Made by a program: the position numbers and the translations under genes
DNA from: Candidatus Pantoea bituminis
GTDB lineage: Bacteria > Pseudomonadota > Gammaproteobacteria > Enterobacterales > Enterobacteriaceae
Reading direction: 5' to 3'
Length of the DNA: 64,000 nucleotides
Assembly: GCF_018842675.1 (NCBI RefSeq)
Contig: NZ_JAGTWO010000004.1
Coordinates: forward strand, 2,232,001-2,296,000
Part shown: positions 1 to 64,000 of the stretch, piece by piece
Position numbering within the stretch: position 1 is the stretch's first letter
How the letters are laid out: every line of letters starts with the position of its first letter
The notes under the pieces: model-generated
Seen by the model: the letters and a program-made list of their open reading frames with translations, nothing else
What the model was told of the DNA's origin: nothing
The model's database searches: none

Positions 1-861
1 GGCAAACCGGTCAGCGAACTGAGCGAAACCGAGAAGCAGACGGTAAGCGCGCTGGCAACACTGGCAGCTGGCCTCGCGGGCGGTCTGGCTGGCGGTAGTA
101 CGGCGGATGCGGTTGCAGGGGCTCAGGCCGGTAAGACGACGGTGGAGAATAACTATCTGAGCAGTAAGCAGATAGATGCCTGGTCCGCTGAAATGAAGCA
201 GTGTCAGGCTGGCGACTGCGGCGGCATTGTCACCAAGTATGAAGAACTGAGCACCGCCCAGCAGAAGCAGCTTATCAGCGACTGCGTAACCAGTCCGGTA
301 ACCTGTCAGCAGAAATACGGTGATGTACTGACCGGCAGCATGGCGGTGAAACAAGCGCTGGATCGGGCGATGGGCGAAGATATCCCGATCAGGATGGTCT
401 ACGATCTGACAGCGACCTGGGCGCATCAGATGGACGCTGACGGGATCGTTGCCAGCAATAAAGTATCAGAGCAGATTATGGCGAAATATGGCCTTGATCA
501 GGCTCAGGCAGATATTATTGCAGGCGTGGCGTTAAGTGCGCTGGGTGGAGTGAGTAAGGCCGGGAAGCCTAATTACACCTTAAATAAACATGGAGCAATG
601 CTTGGTATAAATGGCCCAACGGTTCCAAGCAAAACCTTATGGATGGGGAAAGGAAAAGAGAGGATAGATGTTGAGAATCCTGCGCCAGGAAAAAGAGCTG
701 GTCAAATACATTATCAAGATAGTAGTAATAACAAATATTATTATGATCCGATAACACAAAAATTCCCCAGAGCACCTAAGGGTGTAAATGATAAGATGAA
801 TGATCCTGCTTTTAAAAATGCGATCGATAAAGGCATGAAAAAATATCTTGGAGAAAAATGA
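1..861 (+). CDS. cdiA: CdiA C-terminal end (pre-toxin VENN domain plus toxin), 5' partial
   Basis: This frame is open from base 1, so the gene starts outside the window; 286 residues are visible. Residues 9-51 are a Gly/Ala-rich pre-toxin domain ending in the VENN motif at 142-153, the junction behind which CdiA proteins carry interchangeable toxins. Residues 52 to about 190 form a Cys-containing (two CQ..C pairs) linker or entry region. The last 90 residues change composition, become Lys/Asn-rich and contain RIDVENP and GQIHYQD; I recall this signature from polymorphic toxins of the Ntox24 type, but I am not sure and name no activity. CdiA proteins are secreted by the two-partner route and deliver the C-terminal toxin into neighbouring cells. 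An internal GTG in the VENN motif is not a real start. The next gene begins 1 nt after the stop and is the likely immunity gene. Confidence 0.85.
   Translation, partial: GKPVSELSETEKQTVSALATLAAGLAGGLAGGSTADAVAGAQAGKTTVENNYLSSKQIDAWSAEMKQCQAGDCGGIVTKYEELSTAQQKQLISDCVTSPVTCQQKYGDVLTGSMAVKQALDRAMGEDIPIRMVYDLTATWAHQMDADGIVASNKVSEQIMAKYGLDQAQADIIAGVALSALGGVSKAGKPNYTLNKHGAMLGINGPTVPSKTLWMGKGKERIDVENPAPGKRAGQIHYQDSSNNKYYYDPITQKFPRAPKGVNDKMNDPAFKNAIDKGMKKYLGEK
31..153 (+). repeat. Pre-toxin VENN coding repeat, copy 1
   Basis: These 41 codons (EKQTVSALA through VENN) recur in frame at 2514-2636 with many synonymous differences. The repeat is the coding homology across which CDI toxin modules are exchanged by recombination. 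Confidence 0.8.
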
Positions 862-862
862 T

Positions 863-1336
863 ATGCTAACCAATAGATTAATGCGTAACCAGCTTGTCAA
901 AATTAATTGGACGGAAATAGGAAAAAATTGCCTGACTTATGAGCTGGAAAGTATTGTATCTGAAGGTTTTATTGAGATTTGTGGATGTTTTTTGTCCAAA
1001 AAATTATTTTCATATTGCCAATCAAACTCTCCTGACAATTTTGAAGACGAAATTTCATTTGAATGCTTTGTAAACTCTTTTCATATGGATGATTATGTAA
1101 ATGAAAGGCATTTTGAATATTCAATTATTTTTAGTAATTCCATAATTAAAAAGTGGAATGAAATATATGTGGATAAATTAAACGTTATTATATCTCTGGA
1201 TGATGAGACATTGTTCCCAACAATTAAATTTCATCTAAAAAGAGACGGTCTTTCATGGTTGGATGAACATAACCTTGATGCGAGTATTCAGGCAGTTCTA
1301 ATAACTACAGATGAAATTACCATAGCTCAAACTTAA
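863..1336 (+). CDS. Probable CDI immunity protein
   Basis: A 157-residue acidic, soluble-looking protein with no signal peptide or membrane segment. I chose ATG 863 because GGAG at 850-853 lies 9 nt upstream; an in-frame TTG at 848 overlaps cdiA and has no ribosome site. The gene is very AT-rich compared with the chromosome, as is usual for horizontally exchanged immunity genes. Its position 1 nt behind the cdiA stop and before a terminator is the main reason for calling it the cognate immunity protein, which would bind and neutralise the adjacent toxin in the cytoplasm. The sequence itself matches no family I recognise. Confidence 0.7.
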   Translation: MLTNRLMRNQLVKINWTEIGKNCLTYELESIVSEGFIEICGCFLSKKLFSYCQSNSPDNFEDEISFECFVNSFHMDDYVNERHFEYSIIFSNSIIKKWNEIYVDKLNVIISLDDETLFPTIKFHLKRDGLSWLDEHNLDASIQAVLITTDEITIAQT

Positions 1337-1345
1337 GTAAAACAG

Positions 1346-1372
1346 AAACCCCAGCCAATCAACTGGGTTTTT
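1346..1372 (+). terminator. Rho-independent terminator after the CDI immunity gene
   Basis: ACCCCAG and CTGGGTTTTT arms flank a short A-rich loop and are followed by a T run; AAAC on the other side makes it partly usable for symE too, whose stop is at 1391. Confidence 0.75.
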
Positions 1373-1390
1373 ACTATGCATACCAGTCAG

Positions 1391-1603
1391 TTACCGTTCA
1401 TCCGCCAGCCGGATAATCAGCTGCCCGGCCTCCGGGATCACCTTGATCTTCTGGCCGGTCTCAAATCCAAAATCTGCCATCCAGTGCCCCTTAAGGGTGA
1501 TGGACGGTGACGGCTGAAACTTCTGCTGATCCCGGATGTAGCTCCCGGTATAACGCCGGGCTTTGGTTGAGACGTGTTCGCACTTATGATGTTGCGCAGC
1601 CAT
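1391..1603 (-). CDS. symE: SymE-like type I toxin family protein
   Basis: A 70-residue protein with the SymE core: ITLKGHWMADFGF followed by TGQKIKV and GQLIIRL, the AbrB/SpoVT-like fold seen in E. coli SymE. SymE is an SOS-induced RNA endonuclease-like toxin whose translation is repressed by the antisense RNA SymR. At 70 residues it is shorter than E. coli SymE (113) but covers the conserved domain. The start ATG at 1603 has GAGGTAG about 7 nt upstream. It runs opposite to the CDI genes and sits between the first immunity gene and the first orphan module. I could not identify a SymR equivalent or a LexA box by eye. Confidence 0.8.
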   Translation of the reverse strand: MAAQHHKCEHVSTKARRYTGSYIRDQQKFQPSPSITLKGHWMADFGFETGQKIKVIPEAGQLIIRLADER

Positions 1604-1621
1604 AGTAACTACCTCATATAG

Positions 1622-2167
1622 TTGTTGTGGTCAGCGGGCCGAGAAAACAAAGCTTACGCAGCAGCTTTAGCATCAGGTGGATTGTTATATTTACCTGGTG
1701 GAATGCAGATGACAGCGGGTATTGGCGCAACCGCAAATGCGGGTATCCAATACCTGGTTAATGGAGCAATAAATCCAACAGATCTTCTAATTGCCGGTTA
1801 TGTAGGTGCATTTACTGCAAATACAGGCTTCCTTGGAACTGTAGGTTGGAATGCGACAGGTGGCGTGACATCAAGCTATCTGCTCGGAGATGACACGATA
1901 AAAGGTGGTGTAATAAGTGGTGATGCTTCGGGGTTAGGTTATGGAATCGGTAAGGCGGCCACAATTTCATTAGATAAATGGGTAAACCCAGCATGGAAAA
2001 ATTACGAGTGGGTTGATATGGATATGGGGATAAGTAAGCCATTACCTTTATCACCAATACCCGTAATATCCGGTAACGCTATTTCATCAATAATTACAGA
2101 AGCAACTGGACAAGGTGGTTCTAAAGCCACGAATAGCTTGCAACTGGGGAATGAAAATGAAAAATAA
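1622..2167 (+). pseudogene. Orphan CDI toxin module 1, 5' truncated
   Basis: A 181-residue open frame with only a TTG at its left edge and no ribosome site, so it is the 3' remnant of a displaced cdiA toxin end. It begins at ENKAY, which aligns with ENKAF inside the second orphan toxin (2514-3287), so the pre-toxin and entry parts are missing. The body is rich in Gly/Ala/Ser/Thr with hydrophobic stretches (for example GGLLYLPGGMQMTAGIG), suggesting a membrane-active toxin; that is inference. It overlaps the start of a small membrane protein gene, the arrangement expected of a toxin/immunity pair. The left edge abuts symE, perhaps the insertion or recombination point. Confidence 0.6.
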
Positions 2168-2387
2168 CTTTTACCGTTGGCTCGCTGTTTTTATGGTTCT
2201 GATGATAATCATGAGTTTAAGTTCATTTTTTGCACTATTCATCAAACCCATTATTTTTTATTTTGAAACAGGTGATATCAATATTTATGTTGTTGATATT
2301 TTGTTTTTGAGCATTAAAATTGGTTCGTTTGTTAGCGGTACAATCGTCCTTGGATTATGGATTAAATATCGATTTAATATCTACTAA
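2157..2387 (+). CDS. Small membrane protein, probable immunity protein of orphan module 1
   Basis: A 76-residue protein with two hydrophobic segments, about residues 8-31 (starting WLAVFMVLMII) and 43-68, and charged ends, so an inner-membrane protein with two spans is likely. I chose ATG 2157 because GGGGA lies 6 nt upstream; ATG 2151 touches that site and is less likely. The start overlaps the toxin stop (2165-2167). Size, layout and position mirror the second orphan pair (3287-3515), which supports immunity against a membrane-targeting toxin. No family is recognised with certainty. Confidence 0.6.
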   Translation: MKNNFYRWLAVFMVLMIIMSLSSFFALFIKPIIFYFETGDINIYVVDILFLSIKIGSFVSGTIVLGLWIKYRFNIY

Positions 2388-2416
2388 CATAAACAACCTG
2401 GGCCAGAGTGGCCAGC

Positions 2417-2512
2417 ATGAGGAGTAATTTTTTCGGAACTGTTGGGTGGGAAATATCAGGTAGCGCACTAACTTATCAAATAAATCGTGATGACCCATTA
2501 GTAAGGGCAAAT
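2417..2512 (+). pseudogene. Fragment of a further orphan toxin module
   Basis: About 30 codons read NFFGTVGWEISGSALTYQ and then INRDDP, matching GFLGTVGWNATGGVTSSYLL of orphan module 1 at the pattern FxGTVGWxxxG. The frame then runs out of register into the pre-toxin repeat at 2514 and stops at 2564-2566. This is a short scar of a third toxin, left where the second module's VENN repeat recombined in. Confidence 0.5.
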
Positions 2513-2513
2513 A

Positions 2514-2636
2514 GAGAAGCAAACGGTGAGCGCGCTCGCTCTCCTGCCGGCTGGGTTTGCGGGTAGTCTGTCTGGAGGTAATACGGCGGATGCGGTTGCG
2601 GGAGCACAGGCCGTTAAGACAACGGTTGATAATAAT
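2514..2636 (+). repeat. Pre-toxin VENN coding repeat, copy 2 (VDNN variant)
   Basis: This stretch is in frame with copy 1 at 31-153 over 41 codons, ending VDNN in place of VENN. It marks the left border of the second displaced cdiA toxin module. Confidence 0.75.
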
Positions 2637-3287
2637 GCGTTCAGTCTGGGAACGGGCATGACGAGTATTGGTGCGGCGAATTAATCGTGGAATCAGTACG
2701 CGGAAAATAACAATCTGACACCGGAACAGAAACAAGCCGGACTAAATAAGATCGCCAAAGGTGATTTGCCTGAAGGTGCGAATATTACCAAAGCTATTGT
2801 CGAAGGTTATAAGGATGGTGTTTTGGTAGCAGGTGCGACTTATCTTGGGCCAGCGGCGTCTCTTGGTCAGTTTGTAGCCGGAGCGGCGATAGGCAGTGGC
2901 GCAAACACGGGCTACCAGTTCTATGAAATGAGCAACCAAGGCAATGAAAATAAGGCATTCGATTATTGGAGTGCTGCGGCGGCAGGAGCAACCGGCAGTC
3001 TTGCTCCGGGACGTGGTCTATGGACAAACGTTGGGATTGCGCTGGGAGGAACAGCATTTACTGATGGGCCTAATCCTATAGCATTATCTGGTGCTGGAGT
3101 AGCCTCTGGATTAAGCGGTGCATTCGGCAAATTTGCTCCTATTGGAGTTGATAAAATCATCGACGATAATAGTGTGCCGGGCTTAACGTACGATATCATT
3201 GGTGCAGGTGATTTTGAGTTTATCAATGGATTTGTTAAGGATGGATTAAACAGCCTTCCTAAAGATGAGAAAGGAAATGAGAAGTAA
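2514..3287 (+). pseudogene. Orphan CDI toxin module 2 (pre-toxin plus membrane-type toxin), in-frame stop
   Basis: The frame reads EKQTVSALA, the Gly/Ser pre-toxin stretch, VDNN, then a TAA at 2682-2684, and continues in the same frame through SWNQYAENNNLTPEQKQ and KGDLPEGANITKAIVEGYKD to the stop at 3285-3287. The part after the stop is a family I recall as a common C-terminal end of enterobacterial CdiA/haemagglutinin proteins. The toxin part is Gly/Ala-rich and hydrophobic. With no cdiA N-terminus attached, a nonsense codon in the linker and no ribosome site, it should be silent until recombined onto cdiA through the VENN repeat. It overlaps the following immunity gene by one base (TAATG). 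Confidence 0.65.
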
Positions 3288-3515
3288 TGATTAAATATAA
3301 AGCTATTTATTTATTCTTGCATTTTTTGCGTGCTGGCCAATCTGATTATGGGGGTGGGCGGAGCAGCATTAATTTATATTTCCAAGGGGCATTTTTACTA
3401 TCCATTTCATCAGGTGATAAGAGCTATTTCTTTTGGGATAATTGCAGGCTCAGCCATTACACTCGCAGCAATTTTATTTAAACTTATCGATATATTTAAA
3501 ATAAAAAAACGTTAA
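3287..3515 (+). pseudogene. Immunity-type membrane protein of orphan module 2, frameshifted
   Basis: ATG 3287 overlaps the toxin stop. The first 13 codons (MIKYKAIYLFLHF) are followed by a T6 run at 3322-3327, after which the sensible frame is the next one (VLANLIMGVGG to FKIKKR, stop at 3513-3515). Removing one T, or adding two, gives a protein of about 75 residues with two membrane spans, parallel to the immunity protein at 2157-2387. As written, the gene is broken: an intact-looking toxin end beside a damaged immunity gene. The long T run makes a sequencing indel quite possible. Confidence 0.6.
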
Positions 3516-3779
3516 ATACACCCCATTCCTTTTTGGATGGGATCCTTCAAACCTGCCAAACGCACACACCTACTCGTTAGATAATTGGATTTTGGTTATC
3601 CCCCCCGCCATTTAAAATATTTTCAACCCTGATAAATTGACATAAATATTAAAGATGGAGGTTTTTTATTTATAAAGTAGACCCATAGCAAAATAAATTG
3701 CTGGTGAATCTGTTGGGAAATATGCGCCCGATTTGTTAACGCCATGAGTGGGATCTTTTTCGGGCTTAGCGGATTTTTA

Positions 3780-3995
3780 TTACCAGAAGCGATATTGCTG
3801 ATCCAGCTGATGAATCGATTCCTGACGCTCCATACTTTCATTTTCTTGTGATTTCACTGCTAACAGCAAATCTGCATCTTCTTGGCAGATAACATACACC
3901 GACTGACGTCCCGGCAGATTCACGGTAATAATGCTCTCCTCAACAGCATCAAGCACTTCATCATGTTGGCTCAAATAGCTATAAACGTGTTCCAC
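3780..3995 (-). CDS. Small acidic protein of unknown function
   Basis: A 71-residue acidic protein without membrane segment or signal peptide; the middle (ITVNLPGRQSVYVICQED) looks like beta strands and the C-terminal third is helical and Glu/Gln-rich. The start is GTG 3995 with AGGAGA 5 nt upstream, a strong site, so I believe the gene is real. It stands alone between the CDI region and the aldehyde dehydrogenase. I do not recognise the family. Confidence 0.6.
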   Translation of the reverse strand: MEHVYSYLSQHDEVLDAVEESIITVNLPGRQSVYVICQEDADLLLAVKSQENESMERQESIHQLDQQYRFW

Positions 3996-4216
3996 AATTA
4001 TCTCCTTATATTGAAAGACGCGCAGTGTACGAAGAGTCGTAACTTACTATCGACAAAACCTGATTGATCTTGAACGCATTCTGACTTCTGAACTTGCAGC
4101 ACTCTGACACGCGCAGTTGACTATTTTATGACAGCAAACCGTGATTCATCCGATCTACCCGCGCGGCGCATCTTCCCTATCAACGTATTACATCACAGCG
4201 ACAACCCGTCGTTGAT

Positions 4217-4252
4217 AAAAACGGGCGCGCTGCAACGGCTGCAACACGCCCG
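4217..4252 (-). terminator. Terminator of the aldehyde dehydrogenase gene
   Basis: On the minus strand CGGGCG and CGCCCG arms enclose a stem-capable TTGCAG..TTGCAG loop region and are followed by TTTTTA. Confidence 0.6.
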
Positions 4253-4257
4253 AGGGA

Positions 4258-5777
4258 TTAGAAGAAGCCCAGCGGCTGAATGCTGTAACTTACCAGCAGA
4301 TTTTTAGTTTGCTGATAGTGATCAAGCATCATTTTGTGGGTTTCACGGCCAATGCCCGATTTTTTGTAACCGCCAAATGCCGCATGTGCCGGATAAAGAT
4401 GGTAACAGTTGGTCCAGACGCGTCCGGCTTTGATTGCCCTACCCACGCGATAGGCGCGGTTGATGTCACGCGTCCAGACGCCGGCGCCCAATCCGTAAAT
4501 CGAATCATTGGCGATGCTGACCGCTTCCGCCTCATCTTTAAAGGTGGTAATACCGATCACCGGCCCAAAAATCTCTTCCTGGAACACCCGCATGCTGTTG
4601 TTGCCTTTCAGCAGCGTCGGTTGAATGTAATAGCCGCTGGAAAGCGATCCTTCCAGTTTTTCCACGCCTCCGCCCACCAGCACTTCTGCGCCCTCTTGCT
4701 GCGCAATCTCCAGATAAGAGAGGATTTTATCGAACTGCTGCTGTGACGCTTGCGCACCAATCATGGTTTCGGTATCCATCGGATCACCACGCTTGATGGT
4801 TTTGATGCGTTTTAACACGGCGGCCATGAAAGGTTCATAAATTGATTCTTGCACCAGCGCACGGGAAGGACAGGTACAGACTTCGCCCTGATTCAGGAAG
4901 CCGAGCACCACGCCTTCTGCGGCCTTCTCAATAAAGCTCTCTTCCGCCTGCATAATGTCTTCAAAAAAGATATTCGGTGATTTTCCGCCTAACTCAACGG
5001 TAGAAGGAATCAGGCTTTTCGCTGCCAGTTCGAGAATATGGCCGCCCGTGGCAGTTGAGCCGGTAAAGGCAACTTTGGCAATCCCAGGATGCGAGGCCAG
5101 CGCTTCACCCGCTTCTTTACCAAAGCCATGCACCACGTTTATGACACCCGGAGGTAATAGATCTTTGATCAGATCAACAAAAAGCGTGATAGAAAGCGGC
5201 GTCTGTTCTGCGGGTTTTAACACCACGCAATTGCCTGCCCCCAGCGCCGGAGCGAGTTTCCACGCCGCCATCAACAGTGGGAAGTTCCACGGGATAATCT
5301 GCGCGACCACGCCCAGCGGTTCATGGAAATGATAGGCCGCAGTAAACTCATCAATCTCCGCCGCACTGCCCTCTTGCGCCCGCACGCAGCCCGCAAAATA
5401 GCGGAAATGGTCAACAGCCAGCGGCATATCAGCAGCCAGGGTTTCACGTACGGGTTTGCCGTTATCCCAGGTTTCGTTTACAGCGATATATTCAAGATTC
5501 TCTTCCAGCCGATCGGCAATTTTTAACAGCACCAGCGCGCGCTGCTGCGGCGAGGTTTTACCCCATGCATCAGCGGCGGCAGCGGCGGCGGCCACGGCAT
5601 TATCGACATCAGCGCTATCAGAGCGCGGAAACTCCCCACGGTTGATCCGTTCACTGGCGAGGTATTGGTGAAGTAGTTGCCATTAACCGGCGCTACAAAC
5701 TCACCGTTAATAAAATTGCCATAGTTTTTTTGTAGCTGAATGAGAGAACCTTGTTCTCCGGGAGCGGCGTAACGCAT
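4258..5777 (-). pseudogene. AldB/ExaC-type NAD(P)-dependent aldehyde dehydrogenase, frameshifted
   Basis: Read across one frame change it encodes about 506 residues, the AldB length. It oxidises short aldehydes such as acetaldehyde to acids in the cytosol. Seen: the N-terminal [25 protein letters not shown], the cofactor motif FTGSTATGG, the catalytic ELGGKSPN, and the nucleophile in [11 protein letters not shown], with [11 protein letters not shown] near the end. ATG 5777 has AAGGAG upstream. The break lies at the C4 run 5634-5637: one more C restores STVGEFPRSD and gives the same spacing from PVNG to DVD as in E. coli AldB. The split is most simply a one-base homopolymer loss, so the gene may be intact in the organism. 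Confidence 0.85.
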
Positions 5778-6009
5778 GGTGTTTCTCCTTGTAGAGTGCA
5801 GGATGTAACAACAATTAAACTTATTATTAACATGGCTGATCTTCGTCAGACTGTCAGATTTAGAGAGAGGAAACTGTGACCGCGGCGAAGGAATAGTTGC
5901 GCGACGTAAAGCTACAGATAATTCCGACTTTTCCCCGCTGCGCTCACATAAAAGAAACTTGTCGCTGAGAAACAGTCAATATGGGGAAGTATTCATACAG
6001 GAGATCAGC

Positions 6010-6572
6010 ATGCTGGCTTCGGCTTTTACCTTAATGCGCAAAAAGCAGACTTCGTTCATCAGTTCATTCGTAATCCGCGCAAAATGGGCAGCATTACGCC
6101 TTCATCAGACACACTGTGCCGAGCCATGACCCATTCAGTCGCGTGGGATAATCAACTGAATATTGCGGAGTTGGGTGCAGGTGATGGGGTTCTAACCCGC
6201 CAACTTCTGGCGCGGATGTCGCCGGAAGCGACGCTGGATGTGTTTGAGATCAGCGGTTCGCTGGCAGAGAAACTTATCGCAATGGACGATCCTCGCATGA
6301 CGGTTCGTACCTGTTCAGCGGAATACCTTAACGGGAAATACGATGCCATTTTCTCTGGCCTGCCGCTGTTATCACTGCCGCCTGCTTTGCGTGATGCGAT
6401 CCTGCGAGCAGTATTTAATGCGTTAAGCCCAACCGGCGTATTTGTACAGTTTCAATATACGTCACTGACGCAACCCGATCTGTCGCGCTATTTCACCTGG
6501 GAACGCCAGCGGGTGCTTAAAAACGTGCCACCCGCCTGGGTTTATCGCTGCACGCGTAACTATGCGCCTTGA
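6010..6572 (+). pseudogene. Class I SAM-dependent methyltransferase (phospholipid N-methyltransferase-like), frameshifted start
   Basis: The long frame contains PRKMGSITPSS, then AELGAGDGVLTRQLL (SAM-binding motif I), DVFEISGSLAEKL and FSGLPLLSLP, a layout I associate with PmtA-like methyltransferases. ATG 6010 has AGGAG 6 nt upstream but is out of frame with the rest; one extra base near 6018 would give MLAFGFYLNAQKADF, which continues properly into the body. The only in-frame ATG (6084) has no ribosome site and would cut off conserved residues. The intact length would be about 187 residues. The gene ends convergent with the next, overlapping it by 13 nt. Confidence 0.7.
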
Positions 6573-7282
6573 GCCTGCTTGATTGCCGGGCGCGTCTGTA
6601 ACCAGAACGCGCTCAGCAACTCCCGCGCCCAGTCAGCGTCTTCTGCTTCTGCCCCGCTCATTTCCACACCTTCAGGCAAACATGCACGCATGATCTGCTG
6701 AGTAAATTCCGGGTGAAACTGCACAGATAATGCCTGCGGTGAATAGCGCACGATTTGACAGCCATCTTTGGCAGAATGCGCCAGCACCTGCGCTTGCGGC
6801 GGCGGTGTAATCACCGATTGTCGATGTGAAAGCCAGACACTGAAAGATTTAGGTAGTGCGGACAGCAGCGGATCCTGTTGCGCCTGCGCGCTGCACACCA
6901 GCGGCAATAAACCGCGTTCCCAGCCTTGCGGATTGTCTGCCACTTTACCGCCTAGCGCGTAGGACATCAGCTGATGCCCATAGCAAACGCCAAGCAACGG
7001 CAACTCAGCGTCGATAGCGGCGCGTACCCACGCCGCGCTGCGCTCGCTCCATTCGGCGTGGTCAGTCACCATCGCCCAGGAACCACTGAGAATAGCAGCG
7101 GAAATTTGGCTAAATTCAGGCAGCGCTTCACCCAAATGCGGGCGCACAATAACGTACTCATCGGGCTGTAAATCTAACGCGTCAATAAACCAGGCGGGCT
7201 GTTCGCCAATTTGTGCCACGACGTTTGCGGGAGGAACTTCTAGCTGAATTAAGGCAAGGGGTAATGCAGGCGTTTTTATCAT
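6560..7282 (-). CDS. Class I glutamine amidotransferase domain protein
   Basis: A 240-residue stand-alone GATase1 protein. Such domains release ammonia from glutamine, or act as gamma-glutamyl hydrolases, with a Cys-His-Glu triad. Seen: the nucleophile elbow GVCYGHQLM near residue 100, and QFHPEF with the His and Glu near residue 190. It resembles the YfeJ-type 'GMP synthase-like' proteins with no synthetase partner; the substrate is unknown. The start ATG 7282 faces away from the EamA transporter gene, and the end overlaps the methyltransferase end by 13 nt. Confidence 0.8.
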   Translation of the reverse strand: MIKTPALPLALIQLEVPPANVVAQIGEQPAWFIDALDLQPDEYVIVRPHLGEALPEFSQISAAILSGSWAMVTDHAEWSERSAAWVRAAIDAELPLLGVCYGHQLMSYALGGKVADNPQGWERGLLPLVCSAQAQQDPLLSALPKSFSVWLSHRQSVITPPPQAQVLAHSAKDGCQIVRYSPQALSVQFHPEFTQQIMRACLPEGVEMSGAEAEDADWARELLSAFWLQTRPAIKQAQGA

Positions 7283-7462
7283 ACCGAATCGAATCCTCTG
7301 CGAAGTGGGCGTTTCGGAAAATCAGTCTGCCAGCAATCGCCTTAAAAGTCTTATGATTTTCCATTCGAAGTAAAAACAGAAAATATCTTTCATCTCCTGA
7401 CAGAATGCCCCCAGATCGTGCCATCATTAGTGTGCAAAGGTAACTAATTAAAGGATGGTATT

Positions 7463-8346
7463 GTGGCGGCGCGGCATTTTTTTCTGGTCTTAATGGTGGT
7501 GTGTATCTGGGCCTTCAATAACGTAGCAGTGAAATGGGGCTTGCTGGAGTTACCGCCGCTGTTCCTGACGTGGATGCGTTTCGTGGTGGTCGCCATTATT
7601 TTGGTGCCGTTCTGCCGTATAAACCGGCAGCAATTCCCTGGCTGCTGCTGCTGGCCTTCACCTTCGGTTTTATGCACTTCTCGTTGCTGTTCGTCGGAAT
7701 GCGCTACACCGATGCCGGAACCGGCGCGATTGTGGTGCAGCTCGGCACGCCGATTGCCATGTTGCTGGCGATGGTGGTGCTGAAAGAGAAGCTAAAAATG
7801 GTGCAGCTGTTTGGCATTTTGGTTTCACTGAGCGGCGTGGTGGTGCTATCCGGCAGCCCAACCATTCCTACGTGGTGGGTACTATGCCTGCTGTTGTGCA
7901 GCGCTACCGGCTGGGCCGTCAGCAACCTGATCGTCAAAAAATCACCCTCGATTAAACCACTGACCATGACCGGCTGGATTGCCTTTTTGGCGGTTCCGAT
8001 TGTTGGCGTTGCTTCGTTAGTCATGGAATCTCATCAGCTGACGGCGTTGAGTCACGCAGGCTGGCGCGGCTGGTTTGCCATTTTTTACAGCGCTATCGCC
8101 TCGTCGATTGTTGCTTACACGCTGTGGTACATGCTGTTGAAAAAATACAACGTCAATTTGATCATGCCCTACTCGCTGCTGACGCCAGTCTTGTCGGTCT
8201 TGATGGGGATTGTGGTATTGGGTGACAGTCTGAACAGCTTTAAAATTATTGGCGCCTCGCTGGTGATTTTGGGGACAGCGATTGCCGTGATTAACCTGCG
8301 TAACCTGCGCATGCACGCACGTTTCCCGCGTCTTCGTCGACGTTAA
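7463..8346 (+). pseudogene. EamA/DMT-family membrane transporter, frameshifted
   Basis: Two frames join into a protein of about 294 residues with some ten hydrophobic segments and two EamA repeats, typical of drug/metabolite transporters (metabolite exporters of the inner membrane). The first frame gives the first segment (LVLMVVCIWAFNNVAVKWG) and the second gives WLLLLAFTFGF onward, ending in Arg-rich residues. The break lies between the T4 run at 7599-7602 and about 7622; one extra T would read IIFGAVLPYKPAAIPW. The start GTG 7463 has AAGGATGG 5-6 nt upstream. The substrate cannot be predicted. Confidence 0.75.
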
Positions 8347-8392
8347 AGCAGCGTGCTATGCTTGAGAGAACGTGATTCTCAGGAGCATAAAC

Positions 8393-9756
8393 ATGGACCA
8401 TCAGCTCGCCGCGTCACTTTGGCAGCAGATGTGGCAAGGATTGCGCGGCAATATTGCACCGCAACCGTTGCCCACCTTTGTTGATACCCGCACATTTCCC
8501 TCCGCTTATGCCGTCAGCGAACTGGCGGCCAGCAGCCTTGGCCTGGCGACCCAAGCTGCCGCAAACCTGATAACTTCATCGCAGCCCGTTGAGATAAACG
8601 TGCGGCTGGCTTCGCGCTGGTTTCAACACAGCTTCATGCCTCTTAACCGCCCTGCGCCCGCGTTATGGGATCCTTTTGCGGGCGATTACGCCAGCGCGGA
8701 TGGCTGGATACGTTTGCACACCAACGCCGCCCATCATCGCCAGGCGATGGAAAGCGTGCTGGGCCGGCATCCCGATCGCCAGGCATTAGCGCAGCAGGTG
8801 GCGCGATGGCAGACGACTGAACTGGAACAGGCGATTATTGCTGCTGGCGGTTGTGCCGCTGAGATGCGCAGCGCAGAAGCCTGGCAGCAGCATCCTCAAG
8901 GCCAGGCGGTGAATCAGGAACCGCTGATCGCCTGGCAAACCACTGCGCCCGGCCCTGTCCCCACCTGGAGACTGCCCACTGCACGTCCGCTGTTGGGCAT
9001 CAAAGTATTGGATTTAACCCGCATTATTGCCGGACCCGTTGCAACACGCTTTCTTGCCAGCCTCGGCGCGAATGTGCTGCGTATTGATCCACCCGGCTGG
9101 CAAGAGCCGACGCTGGATGAAGAGATCACCTGTGGCAAACGTCGTGCGGTGCTGGACTTAAACCTTCAGGCGGATCGCGAGACGTTCACTCAACTGCTGC
9201 GTGAAGCCGATGTTTTGGTGCAGGGTTATCGCGCCGATGCGCTGGAAAAGCTTGGATTTGATGCCGAAACGCGGCAGCAGCTGGCGCCCGGTTTAGTGGA
9301 TGTCAGCCTGAATGCATGGGGATGGCAAGGCCCATGGCGTAATCGTCGGGGTTTTGACAGCCTGGTACAGATGGGATGCGGCATTGCTGAACAAGGCATG
9401 CGCAGTCAACACAGCAATAAACCCACGCCGCTGCCCGTGCAGGCGCTGGATCATGCCACCGGCTATCTTATGGCGGCTGCGGTGCTGGAAGGATTGCGTC
9501 AGCGTAAAGAATCAGGCAATGGCAGCCAGGCGCGTTTATCGCTGGCGCGAACAGCGTTGATGCTGCAACAGCATCGCTATCCCGAGGAAGCCAGCAATCC
9601 GGTATTCATGCTGAAGTCAGCGATAATCTGGCGATGTTTGAGTTAACGCAATGGGGATTGGGCGTGCGCTTGCGTTCTGCGGCTTACCTTCCTGGCACCG
9701 CGCTGATCTGCGCGACGCCAGGATGCTTGCCGGGTACGCATCCGGCGAGCTGGTAA
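8393..9756 (+). pseudogene. CaiB/BaiF-family CoA transferase, frameshifted near the 3' end
   Basis: A class III CoA-transferase of about 454 residues, moving CoA between carboxylic acids through an enzyme-bound anhydride. Seen: LDLTRIIAGPVATRFLASLG, GANVLRIDPP and GKRRAVLDLN, the usual CaiB sequence, with a partial second copy of the fold at the N-terminus. The start ATG 8393 has AGGAG 7 nt upstream. Around 9580-9590 the frame changes: the current reading stops at 9646, whereas one extra base (C run or GG at 9583-9586) gives SGIHAEVSDNLAMFEL and reaches a TAA at 9754-9756. The gene ends 1 nt before the opposing ycdY stop. The substrate acid is unknown. Confidence 0.75.
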
Positions 9757-9757
9757 C

Positions 9758-10327
9758 TTATTCGTCGTCTTCGTCTTCTTCAGCGCTTTCGGCCAGTTCG
9801 TTATACATGGCCTGAATCGCTTCACGACTCAATGCAGCCAGCGTGCGATAAAACGCGCTGGTCGCATGCGCTTCGACTTTACCCAGAAACGCACCGCACC
9901 AAGGCAGTAAATAGCGTTCAAACAGCGCTAACTGGGCCGCACTTTCATCTTCCGCAGACTGATCTTCCAACCAGGAAGCCGCCAGCATCAACACGCCAAA
10001 ATGATCGGCAGGCGCATCGCTCAACGGCATTCCGCGTGAGGACAAAAATGCGCGGACTTCCGCCTCAGTTTTCCCTTCTGGCCATTGCGATGCATAAGGC
10101 GGAACTTTACAGTCGCTGCCGACAAACAGCGCGTTGTAGTCTGCGGCTAACGCCTGGGGATCGCTGCTCTGCTGCAAACGCTTTAACAGATCGTCTTGTT
10201 CCAGCGGCCATTGCGCCTGCAATTTGCCTTCACGCAACAGCGTAAACAGCGGCACCAGCAGCGGATCTTGCGGTTGGCGATTAAACAGCGAGCCGATCAC
10301 GCGGCACAGAATGGAAAACTCATTCAT
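9758..10327 (-). CDS. ycdY: TorD/DmsD-family chaperone YcdY
   Basis: A 189-residue all-helical cytosolic chaperone of the TorD family with DYNALFVG and PPYASQWPEG, typical of the group; the C-terminus is very acidic (EEDEDDE). In E. coli YcdY assists zinc loading and activity of YcdX, encoded directly upstream here too. It is the last gene of ghrA-ycdX-ycdY, 26 nt after ycdX. The start ATG 10327 has AGGA 8-9 nt upstream. Confidence 0.85.
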   Translation of the reverse strand: MNEFSILCRVIGSLFNRQPQDPLLVPLFTLLREGKLQAQWPLEQDDLLKRLQQSSDPQALAADYNALFVGSDCKVPPYASQWPEGKTEAEVRAFLSSRGMPLSDAPADHFGVLMLAASWLEDQSAEDESAAQLALFERYLLPWCGAFLGKVEAHATSAFYRTLAALSREAIQAMYNELAESAEEDEDDE

Positions 10328-10353
10328 GAGTCAGAATCCTTGAAGCAATAAAG

Positions 10354-11091
10354 TTAAAAATCAGCCAGTTCAGCAATGTGTTTGCCGGTACGCTGCTCAA
10401 GGAAATCGAGCAGTCGACGCGGCGTGACATTTAACACGCGATCTTCAGGAAAATCCACTTCACGTGTAATCCGCAAACAATGCTCAAAATGACCCAGCGT
10501 AAAGGCGGTATGGGAATCTGAACCAAATGCCAGACGTCCGCCTGCATCCCGTACCGCTTGAGCAATCGCGCGGCAGTTTGGTTCACTGCCTGGGCGCGAA
10601 TGGGTAAAGGAGGAGTTATTGATCTCTAGCGCAACGTCATAATGTGCAGCCGCTTCAGCAATCGCCGGAATATCTACCGGAAACTTCGGATTACCCGGAT
10701 GGCTAATTATATGCACCAGCCCGCCCGCCATGGCAGCAATCATCGCGTCGGTGTGATGCTTTTTATCCCGTGGGGCATAAACCGGCTCGTGGAAACCGGC
10801 CACGATTAAATCCAGCGCATCCAACATCGGGCCAGAACAATCAATCTCGCCCTGCTGGTTTTTAATATTCGCTTCGATACCGCGCAAAATCGCCACGCCA
10901 TCGATCACGCGCGGCCAGATGCGCATGTTGACGAAATGCCAGTAATGCGGTGCATCTGCCATATCGGGACCGTGATCGGTAATAGCAAACAGCTTTAAGC
11001 CGTTCTGTTTCGCCTGCGCGACGTAATCGTGCAGCGTACTGTACGCGTGGGTACTGGCGACGGTGTGCATATGCAGATCTACCGGATACAT
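10354..11091 (-). CDS. ycdX: PHP-domain zinc-dependent phosphatase YcdX
   Basis: A 245-residue protein, the same length as E. coli YcdX, a trinuclear zinc PHP phosphoesterase linked to swarming. Seen: the PHP metal motifs [14 protein letters not shown] at the N-terminus, [30 protein letters not shown] and GSDSHTAF. I set the start at ATG 11091 ([10 protein letters not shown]) because AGGAG lies 7 nt upstream and the family begins there; the open frame goes further but without need. It lies between ghrA and its chaperone ycdY. Confidence 0.92.
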
Positions 11092-11148
11092 CTTTTTCTC
11101 CTGCTGATCGCCCGTCATGGGCTGGGATAAAAAACAGAGCTTTAATAA

Positions 11149-12090
11149 TTAATAGCCGCGCTGGCGATCAACGCAACCTCGCGGCATTTCACCCGCTTCG
11201 CGCTGCGTGATGGCGTGAGCGATATAATCCATCGCCTCTTCCGGTAACGTGACAGCCGCATTATGTGGCGTGATGGTGACACGCGGATGTGACCACAGCG
11301 GATGACCTTCTGGCAACGGCTCAACCTGAAACACATCCAGGGCGGCAGCTTTGAGTTGACCACTGTTCAAGGCAGCCAGCAGATCGTCCTCAACGACTTG
11401 CGCGCCTCGCGCCAAATTCAGGAAGAAAGCCCCTTGCGGCAGCTGTTGCAAGAAGTCCCGATTAATCAGGTTACGCGTTTCGGCGGTGCTAGGCAGTAGA
11501 TTGATTAACACCTGCGTGCCGTGCAAAAAATCATTCAGCGATTCGCGTCCGGCAAAGCTGGTGATGCCTTCCAGCTGCTTAGGCGAACGGCTCCAGACGC
11601 GCAGCGGGAAGCCCCAATATTTCAGGCTTTCAGCAACGCGTTGGCCTAAAACCCCCGCACCAAGAATACCAACGGTAAACGTTTCACGTTTGTAGCCCGT
11701 CAACGGCTGCCAGCACGGCTGCTGCTGTTGCAATCGGTAATCATCAAAGCGGCGAAACCAATCCAATACGCGATGCGTCGCGTACTCTTGCATCTGACGC
11801 GCCATGCCGGTGTCTTCAAGACGAAACAGCGGCACCGCATCGGAGAGCATGTCGGGATGGCGTTTAAGCTGCGCGAGGATCTCATCCACGCCAGCGCCCA
11901 ATGCAAACACGCCGCGTAGATTTTCTCTTCCACTCAACATCTCTATTGGCGGTGAACGCACCAGCGCGTAATCGGCGGGTGCGCTATCGCCCGGCTGCCA
12001 ACGACGCACGCGTGCTTGCGGCAGTCGTTGTTCTAAGCCCTTGATCCAGAGCGTGGCGTCTTGCGAGGGGTGAAACCAGATAATCTCCAT
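11149..12090 (-). CDS. ghrA: Glyoxylate/hydroxypyruvate reductase A
   Basis: A 313-residue NADPH-dependent D-2-hydroxyacid dehydrogenase reducing glyoxylate to glycolate and hydroxypyruvate to glycerate in the cytosol. Seen: [10 protein letters not shown] at the start, the dinucleotide motif [10 protein letters not shown] near residue 140, [14 protein letters not shown], and the catalytic His in TPHNAAVT near 280. The start ATG 12090 (GGAG upstream) gives the E. coli length within one residue; the frame extends 63 nt further without homology. It is first in the ghrA-ycdX-ycdY operon. Confidence 0.93.
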
Positions 12091-12311
12091 ACTGCTCTCC
12101 TTTTTTCTTTTCAGCGTCGGGGAAAAAGGCAACGAAGACAAGGAAAAATCCATACAAAATCCAGGATTTTGATTCCCTGCTTTTAGCGATTTATTCCCGC
12201 GCCTTCACATTTCCGGCTCGCTTCAGGGTGAAACACTGAGATAGCGTCTAAAGTTGTTCGAGTGGTCAATGCGTTACGCGCGACCCGCTTTTCGGACAAG
12301 GAGAACAACCG

Positions 12312-13997
12312 ATGATAAAAACTGAGGTAAACGCCACTGAAGGGCGTCAGGGCTACGCACCATTACTGCTTACGCTGTTGCTGAGCGTGCCCGCATTTAC
12401 TGTTCACGCAGATGATAATTCACGCATGCTGAGCAATCAGCCGCAGCCGCCCGATGTGCGTTTAGGGCCATTATTTAACGCCGTGCAACAAGCAAAATTT
12501 TATCCTGATCAAAAGACCTTTGCTGATGCGCTACCTAAATATGATCCCGCCTCGATTCTTGCCGACTGGCAGATGCAAAAGAATCAACGCAGCTTTGACC
12601 TAAAACGCTTTGTGTCAGCGAATTTTACGCTGCCCACTAATGGCGACAAATATGTGCCGCCAGCCGGTCAAAGCCTGCGTGCACATATTGATGGTTTGTG
12701 GCCAGTACTGACTCGCACCGCCAAAAGCGCCGGGCAATATGACTCGCTGCTGCAACTGCCGAAACCTTATGTTGTTCCCGGCGGCCGCTTCCGTGAGGTC
12801 TATTACTGGGACAGCTATTTCACTATGTTAGGTTTGGCAGAAAGTGGTCATTGGGATCGCGTGCAGGATATGGTGGATAACTTCGCCTCACTGCTGGATC
12901 GCTACGGCCATATTCCCAACGGCAACCGCAGCTATTATCTCAGCCGTTCACAGCCGCCCTTCTTTAGTTTGATGGTTGATCTCTTGGCTACTCACGAAGG
13001 TGACAAAGCCTATACGCGTTATCTGCCGCAGTTGCAGAAAGAGTATGACTACTGGATGGCAGACAGCGACATCGTGGCAGCCGGCGATGCCAGCAAGCGC
13101 GTGATTAAACTCGCCGATGGCACCCTGCTTAATCGGTATTGGGATGCCCGTGATGTGCCGCGTACCGAATCCTGGATGGATGACGTGAACACCGCGAAAA
13201 AGGCCCCGCAGCGCGATAAAGCGGAAATGTACCGTGAGTTGCGCTCAGGCGCGGCGTCTGGCTGGGACTTCAGTTCACGCTGGTTTACCGATGCACATAA
13301 CCTGGCCACCATCCGCACCACGCAGATAGCACCGGTCGATTTGAACAGCCTGATTTTCCATCTGGAAAAAGTTCTCTCGAAAAGCTACCTGCTGAATAAA
13401 CAGGGCAATGTGGCGAAGCAGTACGCTGACCGCGCTGAGAAGCGTCAGGCCGCGATCAACCGCTATTTATGGGACAGCAAGCAAAGCTGGTACGCAGATT
13501 ACGACTGGAAGAAAAAGCAGGTTCATCCGCAGCTCACCGCCGCTGCTCTGTTCCCGCTCTACCTGCACGTCGCCAGCGATAAGCAGGCCGACAGCACCGC
13601 CAGCGCGGTTGAGAAACAGCTTCTGAAACCGGGCGGATTAGTGACCACCACGGTGAATAATGGCCAGCAATGGGATGCACCTAATGGCTGGGCACCGCTG
13701 CAATGGGTCGCGGTAGAGGGTTTGGAACACTACAAAAAACCGCAACTGGCCAAACAGGTTGGCCTGCGCTTCCTGCAAAACGTGCAAACCACCTACGATA
13801 AAGAACATAAACTGGTTGAAAAGTATGTGGTTGAGGGTAAAAACCTGGGTGGCGGCGGTGGCGGTGAATATCCGCTACAGGATGGTTTTGGCTGGACCAA
13901 CGGCGTCACGCTGATGCTGCTCGACAAGTATTGTCCAAAAGACAAAACCTGTAACAGCGCCCACGACATTCCTCAGAGCTCCACTTCAACGCAGTGA
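12312..13997 (+). CDS. treA: Periplasmic trehalase (alpha,alpha-trehalase)
   Basis: A 561-residue glycoside hydrolase family 37 enzyme splitting trehalose into two glucoses. Residues 1-34 form a Sec signal peptide ending AFTVHA, so it acts in the periplasm, unlike TreF. Both trehalase signatures are visible: [15 protein letters not shown] near 155 and [13 protein letters not shown] near 455, followed by the Gly-rich [17 protein letters not shown] strong terminator follows directly. It is monocistronic, with AAGGAGAA upstream of ATG 12312. Confidence 0.95.
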
Positions 13998-14004
13998 TCC
14001 TAAT

Positions 14005-14042
14005 CTGATACTGTCGGATCAAACCGACAGTATCAGCTTGTT
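14005..14042 (+). terminator. Terminator of treA
   Basis: A perfect 13-bp stem (CTGATACTGTCGG with its complement, loop ATCAAA) is followed by CTTGTTT. Confidence 0.85.
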
Positions 14043-14093
14043 TACCTTGACTTCCTTTCGTCGGCAGGCAGAATTGCACTCAATTTAACAAAT

Positions 14094-14130
14094 GGTAATG
14101 ATTCTCAATATAACAATGAGAATCTTTACC
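14094..14130 (+). promoter_or_regulatory. Overlapping inverted Fur boxes upstream of the siderophore receptor
   Basis: GATTCTCA (14100-14107) and TGAGAATC (14117-14124) form an inverted repeat with outer GGTAA/TTACC arms. The 19 bases from 14094 match the Fur consensus at 14 of 19 positions, and the reverse strand gives a second, weaker match. The site lies 42 nt before the receptor start, consistent with iron-Fur repression. Confidence 0.75.
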
Positions 14131-14171
14131 ATACTGTTTCCTTGCCTTAATCTGACCTGAAAGGATCGCTA

Positions 14172-16274
14172 ATGACACTGCCTTCTCCTGTGAAACGCAG
14201 CGCGGTTTACTGTGCGCTGGCGCTTACTGCTCCGACATTTTCCTTCGCGGCTGAAACGTTGATTGTCACAGCACAACCACAAGAAAGCGCCGAATCGCCA
14301 ACGCAGGGGTATTTGGCGACTACCAGCCAGGGCGCGACTAAAAGCGATCGACCATTGATCACCACACCCCAATCCGTATCGGTGATTACTCGCCAGCAGA
14401 TTCAGGATCAGGGCGCACAGGATCTCAATCAGGCACTGAATTATACGCCAGGCGTCTTCACCAATTTTGCCGGTGCGGCGACGCGTTACGACACCATTTC
14501 GCTGCGCGGTTTCCACGGCGGCGATGTCGATAACACCTTTATCGACGGCCTGCGTGTTATGAGCGACGGCGGCAGTTTCAATGTCATGCAGGTGGATAAC
14601 TGGTTTCTCGAACGCGTTGACGTGATCAAAGGCCCCTCTTCGGCGCTCTATGGTCAAACCGTGCCGGGCGGCCTGGTGAATATGATTACCAAGCGTCCAC
14701 AATACCGCGAAGAGGGACATTTTCAGCTTTCAGCAGGATCCAACGCGACCACCAGCGCGGCTTTCGATTACACCAATGCAATCAACGATCAATGGGCATT
14801 TCGCCTGACTGGCATTATGCGCAACAGCGATACGCAATACGATCACACCCGCGAAGAAAAATATGCCCTGATGCCGCAGCTGATGTGGCAGCCGGATGAA
14901 GATACGCATCTGATCCTGAAAGCCTATCTGCAAAAAGATCCTTCTGGTGGTTATCACGGATCAGTGCCGGGTGAAGGCAGCATTACCGAACACAACGGAT
15001 ATAAACTCAGCAACGGTTTTTACGAAGGCAACAGCGATCTCGACCAGTTCAAGCGCCATGAGCAAATCTACAGCTTCGACTTCTCGCATCGCTTTAATGA
15101 AATCTGGTCTTTCTCTTCAACCGGCAGCTATAGCCACTCGAATGTCGATCTCGATCAGGTGTATCAGATTGGGTGGAACACAGCGAACAGCGATTTACTG
15201 AACCGCTATTATTCAGGTGAACGTTCATCGCTTTCTGCGTGGGCTACCGATAACCGCTTGCAGGCGGAGTTCGCAACGGGCGCGCTGGAGCATCGCGTTA
15301 ATGTGGGTGTCGATTTTCACCGTTACAAGAATGAGATCAGTAAAGCGTCTGGTGATGCTAACCCGCTGAATGCCGTAACCGGTGAACAGGTGGGTGCGAT
15401 GCCGGGCTACGGCTGGACAGAAGCGACGCGTCGCTATTATCAAACCGGTCTCTATCTGCAAGATGAGATGAAGCTGGATCGCTGGCATCTCGATCTTTCA
15501 GGCCGCTATGACCGCATCGTCGCTAATAACAGCGGCAGCGATCGTCGTCAGGACGATCACATCAGCGGGCGCGCAGCCCTGCTTTATGCCTTTGATAACG
15601 GCTTATCGCCGTACGTGAGCTGGAGTCAGGCGATTACGCCAACCGCGCTGACGGATATCAACAATAATCTGCTAAAACCCACCACCGCAGAGCAATATGA
15701 AGCGGGTCTGAAGTACCAGCCGAACGGCACGCGCGATCTCTACACCTTAGCGATCTATGATTTGATGCAAAAAAATGTCTCTAACCGCGATGTGATCACG
15801 GCAACTTACACCCCTTCTGGCAAAGTGCATTCGCAAGGTATTGAGCTAGAGGCGCGTAATCAGATCACCCCACGATTCAGTACGATCGCGGGCTACACGC
15901 TTAATCATTTGCGCTTCAAAGATTCAGTGGATGGCAACGATGGGCACACACCTTACGTGACGCCAAACAGCATGGCCTCATTTTGGGGACATTATCAGTT
16001 CGATTACGGTCTCAGCGCGGGCGCGGGTGTGCGTTATATCGGCAAGCAGTGGGCTGATAACGAAAACACCACGCGTTTGCCTTCCGTTACGCTGTTTGAT
16101 GCTTCGGTACGCGCAGATTTAGGGGCCTGGAACAGCAGCTTGAAAGGCACATGGGTGCAGGTTAATGCTAATAACCTAACCGATCGCAATTATGTCGCGG
16201 CCTGTTACGGCACCGGTTATTGTTACTGGGGCGCAGAACGTACGGTGATGGCGACGGTGGGAGTGGATTTTTAA
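14172..16274 (+). CDS. foxA: TonB-dependent siderophore receptor, ferrioxamine (FoxA) type
   Basis: A 700-residue outer-membrane receptor. Residues 1-27 are a signal peptide; ETLIVTA just after it is the TonB box; the plug domain follows (TPQSVSVITRQQIQDQ, LRGFHG, ERVDVIKGPSSALYGQ, PGGLVNMITKRP), then the 22-strand barrel ending in aromatic VGVDF. The C-terminal ACYGTGYCYWG with two Cys is typical of FhuA/FoxA-like hydroxamate receptors. FoxA is my best match by recall; FhuA-like or FcuA-like receptors are the alternatives. Fur boxes precede it and a terminator follows. No siderophore biosynthesis or reductase gene is adjacent. Confidence 0.8.
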   Translation: MTLPSPVKRSAVYCALALTAPTFSFAAETLIVTAQPQESAESPTQGYLATTSQGATKSDRPLITTPQSVSVITRQQIQDQGAQDLNQALNYTPGVFTNFAGAATRYDTISLRGFHGGDVDNTFIDGLRVMSDGGSFNVMQVDNWFLERVDVIKGPSSALYGQTVPGGLVNMITKRPQYREEGHFQLSAGSNATTSAAFDYTNAINDQWAFRLTGIMRNSDTQYDHTREEKYALMPQLMWQPDEDTHLILKAYLQKDPSGGYHGSVPGEGSITEHNGYKLSNGFYEGNSDLDQFKRHEQIYSFDFSHRFNEIWSFSSTGSYSHSNVDLDQVYQIGWNTANSDLLNRYYSGERSSLSAWATDNRLQAEFATGALEHRVNVGVDFHRYKNEISKASGDANPLNAVTGEQVGAMPGYGWTEATRRYYQTGLYLQDEMKLDRWHLDLSGRYDRIVANNSGSDRRQDDHISGRAALLYAFDNGLSPYVSWSQAITPTALTDINNNLLKPTTAEQYEAGLKYQPNGTRDLYTLAIYDLMQKNVSNRDVITATYTPSGKVHSQGIELEARNQITPRFSTIAGYTLNHLRFKDSVDGNDGHTPYVTPNSMASFWGHYQFDYGLSAGAGVRYIGKQWADNENTTRLPSVTLFDASVRADLGAWNSSLKGTWVQVNANNLTDRNYVAACYGTGYCYWGAERTVMATVGVDF

Positions 16275-16332
16275 TCACCACTGAGATGACAAACATACGG
16301 TTTTAAGCGTAAGGCGCTAAACGCAAAACATG

Positions 16333-16366
16333 AAAAAGGGGACGAATCACTTCGTCCCCTTTTTTG
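16333..16366. terminator. Bidirectional terminator
   Basis: A 9-bp stem GGGGACGAA/TTCGTCCCC is flanked by A5 and T6, so it can end both the receptor gene (+) and the YeaQ/YmgE gene (-). Confidence 0.85.
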
Positions 16367-16391
16367 TTTAGATCGTCTTTGACGCTGAACG

Positions 16392-16640
16392 TCAGCTGCG
16401 CACTTTACGGTAGATAAACAGCACCACAATGGCACCAATTACCGCAACCACGAAACTGCCGAAGTTGAATCCGTCCACACGACCGAAACCAAACAGGGTG
16501 CTGATCCAGCCACCAACAACTGCACCGATGATACCGAGCACAATGGTAAGAATAAAGCCGCCGCCGTCTTTGCCCGGCATAATCCATTTAGCGAGAATAC
16601 CGGCGATTAAACCAAAGATGATCCATGAAAGAATGCCCAT
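16392..16640 (-). CDS. GlsB/YeaQ/YmgE-family stress membrane protein
   Basis: An 82-residue, very hydrophobic protein with three membrane segments: residues 4-18, 28-48 with GIIGAVVGGW, and 55-77. The pattern is that of transglycosylase-associated/YeaQ proteins, small inner-membrane proteins often under general stress control; their molecular role is not known. The start ATG 16640 has AAGGAG upstream. It shares a bidirectional terminator with the receptor gene. Confidence 0.88.
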   Translation of the reverse strand: MGILSWIIFGLIAGILAKWIMPGKDGGGFILTIVLGIIGAVVGGWISTLFGFGRVDGFNFGSFVVAVIGAIVVLFIYRKVRS

Positions 16641-16770
16641 TAACTACTCCTTGCGTTTTTTCTGATTACATTGTGTTCGCCTGATTAATCAAGCGGTTTA
16701 CCGCAATAAGTATAGACACACTTTTCAATTTTGCCTGTTGTGTCACAGTTAAAAAATTTAGTTAGCAAGC

Positions 16771-16796
16771 TAAAGCTTTTTTGTGCAGGTCGATAA
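16771..16796 (+). promoter_or_regulatory. Sigma-28 (FliA)-like promoter of ycgR
   Basis: TAAAGCTT at 16771-16778 and GTCGATAA at 16789-16796 match the flagellar consensus TAAAGTTT/GCCGATAA with one mismatch each; the spacer from TAAA is 14 against the usual 15. It lies 58 nt before the ycgR start. Confidence 0.65.
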
Positions 16797-16853
16797 CGGA
16801 CAAGTGGCAAAGGAAACAGAAATGATGACGAAGCAATCATTTGGAGCCAGTGA

Positions 16854-17588
16854 GTGAAAGAATCCGATAACGAACAATACCTCAAAAGAGGAACGCTAGC
16901 TGTCCTGGGAGTAATGAAGGAGCTGCTGCGCTATCAAACACCGCTCATGGTGACCTTTTCCCGTGGGCAATTTATCAGCCGCATGTTAGCCGCAGATGAA
17001 GATCGTATCGTGTTCGATTTAGGCAGTAATAACCTGGACAACGATTACGCGCTGAACTGTCGCGAAGTGAGTATTTCGGCTGAAACCAAGGGTGCCAAAG
17101 TAGAGTTCAGTCTTGCCGCGCTGGAGATGACTGAACATGAAGGCTTGCCTGCATTTAGCGCTGGGCTGCCTGCGTTGCTGTGGCAGATTCAACGCCGGGA
17201 ATTTTTCCGCATTGATGCACCACTTGAACCGCAATTTTGGTGTCATACGCAATGGCCAAATGGGCAGAAAGCCCGTTTTCGTTTGCAGGATCTCTCGCTA
17301 GGCGGTATTGGCGTGCTGGTTGATGAAGCGCTGCCTGAAGCGTTAAAACCTGGCGATGCATTCAAGTCGTTCCGGGTCGAGCTGGGCGAATATGGTCATT
17401 TCGAAGTGGGGGCAAAGCTGATGCATATTGGCGAGCGCAGCCTGGTCTCCAGCAAAAACGAAACGCGCATCACGCCGCGACTGAGTTTCCGTTTTACCAC
17501 TATCGAACCGCTTCAGGAACGGCAGTTGCAGCAGGTTATTTTTGCCTTAGAACGCCTGGCACGCGACAAAGCTAATCGTTTTCAATAA
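16854..17588 (+). CDS. ycgR: Flagellar brake protein YcgR (c-di-GMP-binding PilZ protein)
   Basis: A 244-residue cytosolic protein that, with c-di-GMP bound, slows the flagellar motor. The N-terminal YcgR domain spans residues 1-105; the PilZ domain starts with the RREFFRID motif near 119 (RxxxR c-di-GMP switch) and contains LSLGGIGVLVD (DxSxxG variant) near 148. The start is GTG 16854 with TTGGAG 7-9 nt upstream. A sigma-28-like promoter upstream supports membership in the flagellar regulon, as in E. coli. Confidence 0.92.
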   Translation: MKESDNEQYLKRGTLAVLGVMKELLRYQTPLMVTFSRGQFISRMLAADEDRIVFDLGSNNLDNDYALNCREVSISAETKGAKVEFSLAALEMTEHEGLPAFSAGLPALLWQIQRREFFRIDAPLEPQFWCHTQWPNGQKARFRLQDLSLGGIGVLVDEALPEALKPGDAFKSFRVELGEYGHFEVGAKLMHIGERSLVSSKNETRITPRLSFRFTTIEPLQERQLQQVIFALERLARDKANRFQ

Positions 17589-17686
17589 GTTCCTTTCTGG
17601 ATGTGCCGTACACATTTGGCGCATCCAGGCTATGCTTCTTCTTGCTTATTCCCTCAAACCGGATCCCAGCAAGGAGATTCTCCCCA

Positions 17687-18790
17687 ATGGAAAACTGGCT
17701 TTCATCACGTCATTTTCAATCGATATTTTTTAACCAAACCTTCTGGATTAACAGCGCTATCGTGGTGGTCGCCACGCTAGTTATCTACTGGATCCTCCGT
17801 TCACTGATTAGATTCATATCCAACCGTATCGCACGCTACAGCGAGCACCGCCACGTTCGTGCAACTGCTATTGTGGTGGAGATATTACGCAGCACCAGTC
17901 AGACGCTGTTGCTGATTTTTTCCCTGTTGATTGCGCTGAAATTCGTTGATCTGCCATCAACCTGGAGCAACACCATTTCGCATGGCTGGTTTCTGGCCTT
18001 TATTGTGCAACTTGCGTTGTGGATCGATTGCGGTATTCGGCTGTGGCTTCAGAGCCTGCTGCGCGATCCGTTGCATGTGCGTAATCCAGTCACCACCGTG
18101 ATCCTGGGTATTCTGTTACGCATCCTGGTGTGGGTGATGATGGTGCTCGCCATTCTGTCGAATATGGGCATTAACATTACTGCGCTGGTCGCCAGTTTAG
18201 GCGTTGGCGGTATTGCCATTGCACTGGCGATTCAGACGGTGCTGAGTGATGTGTTTGCTTCTCTGGCGATTGGTTTAGATCGTCCGTTCGAACATGGCGA
18301 CTTTGTGGTGTTTGGCGACATTGCCGGTTCGATTGAACATATCGGCTTGAAGACGACGCGCTTGCGCAGCCTGAGCGGTGAGCAAATTGTCTGTTCGAAT
18401 ACCATTCTGTTGCAGCAGACAATCCATAACTACAAACGCATGCAGCAGCGCCGCATCGTGTTCAAATTTGGTATCAGCTACGCCACGTCATCAAAGCAGG
18501 TGCGTGAAATCAGCACGTTGGTCAAAGACATTATTCAGGGCATTGAGATGACACGTTTCGATCGTGCGCATTTTCTGGCTTTTGATGACTCCAAACTGAC
18601 CTTTGAAGTGGTCTATTTTGTCCTTGATGCCGACTACAACAAATATATGGATATTCAGCAGGAAATTAACTTGCAGCTAATGGCCGCGTTAGAAGAGCGC
18701 AACGTTCGTTTCGCTTTCCCAATTCGTCAGGTCGAATTCAGCGGCGGCAGCTTACCGCAAGTCGATTTAAAGGCGGTCGCCAATGAGTAA
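17687..18790 (+). CDS. MscS-family mechanosensitive ion channel
   Basis: A 367-residue inner-membrane protein with about five spans and the MscS core: the pore-lining helix GVGGIAIALAIQTVLSDVFA near residue 175-195, followed by the beta domain (LDRPFEHGDFVVFGDIAGSIEHIGLKTTRLRS in order) and a C-terminal alpha/beta domain. Such channels release osmolytes on hypo-osmotic shock. I chose ATG 17687 since AAGGAG lies about 10 nt upstream; the frame extends 84 nt further without need. It is closer in size to YnaI/YbdG-like members than to MscS itself. Confidence 0.85.
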   Translation: MENWLSSRHFQSIFFNQTFWINSAIVVVATLVIYWILRSLIRFISNRIARYSEHRHVRATAIVVEILRSTSQTLLLIFSLLIALKFVDLPSTWSNTISHGWFLAFIVQLALWIDCGIRLWLQSLLRDPLHVRNPVTTVILGILLRILVWVMMVLAILSNMGINITALVASLGVGGIAIALAIQTVLSDVFASLAIGLDRPFEHGDFVVFGDIAGSIEHIGLKTTRLRSLSGEQIVCSNTILLQQTIHNYKRMQQRRIVFKFGISYATSSKQVREISTLVKDIIQGIEMTRFDRAHFLAFDDSKLTFEVVYFVLDADYNKYMDIQQEINLQLMAALEERNVRFAFPIRQVEFSGGSLPQVDLKAVANE

Positions 18791-18811
18791 AACTCAATGG
18801 CAAGGCAGGTG

Positions 18812-18850
18812 AAAAATCGCCTCATCCCTTTTTCGCTTAGGGATGAGGCG
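18812..18850 (-). terminator. Terminator of the sugar catabolic operon
   Basis: A 12-bp stem CGCCTCATCCCT/AGGGATGAGGCG lies directly after the isomerase stop and is followed on the minus strand by ATTTTTC. Confidence 0.85.
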
Positions 18851-18858
18851 TTGAAACC

Positions 18859-20276
18859 TTAACTGTGCTGATAACAACTTACGCCCAGATAGTTGCTGAA
18901 CGCTTCTTGCAACACCGCGGCAGTGGCTGAATGGTTCATCGCCACATGATGCTCAAAACCGTTACGGCAGATCCACGCCAGTAAATTTTCCAGTTGAGGC
19001 ACCTGAATCACAGCGCGGCATCCCACTGTGTCCAGTGGATCGTCAACGGATAACCCTTCTCCGACGTAAGCCTTGATCTCGCCGTTAAAATCATCCGTCG
19101 AGAGGCGGAAATAGGTCAGGTCCCCGCTTTTCATTCGTCCATGCACCGCGCCGCAGGTGTTCTCTTTTCCGACGGTAGTGCCAATGATATCGGCGGTTCC
19201 CATGGTCGGTGATTCCAGGCTGGCGCTGGCAAAGTTGCCGCAATGGAACAGCACGCATTTATCGCGATCGTCACCGAAATTATTATTCCAGTCCGCTAAC
19301 GACGCGGGATTGAGCGAACAGCTGGCCAGCGCATACATCGACAGCGCGCCCATTACGTCAACCTCACACGCACTGGGCATCAGTTGGCCTGACATCACAC
19401 TCATAATGGAGCAGACATTGATGCCAAGGTTCTCCTGTAACGACGTCCAGCACTGAATTGCGGTGGTATCGATATCATTTTCATTCACCCACTCGCTGAT
19501 CACCACAAACAGCTTCGCCATAGTTTGCAGCTTTTCATCGGGGATGCCGCGCGCGTCGGCGTTCGCTTCAAGAATTTCACGCTTTTCGGCTACCCGAATA
19601 TCATCGTCACGCAGCCGCTTGATGCGGCTAAAAATTTCTGACAGATCGAGGGTTTCTACCGCGATGCCCATCTTTTCCAGCAATTTTTCACTGTATCGCA
19701 CGGTATTAAACCCCGCCGGACGCGCACCAATCGCGCCAACGCGTACCCGCCGCATGGCGTGGACGACCCGGCACAACTGGGTGAAACGCTGCAAATCTTG
19801 CATGAATATTTCACCGCTTAAGGCGCAAACGTGCTGACGCGTTAAGCTGAAAGGAATGCCATATTGGCGCAGGTTATTGCACAGCGAGATCTTGCCGCAG
19901 AAGCTGTCGCGGCGCGTCGCCAGTCCCATTTTATCGAGATTATCTTCTTCTGCCTGCACCAACACCGGCACATTCAGTCCCGAAAGACGCAACGCTTCCG
20001 CAATCGCTTTTTCATCGCCAAAATTAGGCAGTAAAACCACGATGCCGTGAATATTGTCACGATGCTGGCGGAACAGCTCGGCGCAGGTTTTGGCTTCCTG
20101 GCGCGTTTCAACACCGCCGAGGTTGGTTTGCGATTCATTCAACATCACGGTATTGATATTGAGTTTTTCAAACAGCGCTACCGCCTGCTGGCGCGCTTCG
20201 CCCACCAAATAGCTGGGGAAAAACCGCGGTTGCCAATGATGACGCCGAAGGTCAACTGCTGAGGAAGTTTTGACAT
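18859..20276 (-). pseudogene. L-fucose/L-arabinose isomerase-family protein, frameshifted near the start
   Basis: Read across one frame change this is a protein of about 472 residues starting MSKLPQQLTFGVIIGNRG, with LLPNFGDEKAIAEAL and a C-terminal isomerase domain (NHSATAAVLQEAF at the end). The family interconverts aldoses and ketoses with a divalent metal. The break is at the A5 run 20219-20223: one more A gives GNRGFFPSYLVGEARQQ, a clean continuation. The start ATG 20276 is 19 nt after the kinase stop. Within this operon it would isomerise the imported sugar; if the apiose hypothesis holds, D-apiose to D-apulose. The homopolymer suggests the break may not be real. Confidence 0.75.
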
Positions 20277-20295
20277 TGCTCTGCTCCGAAGAAAG

Positions 20296-21782
20296 TTATT
20301 GTGGCTGATAGCGGCAACGGGCCACCGCATCGAGCCAGCCTTTATAGTTTTCCTGCATTTTTTGCGCGTGGTGTTCACGCGGCAGAATTACGCTGCCGCC
20401 TTGAAGCGCCTGCATTTCATTGCCCTGCTGCCACCAACCCAGCACTTTTCCTGCCAGCAAAGCGGCCCCCAGCGCAGAGACTTCAGCGGTTGGCACGCGA
20501 TGAAGCGGACGCTGTAGTACATCGGCCTGTAGCTGCATCAGCCAGCCGTTTTCAGTTGCGCTGCCATCCACGCAGAGCGCGGGAAGGTGCTGGCCGCTGG
20601 CTTGCTCCATGGCGAAGAACACGTCAGCGATTTGAAAGGTGATCGACTCTAACGCGACGCGCGCTAAAACCGCGGGTGTGGCGGCATCTGTCAGCCCACA
20701 CACCATGCCGCGGGCTTTGAGATCCCACCAGGGCGCGCCCAGTCCCGAGAGTGCTGGAACAAAATAGATGCCTTGATTATCAACGGTGCTTTCTGCCAGC
20801 GCAGTCAACTCGCGTGGATCTTGAATACCCAACATTTTACCCAGCCAAGCCGCGCCCGAACCGGTGTGAGTAATGTTGCCTTCAAAGGCATAACGCAGCT
20901 CGCCGTCATGCCACGCCACGGTGGTGCTCAAACCATTTTCGGTCATCAATGGCGTTGCCATTGACATCATCAGTGATGAACCGGTGCCATAAGTGGCTTT
21001 TACCACTTCTGCGTCGCCCCGGCGTTGGGCCTGTAACGCCGCATGAGAATCGCCGATACGCGCCAGGATTGGTGTGCCCGGTGATAAACCCGCAATGTCA
21101 TTCACGGCCACCACACCCTGTTCACTGGCCGAGGGGTAATGGTCGGAAGCGCCGCGCGCGGCAGCTGAAAAAGGGCCAGCAGCTCATCGTCCCAGTCATT
21201 ACGGTGCAAACTGTAAAGCTGGGTGCGTGCCGCGTTGGCATGATCGGTAATAAAACAGTCGCCTGCAGTAAGTTGCCAGGTAAGCCAGCTCTCCACAGTG
21301 CCGATGCACAGTTCGCCCGCAGCTGCACGCGCTGCGCCGTCGGGAATGGCTGCCAGCATGCCGGTGAGCTTGGCAGCAGGAAACATCGGGTCAACCGCCA
21401 GGCCGGTCAGACCGGTGATGCGCGGCGCTTTTCCTGCCTGATGCAGATCGCGACAAAACGATTCGGATCGGCGATCCTGCCAGCTCACCAGCGGCGTGAG
21501 CGGCGTGCCGTTGCTACGCTGCCAAATCAACACCGATTCACGCTGATTACTGATCGCGACCGCCGCAACGGATGCGCCAGCACACTGCGCCAGACATTGT
21601 GTGATCGCCTGCTTAACTGCCTGCCAGATGGCCATGGGATCCTGCTCCGCCAGCCCCGGCTGCGGATGTTCCAGCGTCAAACTCTGGCTGCCGCGTGCCA
21701 CCACCTTGCCCAGACGATCAACCGCAATCGCTTTTGCATTGGTGGTGCCTTCGTCAATCGCCAGAATCACAGGTTCTGTCAT
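20296..21782 (-). pseudogene. FGGY-family carbohydrate kinase, frameshifted
   Basis: Two frames join to a kinase of about 496 residues. The N-terminal half has ILAIDEGTTNAKAIAVD (phosphate 1 loop), ISNQRES and WQDRR; the C-terminal half has GDSHAALQAQ, ATYGTGSSLMMS, GLGAPWW and ALGAALLAG (adenosine-binding end), all FGGY features. It phosphorylates a ketose or polyol with ATP. The break is at the G4 run 21133-21136; one more base gives TPSASEQGVVAVNDI. It sits 2 nt after the transketolase gene and just before the isomerase. D-apulose kinase is a candidate role from context; glycerol or xylulose kinase-like roles are alternatives. Confidence 0.78.
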
Positions 21783-21784
21783 GC

Positions 21785-22729
21785 TTACGCTCCTGCGCAG
21801 ATGCGCAATGCATTTTTTACCAGGCTGGCAGCGTCAATGCCGTGATGAGCGCGGGTTGAGGCGCGATCGCCCGCAATGGCGTATTCCCCGTCTGGAATGC
21901 CCAAACGCAGCAAGGGAATGCCACAACCACCTTCTGCTAAGACTTCTGCGACCAGGCTGCCGACGCCACCATTCACGTTGTGCTCTTCAACAGTAATCAC
22001 CGCTGGATAGTGATTTAACAGGTTGCGCAGTTGTTGGGTATCGCAAGGTCTAATCGATGGAATGGCGATCACACCGGCTGAAATACCTTGCTCAGCAAGT
22101 TGCGTCGCGGCGTGAACTGCTTCGTGAACCGTGGAACCCATCGCCACCAGTGCAATCTCTTTGCCTTCCCGCAATTGATCGATTTGACCAGGCTTGAATC
22201 GATAGCTCTCCTCATGCAGTTGTGGCAGGTCTTTACCGTCGAGCCGGATGTAAACTGGCCCCACATGCTCCAGCGCATAATCAATGATTTGGCGGCACTC
22301 AAGCGGGCACGAAGGCGCGTAGATCTCAATGTTGCCGAAGCCGCGCATAACGGCGATATCATCAATGCTGTGGTGGGTGCTGGCGAGCGGGCCGTAGCTG
22401 GCGCCGGCATTCAGGCCAAACAGTTTGACGTTGGTGTTGTTGTAACAGACGTCAACTTTGACCTGTTCATTGGCACGTGAGACCAGAAAAGGCGCGGCAT
22501 TGCAGGTGACGGCGACTTTACCGCCCAGCGCCAGGCCAGCGGCGGTGCCAACCAACGTCTGTTCGGCGATCCCGACATTGATGAGACGATCCGGGAATGC
22601 TTTGATGAAAGGCGAAATTTTGGCGGTTGAGGTTGAATCTGCGACCACCGGTACCAGATCCACGCCACGGTTCACCGCATCGATAAATGCGGTCACCATC
22701 ACGCTAGCTAAATGTTGTGCATTACTCAT
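21785..22729 (-). CDS. Transketolase-like C-terminal subunit
   Basis: A 314-residue protein holding the pyrimidine-binding and C-terminal domains of a transketolase split over two genes. Seen: LVPVVADSTSTAK, INVGIAEQTLVGTAAGLALGG with the catalytic Glu, and VEEHNVNGGVGSLVAEVL in the third domain. Together with the N-terminal subunit it would transfer a two-carbon unit using thiamine diphosphate. Its ATG overlaps the N-subunit stop by 8 nt, so the two are translated together. Split transketolases in sugar loci with an FGGY kinase are known for apulose-4-phosphate (AptAB); that assignment is by recall and context. Confidence 0.85.
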   Translation of the reverse strand: MSNAQHLASVMVTAFIDAVNRGVDLVPVVADSTSTAKISPFIKAFPDRLINVGIAEQTLVGTAAGLALGGKVAVTCNAAPFLVSRANEQVKVDVCYNNTNVKLFGLNAGASYGPLASTHHSIDDIAVMRGFGNIEIYAPSCPLECRQIIDYALEHVGPVYIRLDGKDLPQLHEESYRFKPGQIDQLREGKEIALVAMGSTVHEAVHAATQLAEQGISAGVIAIPSIRPCDTQQLRNLLNHYPAVITVEEHNVNGGVGSLVAEVLAEGGCGIPLLRLGIPDGEYAIAGDRASTRAHHGIDAASLVKNALRICAGA

Positions 22730-23552
22730 CTTTCAGTTCCTCCATGGCCAGGTCTATCTCTTCCCCTTTTGGCACACGGTGATGCCATTCGGGTTTGCTT
22801 TGAATGAAGGAGATGCCGAACCCTTTTTCGGTATGGGCGACGATGACCTGCGGCTTGCCGTTTTGCGGCAGGCTTTCAATGGCTTCGACTACCGCAGCCA
22901 TGTCATTGCCGCTGCATTCCCTGACCTCAAGACCGAAGGCGCGCCATTTTTCGGGCAGCGGATCGGTGTTCATGATCTCTTGGGTACTGCCCGCTAATTG
23001 CAGTTTATTTTTGTCATTGATGATGATCAGGTTGTCGAGACCGTAATGGGCCGCCACCAGCGCCGCTTCCCAGTTGCTGCCTTCCGCCAGCTCGCCATCC
23101 CCAGTGACCACAAAAATACGGCGTTTGCTGTTGTCTTTCTTGGCAGCAATGGCAATGCCAACCGCCACCGGTAAACCGTGTCCCAGCGCGCCGGTATTCA
23201 ACTCCACGCCGGGGGTTTTCTGCCGCACTGGATGGCCCGGCAAATGCGAATCGGCATGCTGATAGGTCGGCAGCCACTCCGTGGGAAAATAGCCCGCTTC
23301 GGCTAACACGCAGTAATAACCGCCTACCGCATGCCCTTTAGACTGGATATAGATATCGCGCTGATCGTCCTCTGTGCGATCGGGCGCGCAATTCAGAATG
23401 CGGAAATAGAGCGCCGTCAGAATTTCGACCTGCGATAAATCAGCACCGGTATGGCCGCCCGCTGGGCTGCCCGCGTTGAGTTGTATAATGCGACGGCGTA
23501 TCGCACGCGCTTTGCTTTTCAGCTCATCCACCGAGAGATTGAAAGGATTCAT
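22722..23552 (-). CDS. Transketolase-like N-terminal subunit
   Basis: A 276-residue protein with the thiamine-diphosphate domain of transketolase: GHTGADLSQVEILTALY, SKGHAVGGYY, GALGHGLPVAVGIA, and the ThDP motif GDGELAEGSNWEAA (GDG..N) near residue 150, with GFGISF later. It pairs with the C-terminal subunit encoded downstream. A perfect palindrome (23579-23596) lies 27 nt before its start and 45 nt after the permease stop, so transcription may begin or be controlled here, separately from the transporter genes. Confidence 0.88.
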   Translation of the reverse strand: MNPFNLSVDELKSKARAIRRRIIQLNAGSPAGGHTGADLSQVEILTALYFRILNCAPDRTEDDQRDIYIQSKGHAVGGYYCVLAEAGYFPTEWLPTYQHADSHLPGHPVRQKTPGVELNTGALGHGLPVAVGIAIAAKKDNSKRRIFVVTGDGELAEGSNWEAALVAAHYGLDNLIIINDKNKLQLAGSTQEIMNTDPLPEKWRAFGLEVRECSGNDMAAVVEAIESLPQNGKPQVIVAHTEKGFGISFIQSKPEWHHRVPKGEEIDLAMEELKDE

Positions 23553-23578
23553 ACACTACCTCTGAATTTTAAATCGCT

Positions 23579-23596
23579 TATGAATATATATTCATA
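23579..23596. promoter_or_regulatory. Candidate operator 1 of the sugar locus
   Basis: A perfect 18-bp palindrome TATGAATATATATTCATA, upstream of the transketolase genes. Its core TGAATATATATTCA differs in one base from the second site at 27833-27846. Binding by the SorC-type regulator is inferred. Confidence 0.65.
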
Positions 23597-23641
23597 GCAG
23601 CCAAAAAAGGTGCAAGCAAGCGTGGCTTGCACCGTTACCGA

Positions 23642-24747
23642 TTAACCTTTTGCTTCACCGCCCTCCTCTATCAGCGCTTTCTGCGCAACCACAGCGGCTT
23701 TTTGCTGCATACGATTCTGCGTCTGATCAATGATAACGGCGATGATAATGACGATGCCTTTGATCACCATCTGCCAGAATTCGCTCACGCCCATCATGAT
23801 TAATCCATCAGCCAGAAAGCCAATAACGAAAGCGCCGATTAAGGTGCCGAGAATAGTGCCGCGTCCCCCGCCAGCGAGGTTCCACCTAACACCACTGCGG
23901 CAATCGCATTCATTTCGAAGGCGGTGCCGTTAGCGGGATGGCTCGCCACCAGTTGCGACGACACCACGATGCCCGCTATCGCGGCGCAAAAACCGGACAG
24001 CGTATAGACCCATATTTTGACCCGTTTAGTCCTGACGCCTGAAAGCTCAGCCGCACGTTCATTATCACCAATGGCATAAACCTGACGGCCAAACGGCAGC
24101 CGACGGGCGATATAGGCGATAACCAGCGCCAGCACAACCATCATCCAGATGGCGTAAGGTAAGCCGAGGAAATTGCCTGCCCCGATTTTATCGAATCCGG
24201 TGTTGCCCAGTTGCGGATTGCCTTGCAGACCGGGAAAGGTTTCGCCACCGGAAGTCAACATCGCGGCACCGCGTAGGATATACATCGTGCCGAGCGTGCA
24301 GATAAACGGGGCCACGTTATAGCGGGTGATGATCCAGCCGTTACCTGCGCCAATTAAGGCGCCGACCAGCAGAACAATCGGTACGATGAGCCAGACATCC
24401 AGGAAAATCGCGATACCAAACCACGGCAGCACAATGCCTTTAGTGATCAGCCAACCCGCAATCATGCCGCATAGACCCAGCGTGGCGCCGATGGAAAGAT
24501 CGATGCCGGCGGTGATAATGACAAAAGTGATACCCAGCGCCAGAAAGGCGTTAATGGCGATGTGTTTCACCATGATCACCATACTGCCCACCGCGAGAAA
24601 GTCCGGCACAGTAATGGAAAAGAAGCCGACGATAAGAATCAGCGCAATAAAGGTGCGCAGCTTCAGCAGCAGTAGCAGAAAGCTTTCGCGCGAATTAAAC
24701 GCCTTGACGGGTTGAGTGGCCAGCGCCACGGCTGGATTGGTTTTCAT
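23642..24747 (-). pseudogene. Rbs-type sugar ABC transporter permease, frameshifted near the 3' end
   Basis: An inner-membrane permease of the RbsC/BPD_transp_2 family with about ten hydrophobic segments: NAFLALGITFVIITAGIDLS, GWIITRYNVAPFI, and the late AAVVLGGTSLAGG motif that contacts the ATPase. The C5 run at 23865-23869 shifts the frame inside GGTSLAGGRGT; one more C restores GTILGTLIGAFVIGFLADGL and a stop at 23642, for a total of about 368 residues. It is 2 nt after the ATPase gene. The break is at a homopolymer and may be artefactual. Confidence 0.82.
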
Positions 24748-24749
24748 GT

Positions 24750-26264
24750 TTAAAACCCCTGCGCACTTGCTTTAACCAGCGCTGACTCTTCCGCTTGATC
24801 ACGCGGAATATCAGCCGTGAGTTTGCCGCCGGACATCACTAAAATACGGTCGGCCACCGCCATAATTTCTTTGAGATCTGAGGTCGAAAACAGCACGGCA
24901 ATGCCCTGTTTTGAGAGCTGCACCATCATGCGAAATACCTCCGCTTTGGCACCAACATCAATGCCGCGACTGGGTTCATCCAGCAGCAGCAAACGAGGAT
25001 TGGTCAACAGCGATCGGCCAATTACCACCTTCTGCTGATTACCGCCACTTAACGCGCTGATCGCCACCTCGGGTGAGGAGACTTTGATCGCCAGATTCCC
25101 TACCGTGCGGGCAACCGCCTCCTGCTCCTGCTGCTGAGCGATAGCCACACGATGCGATAACCGCCGCCACAGGCTGGCAATGGTGAGGTTACTGGCCACA
25201 GACGAGACCGGGAAAATACCGGAGCGCTTGCGATCTTCGGGCACCAGACTCATGCCCATGCGGATGCGATCGGCGGTAGGTAGTCGGGTTGGCAGCGGTT
25301 TGCTGTCGAGCCACAGCTTGCCGAGGTAATTGCGCTGGCTACCTAACAGACATTCAAACAGTTCGGTGCGACCCGCGCCCATCAAGCCATAAATACCCAC
25401 AATTTCACCGGCGCGTACCTGAAAACTCACATCATCCACCAGCGTATTGCCGTTTGGGCTAACGCAGGTGATGTGCTGCGCTTCGAGCATCGGCGCACCA
25501 AAATCACGCTCTTCTGGCAGGAAGTTAGTGACGGGTTCGCTGCCCAACATTTCGCGCACAATCCACGGCACATCGATTTCAGTGACGTTGGCTTCCGCCT
25601 GAAAACGTCCGTCGCGCAGGATAGTGATCACATCACCAATCGCCATCAGCTCTTCAAGCCGGTGCGAGATATAGATGACCGAAACGCCCTGCCGCGTCAG
25701 TTCGCGGATTACGCGGAACAGAATTTCCACTTCGGTTTTACTCAACGCCGAAGTCGGTTCATCGAGGATCAGAATATCTGCGTCTTCCGCCAGCGCTTTA
25801 GCAATTTCCACCAGCTGCTGTTGCCCAACCTTGAGGTTACCCACGCGCTCTTTGGGCGAGATCTTTTGATCCAGCCGCTGCATTAGTGCGGCTGTGCGGC
25901 GCTCCTGCTCCGCTTCATTAATTGGCCGAATGCCGCTTTGCAATTCTCGGCCCAGAAACACGTTTTCTGCCACCGACAGGTTTTCAAACAGGTTTAACTC
26001 CTGATGAACCATACCGATGCCGTGACGTGCTGCATCCCGCGTGCTATTCAGCGTCACTTTTTCGCCATTAAGAAGCAGTTCACCGCTGCTTGGCTGCTGA
26101 ACGCCGGCGAGAATTTTCATCAGGGTCGATTTACCCGCACCGTTTTCGCCGATAATCACATTAACTTTGCCGCGCCAGACGCGGTAATCAACCCGATCCA
26201 GCGCTAAAGTGCCGGGAAACAGCATCGAAATGTTATTCGCCTGCAGAATGATGTCATTGCTCAT
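24750..26264 (-). CDS. Sugar ABC transporter ATPase (RbsA/MglA type)
   Basis: A 504-residue protein with two nucleotide-binding domains in tandem. The first has Walker A GENGAGKST near 38, LKVGQQQLVEIAKAL as signature and Walker B LILDEPTSAL; the second has the degenerate GLMGAGRTE loop near 290, SGGNQQKVVIGRSLL and LLLDEPSRGIDVG. It powers import by the Rbs-type permease encoded next. It begins one base into the stop of the DUF2291 lipoprotein gene, so translation is coupled. Confidence 0.93.
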   Translation of the reverse strand: MSNDIILQANNISMLFPGTLALDRVDYRVWRGKVNVIIGENGAGKSTLMKILAGVQQPSSGELLLNGEKVTLNSTRDAARHGIGMVHQELNLFENLSVAENVFLGRELQSGIRPINEAEQERRTAALMQRLDQKISPKERVGNLKVGQQQLVEIAKALAEDADILILDEPTSALSKTEVEILFRVIRELTRQGVSVIYISHRLEELMAIGDVITILRDGRFQAEANVTEIDVPWIVREMLGSEPVTNFLPEERDFGAPMLEAQHITCVSPNGNTLVDDVSFQVRAGEIVGIYGLMGAGRTELFECLLGSQRNYLGKLWLDSKPLPTRLPTADRIRMGMSLVPEDRKRSGIFPVSSVASNLTIASLWRRLSHRVAIAQQQEQEAVARTVGNLAIKVSSPEVAISALSGGNQQKVVIGRSLLTNPRLLLLDEPSRGIDVGAKAEVFRMMVQLSKQGIAVLFSTSDLKEIMAVADRILVMSGGKLTADIPRDQAEESALVKASAQGF

Positions 26265-26863
26265 CAGGGAGTCCCCGGCTTCAGCTGAACCGCAACCACA
26301 TCATCAACATTGCCGCGTTGCATTGTCACCGCCATCAGTGCTTGCACCGGTTTGTTGACCCAGCTTTCATCGACCTTGGGCAACTGTTTCACCGCATGTC
26401 GGTTTAACGCGCGGGTGAGTTGCGCGTACTGCACCTGATTCGTGAACTCTTCAAAGCGGAAACCGGCGGCATCGCGGATGCCATTACTGCGCAATACCGG
26501 GCCGATATTGATGTTCACCGGCTTGCCGTTGATCGTGACGGTTAATTTATGTTCCCGGGCATTGCTGGTATCAAAAGCCGTGACGATGCCGCTGGCACGC
26601 ACGAACACGCTTTCGCTGGTGCCCGCTTTCACCGTCTGGCTTTTGGTTTCCATATCAGCCCAGCTCAGCGCATGGCCGTTTGCTGTTTCCATTACACGAG
26701 ATTGCCAACTCTCCTCCGCGATCTGCTGCGGCGTTTGATCGGTGTAGCCCGGTTTGGCGTTAGGATCTTTTGGCAGGATCGGCTTGCCGTCTGCATCCAG
26801 ATCCACCACCGTACAGGCGCTTAGAAATGTCATCGCCCCGAACAGAATCAGCATCCGCTTCAT
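26264..26863 (-). CDS. DUF2291-family lipoprotein of the sugar transporter operon
   Basis: A 199-residue lipoprotein: signal peptide MKRMLILFGAMTFLSAC with the lipobox Cys at residue 17, then an acidic stretch starting TVVDLDADGKPILPKD. DUF2291 proteins are encoded within Rbs-like transporter operons; their function is not established. I chose ATG 26863 (GGAG 5 nt upstream) over GTG 26869, which lies too close to the ribosome site. It sits between the binding protein and the ATPase genes, which suggests an accessory role in uptake at the periplasmic face. Confidence 0.82.
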   Translation of the reverse strand: MKRMLILFGAMTFLSACTVVDLDADGKPILPKDPNAKPGYTDQTPQQIAEESWQSRVMETANGHALSWADMETKSQTVKAGTSESVFVRASGIVTAFDTSNAREHKLTVTINGKPVNINIGPVLRSNGIRDAAGFRFEEFTNQVQYAQLTRALNRHAVKQLPKVDESWVNKPVQALMAVTMQRGNVDDVVAVQLKPGTP

Positions 26864-26875
26864 GCGCACTCCGCC

Positions 26876-27820
<945 letters not shown>

Positions 27821-27832
27821 TTATTCTCCGCT

Positions 27833-27846
27833 TGAATAAATATTCA
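27833..27846. promoter_or_regulatory. Candidate operator 2 of the sugar locus
   Basis: The palindrome TGAATAAATATTCA (extended by TT-A arms) lies between the divergent binding-protein and regulator genes; a further half-site CTGAATATGC follows at about 27868. It matches operator 1 in 13 of 14 bases. Confidence 0.65.
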
Positions 27847-28001
27847 ATTGCGATTTTATATGCAAACTGAATATGCGCCTGCCTTGGCGTATCGTCCAAT
27901 GCCAGATCGTCAAAAAGCGAAAACGATCACAATTTGTCCTGCGTTGTGATTTTTGCCGCCCTGGTTAACAATACCGGGCAGAATCAGAGAAGGAATAATC
28001 G

Positions 28002-28949
28002 ATGGCTAAACAGGATGAACAGCGGCTGATGGTAAAGATTGCCACGCTTTACTATGTCGAAGGGATGAAGCAATCAGAGATTGCCCAGTCGCTAAAATTG
28101 TCGCAATCGTTTGTCTCACGCATTCTTAATCGCAGCGTGAAAGAAGGTGTGGTGAAGATCAGCGTGGTGCCGCCTGCCAATGTATTTCCTGAACTGGAAA
28201 AGGCCATCGAGCAGCGCTTTAGCTTGCCGCAGGCGATCGTGGTAGATGTACCGGATAACGCGTCGGCACTGCAGATTAAGCAGGCCATTGGTTCAGCGGC
28301 AGCGCACTATCTGGAGACGCGTTTACGTGCTGATGAGCTAATTGGCATCTCCTCCTGGAGCGGGACTATTCGCGCCATGGTGGATGCGCTGCATCCGTTG
28401 AATTCGCCCTGTAAAGGTGTGATCCAATTGCTGGGTGGCGTGGGTGCCAACGGCAATGTGCAGGCAACGATTTTAACGCAGAATCTTGCCGCCCTGTTGA
28501 ATTGTCCGGCCTGGTTATTGCCTTCACAGTCGATTGAACATTCAGTCAGCGATCGCCAGCGTTTATCAGCCAATGCCGATGTCGCGGAAGTGCTGCAAAA
28601 ATTTGATGAAGTCGATTTAGCCATTGTCGGGATTGGCGATTTGGAACCTTCGGCACTGTTGCGTAATTCTGGCAACTATTACGATGAAGAGATGTTGCGC
28701 ACGCTCGCCGAACGCGGCGCGGTGGGCGATATTTGTCTGCACTATTTTGATGCTGCTGGCGAGCCGGTTTTAACGGCGGACGAAGATCCGGTGATTGGTA
28801 TGGAGCTGGCGCAGGTTAAGCAGTGTTCACAGGTCGTGGCGCTGGCGGGCGGAAAAGATAAAGCGCCTGCGATTCGCGGCGCACTGCGTGGCGGTTATGT
28901 GAATGTACTTATCGTGGATTATCCGACGGCGCGGTTATTGATGGCGTAA
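28002..28949 (+). CDS. SorC/DeoR-type sugar-binding transcriptional regulator
   Basis: A 315-residue regulator: an N-terminal helix-turn-helix (YYVEGMKQSEIAQSLKLSQS near residue 15-35, then SRILNRSVKEG) and a C-terminal sugar-phosphate-binding domain of the SorC type (ISSWSGTIRAMVDAL, IQLLGGVG, VGIGDLEPSALL, VALAGGKDKAPAIRGALRGG). Such proteins are usually relieved from DNA by a phosphorylated sugar made in the pathway. It is divergent from the transporter operon, the typical place for its regulator, and the shared palindromes at 23579 and 27833 are its likely targets. Confidence 0.88.
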   Translation: MAKQDEQRLMVKIATLYYVEGMKQSEIAQSLKLSQSFVSRILNRSVKEGVVKISVVPPANVFPELEKAIEQRFSLPQAIVVDVPDNASALQIKQAIGSAAAHYLETRLRADELIGISSWSGTIRAMVDALHPLNSPCKGVIQLLGGVGANGNVQATILTQNLAALLNCPAWLLPSQSIEHSVSDRQRLSANADVAEVLQKFDEVDLAIVGIGDLEPSALLRNSGNYYDEEMLRTLAERGAVGDICLHYFDAAGEPVLTADEDPVIGMELAQVKQCSQVVALAGGKDKAPAIRGALRGGYVNVLIVDYPTARLLMA

Positions 28950-28980
28950 ACCGGACAGCCGTTGATGCCCTGTCCGGTTA
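28949..28980. terminator. Hairpin between the convergent regulator and emtA genes
   Basis: AACCGGACAG and CTGTCCGGTT arms sit between the two stops; there is no good T run on either strand, so termination strength is uncertain. Confidence 0.5.
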
Positions 28981-28983
28981 GAA

Positions 28984-29613
28984 TTAAATCGTGCGGTAAG
29001 CGGTTGTCACTTTCCAAAGATAGCGCGGTGCCTGCGCAGCCGGATGTTTGTTTTGCACATGCTGATAAAACTCATCTGGCGACATGGCATTGATCATTGC
29101 AATGGCCCGATCGCGATCGCGTGAGAAGGTGCGTAGTAATGCGCCTGCGCCATTTGCGTAAGAGACGATGGTGGCATAACGCAGTGTCAAGGGATCGCGA
29201 ATACCCGACAATACTGAATCCTGCAGGATCTTCAAATACGCCGTACCGATATCGATATTTTTGGCCGGATCGCGCAGCTCGGCGCTGCTCGGCTGACCAC
29301 GACGTCCTTGGGTGCGATAGACTTCACGTCCTGCGGTAGAGGCTTTAATCTGCATCAAACCCACTGCATTAGAACGGCTTACTACCGTTGGATTGCCACC
29401 CGATTCGACACTAATAATGGCGCTGATTAACTTCTCATCAACACCATAATGACTGGCGGCATCTTCGGTAAAGAACGCCCAGGCGTCATTAACATTCGAA
29501 GGCGCTGCCTGCGTTAACGGCGTGTTCTTCTCTTTGACGTGGGGTTTTGGCGGTTCGCTGGCACAGCCAGAGAGTAATAAAGCCGAGAGCATAAGGTGGC
29601 GAATTTTCAGCAA
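28984..29613 (-). CDS. emtA: Membrane-bound lytic transglycosylase EmtA (MltE)
   Basis: A 209-residue outer-membrane lipoprotein that cuts glycan strands of peptidoglycan internally, leaving 1,6-anhydroMurNAc ends. Seen: lipobox LLSGC near residue 17, the SLT domain with the catalytic Glu in SVESGGNP, NAVGLMQIKAST and ATIVSYANGAG. The start is TTG 29613 (LKIRHLML) with only a weak upstream site. The neighbour ldcA, divergent, acts on released muropeptides, as next to emtA in E. coli. Confidence 0.92.
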   Translation of the reverse strand: MLKIRHLMLSALLLSGCASEPPKPHVKEKNTPLTQAAPSNVNDAWAFFTEDAASHYGVDEKLISAIISVESGGNPTVVSRSNAVGLMQIKASTAGREVYRTQGRRGQPSSAELRDPAKNIDIGTAYLKILQDSVLSGIRDPLTLRYATIVSYANGAGALLRTFSRDRDRAIAMINAMSPDEFYQHVQNKHPAAQAPRYLWKVTTAYRTI

Positions 29614-29779
29614 TTTTTAATCTCGTTGCAGGAGTTACGCTGGCTATCATACCTGGCGTGCGGTAGAGCAAAATTACCGTTTATCCTAAATGCATAAAAA
29701 AGGGGTGGCGGGATGACTTCATCGTCACTTTTCGTCATTATCGCGTGAGAATGATCCCCGCTAACAGCAGGAAAGCATT

Positions 29780-30700
29780 ATGGTTCCCCGTCAAATTCGT
29801 CTCATCTCCCCTTCCGGTTATTGTCACAACCAGCTTGCCGCATTACGCGGTGTCGAACGTTTGCGTGATGCCGGGCATCAGGTAGAAAATGACGCCGTGA
29901 TTACGCGTCGGTTCCAGCGTTTTGCCGGCAACGATGAGCAGCGACTGGCCGATATTAATCAGCTAGCGCAGCTGCAAACACTGCCGGATATCGTACTGGC
30001 GGTGCGCGGCGGTTATGGTGCCAGCCGCTTGCTGGAGTCGATCGATTACATTGGTTTGCAGCGTCGTTTACTCAATCAACCGCTGGCGTTGTGTGGTCAC
30101 AGCGATTTCACCGCCATTCAGTTAGCGTTGTTAGCGCAAGTGGGGTTAATTACGTTTAGCGCCCCAATGTTAGCGGGAAACTTTGGCGCAGAGGTTTTAT
30201 CTGAATTTACGCTGCGTCACTTTTGGCAGGCGGTCTCATCACCTACAGTCAATGTGGCGTGGCAAAGCGATACGCCGGACAGCGGCGAGTGGCAAGGCAC
30301 GCTGTGGGGTGGGAATCTGGCGATGATCTGCTCGCTGATTGGCACGCCGTGGATGCCGCAAATCGAAAACGGCATTCTGGTGATTGAAGATGTCAATGAG
30401 CACCCTTTTCGTATCGAACGTATGCTCATTCAGCTTCAACAATGCGGCATTTTGGGACGCCAGCAGGCGATTGTGACGGGTAGCTTTACCAGCACCGCGC
30501 TGTCTGATTATGACAACGGCTTTGATTTTTCTACCGTCTGGCAACGCGTCCGTGATACAAGCGGACTGCCCGTTATCAGCGATCTTGCCTTTGGCCACGC
30601 GGCCGACACCGTAACGTTGCCGTTGGGTGCCAGCGCTCGCTTGCAGGTGATGCAAGGTCAGGCGCAGCTGCAAGCGACTGGACAGCCTGTTTTGCGCTAA
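29780..30700 (+). CDS. ldcA: Murein tetrapeptide carboxypeptidase (LD-carboxypeptidase A)
   Basis: A 306-residue cytosolic serine peptidase (family S66) that removes the terminal D-Ala from recycled tetrapeptides. Seen: SPSGYCHNQ at the start, VLAVRGGYGASRLL, the nucleophile Ser in GHSDFTAIQ near residue 110, LWGGNLAMICSLIGTPW, the Glu in IEDVNEHPFRIERML and the His in FGHAADTVTLPLG. It is divergent from emtA, and both belong to peptidoglycan turnover. Confidence 0.94.
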   Translation: MVPRQIRLISPSGYCHNQLAALRGVERLRDAGHQVENDAVITRRFQRFAGNDEQRLADINQLAQLQTLPDIVLAVRGGYGASRLLESIDYIGLQRRLLNQPLALCGHSDFTAIQLALLAQVGLITFSAPMLAGNFGAEVLSEFTLRHFWQAVSSPTVNVAWQSDTPDSGEWQGTLWGGNLAMICSLIGTPWMPQIENGILVIEDVNEHPFRIERMLIQLQQCGILGRQQAIVTGSFTSTALSDYDNGFDFSTVWQRVRDTSGLPVISDLAFGHAADTVTLPLGASARLQVMQGQAQLQATGQPVLR

Positions 30701-30725
30701 ATTTTTGTAGTTTGGGAGATCGACA

Positions 30726-31387
30726 TTGAAGCCGCTGTATGACGATTTGTGGATCTCAACCCCGGAATTTCCGGTGGAAGATGCCGTTAATGATTTAATG
30801 ATGCACGGGTTTATGTTGCGTCATCCACGCGGCAACCTGTTGATTGGTCGTGTAGAAAACCCCTCGACCATGAAGTGTTAGCCGATGCCGGCGGCGTGAT
30901 CCGTCACTACCTAACGCACTGGCATGAATCTGCACCCGGTGCGGCAATAATTCAGCAACGCTTTAATAGCGCGCTCTATTGCCATAATCGTTCGCTCGGG
31001 CCTATCAGCCGTTTTGTTGAGCCTGACGACACCTTCAGCCAGCAGGAAACCCACTTTGGTGATTTTCATCTGCTGCCCACGCCAGGCCATACACCCGGCA
31101 GCTGTAGCTTTCTCTATCACTCGCCGCTGGGCCTGACTTATCTTTTTGTCGGCGATACCATTACACGGTCGCACGAGCGCTGGATCAGCGTATTGGTGCC
31201 GGATAGCAATCCTGCTGAGTTGAAAAAGTCGCTGGAGTTTTTCCGCACGCTACGGCCTGATGTGGTGCTGATGAGCACCACGCGCGGGCATCTTTCGTGG
31301 AAAAAGGTGACGTTACAAAGTTGGTTAGCGGCGATAGATGAAGCGGAGCAACAGCCGCTGGATTTGCGCCAGCAGCCGCTGTTTTGA
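30726..31387 (+). pseudogene. MBL-fold metallohydrolase-like protein, frameshifted
   Basis: Joined over one frame change this is about 220 residues. The start TTG 30726 (LKPLYDDLWISTPEFP) has GGGAG 7 nt upstream. At the C4 run 30860-30863 the frame breaks; one more C gives ENPLDHEVLADAGGV and continues. The beta-lactamase fold is suggested by LLIGR, THWHESAPG, LLPTPGHTPGSCSF and FVGDTIT. The usual HxHxDH motif is reduced to HWHES, so metal binding and activity are doubtful or altered. It follows ldcA by 25 nt and may be co-transcribed. Confidence 0.7.
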
Positions 31388-31801
31388 TTACAGGGCTTTA
31401 CTTAAATAGTGGCGCTGATGATGGCGCGGATAGTGATCAAGGCTAAACCGCAGCGTATAACCTAACTTTTCGTAGAAAGGGCGCGCCTGAAAGCTCACGG
31501 TATCAACTTGTGCATACAAGCAACCGCGGCGGCGCGCTTCCTCCTCTGCGGCTTGCATCAACTGGCTGCCCACGCCCTGCCCGCGCATCGCCTCACTCAC
31601 CCATAACATATCAATGCGCAGCCAGTTACCGCTGGTTGAGCCGGTCAATCCGGCCAGTTTTTTGCCCTGCGCATTGCTGACAAACACGCCAATAGATTTG
31701 ACTTCATCGATATTAATAAATCGGCTATTAAACGCGTTTAAGCCTAAGCGGATCTCATCTAAATCGTGATGCGTAACCTTGTCAGTGATGTTCAGTTGCA
31801 T
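31388..31801 (-). CDS. GNAT-family N-acetyltransferase
   Basis: A 137-residue single-domain acetyltransferase using acetyl-CoA. The acetyl-CoA loop is clear: LWVSEAMRGQGVGSQLM near residue 75 (RxxGxG/A as RGQGVG), followed by AEEEARRRGCLYAQVDT and FYEKLGY near 120. The start ATG 31801 has AGGAGC upstream. The substrate cannot be predicted. Its stop abuts the metallohydrolase stop. Confidence 0.88.
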   Translation of the reverse strand: MQLNITDKVTHHDLDEIRLGLNAFNSRFINIDEVKSIGVFVSNAQGKKLAGLTGSTSGNWLRIDMLWVSEAMRGQGVGSQLMQAAEEEARRRGCLYAQVDTVSFQARPFYEKLGYTLRFSLDHYPRHHQRHYLSKAL

Positions 31802-31822
31802 GCGTGCTCCTGTCGCGACGGA

Positions 31823-32206
31823 TTAAGAGTTAGGATGTTGGCTGTCGTCGTAGCGCTCCAGGCTGATGATATCGACATCGCGCTTGTCAGTACGGCTACA
31901 GGGCAGCAGTTTATCGCTGTCGCGATAGACGAAAAACATCTGATCGCTGCTTTTATTAACAATCAGCTGATCGCCATTACGAAAGCGGGTAATCGCCACT
32001 TTATCGCCATCTTGCAGGCGTGTGCGTTGTTGGCCCGCAGCGACCTGAAAATGGCCTTTCGGCCACATCACGGTGCTAAGCCCATATTCGGCGCGGGAAA
32101 CGGTCATAGTGGGGCGACCTGGACAGTTGATTTGGAACTCACTTTCACTCCAGGCCGGGGCAATGTGGCAGGCCAAAAGTGTTGCGGCAATAATTGCAGC
32201 CTTCAT
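31823..32206 (-). CDS. Exported protein of unknown function
   Basis: A 127-residue protein with a clear signal peptide (hydrophobic residues 3-17, cleavage after AWS) and a small, mostly beta periplasmic domain with two Cys (INCPGRP and LLPCSRTD) that could form a disulfide. It lies 21 nt upstream of the GNAT gene on the same strand. I do not recognise the family. Confidence 0.7.
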   Translation of the reverse strand: MKAAIIAATLLACHIAPAWSESEFQINCPGRPTMTVSRAEYGLSTVMWPKGHFQVAAGQQRTRLQDGDKVAITRFRNGDQLIVNKSSDQMFFVYRDSDKLLPCSRTDKRDVDIISLERYDDSQHPNS

Positions 32207-32283
32207 TGGGTCTCTCCGCTGAAGATTTATGATTTTGTTGGGATTTTTTAGCTTAACATAATCGAACAGAGAAGAAAGGCGAA

Positions 32284-32304
32284 CGGCCCGTAGGAAACGG
32301 GCCG
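32284..32304 (-). terminator. Hairpin after the YgdI/YgdR-like gene
   Basis: CGGCCCGT and ACGGGCCG arms with a 5-base loop; on the minus strand a pyrimidine-rich stretch (TTCGCCTTTCTT) follows. Confidence 0.55.
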
Positions 32305-32348
32305 AGATGTGCAGCTCACATCACTGCAGCGTCAAGCCGCATGGCTAA

Positions 32349-32573
32349 TTAATGATTAACAGTAGACATCTCTGTTAACTGGTCACGATTAATTTGCTGC
32401 TCATGACCGTAAATATCTTTGTAAGTAATCAGGCCGGTATCATCATCAACCTGCGGCTTGCCTTCCACCACGATGGTGCGACCATCATGCGTGTGCAAGA
32501 TATGATCATCTGCGCAACCTGCCAGCACTAACCCGCTGGTTAACACGCCAATCAGCATCAATGTCTTTTTCAT
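32349..32573 (-). CDS. YgdI/YgdR-family lipoprotein (DUF903)
   Basis: A 74-residue lipoprotein: signal peptide with lipobox LVLAGC, Cys at residue 20, followed by one small SH3-like DUF903 domain (IVVEGKPQVDDDTGLITYKD, then GHEQQINRDQ). Such proteins are abundant small outer-membrane lipoproteins of unknown function. The start ATG 32573 has AAGGAG upstream, and a hairpin follows. Confidence 0.85.
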   Translation of the reverse strand: MKKTLMLIGVLTSGLVLAGCADDHILHTHDGRTIVVEGKPQVDDDTGLITYKDIYGHEQQINRDQLTEMSTVNH

Positions 32574-32709
32574 CGGATTCTCCTTGGTTGAGAATCATCA
32601 GGTTTAGCACAGCAAGGTGGAATTGAGACCAGGAAAAGGTGGAATTGAAGCGTAAGGAAAGAAGCAGCAAAAGTCTGCACCGCGTCCTACGATGCAGACT
32701 TCTAAATAA

Positions 32710-32891
32710 TTATTCCGCTGCGACCTCTGCCGCAACTAACATCAGTGCTAATCCAGCATAATCATCATCATACGCCTGCATGACTTCACGAATTGCACCG
32801 GCACACGCATTGACTTGCTGCTTTTTTCAACGTCAAGCTTCTCAATCGCGTGCTGAATAATCATTAGACTGGCTTCTTCTTCTTTCATCAT
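32710..32891 (-). pseudogene. Small protein of unknown function, frameshifted
   Basis: A gene too short for most ORF finders. ATG 32891 (MMKEEEASLMIIQHAIEKLD) leads to an A6 run (T6 at 32822-32827 on the plus strand); with one more A it reads EKKQQVNACAGAIREVMQ and AYDDDYAGLALMLVAAEVAAE to a TAA at 32710-32712, about 60 residues, all helical and acidic. As written it ends early at 32750 or so. The coherent amphipathic sequence on both sides of the run argues for a real gene. I know no function. Confidence 0.55.
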
Positions 32892-33102
32892 TTATCCCTG
32901 GTTTTGCTTAACTGTCGCGCAAAGATGGCAAGAATACCGTTTAACTGTTACCAAAGTCACCCTTTTACATTCCTGTTGCTTACCTATTAAACAAATAGCA
33001 AATGGGAACCTGCTTTAAAACTGCTATGATCAAGCTATTAGTGACGCAACGCGATAAAATCAGCGCCACCGGATTCCCAGGGATTGAAGCAGGAACAGGA
33101 TC

Positions 33103-33432
33103 ATGTTGCGACTCGGCATTTTAACACTCTTTATTTTTCTCACCGGATGTTCATCTGGCCCACAAGGCGTTGATTGTCCGGGAGAAGTTTCAACTATCTA
33201 TGGTCGACCCATGGGACAAACAAATGCCCTTATTTTTGACCTGGTCAACGCTTTCACCGTGAGTAAAGACAACGTCACCGTGGAGAGTGGGACATTGAAA
33301 TCAGTGGATCGTTTCAAATATGTGCCCTCCGCCGTTACGCGTGAAGGTTATTACGCCCAAAGGCTTTCCAATAAACAGTTTCGTCTTATAAATCCTCATC
33401 AAGACACGCAGATTACCTGGACGTGCCCTTAA
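33103..33432 (+). CDS. Lipoprotein of unknown function
   Basis: A 109-residue protein with a lipoprotein signal (FIFLTGC, Cys at residue 16) and a small beta-rich domain (STIYGRPMGQTNALIFDL, then YYAQRLSNKQFRL) with two more Cys. ATG 33103 is preceded by CAGGA at the usual distance. It begins a rightward group of three genes of envelope or unknown type. The family is not recognised. Confidence 0.65.
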   Translation: MLRLGILTLFIFLTGCSSGPQGVDCPGEVSTIYGRPMGQTNALIFDLVNAFTVSKDNVTVESGTLKSVDRFKYVPSAVTREGYYAQRLSNKQFRLINPHQDTQITWTCP

Positions 33433-33496
33433 AGGGTGAATCCTGCCGCCAGATGGTTTATTGTCAGAAAACGTCAAGCGGCAGGTCATCCTTCTT

Positions 33497-34054
33497 ATGG
33501 AAAAGCGTCTGGATAACAACGGTTATATCGATTTCCCCTTCCCCACTACGCATAATGCCGATGGCTCCGTCAATCCGTGCGGAATTGATCTCACGCTAGA
33601 AACCGATCGCATTGAAGAGATTGCTGTTATTCGCCATTCCGCTAATCTGCGGCGTCTGCTGGAAGAGGTGAATTTGCAGGATGGCAAATTCATGACGCTA
33701 ACCTGCGACTGGCAGCAAAAAAGCGATGCAGTATACGGCTTCATCGATGTGGCTTTTCGCCCAGATTTACTGCGGCACACGCATGAAGAAGCGCTTCAGC
33801 TTGAACACGCCTTTTACAGCTATCTGACAGAACAAGAAACGCAGCACGCTATGGCTGCCGGTTCGCTGGTGAATTATGCGCGATCGGTGCTGGACTGGTG
33901 CTGGTCACCACTGCGTCAACGTCAGCGCGACTACGAAAAAATCACCATCCAGTTTTATTGCCAACAAGCGGAAGATGCAGAATGGTGCTTTGATCATTTA
34001 CGTCATTTTCTGGTGAGCTGGTATCCCGCGTCTGCACCCTTGATTTCGCCCTAA
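33497..34054 (+). CDS. Soluble protein of unknown function
   Basis: A 185-residue protein from ATG 33497 (MEKRLDNNGYIDFPFP); an in-frame TTG at 33461 would add 12 residues, and neither has a strong ribosome site. No signal peptide or membrane span. It is acidic, with Trp/Cys-rich motifs in the second half (SVLDWCWSPLRQRQRD, then AEWCFDHLRHFL). It ends 18 nt before the Ppx/GppA-like gene and may be translated with it. I do not recognise it. Confidence 0.65.
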   Translation: MEKRLDNNGYIDFPFPTTHNADGSVNPCGIDLTLETDRIEEIAVIRHSANLRRLLEEVNLQDGKFMTLTCDWQQKSDAVYGFIDVAFRPDLLRHTHEEALQLEHAFYSYLTEQETQHAMAAGSLVNYARSVLDWCWSPLRQRQRDYEKITIQFYCQQAEDAEWCFDHLRHFLVSWYPASAPLISP

Positions 34055-34071
34055 ATAACCCAGGAATCGAT

Positions 34072-35085
34072 ATGCGACTGTTTGCGCGCCCTGCTTTACC
34101 GCTGTTTTTTGCCTCACTGTTTTTTGCTTTTTCTACGCAGGCGGCCAACTGCCTGCAAACGCGTGCCGGCATTGATATGGGTTCCGGCACCACTAAAATT
34201 GCGGTTGCACAGGTCGATGTCTGTCACCATCGCATTGAAAAAGTGCTGTATGAAGATCAGCGGCCTGTGGGTTACAACGATGCCTTGTCACATGCCAGCA
34301 ATAATCAGCTCGATGTAACCATTGAGCAGCAAGGTCTGGATGCGCTGATGCAATTAGTCAGCCACGCTCGCCGCTATCATCCTCAACGGATGACGGGCGT
34401 TGCCACGGCCGTGTTTCGCTCGGCAAATAATGGTCAGGCTGTGATTGACCGCTTTAACCGTCAGGCAGGCGTTCAGCTCAGCATCATTTCCCAACAGCAG
34501 GAAGCCGAACTGGGTTTTCTTTCCGCTAAAGCTGCGCTAGATGATCCGCAGGTTAAGGATCAGGATTTGCTGGTGTGGGATATTGGCGGCGGGTCAATGC
34601 AGATGACAGCGTATCGCCCAGAGCAAGGTCAACCGATTGCTGATGTTTATCAAGGCAAACTGGCTTCAGTCACGCTCAAAAACTTTATCCTGAGCGTGTT
34701 AAAAAATGCGCCTACGCAGGGATCGCCTAATCCAATTGGTTCCTGGCGCCAGTCGGTGCTGCGTTTCGTTGAATTTTACGCCAGTAACGATGTTTCGCCA
34801 CAGATCAAACAAGACGCTTCTACGCGTCGTGTGATTGGTATTGGTGGCGTGCATGGCTTTTCCATTAAAAACCAGCTGCCTGACAAACAGAATCGCTACA
34901 CCTTAGCGGCGTTGACAGCATTGTCGAAACAGCAAGTCTGGAAAGGCGACAGCGAACTAAACGGTGACTACCGTGCAACTGATGTCAGTAATTTATTGTT
35001 GGTAGAAGGTTATATGCAGGCCCTGAAGATTAATCAGGTGGAAGTGGTTAAGGCGAATTTAATTCAAGGTGTGCTGCTGCAGTAA
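34072..35085 (+). CDS. Ppx/GppA phosphatase-family protein with a signal peptide
   Basis: A 337-residue protein. Residues 1-24 are a classic Sec signal (LPLFFASLFFAFSTQA), so the mature protein should be periplasmic. The rest follows the exopolyphosphatase/GppA actin-like fold: phosphate-1 loop GIDMGSGTTKIAVAQVD near 33, VATAVFRSANNGQ near 106, QQQEAELGF, the DIGGGSMQM loop near 175, and RRVIGIGGVHGF near 260. Known Ppx/GppA enzymes are cytosolic hydrolases of polyphosphate or pppGpp; neither substrate is expected in the periplasm, so its job is unclear. It is about 170 residues shorter than Ppx (only domains I-II). A terminator follows. Confidence 0.8.
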   Translation: MRLFARPALPLFFASLFFAFSTQAANCLQTRAGIDMGSGTTKIAVAQVDVCHHRIEKVLYEDQRPVGYNDALSHASNNQLDVTIEQQGLDALMQLVSHARRYHPQRMTGVATAVFRSANNGQAVIDRFNRQAGVQLSIISQQQEAELGFLSAKAALDDPQVKDQDLLVWDIGGGSMQMTAYRPEQGQPIADVYQGKLASVTLKNFILSVLKNAPTQGSPNPIGSWRQSVLRFVEFYASNDVSPQIKQDASTRRVIGIGGVHGFSIKNQLPDKQNRYTLAALTALSKQQVWKGDSELNGDYRATDVSNLLLVEGYMQALKINQVEVVKANLIQGVLLQ

Positions 35086-35090
35086 AAAGA

Positions 35091-35115
35091 AAAACCGGTT
35101 GAATACCGGTTTTTT
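35091..35115. terminator. Bidirectional terminator
   Basis: AAAACCGGT and ACCGGTTTTTT arms with a 5-base loop, between the stops of the Ppx/GppA-like gene and the opposing DUF2767 gene. Confidence 0.8.
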
Positions 35116-35119
35116 AACC

Positions 35120-35326
35120 TCAGGGTTTTATCAAGCGAATCGCATGTTCAAGCATTTTCTGCTCATCGCGTTCACTGCGTGCGCGATGATGCCGGGTGCG
35201 TTTTAACAAGTCGAATATTTCGTCTCGTTTGGTGTCATGGCCTGCTTCTGCCAGCATAATCACAGCATCGCCAATCACCCGACAAACTTCATCATAATCG
35301 TCTTCATTCAGCACATCACGTTTCAT
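35120..35326 (-). CDS. FumD/YdhZ-like protein (DUF2767)
   Basis: A 68-residue helical protein. YDEVCRVIGDAVIMLAEAG aligns with LYREMCRVVGKVVLEMRDLG of E. coli FumD (YdhZ), and the C-terminal MLEHAIRLIKP with its end. FumD is described as a small fumarase D in E. coli; other DUF2767 members are uncharacterised, so I do not claim that activity. I chose ATG 35326 (GGAGG 5 nt upstream). Confidence 0.7.
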   Translation of the reverse strand: MKRDVLNEDDYDEVCRVIGDAVIMLAEAGHDTKRDEIFDLLKRTRHHRARSERDEQKMLEHAIRLIKP

Positions 35327-35510
35327 GGTTCCTCCGTTTTCGCTGTTGAAAAGAGCTGCTTCGAAAAGGTTAGACAGTAAACGCTTAGCCTGCAAAGTTA
35401 ACGCTGTTCACAGCCGGAAATGATTTTTAGTGATTCATTTACTTTCTTTCGCCGCAGAATCAGCCACGTTTGCTACGCTTTGAGGTGTAACTAAAACCAA
35501 GGAGATAAAG

Positions 35511-35759
35511 ATGTCAGGAAAAATTGAAGACGCAGTAAAAGAAGCAGCGGGTGCAGCGCAAGAACAGTGGGGTGAAGCGACCAATTCACCTAAGCATCAA
35601 GCTAAGGGTGCCGCACGTCGCTATTCAAACCAGGCTAGCTATGCTGCACGCGATGCGGCTGATTGCATCAAAGATCAGGTGCAGTCGAATCCGTTTGCTG
35701 GATTAGCTGTAGCCGCAGGCGTCGGTGTCTTCATCGGCTTCCTGCTGGGACGTAAATAA
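35511..35759 (+). CDS. CsbD/ElaB-YqjD-like small stress protein
   Basis: An 82-residue protein. The first third (SGKIEDAVKEAAGAAQEQWG) looks like a CsbD repeat; the last third (NPFAGLAVAAGVGVFIGFLL then GRK) is the C-terminal membrane anchor of the ElaB/YqjD family (DUF883), tail-anchored inner-membrane proteins that bind ribosomes in stationary phase. It thus mixes two known small-protein types. AAGGAG lies 8 nt before ATG 35511. Confidence 0.8.
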   Translation: MSGKIEDAVKEAAGAAQEQWGEATNSPKHQAKGAARRYSNQASYAARDAADCIKDQVQSNPFAGLAVAAGVGVFIGFLLGRK

Positions 35760-36006
35760 TCCCCTTCTATTAACGGAAGCCTGTGGCTTCCGTTATCTTA
35801 TTGCTTGTCTGTGTTTCCCATTCTGCTTACGCCTTTTTCCAAAATTGATTTCCATTCTGCTTTCACCCCCAGTAATAAAGCCTCTCCTTTCAGATAAAAC
35901 CCATGAAAAATAAACACATTTTACTGGATGGAATGGTTTCGTTGTCTATGCTTAAAACTTCGAAATTTTAGAAACACTTTCGTTAACTTTCCAAAAAGGT
36001 GGTCAC

Positions 36007-36177
36007 ATGAAGAAGGCTTCAGCATTACTGCTGGTTGTAGCAACGCTTACTGCTCTGGCAGGTTGTTCACATCGTAGCAGCGCGGTGAAAGAAGATGGAC
36101 GTCCACATGCGCCAAGTGGTCAGGCATCACCGGGTGGCACCCTGGGTTCGGGTCCGGTAGGACAGCCGCAGTCATAA
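36007..36177 (+). CDS. Small lipoprotein of unknown function
   Basis: A 56-residue protein with lipoprotein signal (TLTALAGC, Cys at residue 20) and a short Gly/Pro/Ser-rich tail ending GPVGQPQS. ATG 36007 is preceded by AAAGGTGG. A terminator follows within 3 nt, supporting a real short transcript. Function unknown. Confidence 0.7.
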   Translation: MKKASALLLVVATLTALAGCSHRSSAVKEDGRPHAPSGQASPGGTLGSGPVGQPQS

Positions 36178-36180
36178 TAA

Positions 36181-36208
36181 AAAAACCGGCCTGGGCGCCG
36201 GTTTTTTT
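36181..36208 (+). terminator. Terminator after the small lipoprotein gene
   Basis: ACCGGC and GCCGGT arms (loop CTGGGC) flanked by A5 and T7; it may serve the opposing 55-residue gene as well. Confidence 0.8.
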
Positions 36209-36222
36209 ATCGTACCCAAGCG

Positions 36223-36390
36223 CTAGCGGCTAATAATGAATGCGCCGACGACTAATATCGCAAACATAACGCCGAAGGTAATGTAGCCGTGCTTTGCTGT
36301 CCGTGACATACCCACGAACACCGAGACCACCAGAAATAACAGCGTCAACGCCCCCGCCATTACCCAAAAAAGATATTGCTGATTCGCCAT
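36223..36390 (-). CDS. Small two-span membrane protein of unknown function
   Basis: A 55-residue protein from ATG 36390 (MANQQYLFWVMAGALTLL), with GGAGAG upstream. Two hydrophobic segments (residues 6-25 and 36-53) with a short basic loop (SRTAKHGY). An upstream extension in the same frame exists but covers the region before the ribosome site and is unlikely. No family recognised. Confidence 0.6.
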   Translation of the reverse strand: MANQQYLFWVMAGALTLLFLVVSVFVGMSRTAKHGYITFGVMFAILVVGAFIISR

Positions 36391-36504
36391 GGTTAATTCT
36401 CTCCACACCGGCCTAGTAGCTTTGGTGGCAGATTGTATAACATTATCAACGCGCTTGATAATGGCGGCACTGGAACCAAAAATAGAGGCCAAGAAAATAA
36501 TCAT

Positions 36505-36544
36505 AAAAAAACCCCGCGATCGCATTAGCCATCGCGGGGTTTTT
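36505..36544 (-). terminator. Terminator of icd
   Basis: A 10-bp stem ACCCCGCGAT/ATCGCGGGGT directly after the icd stop, followed on the minus strand by T6. Confidence 0.88.
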
Positions 36545-36557
36545 GGGACGACAGCAA

Positions 36558-37808
36558 TTACATGTTTTCGATAATTGCGTCACCAAACTCTGAACATTTC
36601 AGCAGTTTGGCACCGTCCATCAGACGTTCGAAATCGTAAGTCACGGTTTTGTTAGCGATAGCGCCTTCAACACCTTTTACGATCAAGTCAGCTGCTTCGA
36701 ACCACTCCATGTGGCGCAGCATCATTTCTGCGGACAGGATAACTGAACCAGGGTTCACTTTGTCCTGACCTGCATACTTCGGCGCAGTACCGTGAGTCGC
36801 TTCAAACAGCGCACATTCGTCACCGATGTTCGCACCCGGCGCAATACCAATACCGCCAACCTGCGCCGCCAGGGCATCAGAGATGTAATCACCGTTCAGG
36901 TTCATACAGGCGATAACGTCATATTCCGCTGGACGCAGCAGGATCTGCTGCAGGAACGCATCGGCGATCACATCTTTAACGATGATCTCTTTGCCGGTGT
37001 TCGGGTTTTTGAACTTCATCCACGGACCGCCATCGATCAGTTCGCCGCCGAACTCTTCTTTCACTAACTGGTAACCCCAGTCTTTGAAAGAACCTTCGGT
37101 GAACTTCATGATGTTGCCTTTGTGAACCAGCGTCAGTGAATCACGATCGTTGGTGATGGTGTATTCAACCGCTGCACGAACCAGACGTTTGGTGCCTGCT
37201 TCTGAACACGGTTTAACGCCAATACCGCACTGCTCTGGGAAGCGAATTTTCTTCACGCCCATCTCTTCACGCAGGAATTTGATCACTTTATCTGCTTCCG
37301 CAGAACCCGCTTTCCATTCGATACCGGCATAGATATCTTCTGAGTTTTCGCGGAAGATCACCATGTCGGTCTCTTCTGGACGTTTAACCGGGCTTGGCGT
37401 GCCTTTGTAGTAACGCACTGGACGCAGACACACGTACAGGTCGAGTTCCTGGCGCAGGGCAACGTTCAGAGAACGAATACCGCCACCGACTGGGGTGGTC
37501 AGCGGGCCTTTGATGGCAACGCGATATTCTTTGATTAAGTCGAGGGTTTCTTGCGGCAGCCAAACGTCCTGGCCATAAAGCTCAACGGATTTCTCACCGG
37601 TGTAAATTTCCATCCAGGAAATTTTTCGCTCGCCGTTGTAGGCTTTTTTCACAGCGGCATCAACCACTTTCAGCATGACAGGTGATACGTCAACGCCGAT
37701 ACCATCACCTTCGATATAAGGAATCACTGGGTTATTTGGGACAACCAGTTTTCCCTGATCCAGGGTGATTTTTTGACCTTCCGCCGGAACAACTACTTTG
37801 CTTTCCAT
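36558..37808 (-). CDS. icd: Isocitrate dehydrogenase (NADP+)
   Basis: A 416-residue TCA-cycle enzyme converting isocitrate to 2-oxoglutarate with NADP+, the same length as E. coli Icd. Seen: [12 protein letters not shown] near the N-terminus, [20 protein letters not shown] with the Ser phosphorylated by Ace[22 protein letters not shown], and [19 protein letters not shown] for NADP binding. The start ATG 37808 has GGAGAGG upstream. It is divergent from rluE, as in E. coli. The 3' end of icd is the e14 prophage site in E. coli; no prophage is present here. Confidence 0.97.
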
Positions 37809-37909
37809 CAACCTCTCCTTCGAGCGATTTTTTGTTAATGATTTGTAAGATGCGGATCAATACTACTTGAATATTTCCGCTACGCCAATCACCGCAATTT
37901 CGCGTTATA

Positions 37910-38577
37910 ATGCGCCGATTGTTTCTGACTGCAAAGCCTATGCGAAAAACTTCTCAACGAATTCACCAGGATAAACGATTCAGCCGCCCAGCACGTCCGG
38001 TACGGCGATCGCCCACGCGCCCAGATGCACCGCGGCGCGTCATACTCTTTAACAAACCTTTTGACGTGTTACCGCAATTTACTGACGAAGCGGGACGGCG
38101 CACGCTGAAAGATTACGTAAGCGTTAGCGATGTTTACGCCGCAGGTCGGCTGGACCGCGACAGTGAAGGTTTGATGGTGCTCACCAACAATGGCGCCTTG
38201 CAGGCCGCGCTTACGCAGCCTGGCAAGCGCACCGGCAAGCTCTATTTTGTGCAGGTTGAAGGCGAGCCGCAAGAGAGCGATCTGCAACCGCTACGCGATG
38301 GCGTTAATCTGAAAGATGGCCTGACGCTGCCCGCAGGTATAGAAAAAGTCGCCGAACCAACGTGGTTATGGCCGCGTCAACCCCTATTCGTGAACGCAAA
38401 AACATCCCCACGCAGTGGCTTAAAATTACCCTGTATGAAGGGCGTAATCGCCAGGTTCGCCGCATGACAGCACATATCGGTTTCCCTACACTGCGCCTGA
38501 TTCGCTATGCGATGGGGAATTTTACGTTGGATGATTTGCCTTCTGGCGAATGGTGCGATGTCACTGAAACGCCCTAA
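37910..38577 (+). pseudogene. rluE: 23S rRNA pseudouridine(2457) synthase RluE, frameshifted
   Basis: Two frames join to about 221 residues matching RluE over the full length: [19 protein letters not shown], the catalytic Asp in [32 protein letters not shown], and then [20 protein letters not shown]. The C4 run at 38381-38384 breaks the frame; one more C gives [18 protein letters not shown], which agrees with NPPIRERKSIPTSWLK in E. coli. A housekeeping gene broken by one base in a C run is a likely sequencing indel. It is divergent from icd and upstream of nudJ. Confidence 0.9.
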
Positions 38578-38624
38578 ATGCCCTGCCGTTTTGATAACGT
38601 CAGGTTAACAATTGCGGAGATTCA

Positions 38625-39098
38625 ATGTTTAAACCTCATGTCACAGTGGCCTGTTTGGTTCACGCCCAAGGTGAACTGCTCGTGGTTGAAGAGCAGATCA
38701 ACGGTTGCGCAACCTGGAATCAGCCGGCGGGTCATTTAGAGGCCGATGAAACGCTGTTAGCCGCTGCACAGCGTGAGCTGTATGAAGAGACCGGCATCGA
38801 TGAACCGATGCACTATTTCCTCGGCGTTCAACAGTGGATCGCACCGGACAATACACCTTTTGTGCGTTTCCTTTTTGGTCTGGATCTCGCTGAAAAGCTG
38901 CCGACCGCGCCACAGGACAGCGACATAGATTGCTGCTGGTGGTTGCCGCCAGCGCAGATTCTCTCTGCCTCTAACCTGCGCTCGCCTTTGGTGGCAGAAA
39001 GCGTACGCTTATGGCAGCAAGGTGCGCGTTATCCTTTACATTTGGTCAGCCCGTTTAACTGGCCTTTTCATGAAGGTGCGCGCCACGCCGACGCATGA
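38625..39098 (+). CDS. nudJ: Phosphatase NudJ (HMP-PP / nucleoside triphosphate Nudix hydrolase)
   Basis: A 157-residue Nudix hydrolase with the box [23 protein letters not shown] (pattern Gx5Ex7REUxEExGU, residues 37-59). It hydrolyses thiamine precursor HMP-PP and several nucleotides. [20 protein letters not shown] at the start and [12 protein letters not shown] near the end fit NudJ. It lies between rluE and mnmA as in E. coli. Confidence 0.92.
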
Positions 39099-39140
39099 TA
39101 GAATGCGCCGCCTGTTTTTTTATCGTTATGCGAGCCTGTG

Positions 39141-40289
39141 ATGTCTGATATTTCCCGGAACACTCTTCAAAACTGCAACCTGGACAACAGCCAGAAAAAA
39201 GTGATCGTCGGTATGTCCGGCGGCGTTGATTCTTCCGTTTCCGCCTGGTTACTGCAACAGCAGGGTTATCAGGTTGAAGGTCTGTTCATGAAGAACTGGG
39301 AAGAGGACGACGGTGAGGAGTATTGCACCGCCGCGGACGACCTGGCCGATGCGCAAGCTGTATGCGACAAGCTTGGCATGAAGCTGCATAAAGTTAACTT
39401 TGCTGCGGAATACTGGGATAACGTCTTCGAGCATTTTCTTGAAGAGTATAAAGCGGGCCGAACGCCGAACCCGGATATCCTCTGTAACAAAGAGATCAAA
39501 TTCAAAGCTTTCCTTGAATTCGCCGCAGAAGATCTGGGCGCGGATTTCATTGCCACCGGTCACTATGTGCGTCGTCAGGACATTGATGGCCAAAGCCACC
39601 TGCTGCGCGGCCTCGATGGTAATAAAGATCAAAGCTATTTCCTTTACACGCTCAGCCACCAGCAGATTGCACAAAGCTTGTTCCCGGTGGGCGAACTGGA
39701 AAAACCCGAGGTTCGCCGTATCGCCGAAGAGTTGGATCTGATTACTGCTAAGAAAAAGGATTCCACCGGCATCTGCTTCATTGGCGAGCGCAAATTCCGT
39801 GACTTCCTTGCGCGCTACCTGCCGGCTCAGCCGGGCGAAATTGAAACCGTTGACGGCGACGTTGTCGGTGAACATCAGGGCTTGATGTATCACACGTTGG
39901 GTCAGCGCAAAGGTCTCGGCATTGGCGGCATGAGAGAGAGCAAAGACGATCCTTGGTATGTAGTCGACAAAGACGTTGAGCGCAATCGCCTGATTGTCGC
40001 CCAAGGGGGCGATCATCCTCGTCTGATGTCGGTGGGTTTGATTGCACAACAGCTGCACTGGGTAAATCGTCAGCCCATCACTGCGCCACTGCGTTGCACC
40101 GTGAAAACGCGCTATCGCCAGGCTGACATTCCCTGTGAAATTATTCCGCATGGCGATGATCGTATTGAAGTGCGCTTTGACGAACCTGTGGCTGCGGTCA
40201 CGCCGGGCCAGTCAGCGGTGTTCTATCTTGGCGAAATCTGCCTTGGCGGCGGTATTATCGAAGAGCGCCTGCCGTGGGTTGCCGCTTAA
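39141..40289 (+). CDS. mnmA: tRNA-specific 2-thiouridylase MnmA
   Basis: A 382-residue enzyme adding sulfur to U34 of Glu, Gln and Lys tRNAs. Seen: the PP-loop [15 protein letters not shown], the first catalytic Cys in [12 protein letters not shown] near 115, [13 protein letters not shown] ATGHYVRRQ, the second Cys in [11 protein letters not shown], and [11 protein letters not shown]. The N-terminus before KKVIVG is about 14 residues longer than in E. coli, owing to [12 protein letters not shown], an Asn-rich extension whose reality is uncertain. hflD follows, as in E. coli. Confidence 0.95.
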
Positions 40290-40324
40290 ACGTCGACCTT
40301 AACGACGCGTACACAGGAGTAACC

Positions 40325-40966
40325 GTGGCTAAGAATTATCAAGAAATTACCGTTGCGCTGGCCGGCATTTGCCAGGCCGCGCATCTGGTGCAGCTACTCG
40401 CGCATCAGGGACATTGCCCGTCGGAAGAACTTGCCGTATCGCTGCGCAGCGTGCTGGATTTGAATCCCTCTTCGACCCTGGCGGTGTTTGGTAACGAAGA
40501 AGCTAACCTGCGCCTCGGCCTGGAAACGTTAATGGCGGTACTGAACAGCAGCAGCCGTCAAGGCTCAGGCGCGGAGTTGACGCGTTACACGTTGAGCATG
40601 ATGGTGTTGGAGCGCAAACTCAGCGCTAACAAGCAAGCGATGGCGACGCTGGCCCAGCGTATTGGACAGTTGGATCGTCAACTGGCGCACTATGAGCTGG
40701 AGTCTGAAACTATTCTCAGCGCTATGGCCGGTATTTATGTCGATGTCATCAGCCCGCTCGGCCCACGCATTCAGGTGACGGGTTCACCAACGGTATTACA
40801 GAATCCACTGTTGCAAAGCAAAGTACGCGCGACGTTGTTGGCGGGTATTCGTGCAGCGGTGCTCTGGCAGCAGGTTGGCGGTGGCCGCCTGCAGCTGATG
40901 TTTTCGCGCCAGCGTCTGCTGCGTGAAGCAAAAACCCTTTTATCCCGGCTGCCACTGACTTACTAA
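40325..40966 (+). CDS. hflD: High-frequency lysogenization protein HflD
   Basis: A 213-residue, mostly helical protein, the same length as E. coli HflD, a peripheral membrane protein that binds phage lambda CII; its host role is unclear. Seen: [20 protein letters not shown] at the start, [28 protein letters not shown] and [15 protein letters not shown]. The start GTG 40325 has AGGAG 5 nt upstream; a longer frame into mnmA is not used. A short hairpin (CTGACTT/AAGTCAG) covers the stop. Confidence 0.94.
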
Positions 40967-42379
<1,413 letters not shown>

Positions 42380-42386
42380 TGCCTCA

Positions 42387-42412
42387 CGCAGGCGGGTGCG
42401 TACCCGCCTGCG
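42387..42412 (+). terminator. Terminator of purB
   Basis: An 11-bp perfect stem CGCAGGCGGGT/ACCCGCCTGCG with a 4-base loop just after the purB stop; the T run is poor. Its right arm touches the PhoP box. Confidence 0.7.
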
Positions 42413-42445
42413 TTAACCTGCTGTTTAATTCACTTCGCGTATACT
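42411..42445 (+). promoter_or_regulatory. PhoP box and -10 of the phoPQ promoter
   Basis: CGTTAA-N5-TGTTTA (42411-42427) matches the direct-repeat PhoP box, and TATACT follows after 12 bases (42440-42445), the spacing typical of PhoP-activated class I promoters where the box replaces the -35. This implies autoregulation. Confidence 0.7.
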
Positions 42446-42483
42446 TCTCTCAATTCGTTTCGTTTTGATGGTAAGGAAATTCT

Positions 42484-43152
42484 ATGCGTGTTCTGGTTGT
42501 GGAAGATAATGCCCTGCTGCGCCACCATCTTGCGGTTCAACTGCGTGATATGGGTCATCAGGTTGATGCCGCCGAAGACGCCAAAGAGGCCGATTACTTT
42601 CTGCAGGAACATCTGCCGGACATCGCGTTAGTTGATCTGGGCTTACCGGATGAAGATGGCATGTCACTGATTCGCCGCTGGCGCAGTGATTCAGTGCGTC
42701 AGCCGATTTTAGTGCTCACTGCCCGCGAAGGCTGGCAAGCCAAAGTGGAAGCGCTAGAAGCCGGTGCTGACGATTACGTCACCAAACCTTTTCATATCGA
42801 AGAAGTCGCCGCACGACTGCAAGCCTTGATGCGCCGTAACAGCGGTCACGCTTCGCAAATCATCGACATGTCACCGTTTCAGGTTGATCTCTCCCGTCGC
42901 GAACTCACCGTTAACGAACAGCCGGTTAAATTGACGGCCTTTGAGTACACGATTGTTGAAACGCTGATTCGTAACGCAGGCAAAGTGGTCAGCAAAGATT
43001 CGCTGATGCTACAGCTTTATCCCGATGCCGAGTTGCGCGAAAGTCATACCATTGACGTGTTGATGGGCCGTCTGCGCAAAAAAATTCTGGCGCTGCATCC
43101 CACCGAAGTGATCGCTACCGTGCGTGGGCAAGGTTATCGCTTTGACCTGTAA
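42484..43152 (+). CDS. phoP: Response regulator PhoP
   Basis: A 222-residue OmpR-type regulator, activated by PhoQ under low Mg2+, acid or cationic peptides. Receiver domain: [12 protein letters not shown] with the acidic pair, phospho-acceptor Asp in [13 protein letters not shown] near residue 51, Thr in LTAREG, Lys in TKPFHIEEV. Winged-helix DNA-binding domain at about 128-222 ([20 protein letters not shown] and MGRLRKKI). It sits 2 nt before phoQ. Confidence 0.97.
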
Positions 43153-43154
43153 AC

Positions 43155-44600
43155 ATGTCCTGGCTTAAACGCTACCGCCCTATTTCGCTGCGCGCTCGCT
43201 TCCTGTTAGCGTCAGCGGCCATCGTACTTTTCCTGTCCCTCTCCTACGGCATGGTCGCTGTGATTGGCTATGTCGTGAGTTTTGATAAAAATACCTATCG
43301 CGTGATGCGCGGTGAGAGCAATCTGTTCTTTACGCTGGCTCAGTGGAAAGAGAATCAGCTCACCATTGCTCAACCCGAGCGCATGACGCTGAACTTCCCG
43401 ACGCTGGTATTTATTTATGACGAACAAGGCAAGCTGCTGTGGCAGCAGCGCGATGTGCCTGAGATTCGCAATAAGATTCACCGTGACTGGCTGCTCAAGC
43501 CTGATTTCTACGAAATCGATACCAGCAATCGCACCAGTCTGGCAGCGATGGGTAACAATATTTCAGCGCAGCGACGGCTTCACGCCTGGGATACCGATAG
43601 CGACGATACCTTTACTCACTCGGTAGCCGTGAATCGTTATGATGCCACGACCAATTTGCCCGCACTGACCATCGTGGTGGTCGATTCCATTCCCCAGGAA
43701 TTACAACATTCCGATGTCGTGTGGTCATGGTTTAGCTATGTGTTAGCGGCCAATTTGATTTTAATTATTCCACTGCTGTGGTTGGCCGCACACTGGAGTT
43801 TGCGTCCTATCGGTCATCTTGCTCAGCAGGTACGTGAGCTGGAAACCAGTCAGCGTGAAAATTTGGCTGATAACCCGCCGCAGGAATTGCAAAGCCTAGT
43901 GCGCAATCTCAACTTGTTATTAACCAATGAACGGCAGCGCTATACGCGCTATCGCACCACCTTGTCGGATCTCACGCACAGTTTGAAAACCCCGCTGGCG
44001 GTGCTGCAAAGTACCTTACGATCGTTACGCAGCGGCAAGGAACTGACGGTTGAGCAGGCTGAGCCAGTGATGTTGGAACAGATTAGTCGGATTTCACAAC
44101 AGATTGGCTATTACCTGCATCGCGCCAGCATGCAGGCCGATCACAATCCTTTGCAGCGCGACCTACATTCAGTTTCAGGCTTGCTCGACAGCTTGTGTTC
44201 CGCTCTCAACAAGGTTTATCAGCGCAAAGGCGTGGCAATCACGCTCGATATTTCACCTGAGCTGACCTTTTTTGGCGATCAAAATGATTTTATGGAAGTG
44301 ATGGGCAATGTGCTGGATAACGCCTGCAAATATTGTCTGGAATTCATCGAAGTCAGCGCGCATCAAACCGAGAAGTCTTTGCATATCTATATTGATGACG
44401 ATGGTCCTGGCATACCAGAAAGTAAGCGCGACCTGGTCTTCGTGCGCGGACAACGCGCCGACACGCTGCGGCCCGGACAGGGATTAGGTCTGGCGGTGGC
44501 GCGAGACATTCTTGAGCAATATGCCGGCAAGATTATTGCCTCAAGCAGTTCGCTGGGTGGCACACGAATGGAAGTCATTTTTCAACGCCAGGAAGTCTGA
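43155..44600 (+). CDS. phoQ: Sensor histidine kinase PhoQ
   Basis: A 481-residue inner-membrane kinase/phosphatase for PhoP. Two membrane segments (residues 15-40, [20 protein letters not shown], and about 190-213) flank a periplasmic sensor with an acidic patch (WDTDSDDT) that binds divalent cations. HAMP follows, then the His box [15 protein letters not shown] near 276, N box [12 protein letters not shown], and G boxes DDDGPGIPE and [12 protein letters not shown]. It begins 2 nt after phoP. Confidence 0.96.
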
Positions 44601-44670
44601 CATCGCCGCGAGTAGAAAGGCGTTCGGGCTGTTATACTTGCGACATTTACAGCCCTAAGCGGAACCTTCT

Positions 44671-45795
44671 ATGGACTATCAGCTCGATCTCAACTGGCCC
44701 GATTTTATTCAACGCTACTGGCAAAAACGTCCGGTGGTATTAAAGCGTGGCTTTAAAAACTTCATTGATCCCATTTCTCCTGATGAGCTGGCTGGTCTGG
44801 CAATGGAAAATGAAATCGACAGTCGCCTGGTCAGTCATCAGGATGGCAAATGGCAGGTTAGCCACGGTCCGTTTGAAAGTTTTGATCATCTGGGTGAGAA
44901 CAATTGGTCGTTGCTGGTGCAGGCCGTTAATAACTGGCATGAACCCTCTGCAGCGCTAATGCGCCCTTTCCGCTTTTTGCCTGACTGGCGCATCGATGAT
45001 TTGATGATTTCGTTTGCTGTACCGGGCGGCGGCGTTGGCCCGCATCTCGACCAGTACGATGTCTTCATTATTCAGGGCACCGGACGCCGCCGCTGGCGTG
45101 TGGGTGAAAAAGTGCCGATGAAGCAGCATTGCCCCCATCCAGACCTGCTTCAGGTTGAACCCTTTGATGCCATCATCGATGAAGAGATGGAACCCGGCGA
45201 TATTCTCTATATTCCGCCAGGTTTCCCGCATGAAGGTTATTCGCTGGAAAACGCCATTAACTATTCGGTTGGCTTCCGTGCCCCAAGCGGCCGAGAATTG
45301 ATCAGTAGTTTTGCCGATTACGCGCTGGCTAACGAATTGGGCAGTTATCGCTTTACCGATCCTGATGTTCCTTCGCGTGATTGCCCTTCACAGATCCTGC
45401 CGCAAGAAATTGAAGGCGTGCGTCAGGTGATGCTGGATGTGATCAACCAGCCGGAACATTTTGCCCAATGGTTTGGTGAATTTATTTCACAATCACGCCA
45501 TGAGCTGGATGTTGCGCCACCGGAGCCGCCGTATCAGCCTGATGAAGTTTACGATGCGCTACAGCAGGGCGATATACTCTCTCGCTTGGGTGGCTTGCGC
45601 GTGTTAACCATTGGCGATGCGGTTTTCGTCAACGGTGAGCGTATCGAATGTTCGCACCCGGAAGTCTTGACGGTGCTGGCGCATCATCAAGATATTACGC
45701 TGGAAGAGTTAGGTGACGCGCTGGACGATCCTTCAGTGCTGGCACAGATCGCGGCGCTGGTGAATGCCGGTTACTGGTATTTCAGCGGCGAGTAA
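44671..45795 (+). CDS. roxA: 50S ribosomal protein uL16 3-hydroxylase (ROXA)
   Basis: A 374-residue JmjC-fold, Fe(II)/2-oxoglutarate oxygenase that hydroxylates an Arg of ribosomal protein L16. Seen: NWPDFIQRYWQKRPVVLKRG, the iron-binding HLDQYDVF (HxD) near 125, RRWRVGEK, and the distal His in FPHEGYSLENAINYSVGFR near 187, with a C-terminal winged-helix domain. Same neighbours (phoQ, pepT) as E. coli ycfD. Confidence 0.94.
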   Translation: MDYQLDLNWPDFIQRYWQKRPVVLKRGFKNFIDPISPDELAGLAMENEIDSRLVSHQDGKWQVSHGPFESFDHLGENNWSLLVQAVNNWHEPSAALMRPFRFLPDWRIDDLMISFAVPGGGVGPHLDQYDVFIIQGTGRRRWRVGEKVPMKQHCPHPDLLQVEPFDAIIDEEMEPGDILYIPPGFPHEGYSLENAINYSVGFRAPSGRELISSFADYALANELGSYRFTDPDVPSRDCPSQILPQEIEGVRQVMLDVINQPEHFAQWFGEFISQSRHELDVAPPEPPYQPDEVYDALQQGDILSRLGGLRVLTIGDAVFVNGERIECSHPEVLTVLAHHQDITLEELGDALDDPSVLAQIAALVNAGYWYFSGE

Positions 45796-45804
45796 TTGCC
45801 TGAA

Positions 45805-45834
45805 TGTGCGCACCCGTTTCATCCGGTGCGCACA
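45805..45834. terminator. Hairpin between convergent roxA and pepT
   Basis: TGTGCGCACC and GGTGCGCACA arms enclose a 10-base loop; it can serve both strands, though the T runs are weak. Confidence 0.6.
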
Positions 45835-45840
45835 GCTTCA

Positions 45841-47070
45841 TTAATGCTGTTTCTGACCCGCCAACTCAGCCAAACGGACAATCACTTCCACCGATTGCGC
45901 CATAATATTCAGTGACGCGAACTCATGTTTGCCGTGGTAGTTATAGCCGCCGGTAAACAGGTTTGGACAAGGTAAACCTTTCCAGGAGAGTGATGATCCG
46001 TCCGTTCCACCACGAATCGGTTTTACGTTCGGCTCAATGCCACAATCACGCATGGCCTGCAGCGCCAGATCAATAATGTGGGGAAACGGCTCGACTTTCT
46101 CACGCATGTTGCGATAGCTGTTGGTGATATCAACCTTCACTGAGCAATCCGGATGCAAACCCTGGCTTATCTGCTGAGCGATCTGTTCCAGCACCTGTTT
46201 GCGCTGCTCAAAGCTTTCGGTATCAAAATCACGAATGATGTACAGCAGCTCGGCATTTTCTACCGTGCCTTTCATCTGGTGCAGGTGATAGAAACCTTCG
46301 TAGCCTTCGGTATATTGCGGCTTCTCTTTAGCCGGCACCGCCTGATGAAACTGCGTGGCTAACTCCAGCGCATTGACCATGACGCCTTTCGCTGAGCCGG
46401 GATGCACATTATTGCCCGTGATTTTTACCGTCGCCGAGGCCGCGTTAAAGTTTTCATACTCAAACTCACCCAGATCGCTGCCGTCCACGGTATACGCCCA
46501 ATCGGCGGCAAAGCCCTCTACATCAAAGTAAGACGTTCCACGGCCAATCTCTTCATCTGGGGTAAAGGCCACGCGAATCGCACCGTGTGGAATATCCCCT
46601 TTTGTCAGGCGCGCCATTGCGGTCATGATTTCTGCAATGCCCGCTTTGTCATCGGCACCCAGCAAAGTTTTGCCGTCGGTGGTGATTAACGTGTGTCCTG
46701 TGAGTTTATGCAACACCGGGAACATAACCGGTGACAGCACCTCATCACCATTACCCAACGCAATATCGCCGCCGCGGTAGTTTTCAATGATTTGCGGATT
46801 GACATTTTTTGCCGTGTAGTCTGGCGAAGTATCCATATGCGAAATAAAGCCAATGACCGGCGTTGGCCAGTCAACATTAGCGGGCAGCGTGCCCATGACG
46901 CAGCAGTGATCGCTAAGCGTGACATCAACAAAACCCAGCGCCAGTAACTCCTCCTGTAATTGCCGTGCCAGTGTCCATTGGCCTTCACTGCTGGGCACCT
47001 GACGCGCCTGCGGTTTTGCCTGGGTTTCCACTGCCACATAACTTAAAAAGCGCTCAAGTAACTGTTCCAT
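45841..47070 (-). CDS. pepT: Peptidase T (tripeptidase)
   Basis: A 409-residue zinc aminotripeptidase (M20) of the cytosol, cutting the N-terminal residue of tripeptides. Seen: [18 protein letters not shown] with the metal His and Asp, [32 protein letters not shown] with the Glu pair, and the C-terminal [13 protein letters not shown]. The length is one off the E. coli enzyme (408). It is divergent from potABCD. E. coli pepT is induced anaerobically by FNR; I saw no clear FNR site here. Confidence 0.96.
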
Positions 47071-47385
47071 TTGCCATCCTTAAGAAATTGCCGTCGGTTA
47101 TTATTAACGGACCAGCCAGACGCCAGGTTGCGTCAAATCATTATCAAACAGGTTAACGCTGTCTGGGCTGTTTCGGGAAGTCAACATGCACAAAATCTTG
47201 TTGAAAAGCGCATTTATTGCGGCAAGTCTCGCAACATGTTCACCTTACTCAGTTTTATCGCTTTTGAGGGGCGGCAAAACATGGCATTGCGCCTTTTTTC
47301 AGGTATCATCCCGCCCTCCTTGCTGGCTGGTCGTGTTATGCGGCTATGCTGTTACCTGTTCGCCCTTTGACAGACTGAGACTAAA
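47071..47385. other. Divergent intergenic region pepT/potA
   Basis: These 315 bases hold no convincing gene: short frames of 60-99 codons lack ribosome sites and family resemblance. The region must carry the promoters of both pepT and potABCD. A TTGTTGAAA at about 47199 could be a -35, but I cannot place a -10 with confidence. Confidence 0.5.
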
Positions 47386-48501
47386 ATGACGCAAACACGC
47401 GCACACCAGGCGCTGGTTACGCTTTCTGGCATCAGTAAAGCTTTCGATGGCAAATCCATCATTGAAGATTTCAACCTGACGATTCGTCACGGTGAGTTTA
47501 TCACTCTGCTCGGCCCGTCAGGCTGCGGCAAAACGACCATTTTGCGCCTGATTGCCGGGCTGGAAGAAGCCGACAGCGGTCGCATCACCTTAGACAATCA
47601 CGACATCACAGATACACCTGCAGAGCATCGCCACGCTAACACGGTGTTTCAAAGTTATGCCCTGTTTCCGCACATGTCGGTATTCGAGAACGTCGCCTTT
47701 GGTCTGCGCATGCAGAAAACGCCCGAAGCCGAGATAACCACACGGGTTAACGCGGTGCTGGCCATGGTTCAGCTGGATGCGTTTGCCGATCGCCGCCCTC
47801 ATCAATTATCAGGTGGCCAGCAGCAGCGTGTTGCTATTGCTCGCGCCGTCGTGAATCGCCCGAAAGTCTTGCTGCTGGACGAATCCCTTTCGGCGCTGGA
47901 TTACAAATTGCGCAAGCAGATGCAGAACGAATTGAAAGCTTTGCAGCGTAAACTGGGTATCACCTTTGTTTTCGTGACGCACGATCAGGAAGAAGCGCTG
48001 ACCATGTCCGATCGTATTGTGGTGATGCGCGATGGCAAAATTGAACAAGACGGCACACCGCGAGAGATTTACGAAGAGCCTAAAAACCTGTTTGTCGCCC
48101 GCTTTATAGGCGAAATTAATGTCTTCGACGCTGAAGTTATCGCCAGCGAAAACGCGCCGCGCGTGCGTGCGCGCGTAGAAAGTCGCGAATGCGATATCCA
48201 TTGTCCTTTCCCGGTGCAGCCCGGCGACAAACTGCATGTCATGCTGCGCCCAGAAGATTTGCGCGTTGAAGAGATTCACGACGACAGTGTGTTTGAAGGG
48301 CTGATCGGTTATGTACGTGAACGCAACTACAAAGGGATGACGCTGGAATCCACCGTTGAGCTTGAGAATGGCAAACTGGTCACTGTGAGCGAATTTTTCA
48401 ATGAAGACGATCCTGACTTTGACCACTCGCTGAATCAAAAGATGGCAGTGAATTGGGTCGCAAGCTGGGAGGTAGTGCTGCCGTATGAAACTGATGCGTA
48501 A
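47386..48501 (+). CDS. potA: Spermidine/putrescine ABC transporter ATPase PotA
   Basis: A 371-residue ATPase driving polyamine uptake. Seen: Walker [10 protein letters not shown] near 47, Q-loop [20 protein letters not shown], signature [16 protein letters not shown], Walker [13 protein letters not shown], and the C-terminal TOBE domain ([15 protein letters not shown]). In Walker B-D loop, SLSALD is the PotA form. First of potABCD; its 3' end overlaps potB by 17 nt. Confidence 0.96.
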
Positions 48502-49345
48502 TCGTTTCCAGAAGAGCGTTATCGCGCTGATCGTCGGTTGGTTAGCGCTGTTCGTTTTCTTGCCTAACCTGATGATTTTTGTCACCAGCTTTTTAACCCG
48601 TGACGATGCGCATTTTGTCAGCATGGTATTTACCTTCAGTAATTACACGCGTTTACTTGATCCCTTGTATGCCGAAGTGCTGCTGCACTCGCTGAATATG
48701 GCGTTTATCGCCACCGCCTTCTGTTTGTTGCTGGGTTATCCTTTCGCCTGGTGTCTGACTAAATTGCCTGCACGCCTGCGTCCGCTGATGCTGTTTCTGT
48801 TGATCGTGCCCTTCTGGACCAATTCCCTGATTCGTATTTACGGCCTGAAAATCTTTCTCAGCACTCGCGGCTGGCTCAACGACTTTCTGCTCTGGATCGG
48901 GGTAATCGATAAGCCATTTCGCATTATGTACACCTCGGAAGCGGTGATCTTGGGTCTGGTCTATATCCTGCTGCCGTTTATGGTGCTGCCGCTCTACTCC
49001 AGCCTGGAAAAACTCGATAGAAGTTATCTGGAGGCGGCACGCGATTTAGGCGCCAGCAAGCTGCAGACTTTTTTCCGCATTATCTTACCGCTGACTATGC
49101 CGGGCATTGTCGCAGGCTGCTTGCTGGTATTGATTCCGGCAATGGGGCTGTTTTATGTCGCTGATTTAATGGGCGGCGCGAAAAACCTGCTCATCGGTAA
49201 CATCATAAAAAGCCAGTTCCTGAACATTCGCGACTGGCCTTTTGGCGCAGCCACCAGCATCGTGATGACACTTTTAATGGGGCTGTTACTGCTGATTTAC
49301 TGGCGCGTAGCGCGCCTGCTGAATAAAAAGGCGGAACTGGAATGA
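48485..49345 (+). CDS. potB: Spermidine/putrescine ABC transporter permease PotB
   Basis: A 286-residue inner-membrane permease with six spans; the EAA loop that docks PotA is [22 protein letters not shown] near residue 180. [19 protein letters not shown] is typical of PotB. The start ATG 48485 lies inside the potA end; ATG 48494 is an alternative. It overlaps potC by 4 nt, so translation is coupled. Confidence 0.95.
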
Positions 49346-50118
49346 TGGCTCGCCTGCTACGCGGCGGTTTTATGACCGTTATCTACGCCGGGTTTTATAT
49401 CCCGATTGTGATTTTGATCGTTAACTCATTTAACGCCTCACGTTTCGGTATCAACTGGCAAGGTTTCAGTACGCAGTGGTACAGCCTGCTGATGAACAAT
49501 GACAGCCTGATCCAGGCAGCACAGCATTCGCTGATAATGGGCGTGCTCTCTGCCAGCTGCGCCACGCTTATTGGCTCGCTAACCGCCGTCGCGCTTTATC
49601 GCTATCGCTTTCGCGGTAAACCGTTTGTCAGCGGCATGTTGTTTGTCGTGATGATGTCACCTGACATCGTGATGGCTATTTCGCTGCTGGTGCTGTTTAT
49701 GTTATTGGGTATTTCGCTTGGCTTCTGGTCGCTGCTGTTTTCCCATATCACCTTCTGCTTACCCTTTGTGGTCATTACCGTCTATTCGCGGCTCAAAGGA
49801 TTTGATGTACGGATGCTGGAAGCCGCAAAAGATTTGGGTGCCAGCGAAACCACTATTTTACGTAAAATTATTCTGCCGCTGGCGATGCCTGCGGTTGCGG
49901 CTGGTTGGCTGCTGAGCTTTACCCTGTCGATGGATGACGTGGTGGTTTCGTCGTTCGTCACCGGACCAACATTTGAAATTTTGCCACTTAAAATTTACTC
50001 GATGGTCAAGGTGGGCGTATCACCTGAAGTGAATGCACTCGCCACAATTTTGATGCTGCTTTCGTTGCTGTTAGTCGCTGGCAGCCAATGGTTGCTGCGT
50101 GACAAAACTAAAACCTAA
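49342..50118 (+). CDS. potC: Spermidine/putrescine ABC transporter permease PotC
   Basis: A 258-residue second permease of the polyamine importer with six spans. Seen: FGINWQGFSTQWYSLLMNND, VVMMSPDIVMAISLLVLFML, and the EAA loop MLEAAKDLGASETTILRKI. It matches E. coli PotC over its length apart from a shorter C-terminus. ATG 49342 overlaps the potB stop; a second ATG follows at once. Confidence 0.95.
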   Translation: MMARLLRGGFMTVIYAGFYIPIVILIVNSFNASRFGINWQGFSTQWYSLLMNNDSLIQAAQHSLIMGVLSASCATLIGSLTAVALYRYRFRGKPFVSGMLFVVMMSPDIVMAISLLVLFMLLGISLGFWSLLFSHITFCLPFVVITVYSRLKGFDVRMLEAAKDLGASETTILRKIILPLAMPAVAAGWLLSFTLSMDDVVVSSFVTGPTFEILPLKIYSMVKVGVSPEVNALATILMLLSLLLVAGSQWLLRDKTKT

Positions 50119-50127
50119 AGGGGAATA

Positions 50128-51174
50128 ATGATGATGAAATGGTCTCACTGGCTGGCGGCTGGGGCGCTGGCGTTGAGTGTGCAAGGCGCGCAAGCGGACG
50201 ATAGCAAAACGCTCTACTTCTATAACTGGACTGAATACGTGCCGCCGGGACTGCTGGAGCAGTTCACTAAAGAGACCGGCATCAAAGTGATTTATTCTAC
50301 CTACGAATCCAATGAAAGCATGTATGCCAAGCTTAAAACGTGGAAAGAGGGCGCGTATGATTTAGTGGTGCCCTCAACCTATTTCGTCGCAAAAATGCGT
50401 AACGAAGGCATGCTACAAAAGATTGATAAGTCACAGCTAACCAATTTTAAAAATCTGGATCCAAACCTGCTGAATAAGCCTTTTGATCCGAACAATGATT
50501 ATTCCATTCCCTATATTTGGGGTGCGACGGCAATCGGTCTTAATTCAGACGAGATTGATCCGAAAAGCGTCACTAGCTGGGCTGATTTGTGGAAACCAGA
50601 GTATAAGCAAAGCCTGTTGCTGACCGATGATGCCCGCGAAGTGTTTCAAATGGCGCTGCGCAAACTCGGGTATTCCGGTAATACTCGCGATCCTAAGCAG
50701 ATCGACGCCGCTTACCAAGAGTTAAGAAAATTGATGCCAAACGTCCTGGCGTTCAACTCCGATAATCCGGGCAATCCTTATATGGAAGGCGAAGTGAATC
50801 TGGGCATGATTTGGAACGGTTCCGCTTATGTGGCTCGCCAGGCTGGCACACCATTGCAGGTTATTTGGCCGAAAGAAGGCGGGATTTTCTGGATGGACAA
50901 CCTGGCGATTCCTGCGAACGCCAAAAATAAAGAGGCCGCACTTAAGCTGATTAACTTCCTGCTTCGTCCGGAAGTTGCAGCAAAAGTCGCCGAAACCATT
51001 GGTTATCCAACCCCTAACCTTGAAGCCAAAAAGTTGTTGCCAAAAGCCGTCGCAGAAGATGCATCGCTTTATCCCTCTGCTGAGGTGATCAAAAAGGGTG
51101 AATGGCAGAATGACGTGGGTGATGCCAGCATCCAGTACGAAACGCTGTTTCAGAAGTTGAAGGCGGGTCGTTAA
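50128..51174 (+). CDS. potD: Periplasmic spermidine/putrescine-binding protein PotD
   Basis: A 348-residue binding protein delivering polyamines to PotABC. The signal peptide ends VQGAQA near residue 23; the mature part starts LYFYNWTEYVPPGLLEQF and includes the polyamine-binding YESNESMYAKL, GMIWNGSAYVARQAG and GGIFWMDNLAIPANA. There are three ATGs in a row at 50128, 50131 and 50134 behind AAGGGG; the last has the most usual spacing. A hairpin follows. Confidence 0.96.
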   Translation: MMMKWSHWLAAGALALSVQGAQADDSKTLYFYNWTEYVPPGLLEQFTKETGIKVIYSTYESNESMYAKLKTWKEGAYDLVVPSTYFVAKMRNEGMLQKIDKSQLTNFKNLDPNLLNKPFDPNNDYSIPYIWGATAIGLNSDEIDPKSVTSWADLWKPEYKQSLLLTDDAREVFQMALRKLGYSGNTRDPKQIDAAYQELRKLMPNVLAFNSDNPGNPYMEGEVNLGMIWNGSAYVARQAGTPLQVIWPKEGGIFWMDNLAIPANAKNKEAALKLINFLLRPEVAAKVAETIGYPTPNLEAKKLLPKAVAEDASLYPSAEVIKKGEWQNDVGDASIQYETLFQKLKAGR

Positions 51175-51181
51175 TGCTCAC

Positions 51182-51201
51182 GGGCGGCAGCGCTGCCGCC
51201 C
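51182..51201 (+). terminator. Hairpin after potD
   Basis: A perfect 20-bp GC palindrome (GGGCGGCAGC and its mirror) between the convergent potD and cobB stops, without a long T run. Confidence 0.55.
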
Positions 51202-51214
51202 TGTTATGGACTGC

Positions 51215-52048
51215 TTATTTGTATAAGCCACGTAACAGCGTATGCACAAATTCGGGCACCACTTCACTGGCTAAGCCGTAATGGCTTTCGGCAAATTCGT
51301 TACCAACCTGGCTTGGCTCCAGATTCAGCTCAACGGTATGCGCACCCTGCAGTTTGGCTTCATGCACAAATCCTGCTGCCGGATAAACATGCCCTGACGT
51401 GCCGATAGCGATAAACATATCCGCGTTTTCCAGCGCCTGATAAATCTCTTCCATGCCGATGGGCATTTCCCCGAACCACACCACATGAGGACGCAGCACT
51501 GAAGGGAACTGGCAGCAGGTACAGCGATCCTCTGCGGTGACATTACCGGTCCATTCGATGACCTGCCCGCTGGTAGCACAGCGCACTTTCAGCAATTCGC
51601 CATGCATATGCAACACACGTGAATTACCCGCACGTTCATGCAGGTTGTCGATATTCTGCGTTACCAGAAAAAAGTTATCGCCTAATACCTGCTCCAGTTC
51701 AGCTAACGCAATGTGCGCAGCATTTGGCTGGATTTCAGGCTGCTGCAGTTGGTCACGGCGTTCATTATAGAAACGTTGTACCAGAGCCGGATCGCGTCGA
51801 AAACCTTCCGGCGTCGCAACATCTTCAACCCGATGCTCTTCCCACAACCCGTCGGCGGCGCGAAAAGTACGAATACCCGATTCCGCTGAAATGCCAGCGC
51901 CCGTCAGAACCACCACATGCGGCAGAGGATGTGCAGCCATTTCAGCCTGACGATCGCGCTCAAAAATGCGTTGGCGAAAGCGTTGATGCACCTTTCTCCG
52001 GGTCTTTTTGAGTCGGGCGAGTCGTAAGCGTCGACGTGGTGTGCGCAT
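51215..52048 (-). CDS. cobB: NAD-dependent protein deacylase CobB (sirtuin)
   Basis: A 277-residue class III sirtuin removing acetyl and succinyl groups from lysines using NAD+. Seen: [20 protein letters not shown], the FYNERRDQL Tyr/Arg pair that permits desuccinylation, [12 protein letters not shown], catalytic His in [12 protein letters not shown], and zinc Cys residues (RC, CTCC). The basic N-terminal extension of about 38 residues ([17 protein letters not shown]) corresponds to the long E. coli form. It precedes lolE, without the nagK gene found between them in E. coli. Confidence 0.95.
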
Positions 52049-52163
52049 AAAGGCTCCTTGTGCAGCGGCTTCGGTGAGCCGCTATAAACAAATTTTGGGG
52101 CTTATAAGCCCGATAATAACGGTTGCGCATGACAGCGCTATGCTGCTGAGCCTGAAAATGTGC

Positions 52164-52193
52164 GCGGCGCGCAGATTCATTCTGGCGCGCCGC
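52164..52193 (-). terminator. Terminator of the lolCDE operon
   Basis: GCGGCGCGC and GCGCGCCGC arms (12-base loop) lie just after the lolE stop; ATTTTC follows on the minus strand. Confidence 0.65.
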
Positions 52194-52206
52194 ATCTTTC
52201 AGGCCT

Positions 52207-53451
52207 TTATTGTCCGCTCAAAACCCGCGCCGGGTCGATACGGCTGGCGCGTCTTGCCGGATACCAGCTGGCGACCAGACTTAATATAATCGCGGTTATC
52301 AGCACCGAGAACACATCTATCCAGTGCAGTTCAGACGGCAGAAAATCGATAAAGTAAATGTCGCCGGCCAGCAGATGATGACCGGTTATGTTTTCCAGGC
52401 CGCGTACCAGCGAGGTTAAATTCAACGCCACCAGCACGCCAACCACGACTCCACTCACGCTGCCGAGCAGTCCCGCCAATAAACCGTACCAGATAAAGAT
52501 GGCGCGAATCAGTCGATCTTTTGCACCCAACGTTCGCAGCACGGCGATATCACTGCTCTTGTCTTTCACCGCCATCACCAGCGTGGAAACGATATTAAAG
52601 CAGGCGACGCCGATAACCAGCACCATCGCCAGATACATGATGGCGCGAATCATTTGAATATCGCGATACATATAGCCGTACGTACCGATCCAGCTTTTGA
52701 TATAGACATACGAATGCGTGGCTTCACCCGCATCGCGGACCAGCTTCACGGCCTTAAACGGATCATCCATTTTCAACGCGATGCCAGAAACGTTTTCACC
52801 CATATCAAGGTACTTTTGCGCATCCGCTAACGGCACCAGCGCCAGGCTGTGATCCAACATGCCGCTGAGCTGTAAAATACCGCTAACCTGCAGGCGCACA
52901 CGCTTGGGCTGCGACAGTTTGTTGTCGCCATCATTATTGGGGATCATGATGGTGATCCAACTGCCCTGCTTCACATTAAGCGATTTTGCGATGCCACCGC
53001 CTAAGATGATTTGCTGTTTGCCTGCCGCAAACGTCGACCACTGATTGTCAGCCACAAAACGTGGCAGCGCACTTAAACGCGGTTCCTGAGCAGGATCCAC
53101 GCCTTTTACCTGCAGCGCCTGAAGTTTTGCGCCGCTTTCAATCAAGCCGGTAAAATTGACGTAAGGCGCGGCGGCGGCAATACCGGGAACCTGTTCGATA
53201 GGTGCAATCATTGACTGCCAACGCTGAAATGGCTGATTGACCGCCTCAATTTCACCGTGAGGAACCACAGCCAAAATGCGGTTATTGAGTTCACGCTCGA
53301 ACCCGTTCATCGCGCTCAAGCCGATAATTAATACTGCGACACCCAACGCAATGCCGATGGTGGAGATCACCGAAATCAGCGATACCATGCCGCCGCGACG
53401 TCTGCCACGGCTAAAACGCAGCCCCAACAGCAGCGATAACGAAGAACCCAT
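52207..53451 (-). CDS. lolE: Lipoprotein-releasing complex transmembrane protein LolE
   Basis: A 414-residue inner-membrane protein, the E. coli length, with four spans (one N-terminal, three C-terminal) around a large periplasmic domain. Together with LolC and LolD it extracts outer-membrane lipoproteins and passes them to LolA. Seen: [37 protein letters not shown] and the C-terminal FtsX domain ([20 protein letters not shown]). Its ATG overlaps the lolD stop by one base. Last gene of lolCDE. Confidence 0.96.
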
Positions 53452-54155
53452 TACACCGCTCCTGAAAAGATCAGTTGATCGCTCAACTGTCCGTCACGCA
53501 TTTCCATCTGGCGCGTCATGCGTTTAGCTAAATGGAGATCGTGCGTCACCACCAAAAAGGCTGTGCCTTGACGCACATTCAGTTCGCCCAACAGTTCAAA
53601 GATAGCGTCAGCGTTACGTGCATCAAGGTTACCAGTAGGTTCGTCAGCCATTACCAGACGCGGGTTATTCACCAGCGCACGCGCGATAGCCACGCGCTGG
53701 CGCTCACCACCCGATAATTCAGAGGGGCGATGGCTCGCACGGTGTGCAAGTCCTACCGCTTTCAGCATTTCATGCGCGCGCGCTTGCGCTTCTGCTTTGT
53801 GGATTTTGCCAATCAGCAGTGGCATCGCAACGTTTTCCAGCGCACTAAAATCAGGCAGAAGATGGTGAAACTGGTAGATAAACCCTAATTCGCGGTTACG
53901 CAGTTCAGCTTTGGCCGACGACGACATTTCGTTGAGTGATTTACCCTCGAACACGACATCGCCCGAGGTGGGCGCATCCAGGCCGCCCAGCAGGTGCAGC
54001 AGCGTACTTTTGCCTGAACCGGAGCTGCCAACAATAGCCATCAGTTCGCCCGGTTGCAGGCGAAAAGTCACATTGCGCAGCACATCCGTCTGCACGCTGC
54101 CTTCCTGATAGCGTTTGCACAGATCGCGACACTGCAACAAAGGAGAATTACTCAT
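53451..54155 (-). CDS. lolD: Lipoprotein-releasing complex ATPase LolD
   Basis: A 234-residue MacB-type ATPase powering LolCE. Walker [10 protein letters not shown] near 42, the Lol-specific [17 protein letters not shown], signature [15 protein letters not shown] and Walker [13 protein letters not shown] chose ATG 54155 (MSNSPLLQC), which overlaps the lolC stop by 8 nt and gives the family length; the frame continues 69 nt upstream inside lolC. Confidence 0.96.
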
Positions 54156-55347
54156 AACGTAAAGCCTCAGCGGGTTGTACGGCGGCAGCGCGCCAGGAAG
54201 GATAAAGCGTAGAAAGCAGCGCAACGACCATGGCGCAGAAAGCGATAGTCACCACTTGCCATAAATTGATATCAACCGGCAGCGCTGCGCCATCCAGGAA
54301 CAGGCCAATCACTGGCATCAGGTTATTTAACTGGCTGGCAAGCAGCACGCCGAGCAAGGTGCCCAACAGCGTACCGATGATGCCAGCGCTGGCGCCCTGC
54401 ACCATAAACACCGCAACGATTTGACGGCGCGTTAAGCCTTGGGTTTGCAGAATCGCCACTTCACCCTGCTTCTCCATGATTAACAAGCCGAGCGAAGTAA
54501 TAATGTTAAAGGCGGCAACAGCAATGATCAGGCTCAACAGCAGCCCCATCATGTTTTTCTCCATGCGTACGGCCTGGAACAGATCACCTTTACGCTCGCG
54601 CCAGTCTTTCCATACCATGCCTTCCGGCAGGGTTTGCTGACTCAAACTGTCAACCTCCAGCGGTTTATCCAGCCAGAGACGCCAACCGGTAACATTGCCC
54701 GCCGGATAGCGCATCACGCGTGACGCGTCTTGTTGATTCACCAGAATTTGGTAGCCATCGACTTCACTATTGGCTGCATATGTGCCGGCAACGGTAAAGA
54801 TACGCTGGCTTGGCACGCGCCCCATCGGCGTGAACTGGCTGACTGAAGGCACCATCAAACGTAGCTGATCGCCGCGCTTAACGCCCAGCTGGTTGGCCAG
54901 CTGTTCACCCAGAATCACGTTGTACTGCCCCGATTTCAGCACGCTTTGCTGCGTGTTGACCAGATAAGGTGTCAGCGGATCTTTTTCCTCGGGGGTGATA
55001 CCTAACATCACCCCAACCGAGACACTGTGTGCACTCTGTAGCACCACATCTGAAGTCGTTAACGGCGCAACGCGGCTAACGCCCTGTAGCTTAAGCTGGT
55101 CGGGAGGTTGCTGTTGCGGATTGATGCTGCCTTTTTGGCTGGTGACCAACGCTTGCGGCATCAGCCCGAGAATATTGCCTTCCAGCTCTCGCTCGAAGCC
55201 GTTCATCACCGATAGCACGGTGACCAACGCCAATACACCGAGCGTAATGCCAATAGTAGAAAGCCAAGAGACAAAGCGACCGAAGCGATCCGATGCTCGT
55301 CCGCGCATATAGCGCAGACCGATAAATAGCGCGACTGGTTGATACAT
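54148..55347 (-). CDS. lolC: Lipoprotein-releasing complex transmembrane protein LolC
   Basis: A 399-residue protein, the E. coli LolC length, with the same topology as LolE; its periplasmic domain holds the hook that docks LolA. Seen: [40 protein letters not shown] and the C-terminal [21 protein letters not shown] set the start at ATG 55347; the frame runs 120 nt further without homology. First gene of lolCDE. Confidence 0.96.
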
Positions 55348-55596
55348 GGAATCCAATGTGCGGTTGCCTGAAAATGAGTAGTGGGATGATAAAGGAGCCG
55401 CTTGCTTTATGAAACCTCTAACCCTCTGAGTCTGCGGCAAAGTTGCGTCAGAATACGTCATCAGCAACGTTCATCGGCAGGAATGCGACAAAAAGATGAT
55501 GCTAATTGTACGATTATCCGGCAGCGGGTGCGGTAGACTACAATCAGATAGACGATAAGAGGTTAAATATCGCGCAGACGTAAAGAGGTAGCGACC

Positions 55597-55806
55597 ATGT
55601 TCAAATTTCCCAAAGGCAGTATTGTTAAACACAAATCAGGGGAGATCAGAGGCGAAGTCGTTAACGTCTTTGAGCAAGGAGATGCGCCAACCGGATACTA
55701 CGTGAAGTGGGACGACGGCAATCACAGTTATCACCTTGAGCGTGATCTGTGCTGGGCCAATGTTGACCGCCCGCGTATGCACTACACACAGCAATCTACA
55801 AAATAA
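55597..55806 (+). CDS. Small protein of unknown function
   Basis: A 69-residue protein, mostly beta: FPKGSIVKHKSGEIRGEVVN looks like a small SH3-like barrel with a Gly turn, then GYYVKWDDGNHSYHLERDLC. The start ATG 55597 has AGAGGT upstream. It sits alone between lolC and mfd. The sequence is reminiscent of other small barrel proteins, but I know no function. Confidence 0.65.
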   Translation: MFKFPKGSIVKHKSGEIRGEVVNVFEQGDAPTGYYVKWDDGNHSYHLERDLCWANVDRPRMHYTQQSTK

Positions 55807-55914
55807 AGCCCATTCAGAGGCTACGCGGCACTAAAATTGTGCCGCAGAGGTGATCCCCTTGGCGTAATATGGAATGATTACGCCTTGGTAAAAATGGAGA
55901 AACCTCGAGATCCC

Positions 55915-58900
55915 ATGTCCGAACAGACTCGCTATACCCTGCCCGTAAAATCCGGTGATACGCGCCAGCTCGGTCAGCTGATCGGCGCCGCGCACGCGGT
56001 CGAGTGTGCCAACATCGCCGAGCGTCATGCTGGCCCGGTGCTGATGATTACGCCGGATACACAAACCGCCTTGCGTTTACTGGATGAAATCCGCCAGTTT
56101 ACTGACCTGCCGGTTAGCCATCTCGCTGATTGGGAAACGCTGCCTTACGATAGCTTCTCGCCACATCAGGACATTATCTCGGCTCGGCTTTCCACGCTTT
56201 ATCAATTACCGACCTTGCAGCGCGGCATGCTGATTCTTCCAGTCAACACGCTGATGCAACGTGTGTGTCCGCACAGTTTCTTGCATGGCCACGCTTTGGT
56301 GATGAAACAAGGGCAAAAACTGTCGCGCGATCGCCTACGCGATCAGCTGGAGCAAGCCGGTTATCGTCACGTCGATCAAGTCATGGAACATGGTGAATAC
56401 GCCACGCGCGGTGCGCTGCTTGATCTGTTTCCGATGGGCAGCGAACAGCCTTATCGCATCGACTTCTTCGATGATGAAATCGACAGCCTGCGTCTGTTTG
56501 ACGTTGATAGCCAGCGCACGCTCGAAGCGGTGCCGGAAATCAACCTGCTGCCCGCACATGAGTTTCCCAGCGATAAAGCCGCGATTGAACTGTTCCGCAG
56601 CCGCTGGCGCGAAATTTTTGACGTACGCCGTGAACCGGAACACATCTATCAGCAGGTGAGTAAAGGCACCTTCCCCGCCGGTATCGAATATTGGCAGCCG
56701 CTGTTTTTTGATCAGCCTTTGCCTACGCTGTTTAGCTATTTGCCGGATAACACGCTGCTGGTTAACTGTGGCGATCTGGAAGGCAGCGCCTCACGTTTCT
56801 GGCAAGACGCCAATGCGCGCTATGAGAATCGCCGTGTTGATCCGATGCGCCCGCTGCTTGAGCCCGTCACGCTTTGGCTGCGCCCGGATGCGCTGATGGG
56901 CGAGCTAAAAAGCTGGCCGCGTGTGCAAATGACCAACGATGAGTTACCCGAAAAAGCCGCGAATACCAATCTTGGTTATCAGCCCCTTCCCGATTTAACC
57001 GTGCAGGCCCAGGCCAAAGCGCCGCTGGATCATCTACGCCAGTTTTTGGAGCAATTCCACGGCGCGGTAACGTTCTCGGTAGAGAGCGAAGGTCGTCGCG
57101 AAAGCCTGCAAGAGCTGTTGGCTCGCATCAAACTTCGGCCGCAGCTGGTACATCGTCTTGATGAAGCGAGTGAAGAGCGCTACACCTTTATGATTGGTGC
57201 CAGTGAACGTGGTTTTATTGATACGCAAGGCCATCGTGCGCTGATCTGTGAAGGTGATCTGCTTGGCGAACGCGTCAGTCGCCGCCGCCAGGATACACGT
57301 CGCACCATAAATCCCGACATCCTGATTCGTAACCTGGCTGAATTGCATCCGGGTCAACCGGTGGTGCATCTGGAGCATGGTGTGGGCCGTTATATTGGCT
57401 TGACCACGCTTGAGGCGGGCGGCATTCAGGCCGAATATTTGATGCTCTCTTATGCCAACGACGCCAAACTCTATGTCCCGGTTTCATCGCTGCATCTCAT
57501 TAGTCGTTACGCCGGTGGCGCAGACGAAAATGCGCCGCTGCACAAATTAGGCAGCGATGCCTGGTCACGTGCGCGACAAAAAGCGGCGGAGAAAGTACGC
57601 GATGTGGCGGCTGAGTTGCTGGATATTTATGCCCAACGCGCCGCCAAAACAGGCTTCGCCTTCAAGCACAACCGCGATCAATATCAGCTGTTCTGTGAAG
57701 CTTTTCCTTTTGATACGACGCCCGATCAGGCACAGGCCATCAATGCGGTATTGAGCGACATGTGTCAGCCGCTGGCCATGGATCGTCTGGTTTGCGGTGA
57801 TGTTGGGTTTGGTAAAACCGAAGTCGCGATGCGTGCGGCGTTTCTGGCGGTTGAAAACAACAAGCAGGTCGCGGTGCTGGTGCCCACGACGTTACTGGCT
57901 CAGCAACATTATGATAATTTCCGCGATCGCTTTGCTAACTGGCCAGTACGCATTGAAATGCTTTCACGTTTCCGTACGGCCAAAGAGCAAGCACAGGTGT
58001 TAGAACAAGCCAGTGAAGGCAAAATCGATATCCTGATCGGTACGCATAAGTTATTGATGACTGACTTGAAATGGCGTGATTTAGGTCTGTTGATCGTTGA
58101 TGAAGAGCACCGCTTTGGTGTGCGACACAAAGAGCGCATCAAGGCGATGCGTGCAGATGTCGATATTCTGACGCTCACCGCCACACCGATTCCGCGTACC
58201 CTGAATATGGCCATGAGCGGGATGCGCGATCTGTCGATCATTGCAACGCCTCCTGCACGTCGTTTGGCAGTAAAAACTTTTGTGCGTGAGTTTGATAATT
58301 TAGTGATTCGCGAGGCGATCCTGCGTGAAGTGCTGCGTGGTGGACAGGTTTATTATCTCTATAACGACGTCGAAAATATCGAAAAGGCCGCACAGCGCTT
58401 GACTGAACTCGTCCCGGAAGCACGCGTCGCCATTGGCCATGGTCAAATGCGCGAGCGCGATCTGGAACGGGTCATGAATGATTTCCATCACCAGCGTTTT
58501 AATGTGCTGGTCTGTACCACCATTATTGAAACCGGTATCGATATTCCAACGGCTAACACCATTATCATTGAGCGTGCAGATCATTTCGGTTTGGCTCAAC
58601 TGCACCAGTTGCGTGGTCGCGTCGGACGATCGCACCATCAGGCTTACGCCTGGCTGATGACGCCGCCGCCCAAAGCGATGACCACCGATGCCAAAAAGCG
58701 TCTCGAAGCCATTGCTTCGCTAGAAGATTTGGGAGCTGGTTTTGCACTTGCCACCCACGATTTAGAAATTCGTGGCGCGGGCGAGTTGCTGGGTGAAGAG
58801 CAAAGCGGGCAAATGGAAACCCTGGGCTTCTCGCTCTATATGGAGTTGTTAGAGAATGCCGTGGATGCGCTGAAAGAGGGCCGTGAGCCGTCGCTTGAGG

Positions 58901-59358
58901 ATTTGACCAACAATCAGACCGAAGTCGAGCTGCGCATGCCTGCCCTGCTGCCGGAAGAGTTTATTCCGGATGTGAATACCCGCTTGTCACTCTACAAGCG
59001 CATCGCCAGCGCCGAAGACGAATCTGAGCTGCAAGAGTTGAAGGTAGAGATGATTGACCGCTTTGGCTTGTTACCCGATCCGGCGCGAAATCTCCTTGAT
59101 ATCGCCGCATTGCGGCTTAATGCGCGAACGCTGGGCGTGCGTAAAATCGAAGCCAGCGACAAAGGCGGCTTCTTTGATTTCGCTCCGCAAAACAGCGTGG
59201 ATCCTGCATGGCTGATTAGCTTATTGCAGAAAGATCCCAAGCAGTGGAAGCTTGATGGCCCAACGCGTCTACGCTTTACCCGTGAGCTGGCAGAGCGCAA
59301 GGTTCGTATGGAATGGGTGCAGGGATTCGTGGCGCAGCTGGCGCAGAACCGGGCTTAA
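55915..59358 (+). CDS. mfd: Transcription-repair coupling factor Mfd
   Basis: A 1147-residue DNA translocase that removes RNA polymerase stalled at lesions and recruits UvrA. Domains in order: UvrB-like N-terminal part (ADWETLPYDSFSPHQDIISA), RNA-polymerase-interaction domain around 475-545 (GQPVVHLEHGVGRYIGLTTL), RecG-like helicase motor with Walker A GDVGFGKTEVAMR near 625, VDEEHRFGVRHKER, TATPIPRTLNMAMSGMRDL and the motif VI region QLRGRVGRSHHQAY, and the C-terminal UvrA-masking domain. I set the start at ATG 55915 (GAGA 6 nt upstream; E. coli begins equally); the frame extends 78 nt further. Confidence 0.97.
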   Translation: MSEQTRYTLPVKSGDTRQLGQLIGAAHAVECANIAERHAGPVLMITPDTQTALRLLDEIRQFTDLPVSHLADWETLPYDSFSPHQDIISARLSTLYQLPTLQRGMLILPVNTLMQRVCPHSFLHGHALVMKQGQKLSRDRLRDQLEQAGYRHVDQVMEHGEYATRGALLDLFPMGSEQPYRIDFFDDEIDSLRLFDVDSQRTLEAVPEINLLPAHEFPSDKAAIELFRSRWREIFDVRREPEHIYQQVSKGTFPAGIEYWQPLFFDQPLPTLFSYLPDNTLLVNCGDLEGSASRFWQDANARYENRRVDPMRPLLEPVTLWLRPDALMGELKSWPRVQMTNDELPEKAANTNLGYQPLPDLTVQAQAKAPLDHLRQFLEQFHGAVTFSVESEGRRESLQELLARIKLRPQLVHRLDEASEERYTFMIGASERGFIDTQGHRALICEGDLLGERVSRRRQDTRRTINPDILIRNLAELHPGQPVVHLEHGVGRYIGLTTLEAGGIQAEYLMLSYANDAKLYVPVSSLHLISRYAGGADENAPLHKLGSDAWSRARQKAAEKVRDVAAELLDIYAQRAAKTGFAFKHNRDQYQLFCEAFPFDTTPDQAQAINAVLSDMCQPLAMDRLVCGDVGFGKTEVAMRAAFLAVENNKQVAVLVPTTLLAQQHYDNFRDRFANWPVRIEMLSRFRTAKEQAQVLEQASEGKIDILIGTHKLLMTDLKWRDLGLLIVDEEHRFGVRHKERIKAMRADVDILTLTATPIPRTLNMAMSGMRDLSIIATPPARRLAVKTFVREFDNLVIREAILREVLRGGQVYYLYNDVENIEKAAQRLTELVPEARVAIGHGQMRERDLERVMNDFHHQRFNVLVCTTIIETGIDIPTANTIIIERADHFGLAQLHQLRGRVGRSHHQAYAWLMTPPPKAMTTDAKKRLEAIASLEDLGAGFALATHDLEIRGAGELLGEEQSGQMETLGFSLYMELLENAVDALKEGREPSLEDLTNNQTEVELRMPALLPEEFIPDVNTRLSLYKRIASAEDESELQELKVEMIDRFGLLPDPARNLLDIAALRLNARTLGVRKIEASDKGGFFDFAPQNSVDPAWLISLLQKDPKQWKLDGPTRLRFTRELAERKVRMEWVQGFVAQLAQNRA

Positions 59359-59410
59359 TGTTGAAAGGGACTGATTCACATTGCTCGGAGTAATATCTGA
59401 TGTGAAACAA

Positions 59411-59442
59411 AAAAAGCGCATCATCCCTGATGCGCTTCTCTT
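59411..59442 (+). terminator. Terminator of mfd
   Basis: AAGCGCATCA and TGATGCGCTT arms with A-rich left side and CTCTTATTGTTT after, soon downstream of the mfd stop. Confidence 0.75.
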
Positions 59443-59485
59443 ATTGTTTGCTGTGTGGCCGCTAACGCGGCAAATCTTTGCCCAA

Positions 59486-60027
59486 TCAAGCCTGATCGTT
59501 GTTAAGAATCAGCTGGCCATTACGGTCGAGTGGAATACGCGTACCAGGATCGTTTTCCGTACGGATTTTGCCCTGTTGATTGCCTATTTTATAGGTCACG
59601 TCATATCCCAGCATTTTTTCTTGCTTGTCATAAACCGTTTTGCAGCGCTGTTCCGTGGTGGTGTAAGTATCACGGTTTTGCATTCCGGCCTGAACCTGAT
59701 TGCCTGCGTAACCGCCTGCAACCGCACCTGCTACGGTTGCGACATCCTTACCGCGACCGCCACCGAACTGGTGACCTAAAACGCCCCCGCGACTGCACCT
59801 AACACTGAGCCCGCAATACGGTTATCATCCTGCACCGCACGACGATGAGTCAGCGTTACGTTGCGACATTCCTTGCGCGGCTGTTTGATACTTTCTTTAA
59901 TTGGCGTTGCTGACAGCACCTGCGCATATTGCGGCCCGCGGTCAAACACGTTCATACCCGCTACGGCGGCAACACCCAGCGCCGCTGCCACACCAATACC
60001 GATACCCGCTAACATTGATTTATTCAC
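59486..60027 (-). pseudogene. ycfJ: YcfJ-like glycine-zipper membrane protein, frameshifted
   Basis: Joined over one frame change this is about 180 residues matching E. coli YcfJ (179): MNKSMLAGIGIGVAAALGVA with one membrane span, QYAQVLSATPIKESI, a Gly-zipper (GSVLGAVAGG...), and the C-terminal RCKTVYDKQEKMLGYDVTY and GQLILNN. The C5 run 59784-59788 breaks the frame inside the zipper; one more C restores VAGGVLGHQFGGG. It sits between mfd and ndh as in E. coli. Function unknown; the envelope is likely. Probably intact in the organism. Confidence 0.85.
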
Positions 60028-60295
60028 AGGAAGTTCCTCCTGAAAGTGTTACCGCGCATTCCTGCCGCTGTCGCATCCTTCACAGCAGAGGCCTAACTCG
60101 GCGTGCGCGACCCGCCGTGTTTGTTGAATGAAGTTTTACAGATGGACCGAAATTGCAACATCAGATAAATGGAGGAAATCTATACAAGAGCCTTCAGGTC
60201 CAGCTTTTAGGAGAGTTCCGAACGAGGCGGGAAAGCGCTGATCTCAACGGAGAAATGAAATTTTCTAGTTTGAAATCAGCGTAATAGCAATATGA

Positions 60296-60313
60296 AAGGC
60301 GGTAAGCCGCCTT
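60296..60313 (-). terminator. Hairpin after ndh
   Basis: AAGGCGG and CCGCCTT arms with a 4-base loop directly after the ndh stop, followed on the minus strand by TCATATT. Confidence 0.6.
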
Positions 60314-60319
60314 ATCATC

Positions 60320-61624
60320 TTAATGCAGCTTGAGGCGTGGACGTATAACGCGGTTGATACTGCCTACTAACATCATCAGACCCGTTTTGAAGTATCCGTG
60401 GAGCGCAATCTGGTGCATACGATATAAGGAAATGTAGACAAAACGCGCAATGCGTCCTTCTACCATCATCGATCCACGCATCAGGTTACCCATCAGGCTT
60501 CCGACCGTACTGAAGCGCGACAGTGATACCAGCGAGCCGTGATCTTTATAGACATAGGCTTTCAAGGGCTTGTTATTGCGCTGCGCCAGAATATTTTCCA
60601 TCGCACGTGAAGCCATTTGGTGTGCAGATTGTGCACGTGGTGGCACAAACCCACCGGATGGCAACGCACAGGAAGCACAATCGCCGATGGCATAAATATC
60701 ATCGTCCAAGGTGGTTTGCAGCGTATCTTTTACCACCAGCTGATTAATGCGGTTGGTTTCCAACCCACCAATCTCTTTCATGAAGTCAGGCGCTTTGATT
60801 CCTGCCGCCCATACCATCAGGTCCGCTTCGATATATTCGCCGCCTTTGGTATGCAGACCTTTTTTGTCGGCACTGGTCACCATGGTTTGCGTCAGCACGC
60901 GTACGCCAAGCTTGGTCAACTCTTGGTGCGCCGCTGCCGAAATACGCGGTGGCAAGGCAGGAAGAATGCGTTCGCCCGCCTCAACCAGCGTCACGTTCAG
61001 CGCTTCACTGCCCAAACCTTTGTAGCCATAACTGTGTAATTGCTTAACCGCATTGTGCAACTCGGCAGAGAGCTCAACGCCGGTTGCACCGCCACCGACA
61101 ATGGCAATATTGACCTGTCCAGTCTGACCTTCACTTGCAGAGAATTTCAGGAACAGGTTAAGCATTTCATTATGGAAACGACGTGCCTGATGCGGGTTGT
61201 CGAGGAAAATGCAGTGATCTTTTACGCCCGGCGTGCCGAAATCATTTGAGGTGCTGCCCAGCGCCATCACCAAAGTGTCGTAAGGCACTTCGCGCTGTGG
61301 AACCAGCACTTCACCTTGTGCATCCAGCACTTCTGCCAGAGAGATAACCTTCTTCTCGCGGTTGATGTCGGTTAAGGAACCCAGCTGGAACTGGAAGCCA
61401 TGATTGCGGGCGTGTGCCAGATAACTCAGCGCATCAATCCCTTCATCCATGGAGCCAGTCGCCACTTCATGCAGCAGCGGTTTCCATAAATGACTGTGAT
61501 TGCGGTCGACCAAAATGATCTCAGCTTTGTTTTTTCGGCCCAGTTTATGGCCAAGCTGTGTTGCCATTTCAAGACCGCCGGCGCCGCCTCCGACGATGAC
61601 AATTTTCTTAATAGATGTAGTCAA
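60320..61624 (-). CDS. ndh: NADH dehydrogenase II (NADH:quinone oxidoreductase)
   Basis: A 434-residue FAD enzyme at the inner membrane that passes electrons from NADH to quinone without pumping protons. Seen: FAD loop [40 protein letters not shown] loop [17 protein letters not shown] near 175, AIGDCASC near 310 and a hydrophobic C-terminus with [15 protein letters not shown] chose TTG 61624, the second of two TTGs, as GAGGGG lies 6 nt upstream and the length then equals E. coli Ndh. A perfect FNR site lies 135 nt upstream. Confidence 0.96.
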
Positions 61625-61758
61625 CAATGACCCCCTCAAATTGTGAACCAATAGTTAATCAATGGTTAAATTAAACCTTAATAAACATAGGGTTGGCGAA
61701 GTTAAAATCGCTATCTGAAGGCAGAATAACATGCTGCGAAGTGCGGGGCACAGCAAAA

Positions 61759-61772
61759 TTGATTTACATCAA
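61759..61772. promoter_or_regulatory. FNR site upstream of ndh
   Basis: TTGATTTACATCAA is a perfect match to the FNR consensus TTGAT-N4-ATCAA, located 135 nt before the ndh start. E. coli ndh is repressed by FNR without oxygen. Confidence 0.8.
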
Positions 61773-61810
61773 ATTTATGAGCTAAAACTCAGAATATTAC
61801 GCATAAAATC

Positions 61811-61831
61811 AAGGCACCTGAGAGGTGCCTT
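61811..61831 (-). terminator. Terminator of ycfP
   Basis: A 9-bp stem AAGGCACCT/AGGTGCCTT with a 3-base loop just after the ycfP stop; GATTTTAT follows on the minus strand. Confidence 0.75.
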
Positions 61832-61836
61832 AACTA

Positions 61837-62378
61837 TTAACCTAATGTTTTAAAAGCTTTTATTCGCTGAAGATGGGGAGAGATATTCTTAAATTTATGG
61901 CCTTCATTTTCATCCCACACAATTTCATAAAAGGGGTGCAGAACCTGCGCGATGCGTTGACCATCAAGCGCTTCATCTTTACGTGACAAAATAGCTAAAC
62001 AGCGATCACGGTTTTTTCGCGGAAGTCGCTTACACACTTGGTAGCAATATCTTCATACTCTTCAGGACGATCAATTTTCCCTTCCATGTTTTCATAAGGG
62101 AAAAGATTGGGATTGAAGATTACCTGCCGGATACCACATAAAAAGCCAATGCGTTCAGACCAATAGCCACCCAGCCCCACGCCACAGATCAGTGGACGAT
62201 CGTCATCACACAGCGTGATCATTTTGTCCGTCTCTTTTAGCAGAAACTGCATGTCATGTTTAGGATGACGCGTGCTGTAACTGATCATTCGCACATCGGG
62301 ATCGATGAATTGCAGTTGCAACACTTTTTCGTGATTGCCCGGGCTATTGGAATCAAAACCGTGCAGATAAATAATCAT
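61837..62378 (-). pseudogene. ycfP: YcfP, UPF0227 esterase-family protein, frameshifted
   Basis: Joined over one frame change this is 180 residues with the alpha/beta-hydrolase pattern: [20 protein letters not shown] at the start, the elbow [17 protein letters not shown] (GxGxGG, Gly in place of the usual Ser) and the terminal [20 protein letters not shown] with His. The T6 run 62012-62017 breaks the frame; one more base gives [19 protein letters not shown]. The start ATG 62378 has AGGA 6 nt upstream. It sits between ndh and nagZ as in E. coli. A conserved gene split at a homopolymer is probably intact in the organism. Confidence 0.87.
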
Positions 62379-62415
62379 GGTTTTCCTCAACGTGATGATG
62401 CGCCGGGCTGTGAAT

Positions 62416-63456
62416 TTACCTCGACGCTTTATGAGCCAGCCAGCGCTGCTGTAACGAACTCAACTGCTGTGCATTGTTTTTCCAGCGCGAGCTCGCTTGC
62501 AAACTTTGGCGAGTAAACGTTCCTCGATGGTACAGCTGAGAGACCCGCTCAGCTTCGATCACGGTCAAACTATCCAGCACACTGATAGCGCCCTGACGCT
62601 GATTACACACCAAAATCATATCGCAACCTGCAGACAACGACTGCTGTGCTCGTTCAGGGTAGCTTCCCATCACCGCTGCCCCCTCCATCGATAAATCGTC
62701 GGAAAAGATGACACCCTCAAAACCCAGCTCTTTGCGCAGCACGGTTTTTAGCCAATACGGCGAACCGCTGGCAGGCAAATCGTCGATCTCAGTATAAATA
62801 ACGTGAGCGGGCATAATGGCATCAAGCGCCTGCTCAGTAATCAGGGTACGAAATATCGCCATATCGTGCTGTCGCAACGTCGCTTCATCGCGCGGATCGC
62901 GTGGCGTCTCTTTATGCGAGTCGGCACTCACGGCACCATGTCCTGGAAAATGCTTGCCGGTGGTTTTCATTCCCGCTTCATGCATACCAGCAATAAAGCG
63001 ACGCGCCACGGCTAGCGCAATCTCAGGATCTTCATGGAAGGCGCGATCGCCAATGGCCGCACTGATATGACCAATGTCCAGAACGGGCGCAAAACTGATA
63101 TCAATGTCTAAAGCGATCATTTCTGCCGCCATTTGCCAGCCCGCCTGCTGTGCCAATTCACCGGCGGTTTGCCCGTCATGCAGCGCAGCGAAAGATTGCA
63201 TCGCAGGTAATTGCGTGAATCCCTCACGGAAACGTTGAACGCGACCGCCTTCCTGATCTACTGCAACCACTAATCGCGTATGTGAAGCTGCGCGAATTTG
63301 CCGCACCAGCTCTGCAAGCTGGGCAGGATCGTGGTAATTGCGGGCAAACAAAATCAGCCCGCCCACTAAAGGATGTTTGAGAATTTCGCGTTCTTCTGCA
63401 TCCAGCTCGTAACCTTCCACGTCCAGCATCAGCGGACCGGGTAAATGTGTAGTCAT
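62416..63456 (-). CDS. nagZ: Beta-N-acetylhexosaminidase NagZ
   Basis: A 346-residue cytosolic glycoside hydrolase family 3 enzyme removing GlcNAc from recycled anhydro-muropeptides, feeding the signal that induces AmpC-type lactamases. Seen: [30 protein letters not shown], the His/Asp dyad in [19 protein letters not shown] near 165-180, and the nucleophile Asp in [15 protein letters not shown] near 248. It is followed by ycfP 37 nt later and preceded by thiK, as in E. coli. Confidence 0.96.
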
Positions 63457-63496
63457 GACCTAAATCCTGTGACTTTACGCAATCAGCATAAAGCGA

Positions 63497-64000
63497 TTAA
63501 ATCTGTTCCCAGCTCTCACGAGCCATCTGTTGCAAAGCTTTTTCGCCGCTTTGCTCAGCGCGTAACTGATACCAACTAGCCATGAGTAAACGCAGCCATG
63601 GCTGCCAGTGGTTTACCTGCCGTTGTAGCTGCGCAAAGGGTAATTGCGCGGCTTGTGCATAGGTTGTTAACCAACGAAGCTGTTGCGTGGGATCGGCAGC
63701 GCATACCGCTGCCAGTTCCAGTGCGATATCACCATCAGCTGCATATTCCCAATCGATAAGATGCAGACTTTCATGCGCCACAATGATGTTTCCGGCATGA
63801 ACATCCATGTGAAGCGGGGCTAATCGCAGCGGCGAAGGTTCGCCAATCCGCGTTAAGCGTTGAAGCGCTTGCAGCCAGGGCAGATTGCGCTGGCGACAAC
63901 GCTGCCAGTATTGCCACAACAGTGGCAAGAGTTTGAGGCGATAACCGGTTAACGGCTGCTGATGCAAATGCCGTAACAGCGCAACGATTTGTGGCACATG
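63497..64000 (-). CDS. thiK: Thiamine kinase ThiK, 5' partial
   Basis: The frame is open to the right window edge, so the N-terminal part (about 100 residues if E. coli length, 274) is outside. Visible: the catalytic loop LHMDVHAGNIIVAHESLHLI (Brenner-type HxDxxxxN) and DWEYAADGDIALELAAVCA with the metal-binding Asp. ThiK phosphorylates thiamine during salvage. It lies upstream of nagZ as in E. coli. Confidence 0.88.
   Translation of the reverse strand, partial: HVPQIVALLRHLHQQPLTGYRLKLLPLLWQYWQRCRQRNLPWLQALQRLTRIGEPSPLRLAPLHMDVHAGNIIVAHESLHLIDWEYAADGDIALELAAVCAADPTQQLRWLTTYAQAAQLPFAQLQRQVNHWQPWLRLLMASWYQLRAEQSGEKALQQMARESWEQI

What the first reader, a model, noticed from the sequence alone, without database searches (positions are those of the whole stretch)
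5634..62017. Twelve genes each broken by one missing base, mostly in homopolymers
Frames rejoin after adding one base at: C4 5634-5637 (aldehyde dehydrogenase), near 6018 (methyltransferase), 7599-7622 (EamA), 9583-9590 (CoA transferase), A5 20219-20223 (isomerase), G4 21133-21136 (kinase), C5 23865-23869 (permease), C4 30860-30863 (metallohydrolase), T6 32822-32827 (small gene), C4 38381-38384 (rluE), C5 59784-59788 (ycfJ), T6 62012-62017 (ycfP). All are contractions, never a clear expansion, and they hit housekeeping genes. Assembly indel error is the simplest explanation; a mutator strain or decaying genome is the alternative.
Basis: partly seen in the sequence, partly recalled or inferred. 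Interest (0 to 1): 0.75.

Follow-up and report, generated by a model that had tools for sequence, protein, structure and literature searches.

The report
Nanopore assembly errors, not broken genes
Twelve genes look broken because the published genome was assembled from nanopore reads alone, which tend to lose single bases in runs of the same letter; genes no cell can live without are 'broken' in the same way, so this is ordinary sequencing error.

Summary
In detail: all 12 single-base frame breaks are in the sequence, all in one direction (one base short), each supported by 2 to 5 relatives. The window lies on a contig of 4,008,183 bp in a 5-contig assembly, the figures published for Pantoea sp. 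EnvD (Ca. Pantoea bituminis); the paper describes MinION R9, Guppy 4.4.2 and Flye, and does not mention polishing or short reads. The same -1 pattern runs through 100 kb next door and through the ribosomal/RNA-polymerase gene clusters, where rpoB, nusG and the genes of ribosomal proteins S5, S7, S8, L3, L4, L22 and L24 are broken; such a cell could not live. EnvH, sequenced in the same study, has the same pattern; four other Pantoea-group genomes have very few. Coding sequence after the breaks is as conserved as in intact genes. A broken-looking mutL tempts one to a mutator story, but it is the same kind of break. Not a biological feature; useful as a warning about two type genomes.

The parts
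4261..5840 (-). Aldehyde dehydrogenase gene (ExaC-like); frame break at 5633-5639
   Evidence: 4 of 4 donors show a one-base shortage; NCBIfam AcaldDHExaC 835 bits on the larger piece, below that model's cut-off of 900; Pfam Aldedh
6010..6569 (+). Methyltransferase gene (lipid N-methyltransferase-like); frame break at about 6036-6042 (reader said 6018)
   Evidence: 4 of 4 donors; DNA alignment; OlsG and PmtA matches far below their cut-offs, Methyltransf_25 just above its cut-off; start taken from the sequence (ATG at 6010)
7463..8343 (+). EamA-family transporter gene; frame break at about 7634-7640 (reader said 7599-7622)
   Evidence: 4 of 4 donors; DNA alignment; Pfam EamA
8393..9753 (+). 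CoA-transferase family III gene; frame break between 9575 and 9593, exact place unsure; the least conserved of the set
   Evidence: 3 of 4 donors, the fourth being a truncated copy; Pfam CoA_transf_3
18865..20317 (-). Sugar isomerase gene (fucose-isomerase C-terminal domain); frame break at about 20219-20225
   Evidence: 2 of 2 donors; Pfam Fucose_iso_C
20299..21782 (-). FGGY carbohydrate kinase gene (glycerol-kinase-like); frame break at 21133-21137
   Evidence: 4 of 4 donors; family matches
23663..24747 (-). Sugar ABC transporter permease gene; frame break at 23865-23871
   Evidence: 3 of 3 donors; Pfam BPD_transp_2
30726..31384 (+). Metallo-hydrolase gene (Lactamase_B superfamily; weak glyoxalase-II match); frame break at 30858-30864
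   Evidence: 4 of 4 donors; family matches
32713..32960 (-). Small gene without family match; frame break at 32822-32828
   Evidence: 4 of 4 donors; a relative's protein has no NCBIfam match
37910..38571 (+). rluE (23S rRNA pseudouridine synthase) gene; frame break at 38381-38384
   Evidence: 5 of 5 donors; NCBIfam RluE 224 bits on the piece before the break, below the cut-off of 284
59489..60027 (-). ycfJ-like gene (glycine-zipper domain); frame break at 59784-59790
61840..62390 (-). ycfP (UPF0227) gene; frame break at 62012-62018; the sister assembly EnvH breaks at the same place
   Evidence: 2 of 3 donors, 3 of 3 with the cleaner gene set; Pfam UPF0227; shared place

Best explanation
The twelve breaks are consensus errors of a nanopore-only assembly (Pantoea sp. 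EnvD, Ca. Pantoea bituminis). The R9 pore and its basecaller under-call the length of single-letter runs in the same way in most reads, so high coverage does not vote the error out; the Flye consensus keeps a sequence one base short and the reading frame shifts. Shown: provenance (by exact contig figures), one-sided sign, run association, the same pattern in the sister assembly from the same study, rarity in other genomes, and impossible breaks in essential genes. Inferred: that the reads themselves carry the shortage at these 12 places (reads not examined).
For: Identity: contig C4 is 4,008,183 bp in a 5-contig assembly, the figures given for EnvD contig 4 in PMC9022320, which describes SQK-LSK109, R9, Guppy 4.4.2 and Flye and has no occurrence of 'polish', 'medaka', 'Illumina' or 'short read'. 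Essential genes: 9 of 37 genes scanned in two 20-kb stretches are broken, all -1, none +1: rpoB, nusG, rpsG, rplC, rplD, rplV, rplX, rpsH, rpsE (names from the intact P. agglomerans homologues); independently, the RpoB family PF00562 is found in two pieces in this genome and in one open frame in 4 of 4 others. Sister assembly EnvH: 50 -1 and 3 +1 in 138 genes; other genomes: P. agglomerans HJS002 0 and 0 in 105 genes, SOD02 2 and 1 in 107, G010 0 and 3 in 105, M. mediterraneensis 1 and 0 in 79. Runs: 28 of 32 EnvD events beside a run of 4 or more (13.5% expected); EnvH 48 of 56 (15.3%). A/T runs of 8 or more: about 1 in 204 kb of EnvD and 2 in 217 kb of EnvH, against about 4 to 10 per 100 kb in the four other genomes. 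Past the breaks in nine of the twelve genes, 126 of 717 differing codons are non-synonymous (17.6%), against 21.1% in intact genes. Literature passages seen: uncorrected nanopore systematic errors are mainly indels in homopolymers that shift reading frames (PMC8011154); deletions after homopolymers and inflated pseudogene counts in MinION assemblies (PMC12007338).
Against: Raw reads were not examined. The runs are short as they stand (4-6), whereas long runs are the classic trouble for R9 (recalled). One solid +1 occurs in the EnvD sample (about 101632 of the 164-kb stretch, 4 of 4 donors), so the bias is strong but not absolute. Depletion of long runs is clear only for A/T runs of 8 or more: G/C runs of 6 or more are as rare in SOD02 as in EnvD, and A/T runs of 6 are more frequent in EnvD and EnvH than in the others. 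The non-synonymous share before the breaks (184 of 686, 26.8%) is higher than in intact genes, and the CoA-transferase gene is divergent on both sides. ycfP is broken at the same place in EnvH, and by other lesions in M. mediterraneensis, so that one could be real. Passages of PMC8011154 report Flye drafts of R9.4 data dominated by insertions, so the deletion-only sign is not universal for this technology.
Confidence: 0.98

Rival explanations
1. A real mutator strain: loss of mismatch repair lets one-base slips pile up in runs. The deposited mutL is itself frame-broken.
For: mutL has one -1 break in EnvD and two in EnvH against 3 of 3 donors; the lesions sit at runs.
Against: mutS is open in EnvD; the mutL break is of the same kind as the others, so it is a product and not evidence of a cause; the sign is nearly one-sided (20 -1 to 2 +1, one of the latter at a variable gene start; 9 to 0); essential genes are broken.
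Confidence: 0.01
2. Real genome decay (host restriction or relaxed selection) inactivating many genes.
For: Many broken genes across the sampled stretches; estimated completeness 95.96%; the relative M. mediterraneensis has a few substitution-type stops.
Against: No stop supported by two or more donors in the window except two explained by longer donor N-termini; lesions almost all of one size and sign; essential genes hit at least as often as others: 9 in 30.0 kb (7 under the end margin used elsewhere) against 20 in 130 kb; non-synonymous share after the breaks no higher than in intact genes; environmental isolate, 5.2 Mb genome.
Confidence: 0.01
3. Real frameshifts made good in expression by transcriptional slippage or programmed frameshifting on the runs.
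For: Would explain why broken essential genes are tolerated and why the breaks sit at runs.
Against: By extrapolation it would have to act at hundreds of unrelated places and on short G/C runs; the essential-cluster genes show no frame break in three other genomes; the sequencing method already explains the pattern.
Confidence: 0.003

Closest known systems
Systematic homopolymer indel errors of nanopore (R9) consensus assemblies
   Same: One-base errors at short runs that shift reading frames and create false pseudogenes (passages of PMC8011154, and PMC12007338)
   Different: Nearly pure deletions here; PMC8011154 reports many insertions for Flye drafts of R9.4 data
Pseudogene-rich genomes of recent symbionts (e.g. 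Sodalis glossinidius; PMC7067036, seen only as a search listing)
   Same: Many broken genes
   Different: Here essential genes are broken, lesions have nearly one size and sign, and constraint after the breaks is not lost

Membership tests
Nanopore-only consensus error | Assembly made from nanopore reads without short-read correction | tested here: met
Nanopore-only consensus error | One-base indels concentrated at runs of one letter | tested here: met
   28 of 32 EnvD and 48 of 56 EnvH events, against 13.5% and 15.3% background
Nanopore-only consensus error | No respect for gene essentiality | tested here: met
   9 of 37 genes in RNA-polymerase and ribosomal clusters broken
Nanopore-only consensus error | Independent accurate reads show open frames | not testable with these tools
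   Reads SRP316834 exist according to the paper but cannot be fetched here; no short reads are mentioned
Real pseudogenization | Essential genes spared | tested here: not met
Real pseudogenization | Mixed lesions including stop codons, and relaxed constraint after the break | tested here: not met
   Only start- or end-region stops supported in the window; 17.6% non-synonymous after breaks against 21.1% in intact genes, nine of twelve genes counted
Mismatch-repair mutator | Both gains and losses in runs | tested here: not met
   20 -1 to 2 +1 and 9 -1 to 0 +1
Mismatch-repair mutator | A mismatch-repair gene truly inactivated | tested here: inconclusive
   mutS open; mutL carries the same kind of break as the other genes

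The most novel reading that the evidence does not exclude
Not all twelve are artefacts: ycfP may be under real loss in the clade of P. bituminis, P. haifensis and M. mediterraneensis, since it is broken at the same place in EnvD and EnvH and by several different lesions in the separately sequenced M. mediterraneensis. Against it: an essential gene (rpsH) also breaks at the same place in EnvD and EnvH, and ycfP beyond the break still changes mostly synonymously (28 synonymous to 7 non-synonymous codons).
Probability: 0.07. Interest if true: 0.15.

Novelty: not a real feature. Interest (0 to 1): 0.06.

Why it matters
It does not change biology, but it matters for data use. EnvD and EnvH serve as nomenclatural types of two Pantoea species (passages of PMC10665919), and any pseudogene count, gene-loss claim or protein-based comparison from these two assemblies will be inflated with false breaks. 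Even rpoB, one of the five genes used to place EnvD, is frame-broken in the assembly searched here.

Tried and rejected
DNA methylation as a trigger was tested by motif counts around the breaks: CCWGG within 9 bases in 3 events where 1.2 were expected (EnvD) and 7 against 2.8 (EnvH); GATC 3 against 2.6 and 1 against 4.3. A mild CCWGG excess is possible, but run association explains far more; not pursued.

The seven 23S rRNA copies of the genome were compared: inside the gene two columns differ by one missing base in short runs (3 of 7 and 2 of 7 copies). Compatible with error but also with real variation among copies; not used as evidence. A first alignment was useless because three copies were in the other orientation.

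The first essential-gene scan was contaminated by antisense open frames; it was replaced by a scan with codon-usage-filtered gene calls. One search used a smaller end margin (4 residues) than (12); with 12, NusG and L24 would drop out. Events near gene starts (for example 12281, 55473, and several in the other genomes) come from differing start sites; the raw counts that include them are given.

Whether each run was shortened or two short runs were fused could not be decided from relatives that match at 70-85% identity.
Full report
What was checked. Their blastn pieces match the window at 70-85% identity and cover 27 to 59 kb of it. Proteins called in the relatives were aligned to the window DNA with a scheme that permits frame changes at a penalty, and the same was done with every relative as target.

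The observation. All 12 breaks are there, each a one-base shortage supported by 2 to 5 donors. No +1 event and no interior stop is supported by two or more donors in the window apart from those explained by differing gene starts or ends.

Where the sequence comes from. The window is G000:C4:2232001-2296000 of a 5,222,323-bp assembly in 5 contigs; contig C4 is 4,008,183 bp long. The BMC Genomic Data paper on Pantoea EnvD and EnvH gives 5 contigs and a largest contig of 4,008,183 bp, contig 4 covering the chromosome, for EnvD (PMC9022320; part 1 of 2 of the text read). The genome was sequenced by MinION with an R9 flow cell and LSK109, basecalled with Guppy 4.4.2 and assembled with Flye at 155x; a term search of the text finds no mention of polishing, medaka, Illumina or short reads. 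EnvD is the type of Pantoea bituminis and EnvH of Pantoea haifensis (passages of PMC10665919). That the window is EnvD is inferred from these matching figures.

The pattern is not local. With the four non-sister genomes as donors, 164 kb of EnvD (window plus the next 100 kb) has 20 -1, 2 +1 and 1 stop events in 134 genes (130,155 bp); nine of the 20 are in the window. EnvH, from the same study, has 50 -1, 3 +1 and 1 stop in 138 genes (132,141 bp). The others as targets: HJS002 0, 0, 0 in 105 genes; SOD02 2, 1, 4 in 107; G010 0, 3, 2 in 105; M. mediterraneensis 1, 0, 4 in 79. How those four were sequenced was not established (one look-up failed).

Essential genes. In two 20-kb stretches around rpoBC and the ribosomal-protein operons, 9 of 37 EnvD genes are broken, all by -1 (30,020 bp). 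Their intact P. agglomerans homologues are RpoB, NusG and ribosomal proteins S7, L3, L4, L22, L24, S8 and S5 (NCBIfam equivalogs). The breaks in NusG (residue 6 of 181) and L24 (residue 93 of 104) are near the ends and so less telling; the other seven are interior. The three comparison genomes show no frame break in 30, 33 and 30 genes (one stop call in G010, at the end of a fetched stretch), and EnvH shows 6 -1 and 2 +1 in 36. A separate family search finds the RpoB domain PF00562 split into two pieces in this genome and whole in 4 of 4 others, EnvH included. A cell with these lesions could not make RNA or protein (established knowledge), so the lesions cannot be in the organism.

Why runs, and why one-sided. 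Of 32 EnvD events 28 lie within 7 bases of a run of 4 or more (13.5% by chance), and of 56 EnvH events 48 (15.3%). A/T runs of 8 or more are nearly absent from both nanopore assemblies; the picture for G/C runs and for runs of 6-7 is not clear-cut. PMC8011154 states that uncorrected nanopore systematic errors are mainly indels in homopolymers that shift frames, though its Flye drafts had more insertions than deletions (passages); PMC12007338 attributes deletions after runs to conservative length calls and reports inflated frameshifted pseudogenes in a MinION assembly (passages).

Alternatives. Decay: coding sequence past the breaks in nine of the twelve genes has 126 non-synonymous among 717 differing codons against P. 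agglomerans (17.6%), and before the breaks 184 of 686 (26.8%); intact genes in the window have 1343 of 6362 (21.1%). The three genes that the scan had not flagged (methyltransferase, isomerase, small gene) were not in that count. Inheritance: EnvD and EnvH breaks coincide at 3 of 22 EnvD events in 123 shared genes (one of them the start-site artefact; the others ycfP and one more gene) and at 1 of 9 in 33 genes of the essential set, rpsH; since rpsH is essential, a shared place there means a shared difficult run rather than descent. Mutator: mutS is open in EnvD and mutL carries one -1 break, but it is one of many and proves nothing.

Verdict. The only reserve is ycfP, which is also damaged in M. 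mediterraneensis.

Noticed in passing
L092 about 5807 and 16543; L093 about 7067-7330 and 9072 (Mixta/Pantoea mediterraneensis): Stop codons by substitution in four genes within about 24 kb (recalled as hflD-, cobB-, ycfP- and thiK-like by position), plus two frame changes in ycfP. Looks like real decay or substitution errors in that assembly; not settled.
   Followed up: partly
L119:11373-12863 (P. agglomerans HJS002): An amidohydrolase gene (Pfam Amidohydro_1) in a stretch of about 2 kb between what should be, by gene order (recalled), the genes of ribosomal proteins S17 and L14, where EnvD has only about 170 bases.
   Followed up: partly
window 1-4257: No long collinear match to the relatives' stretches, only short or weak protein hits; several short open frames, one with a sub-threshold DUF6862 match; may be the end of a large contact-dependent-inhibition type gene (recalled, not tested).
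   Followed up: no
G000:C4:327741-329362; L170: mutL appears broken once in EnvD and twice in EnvH, and mutS is split in EnvH; anyone mining these assemblies could wrongly call both strains mutators.
   Followed up: yes
L155-L161: Seven 23S rRNA copies; two one-base length differences in short runs among copies.
   Followed up: partly
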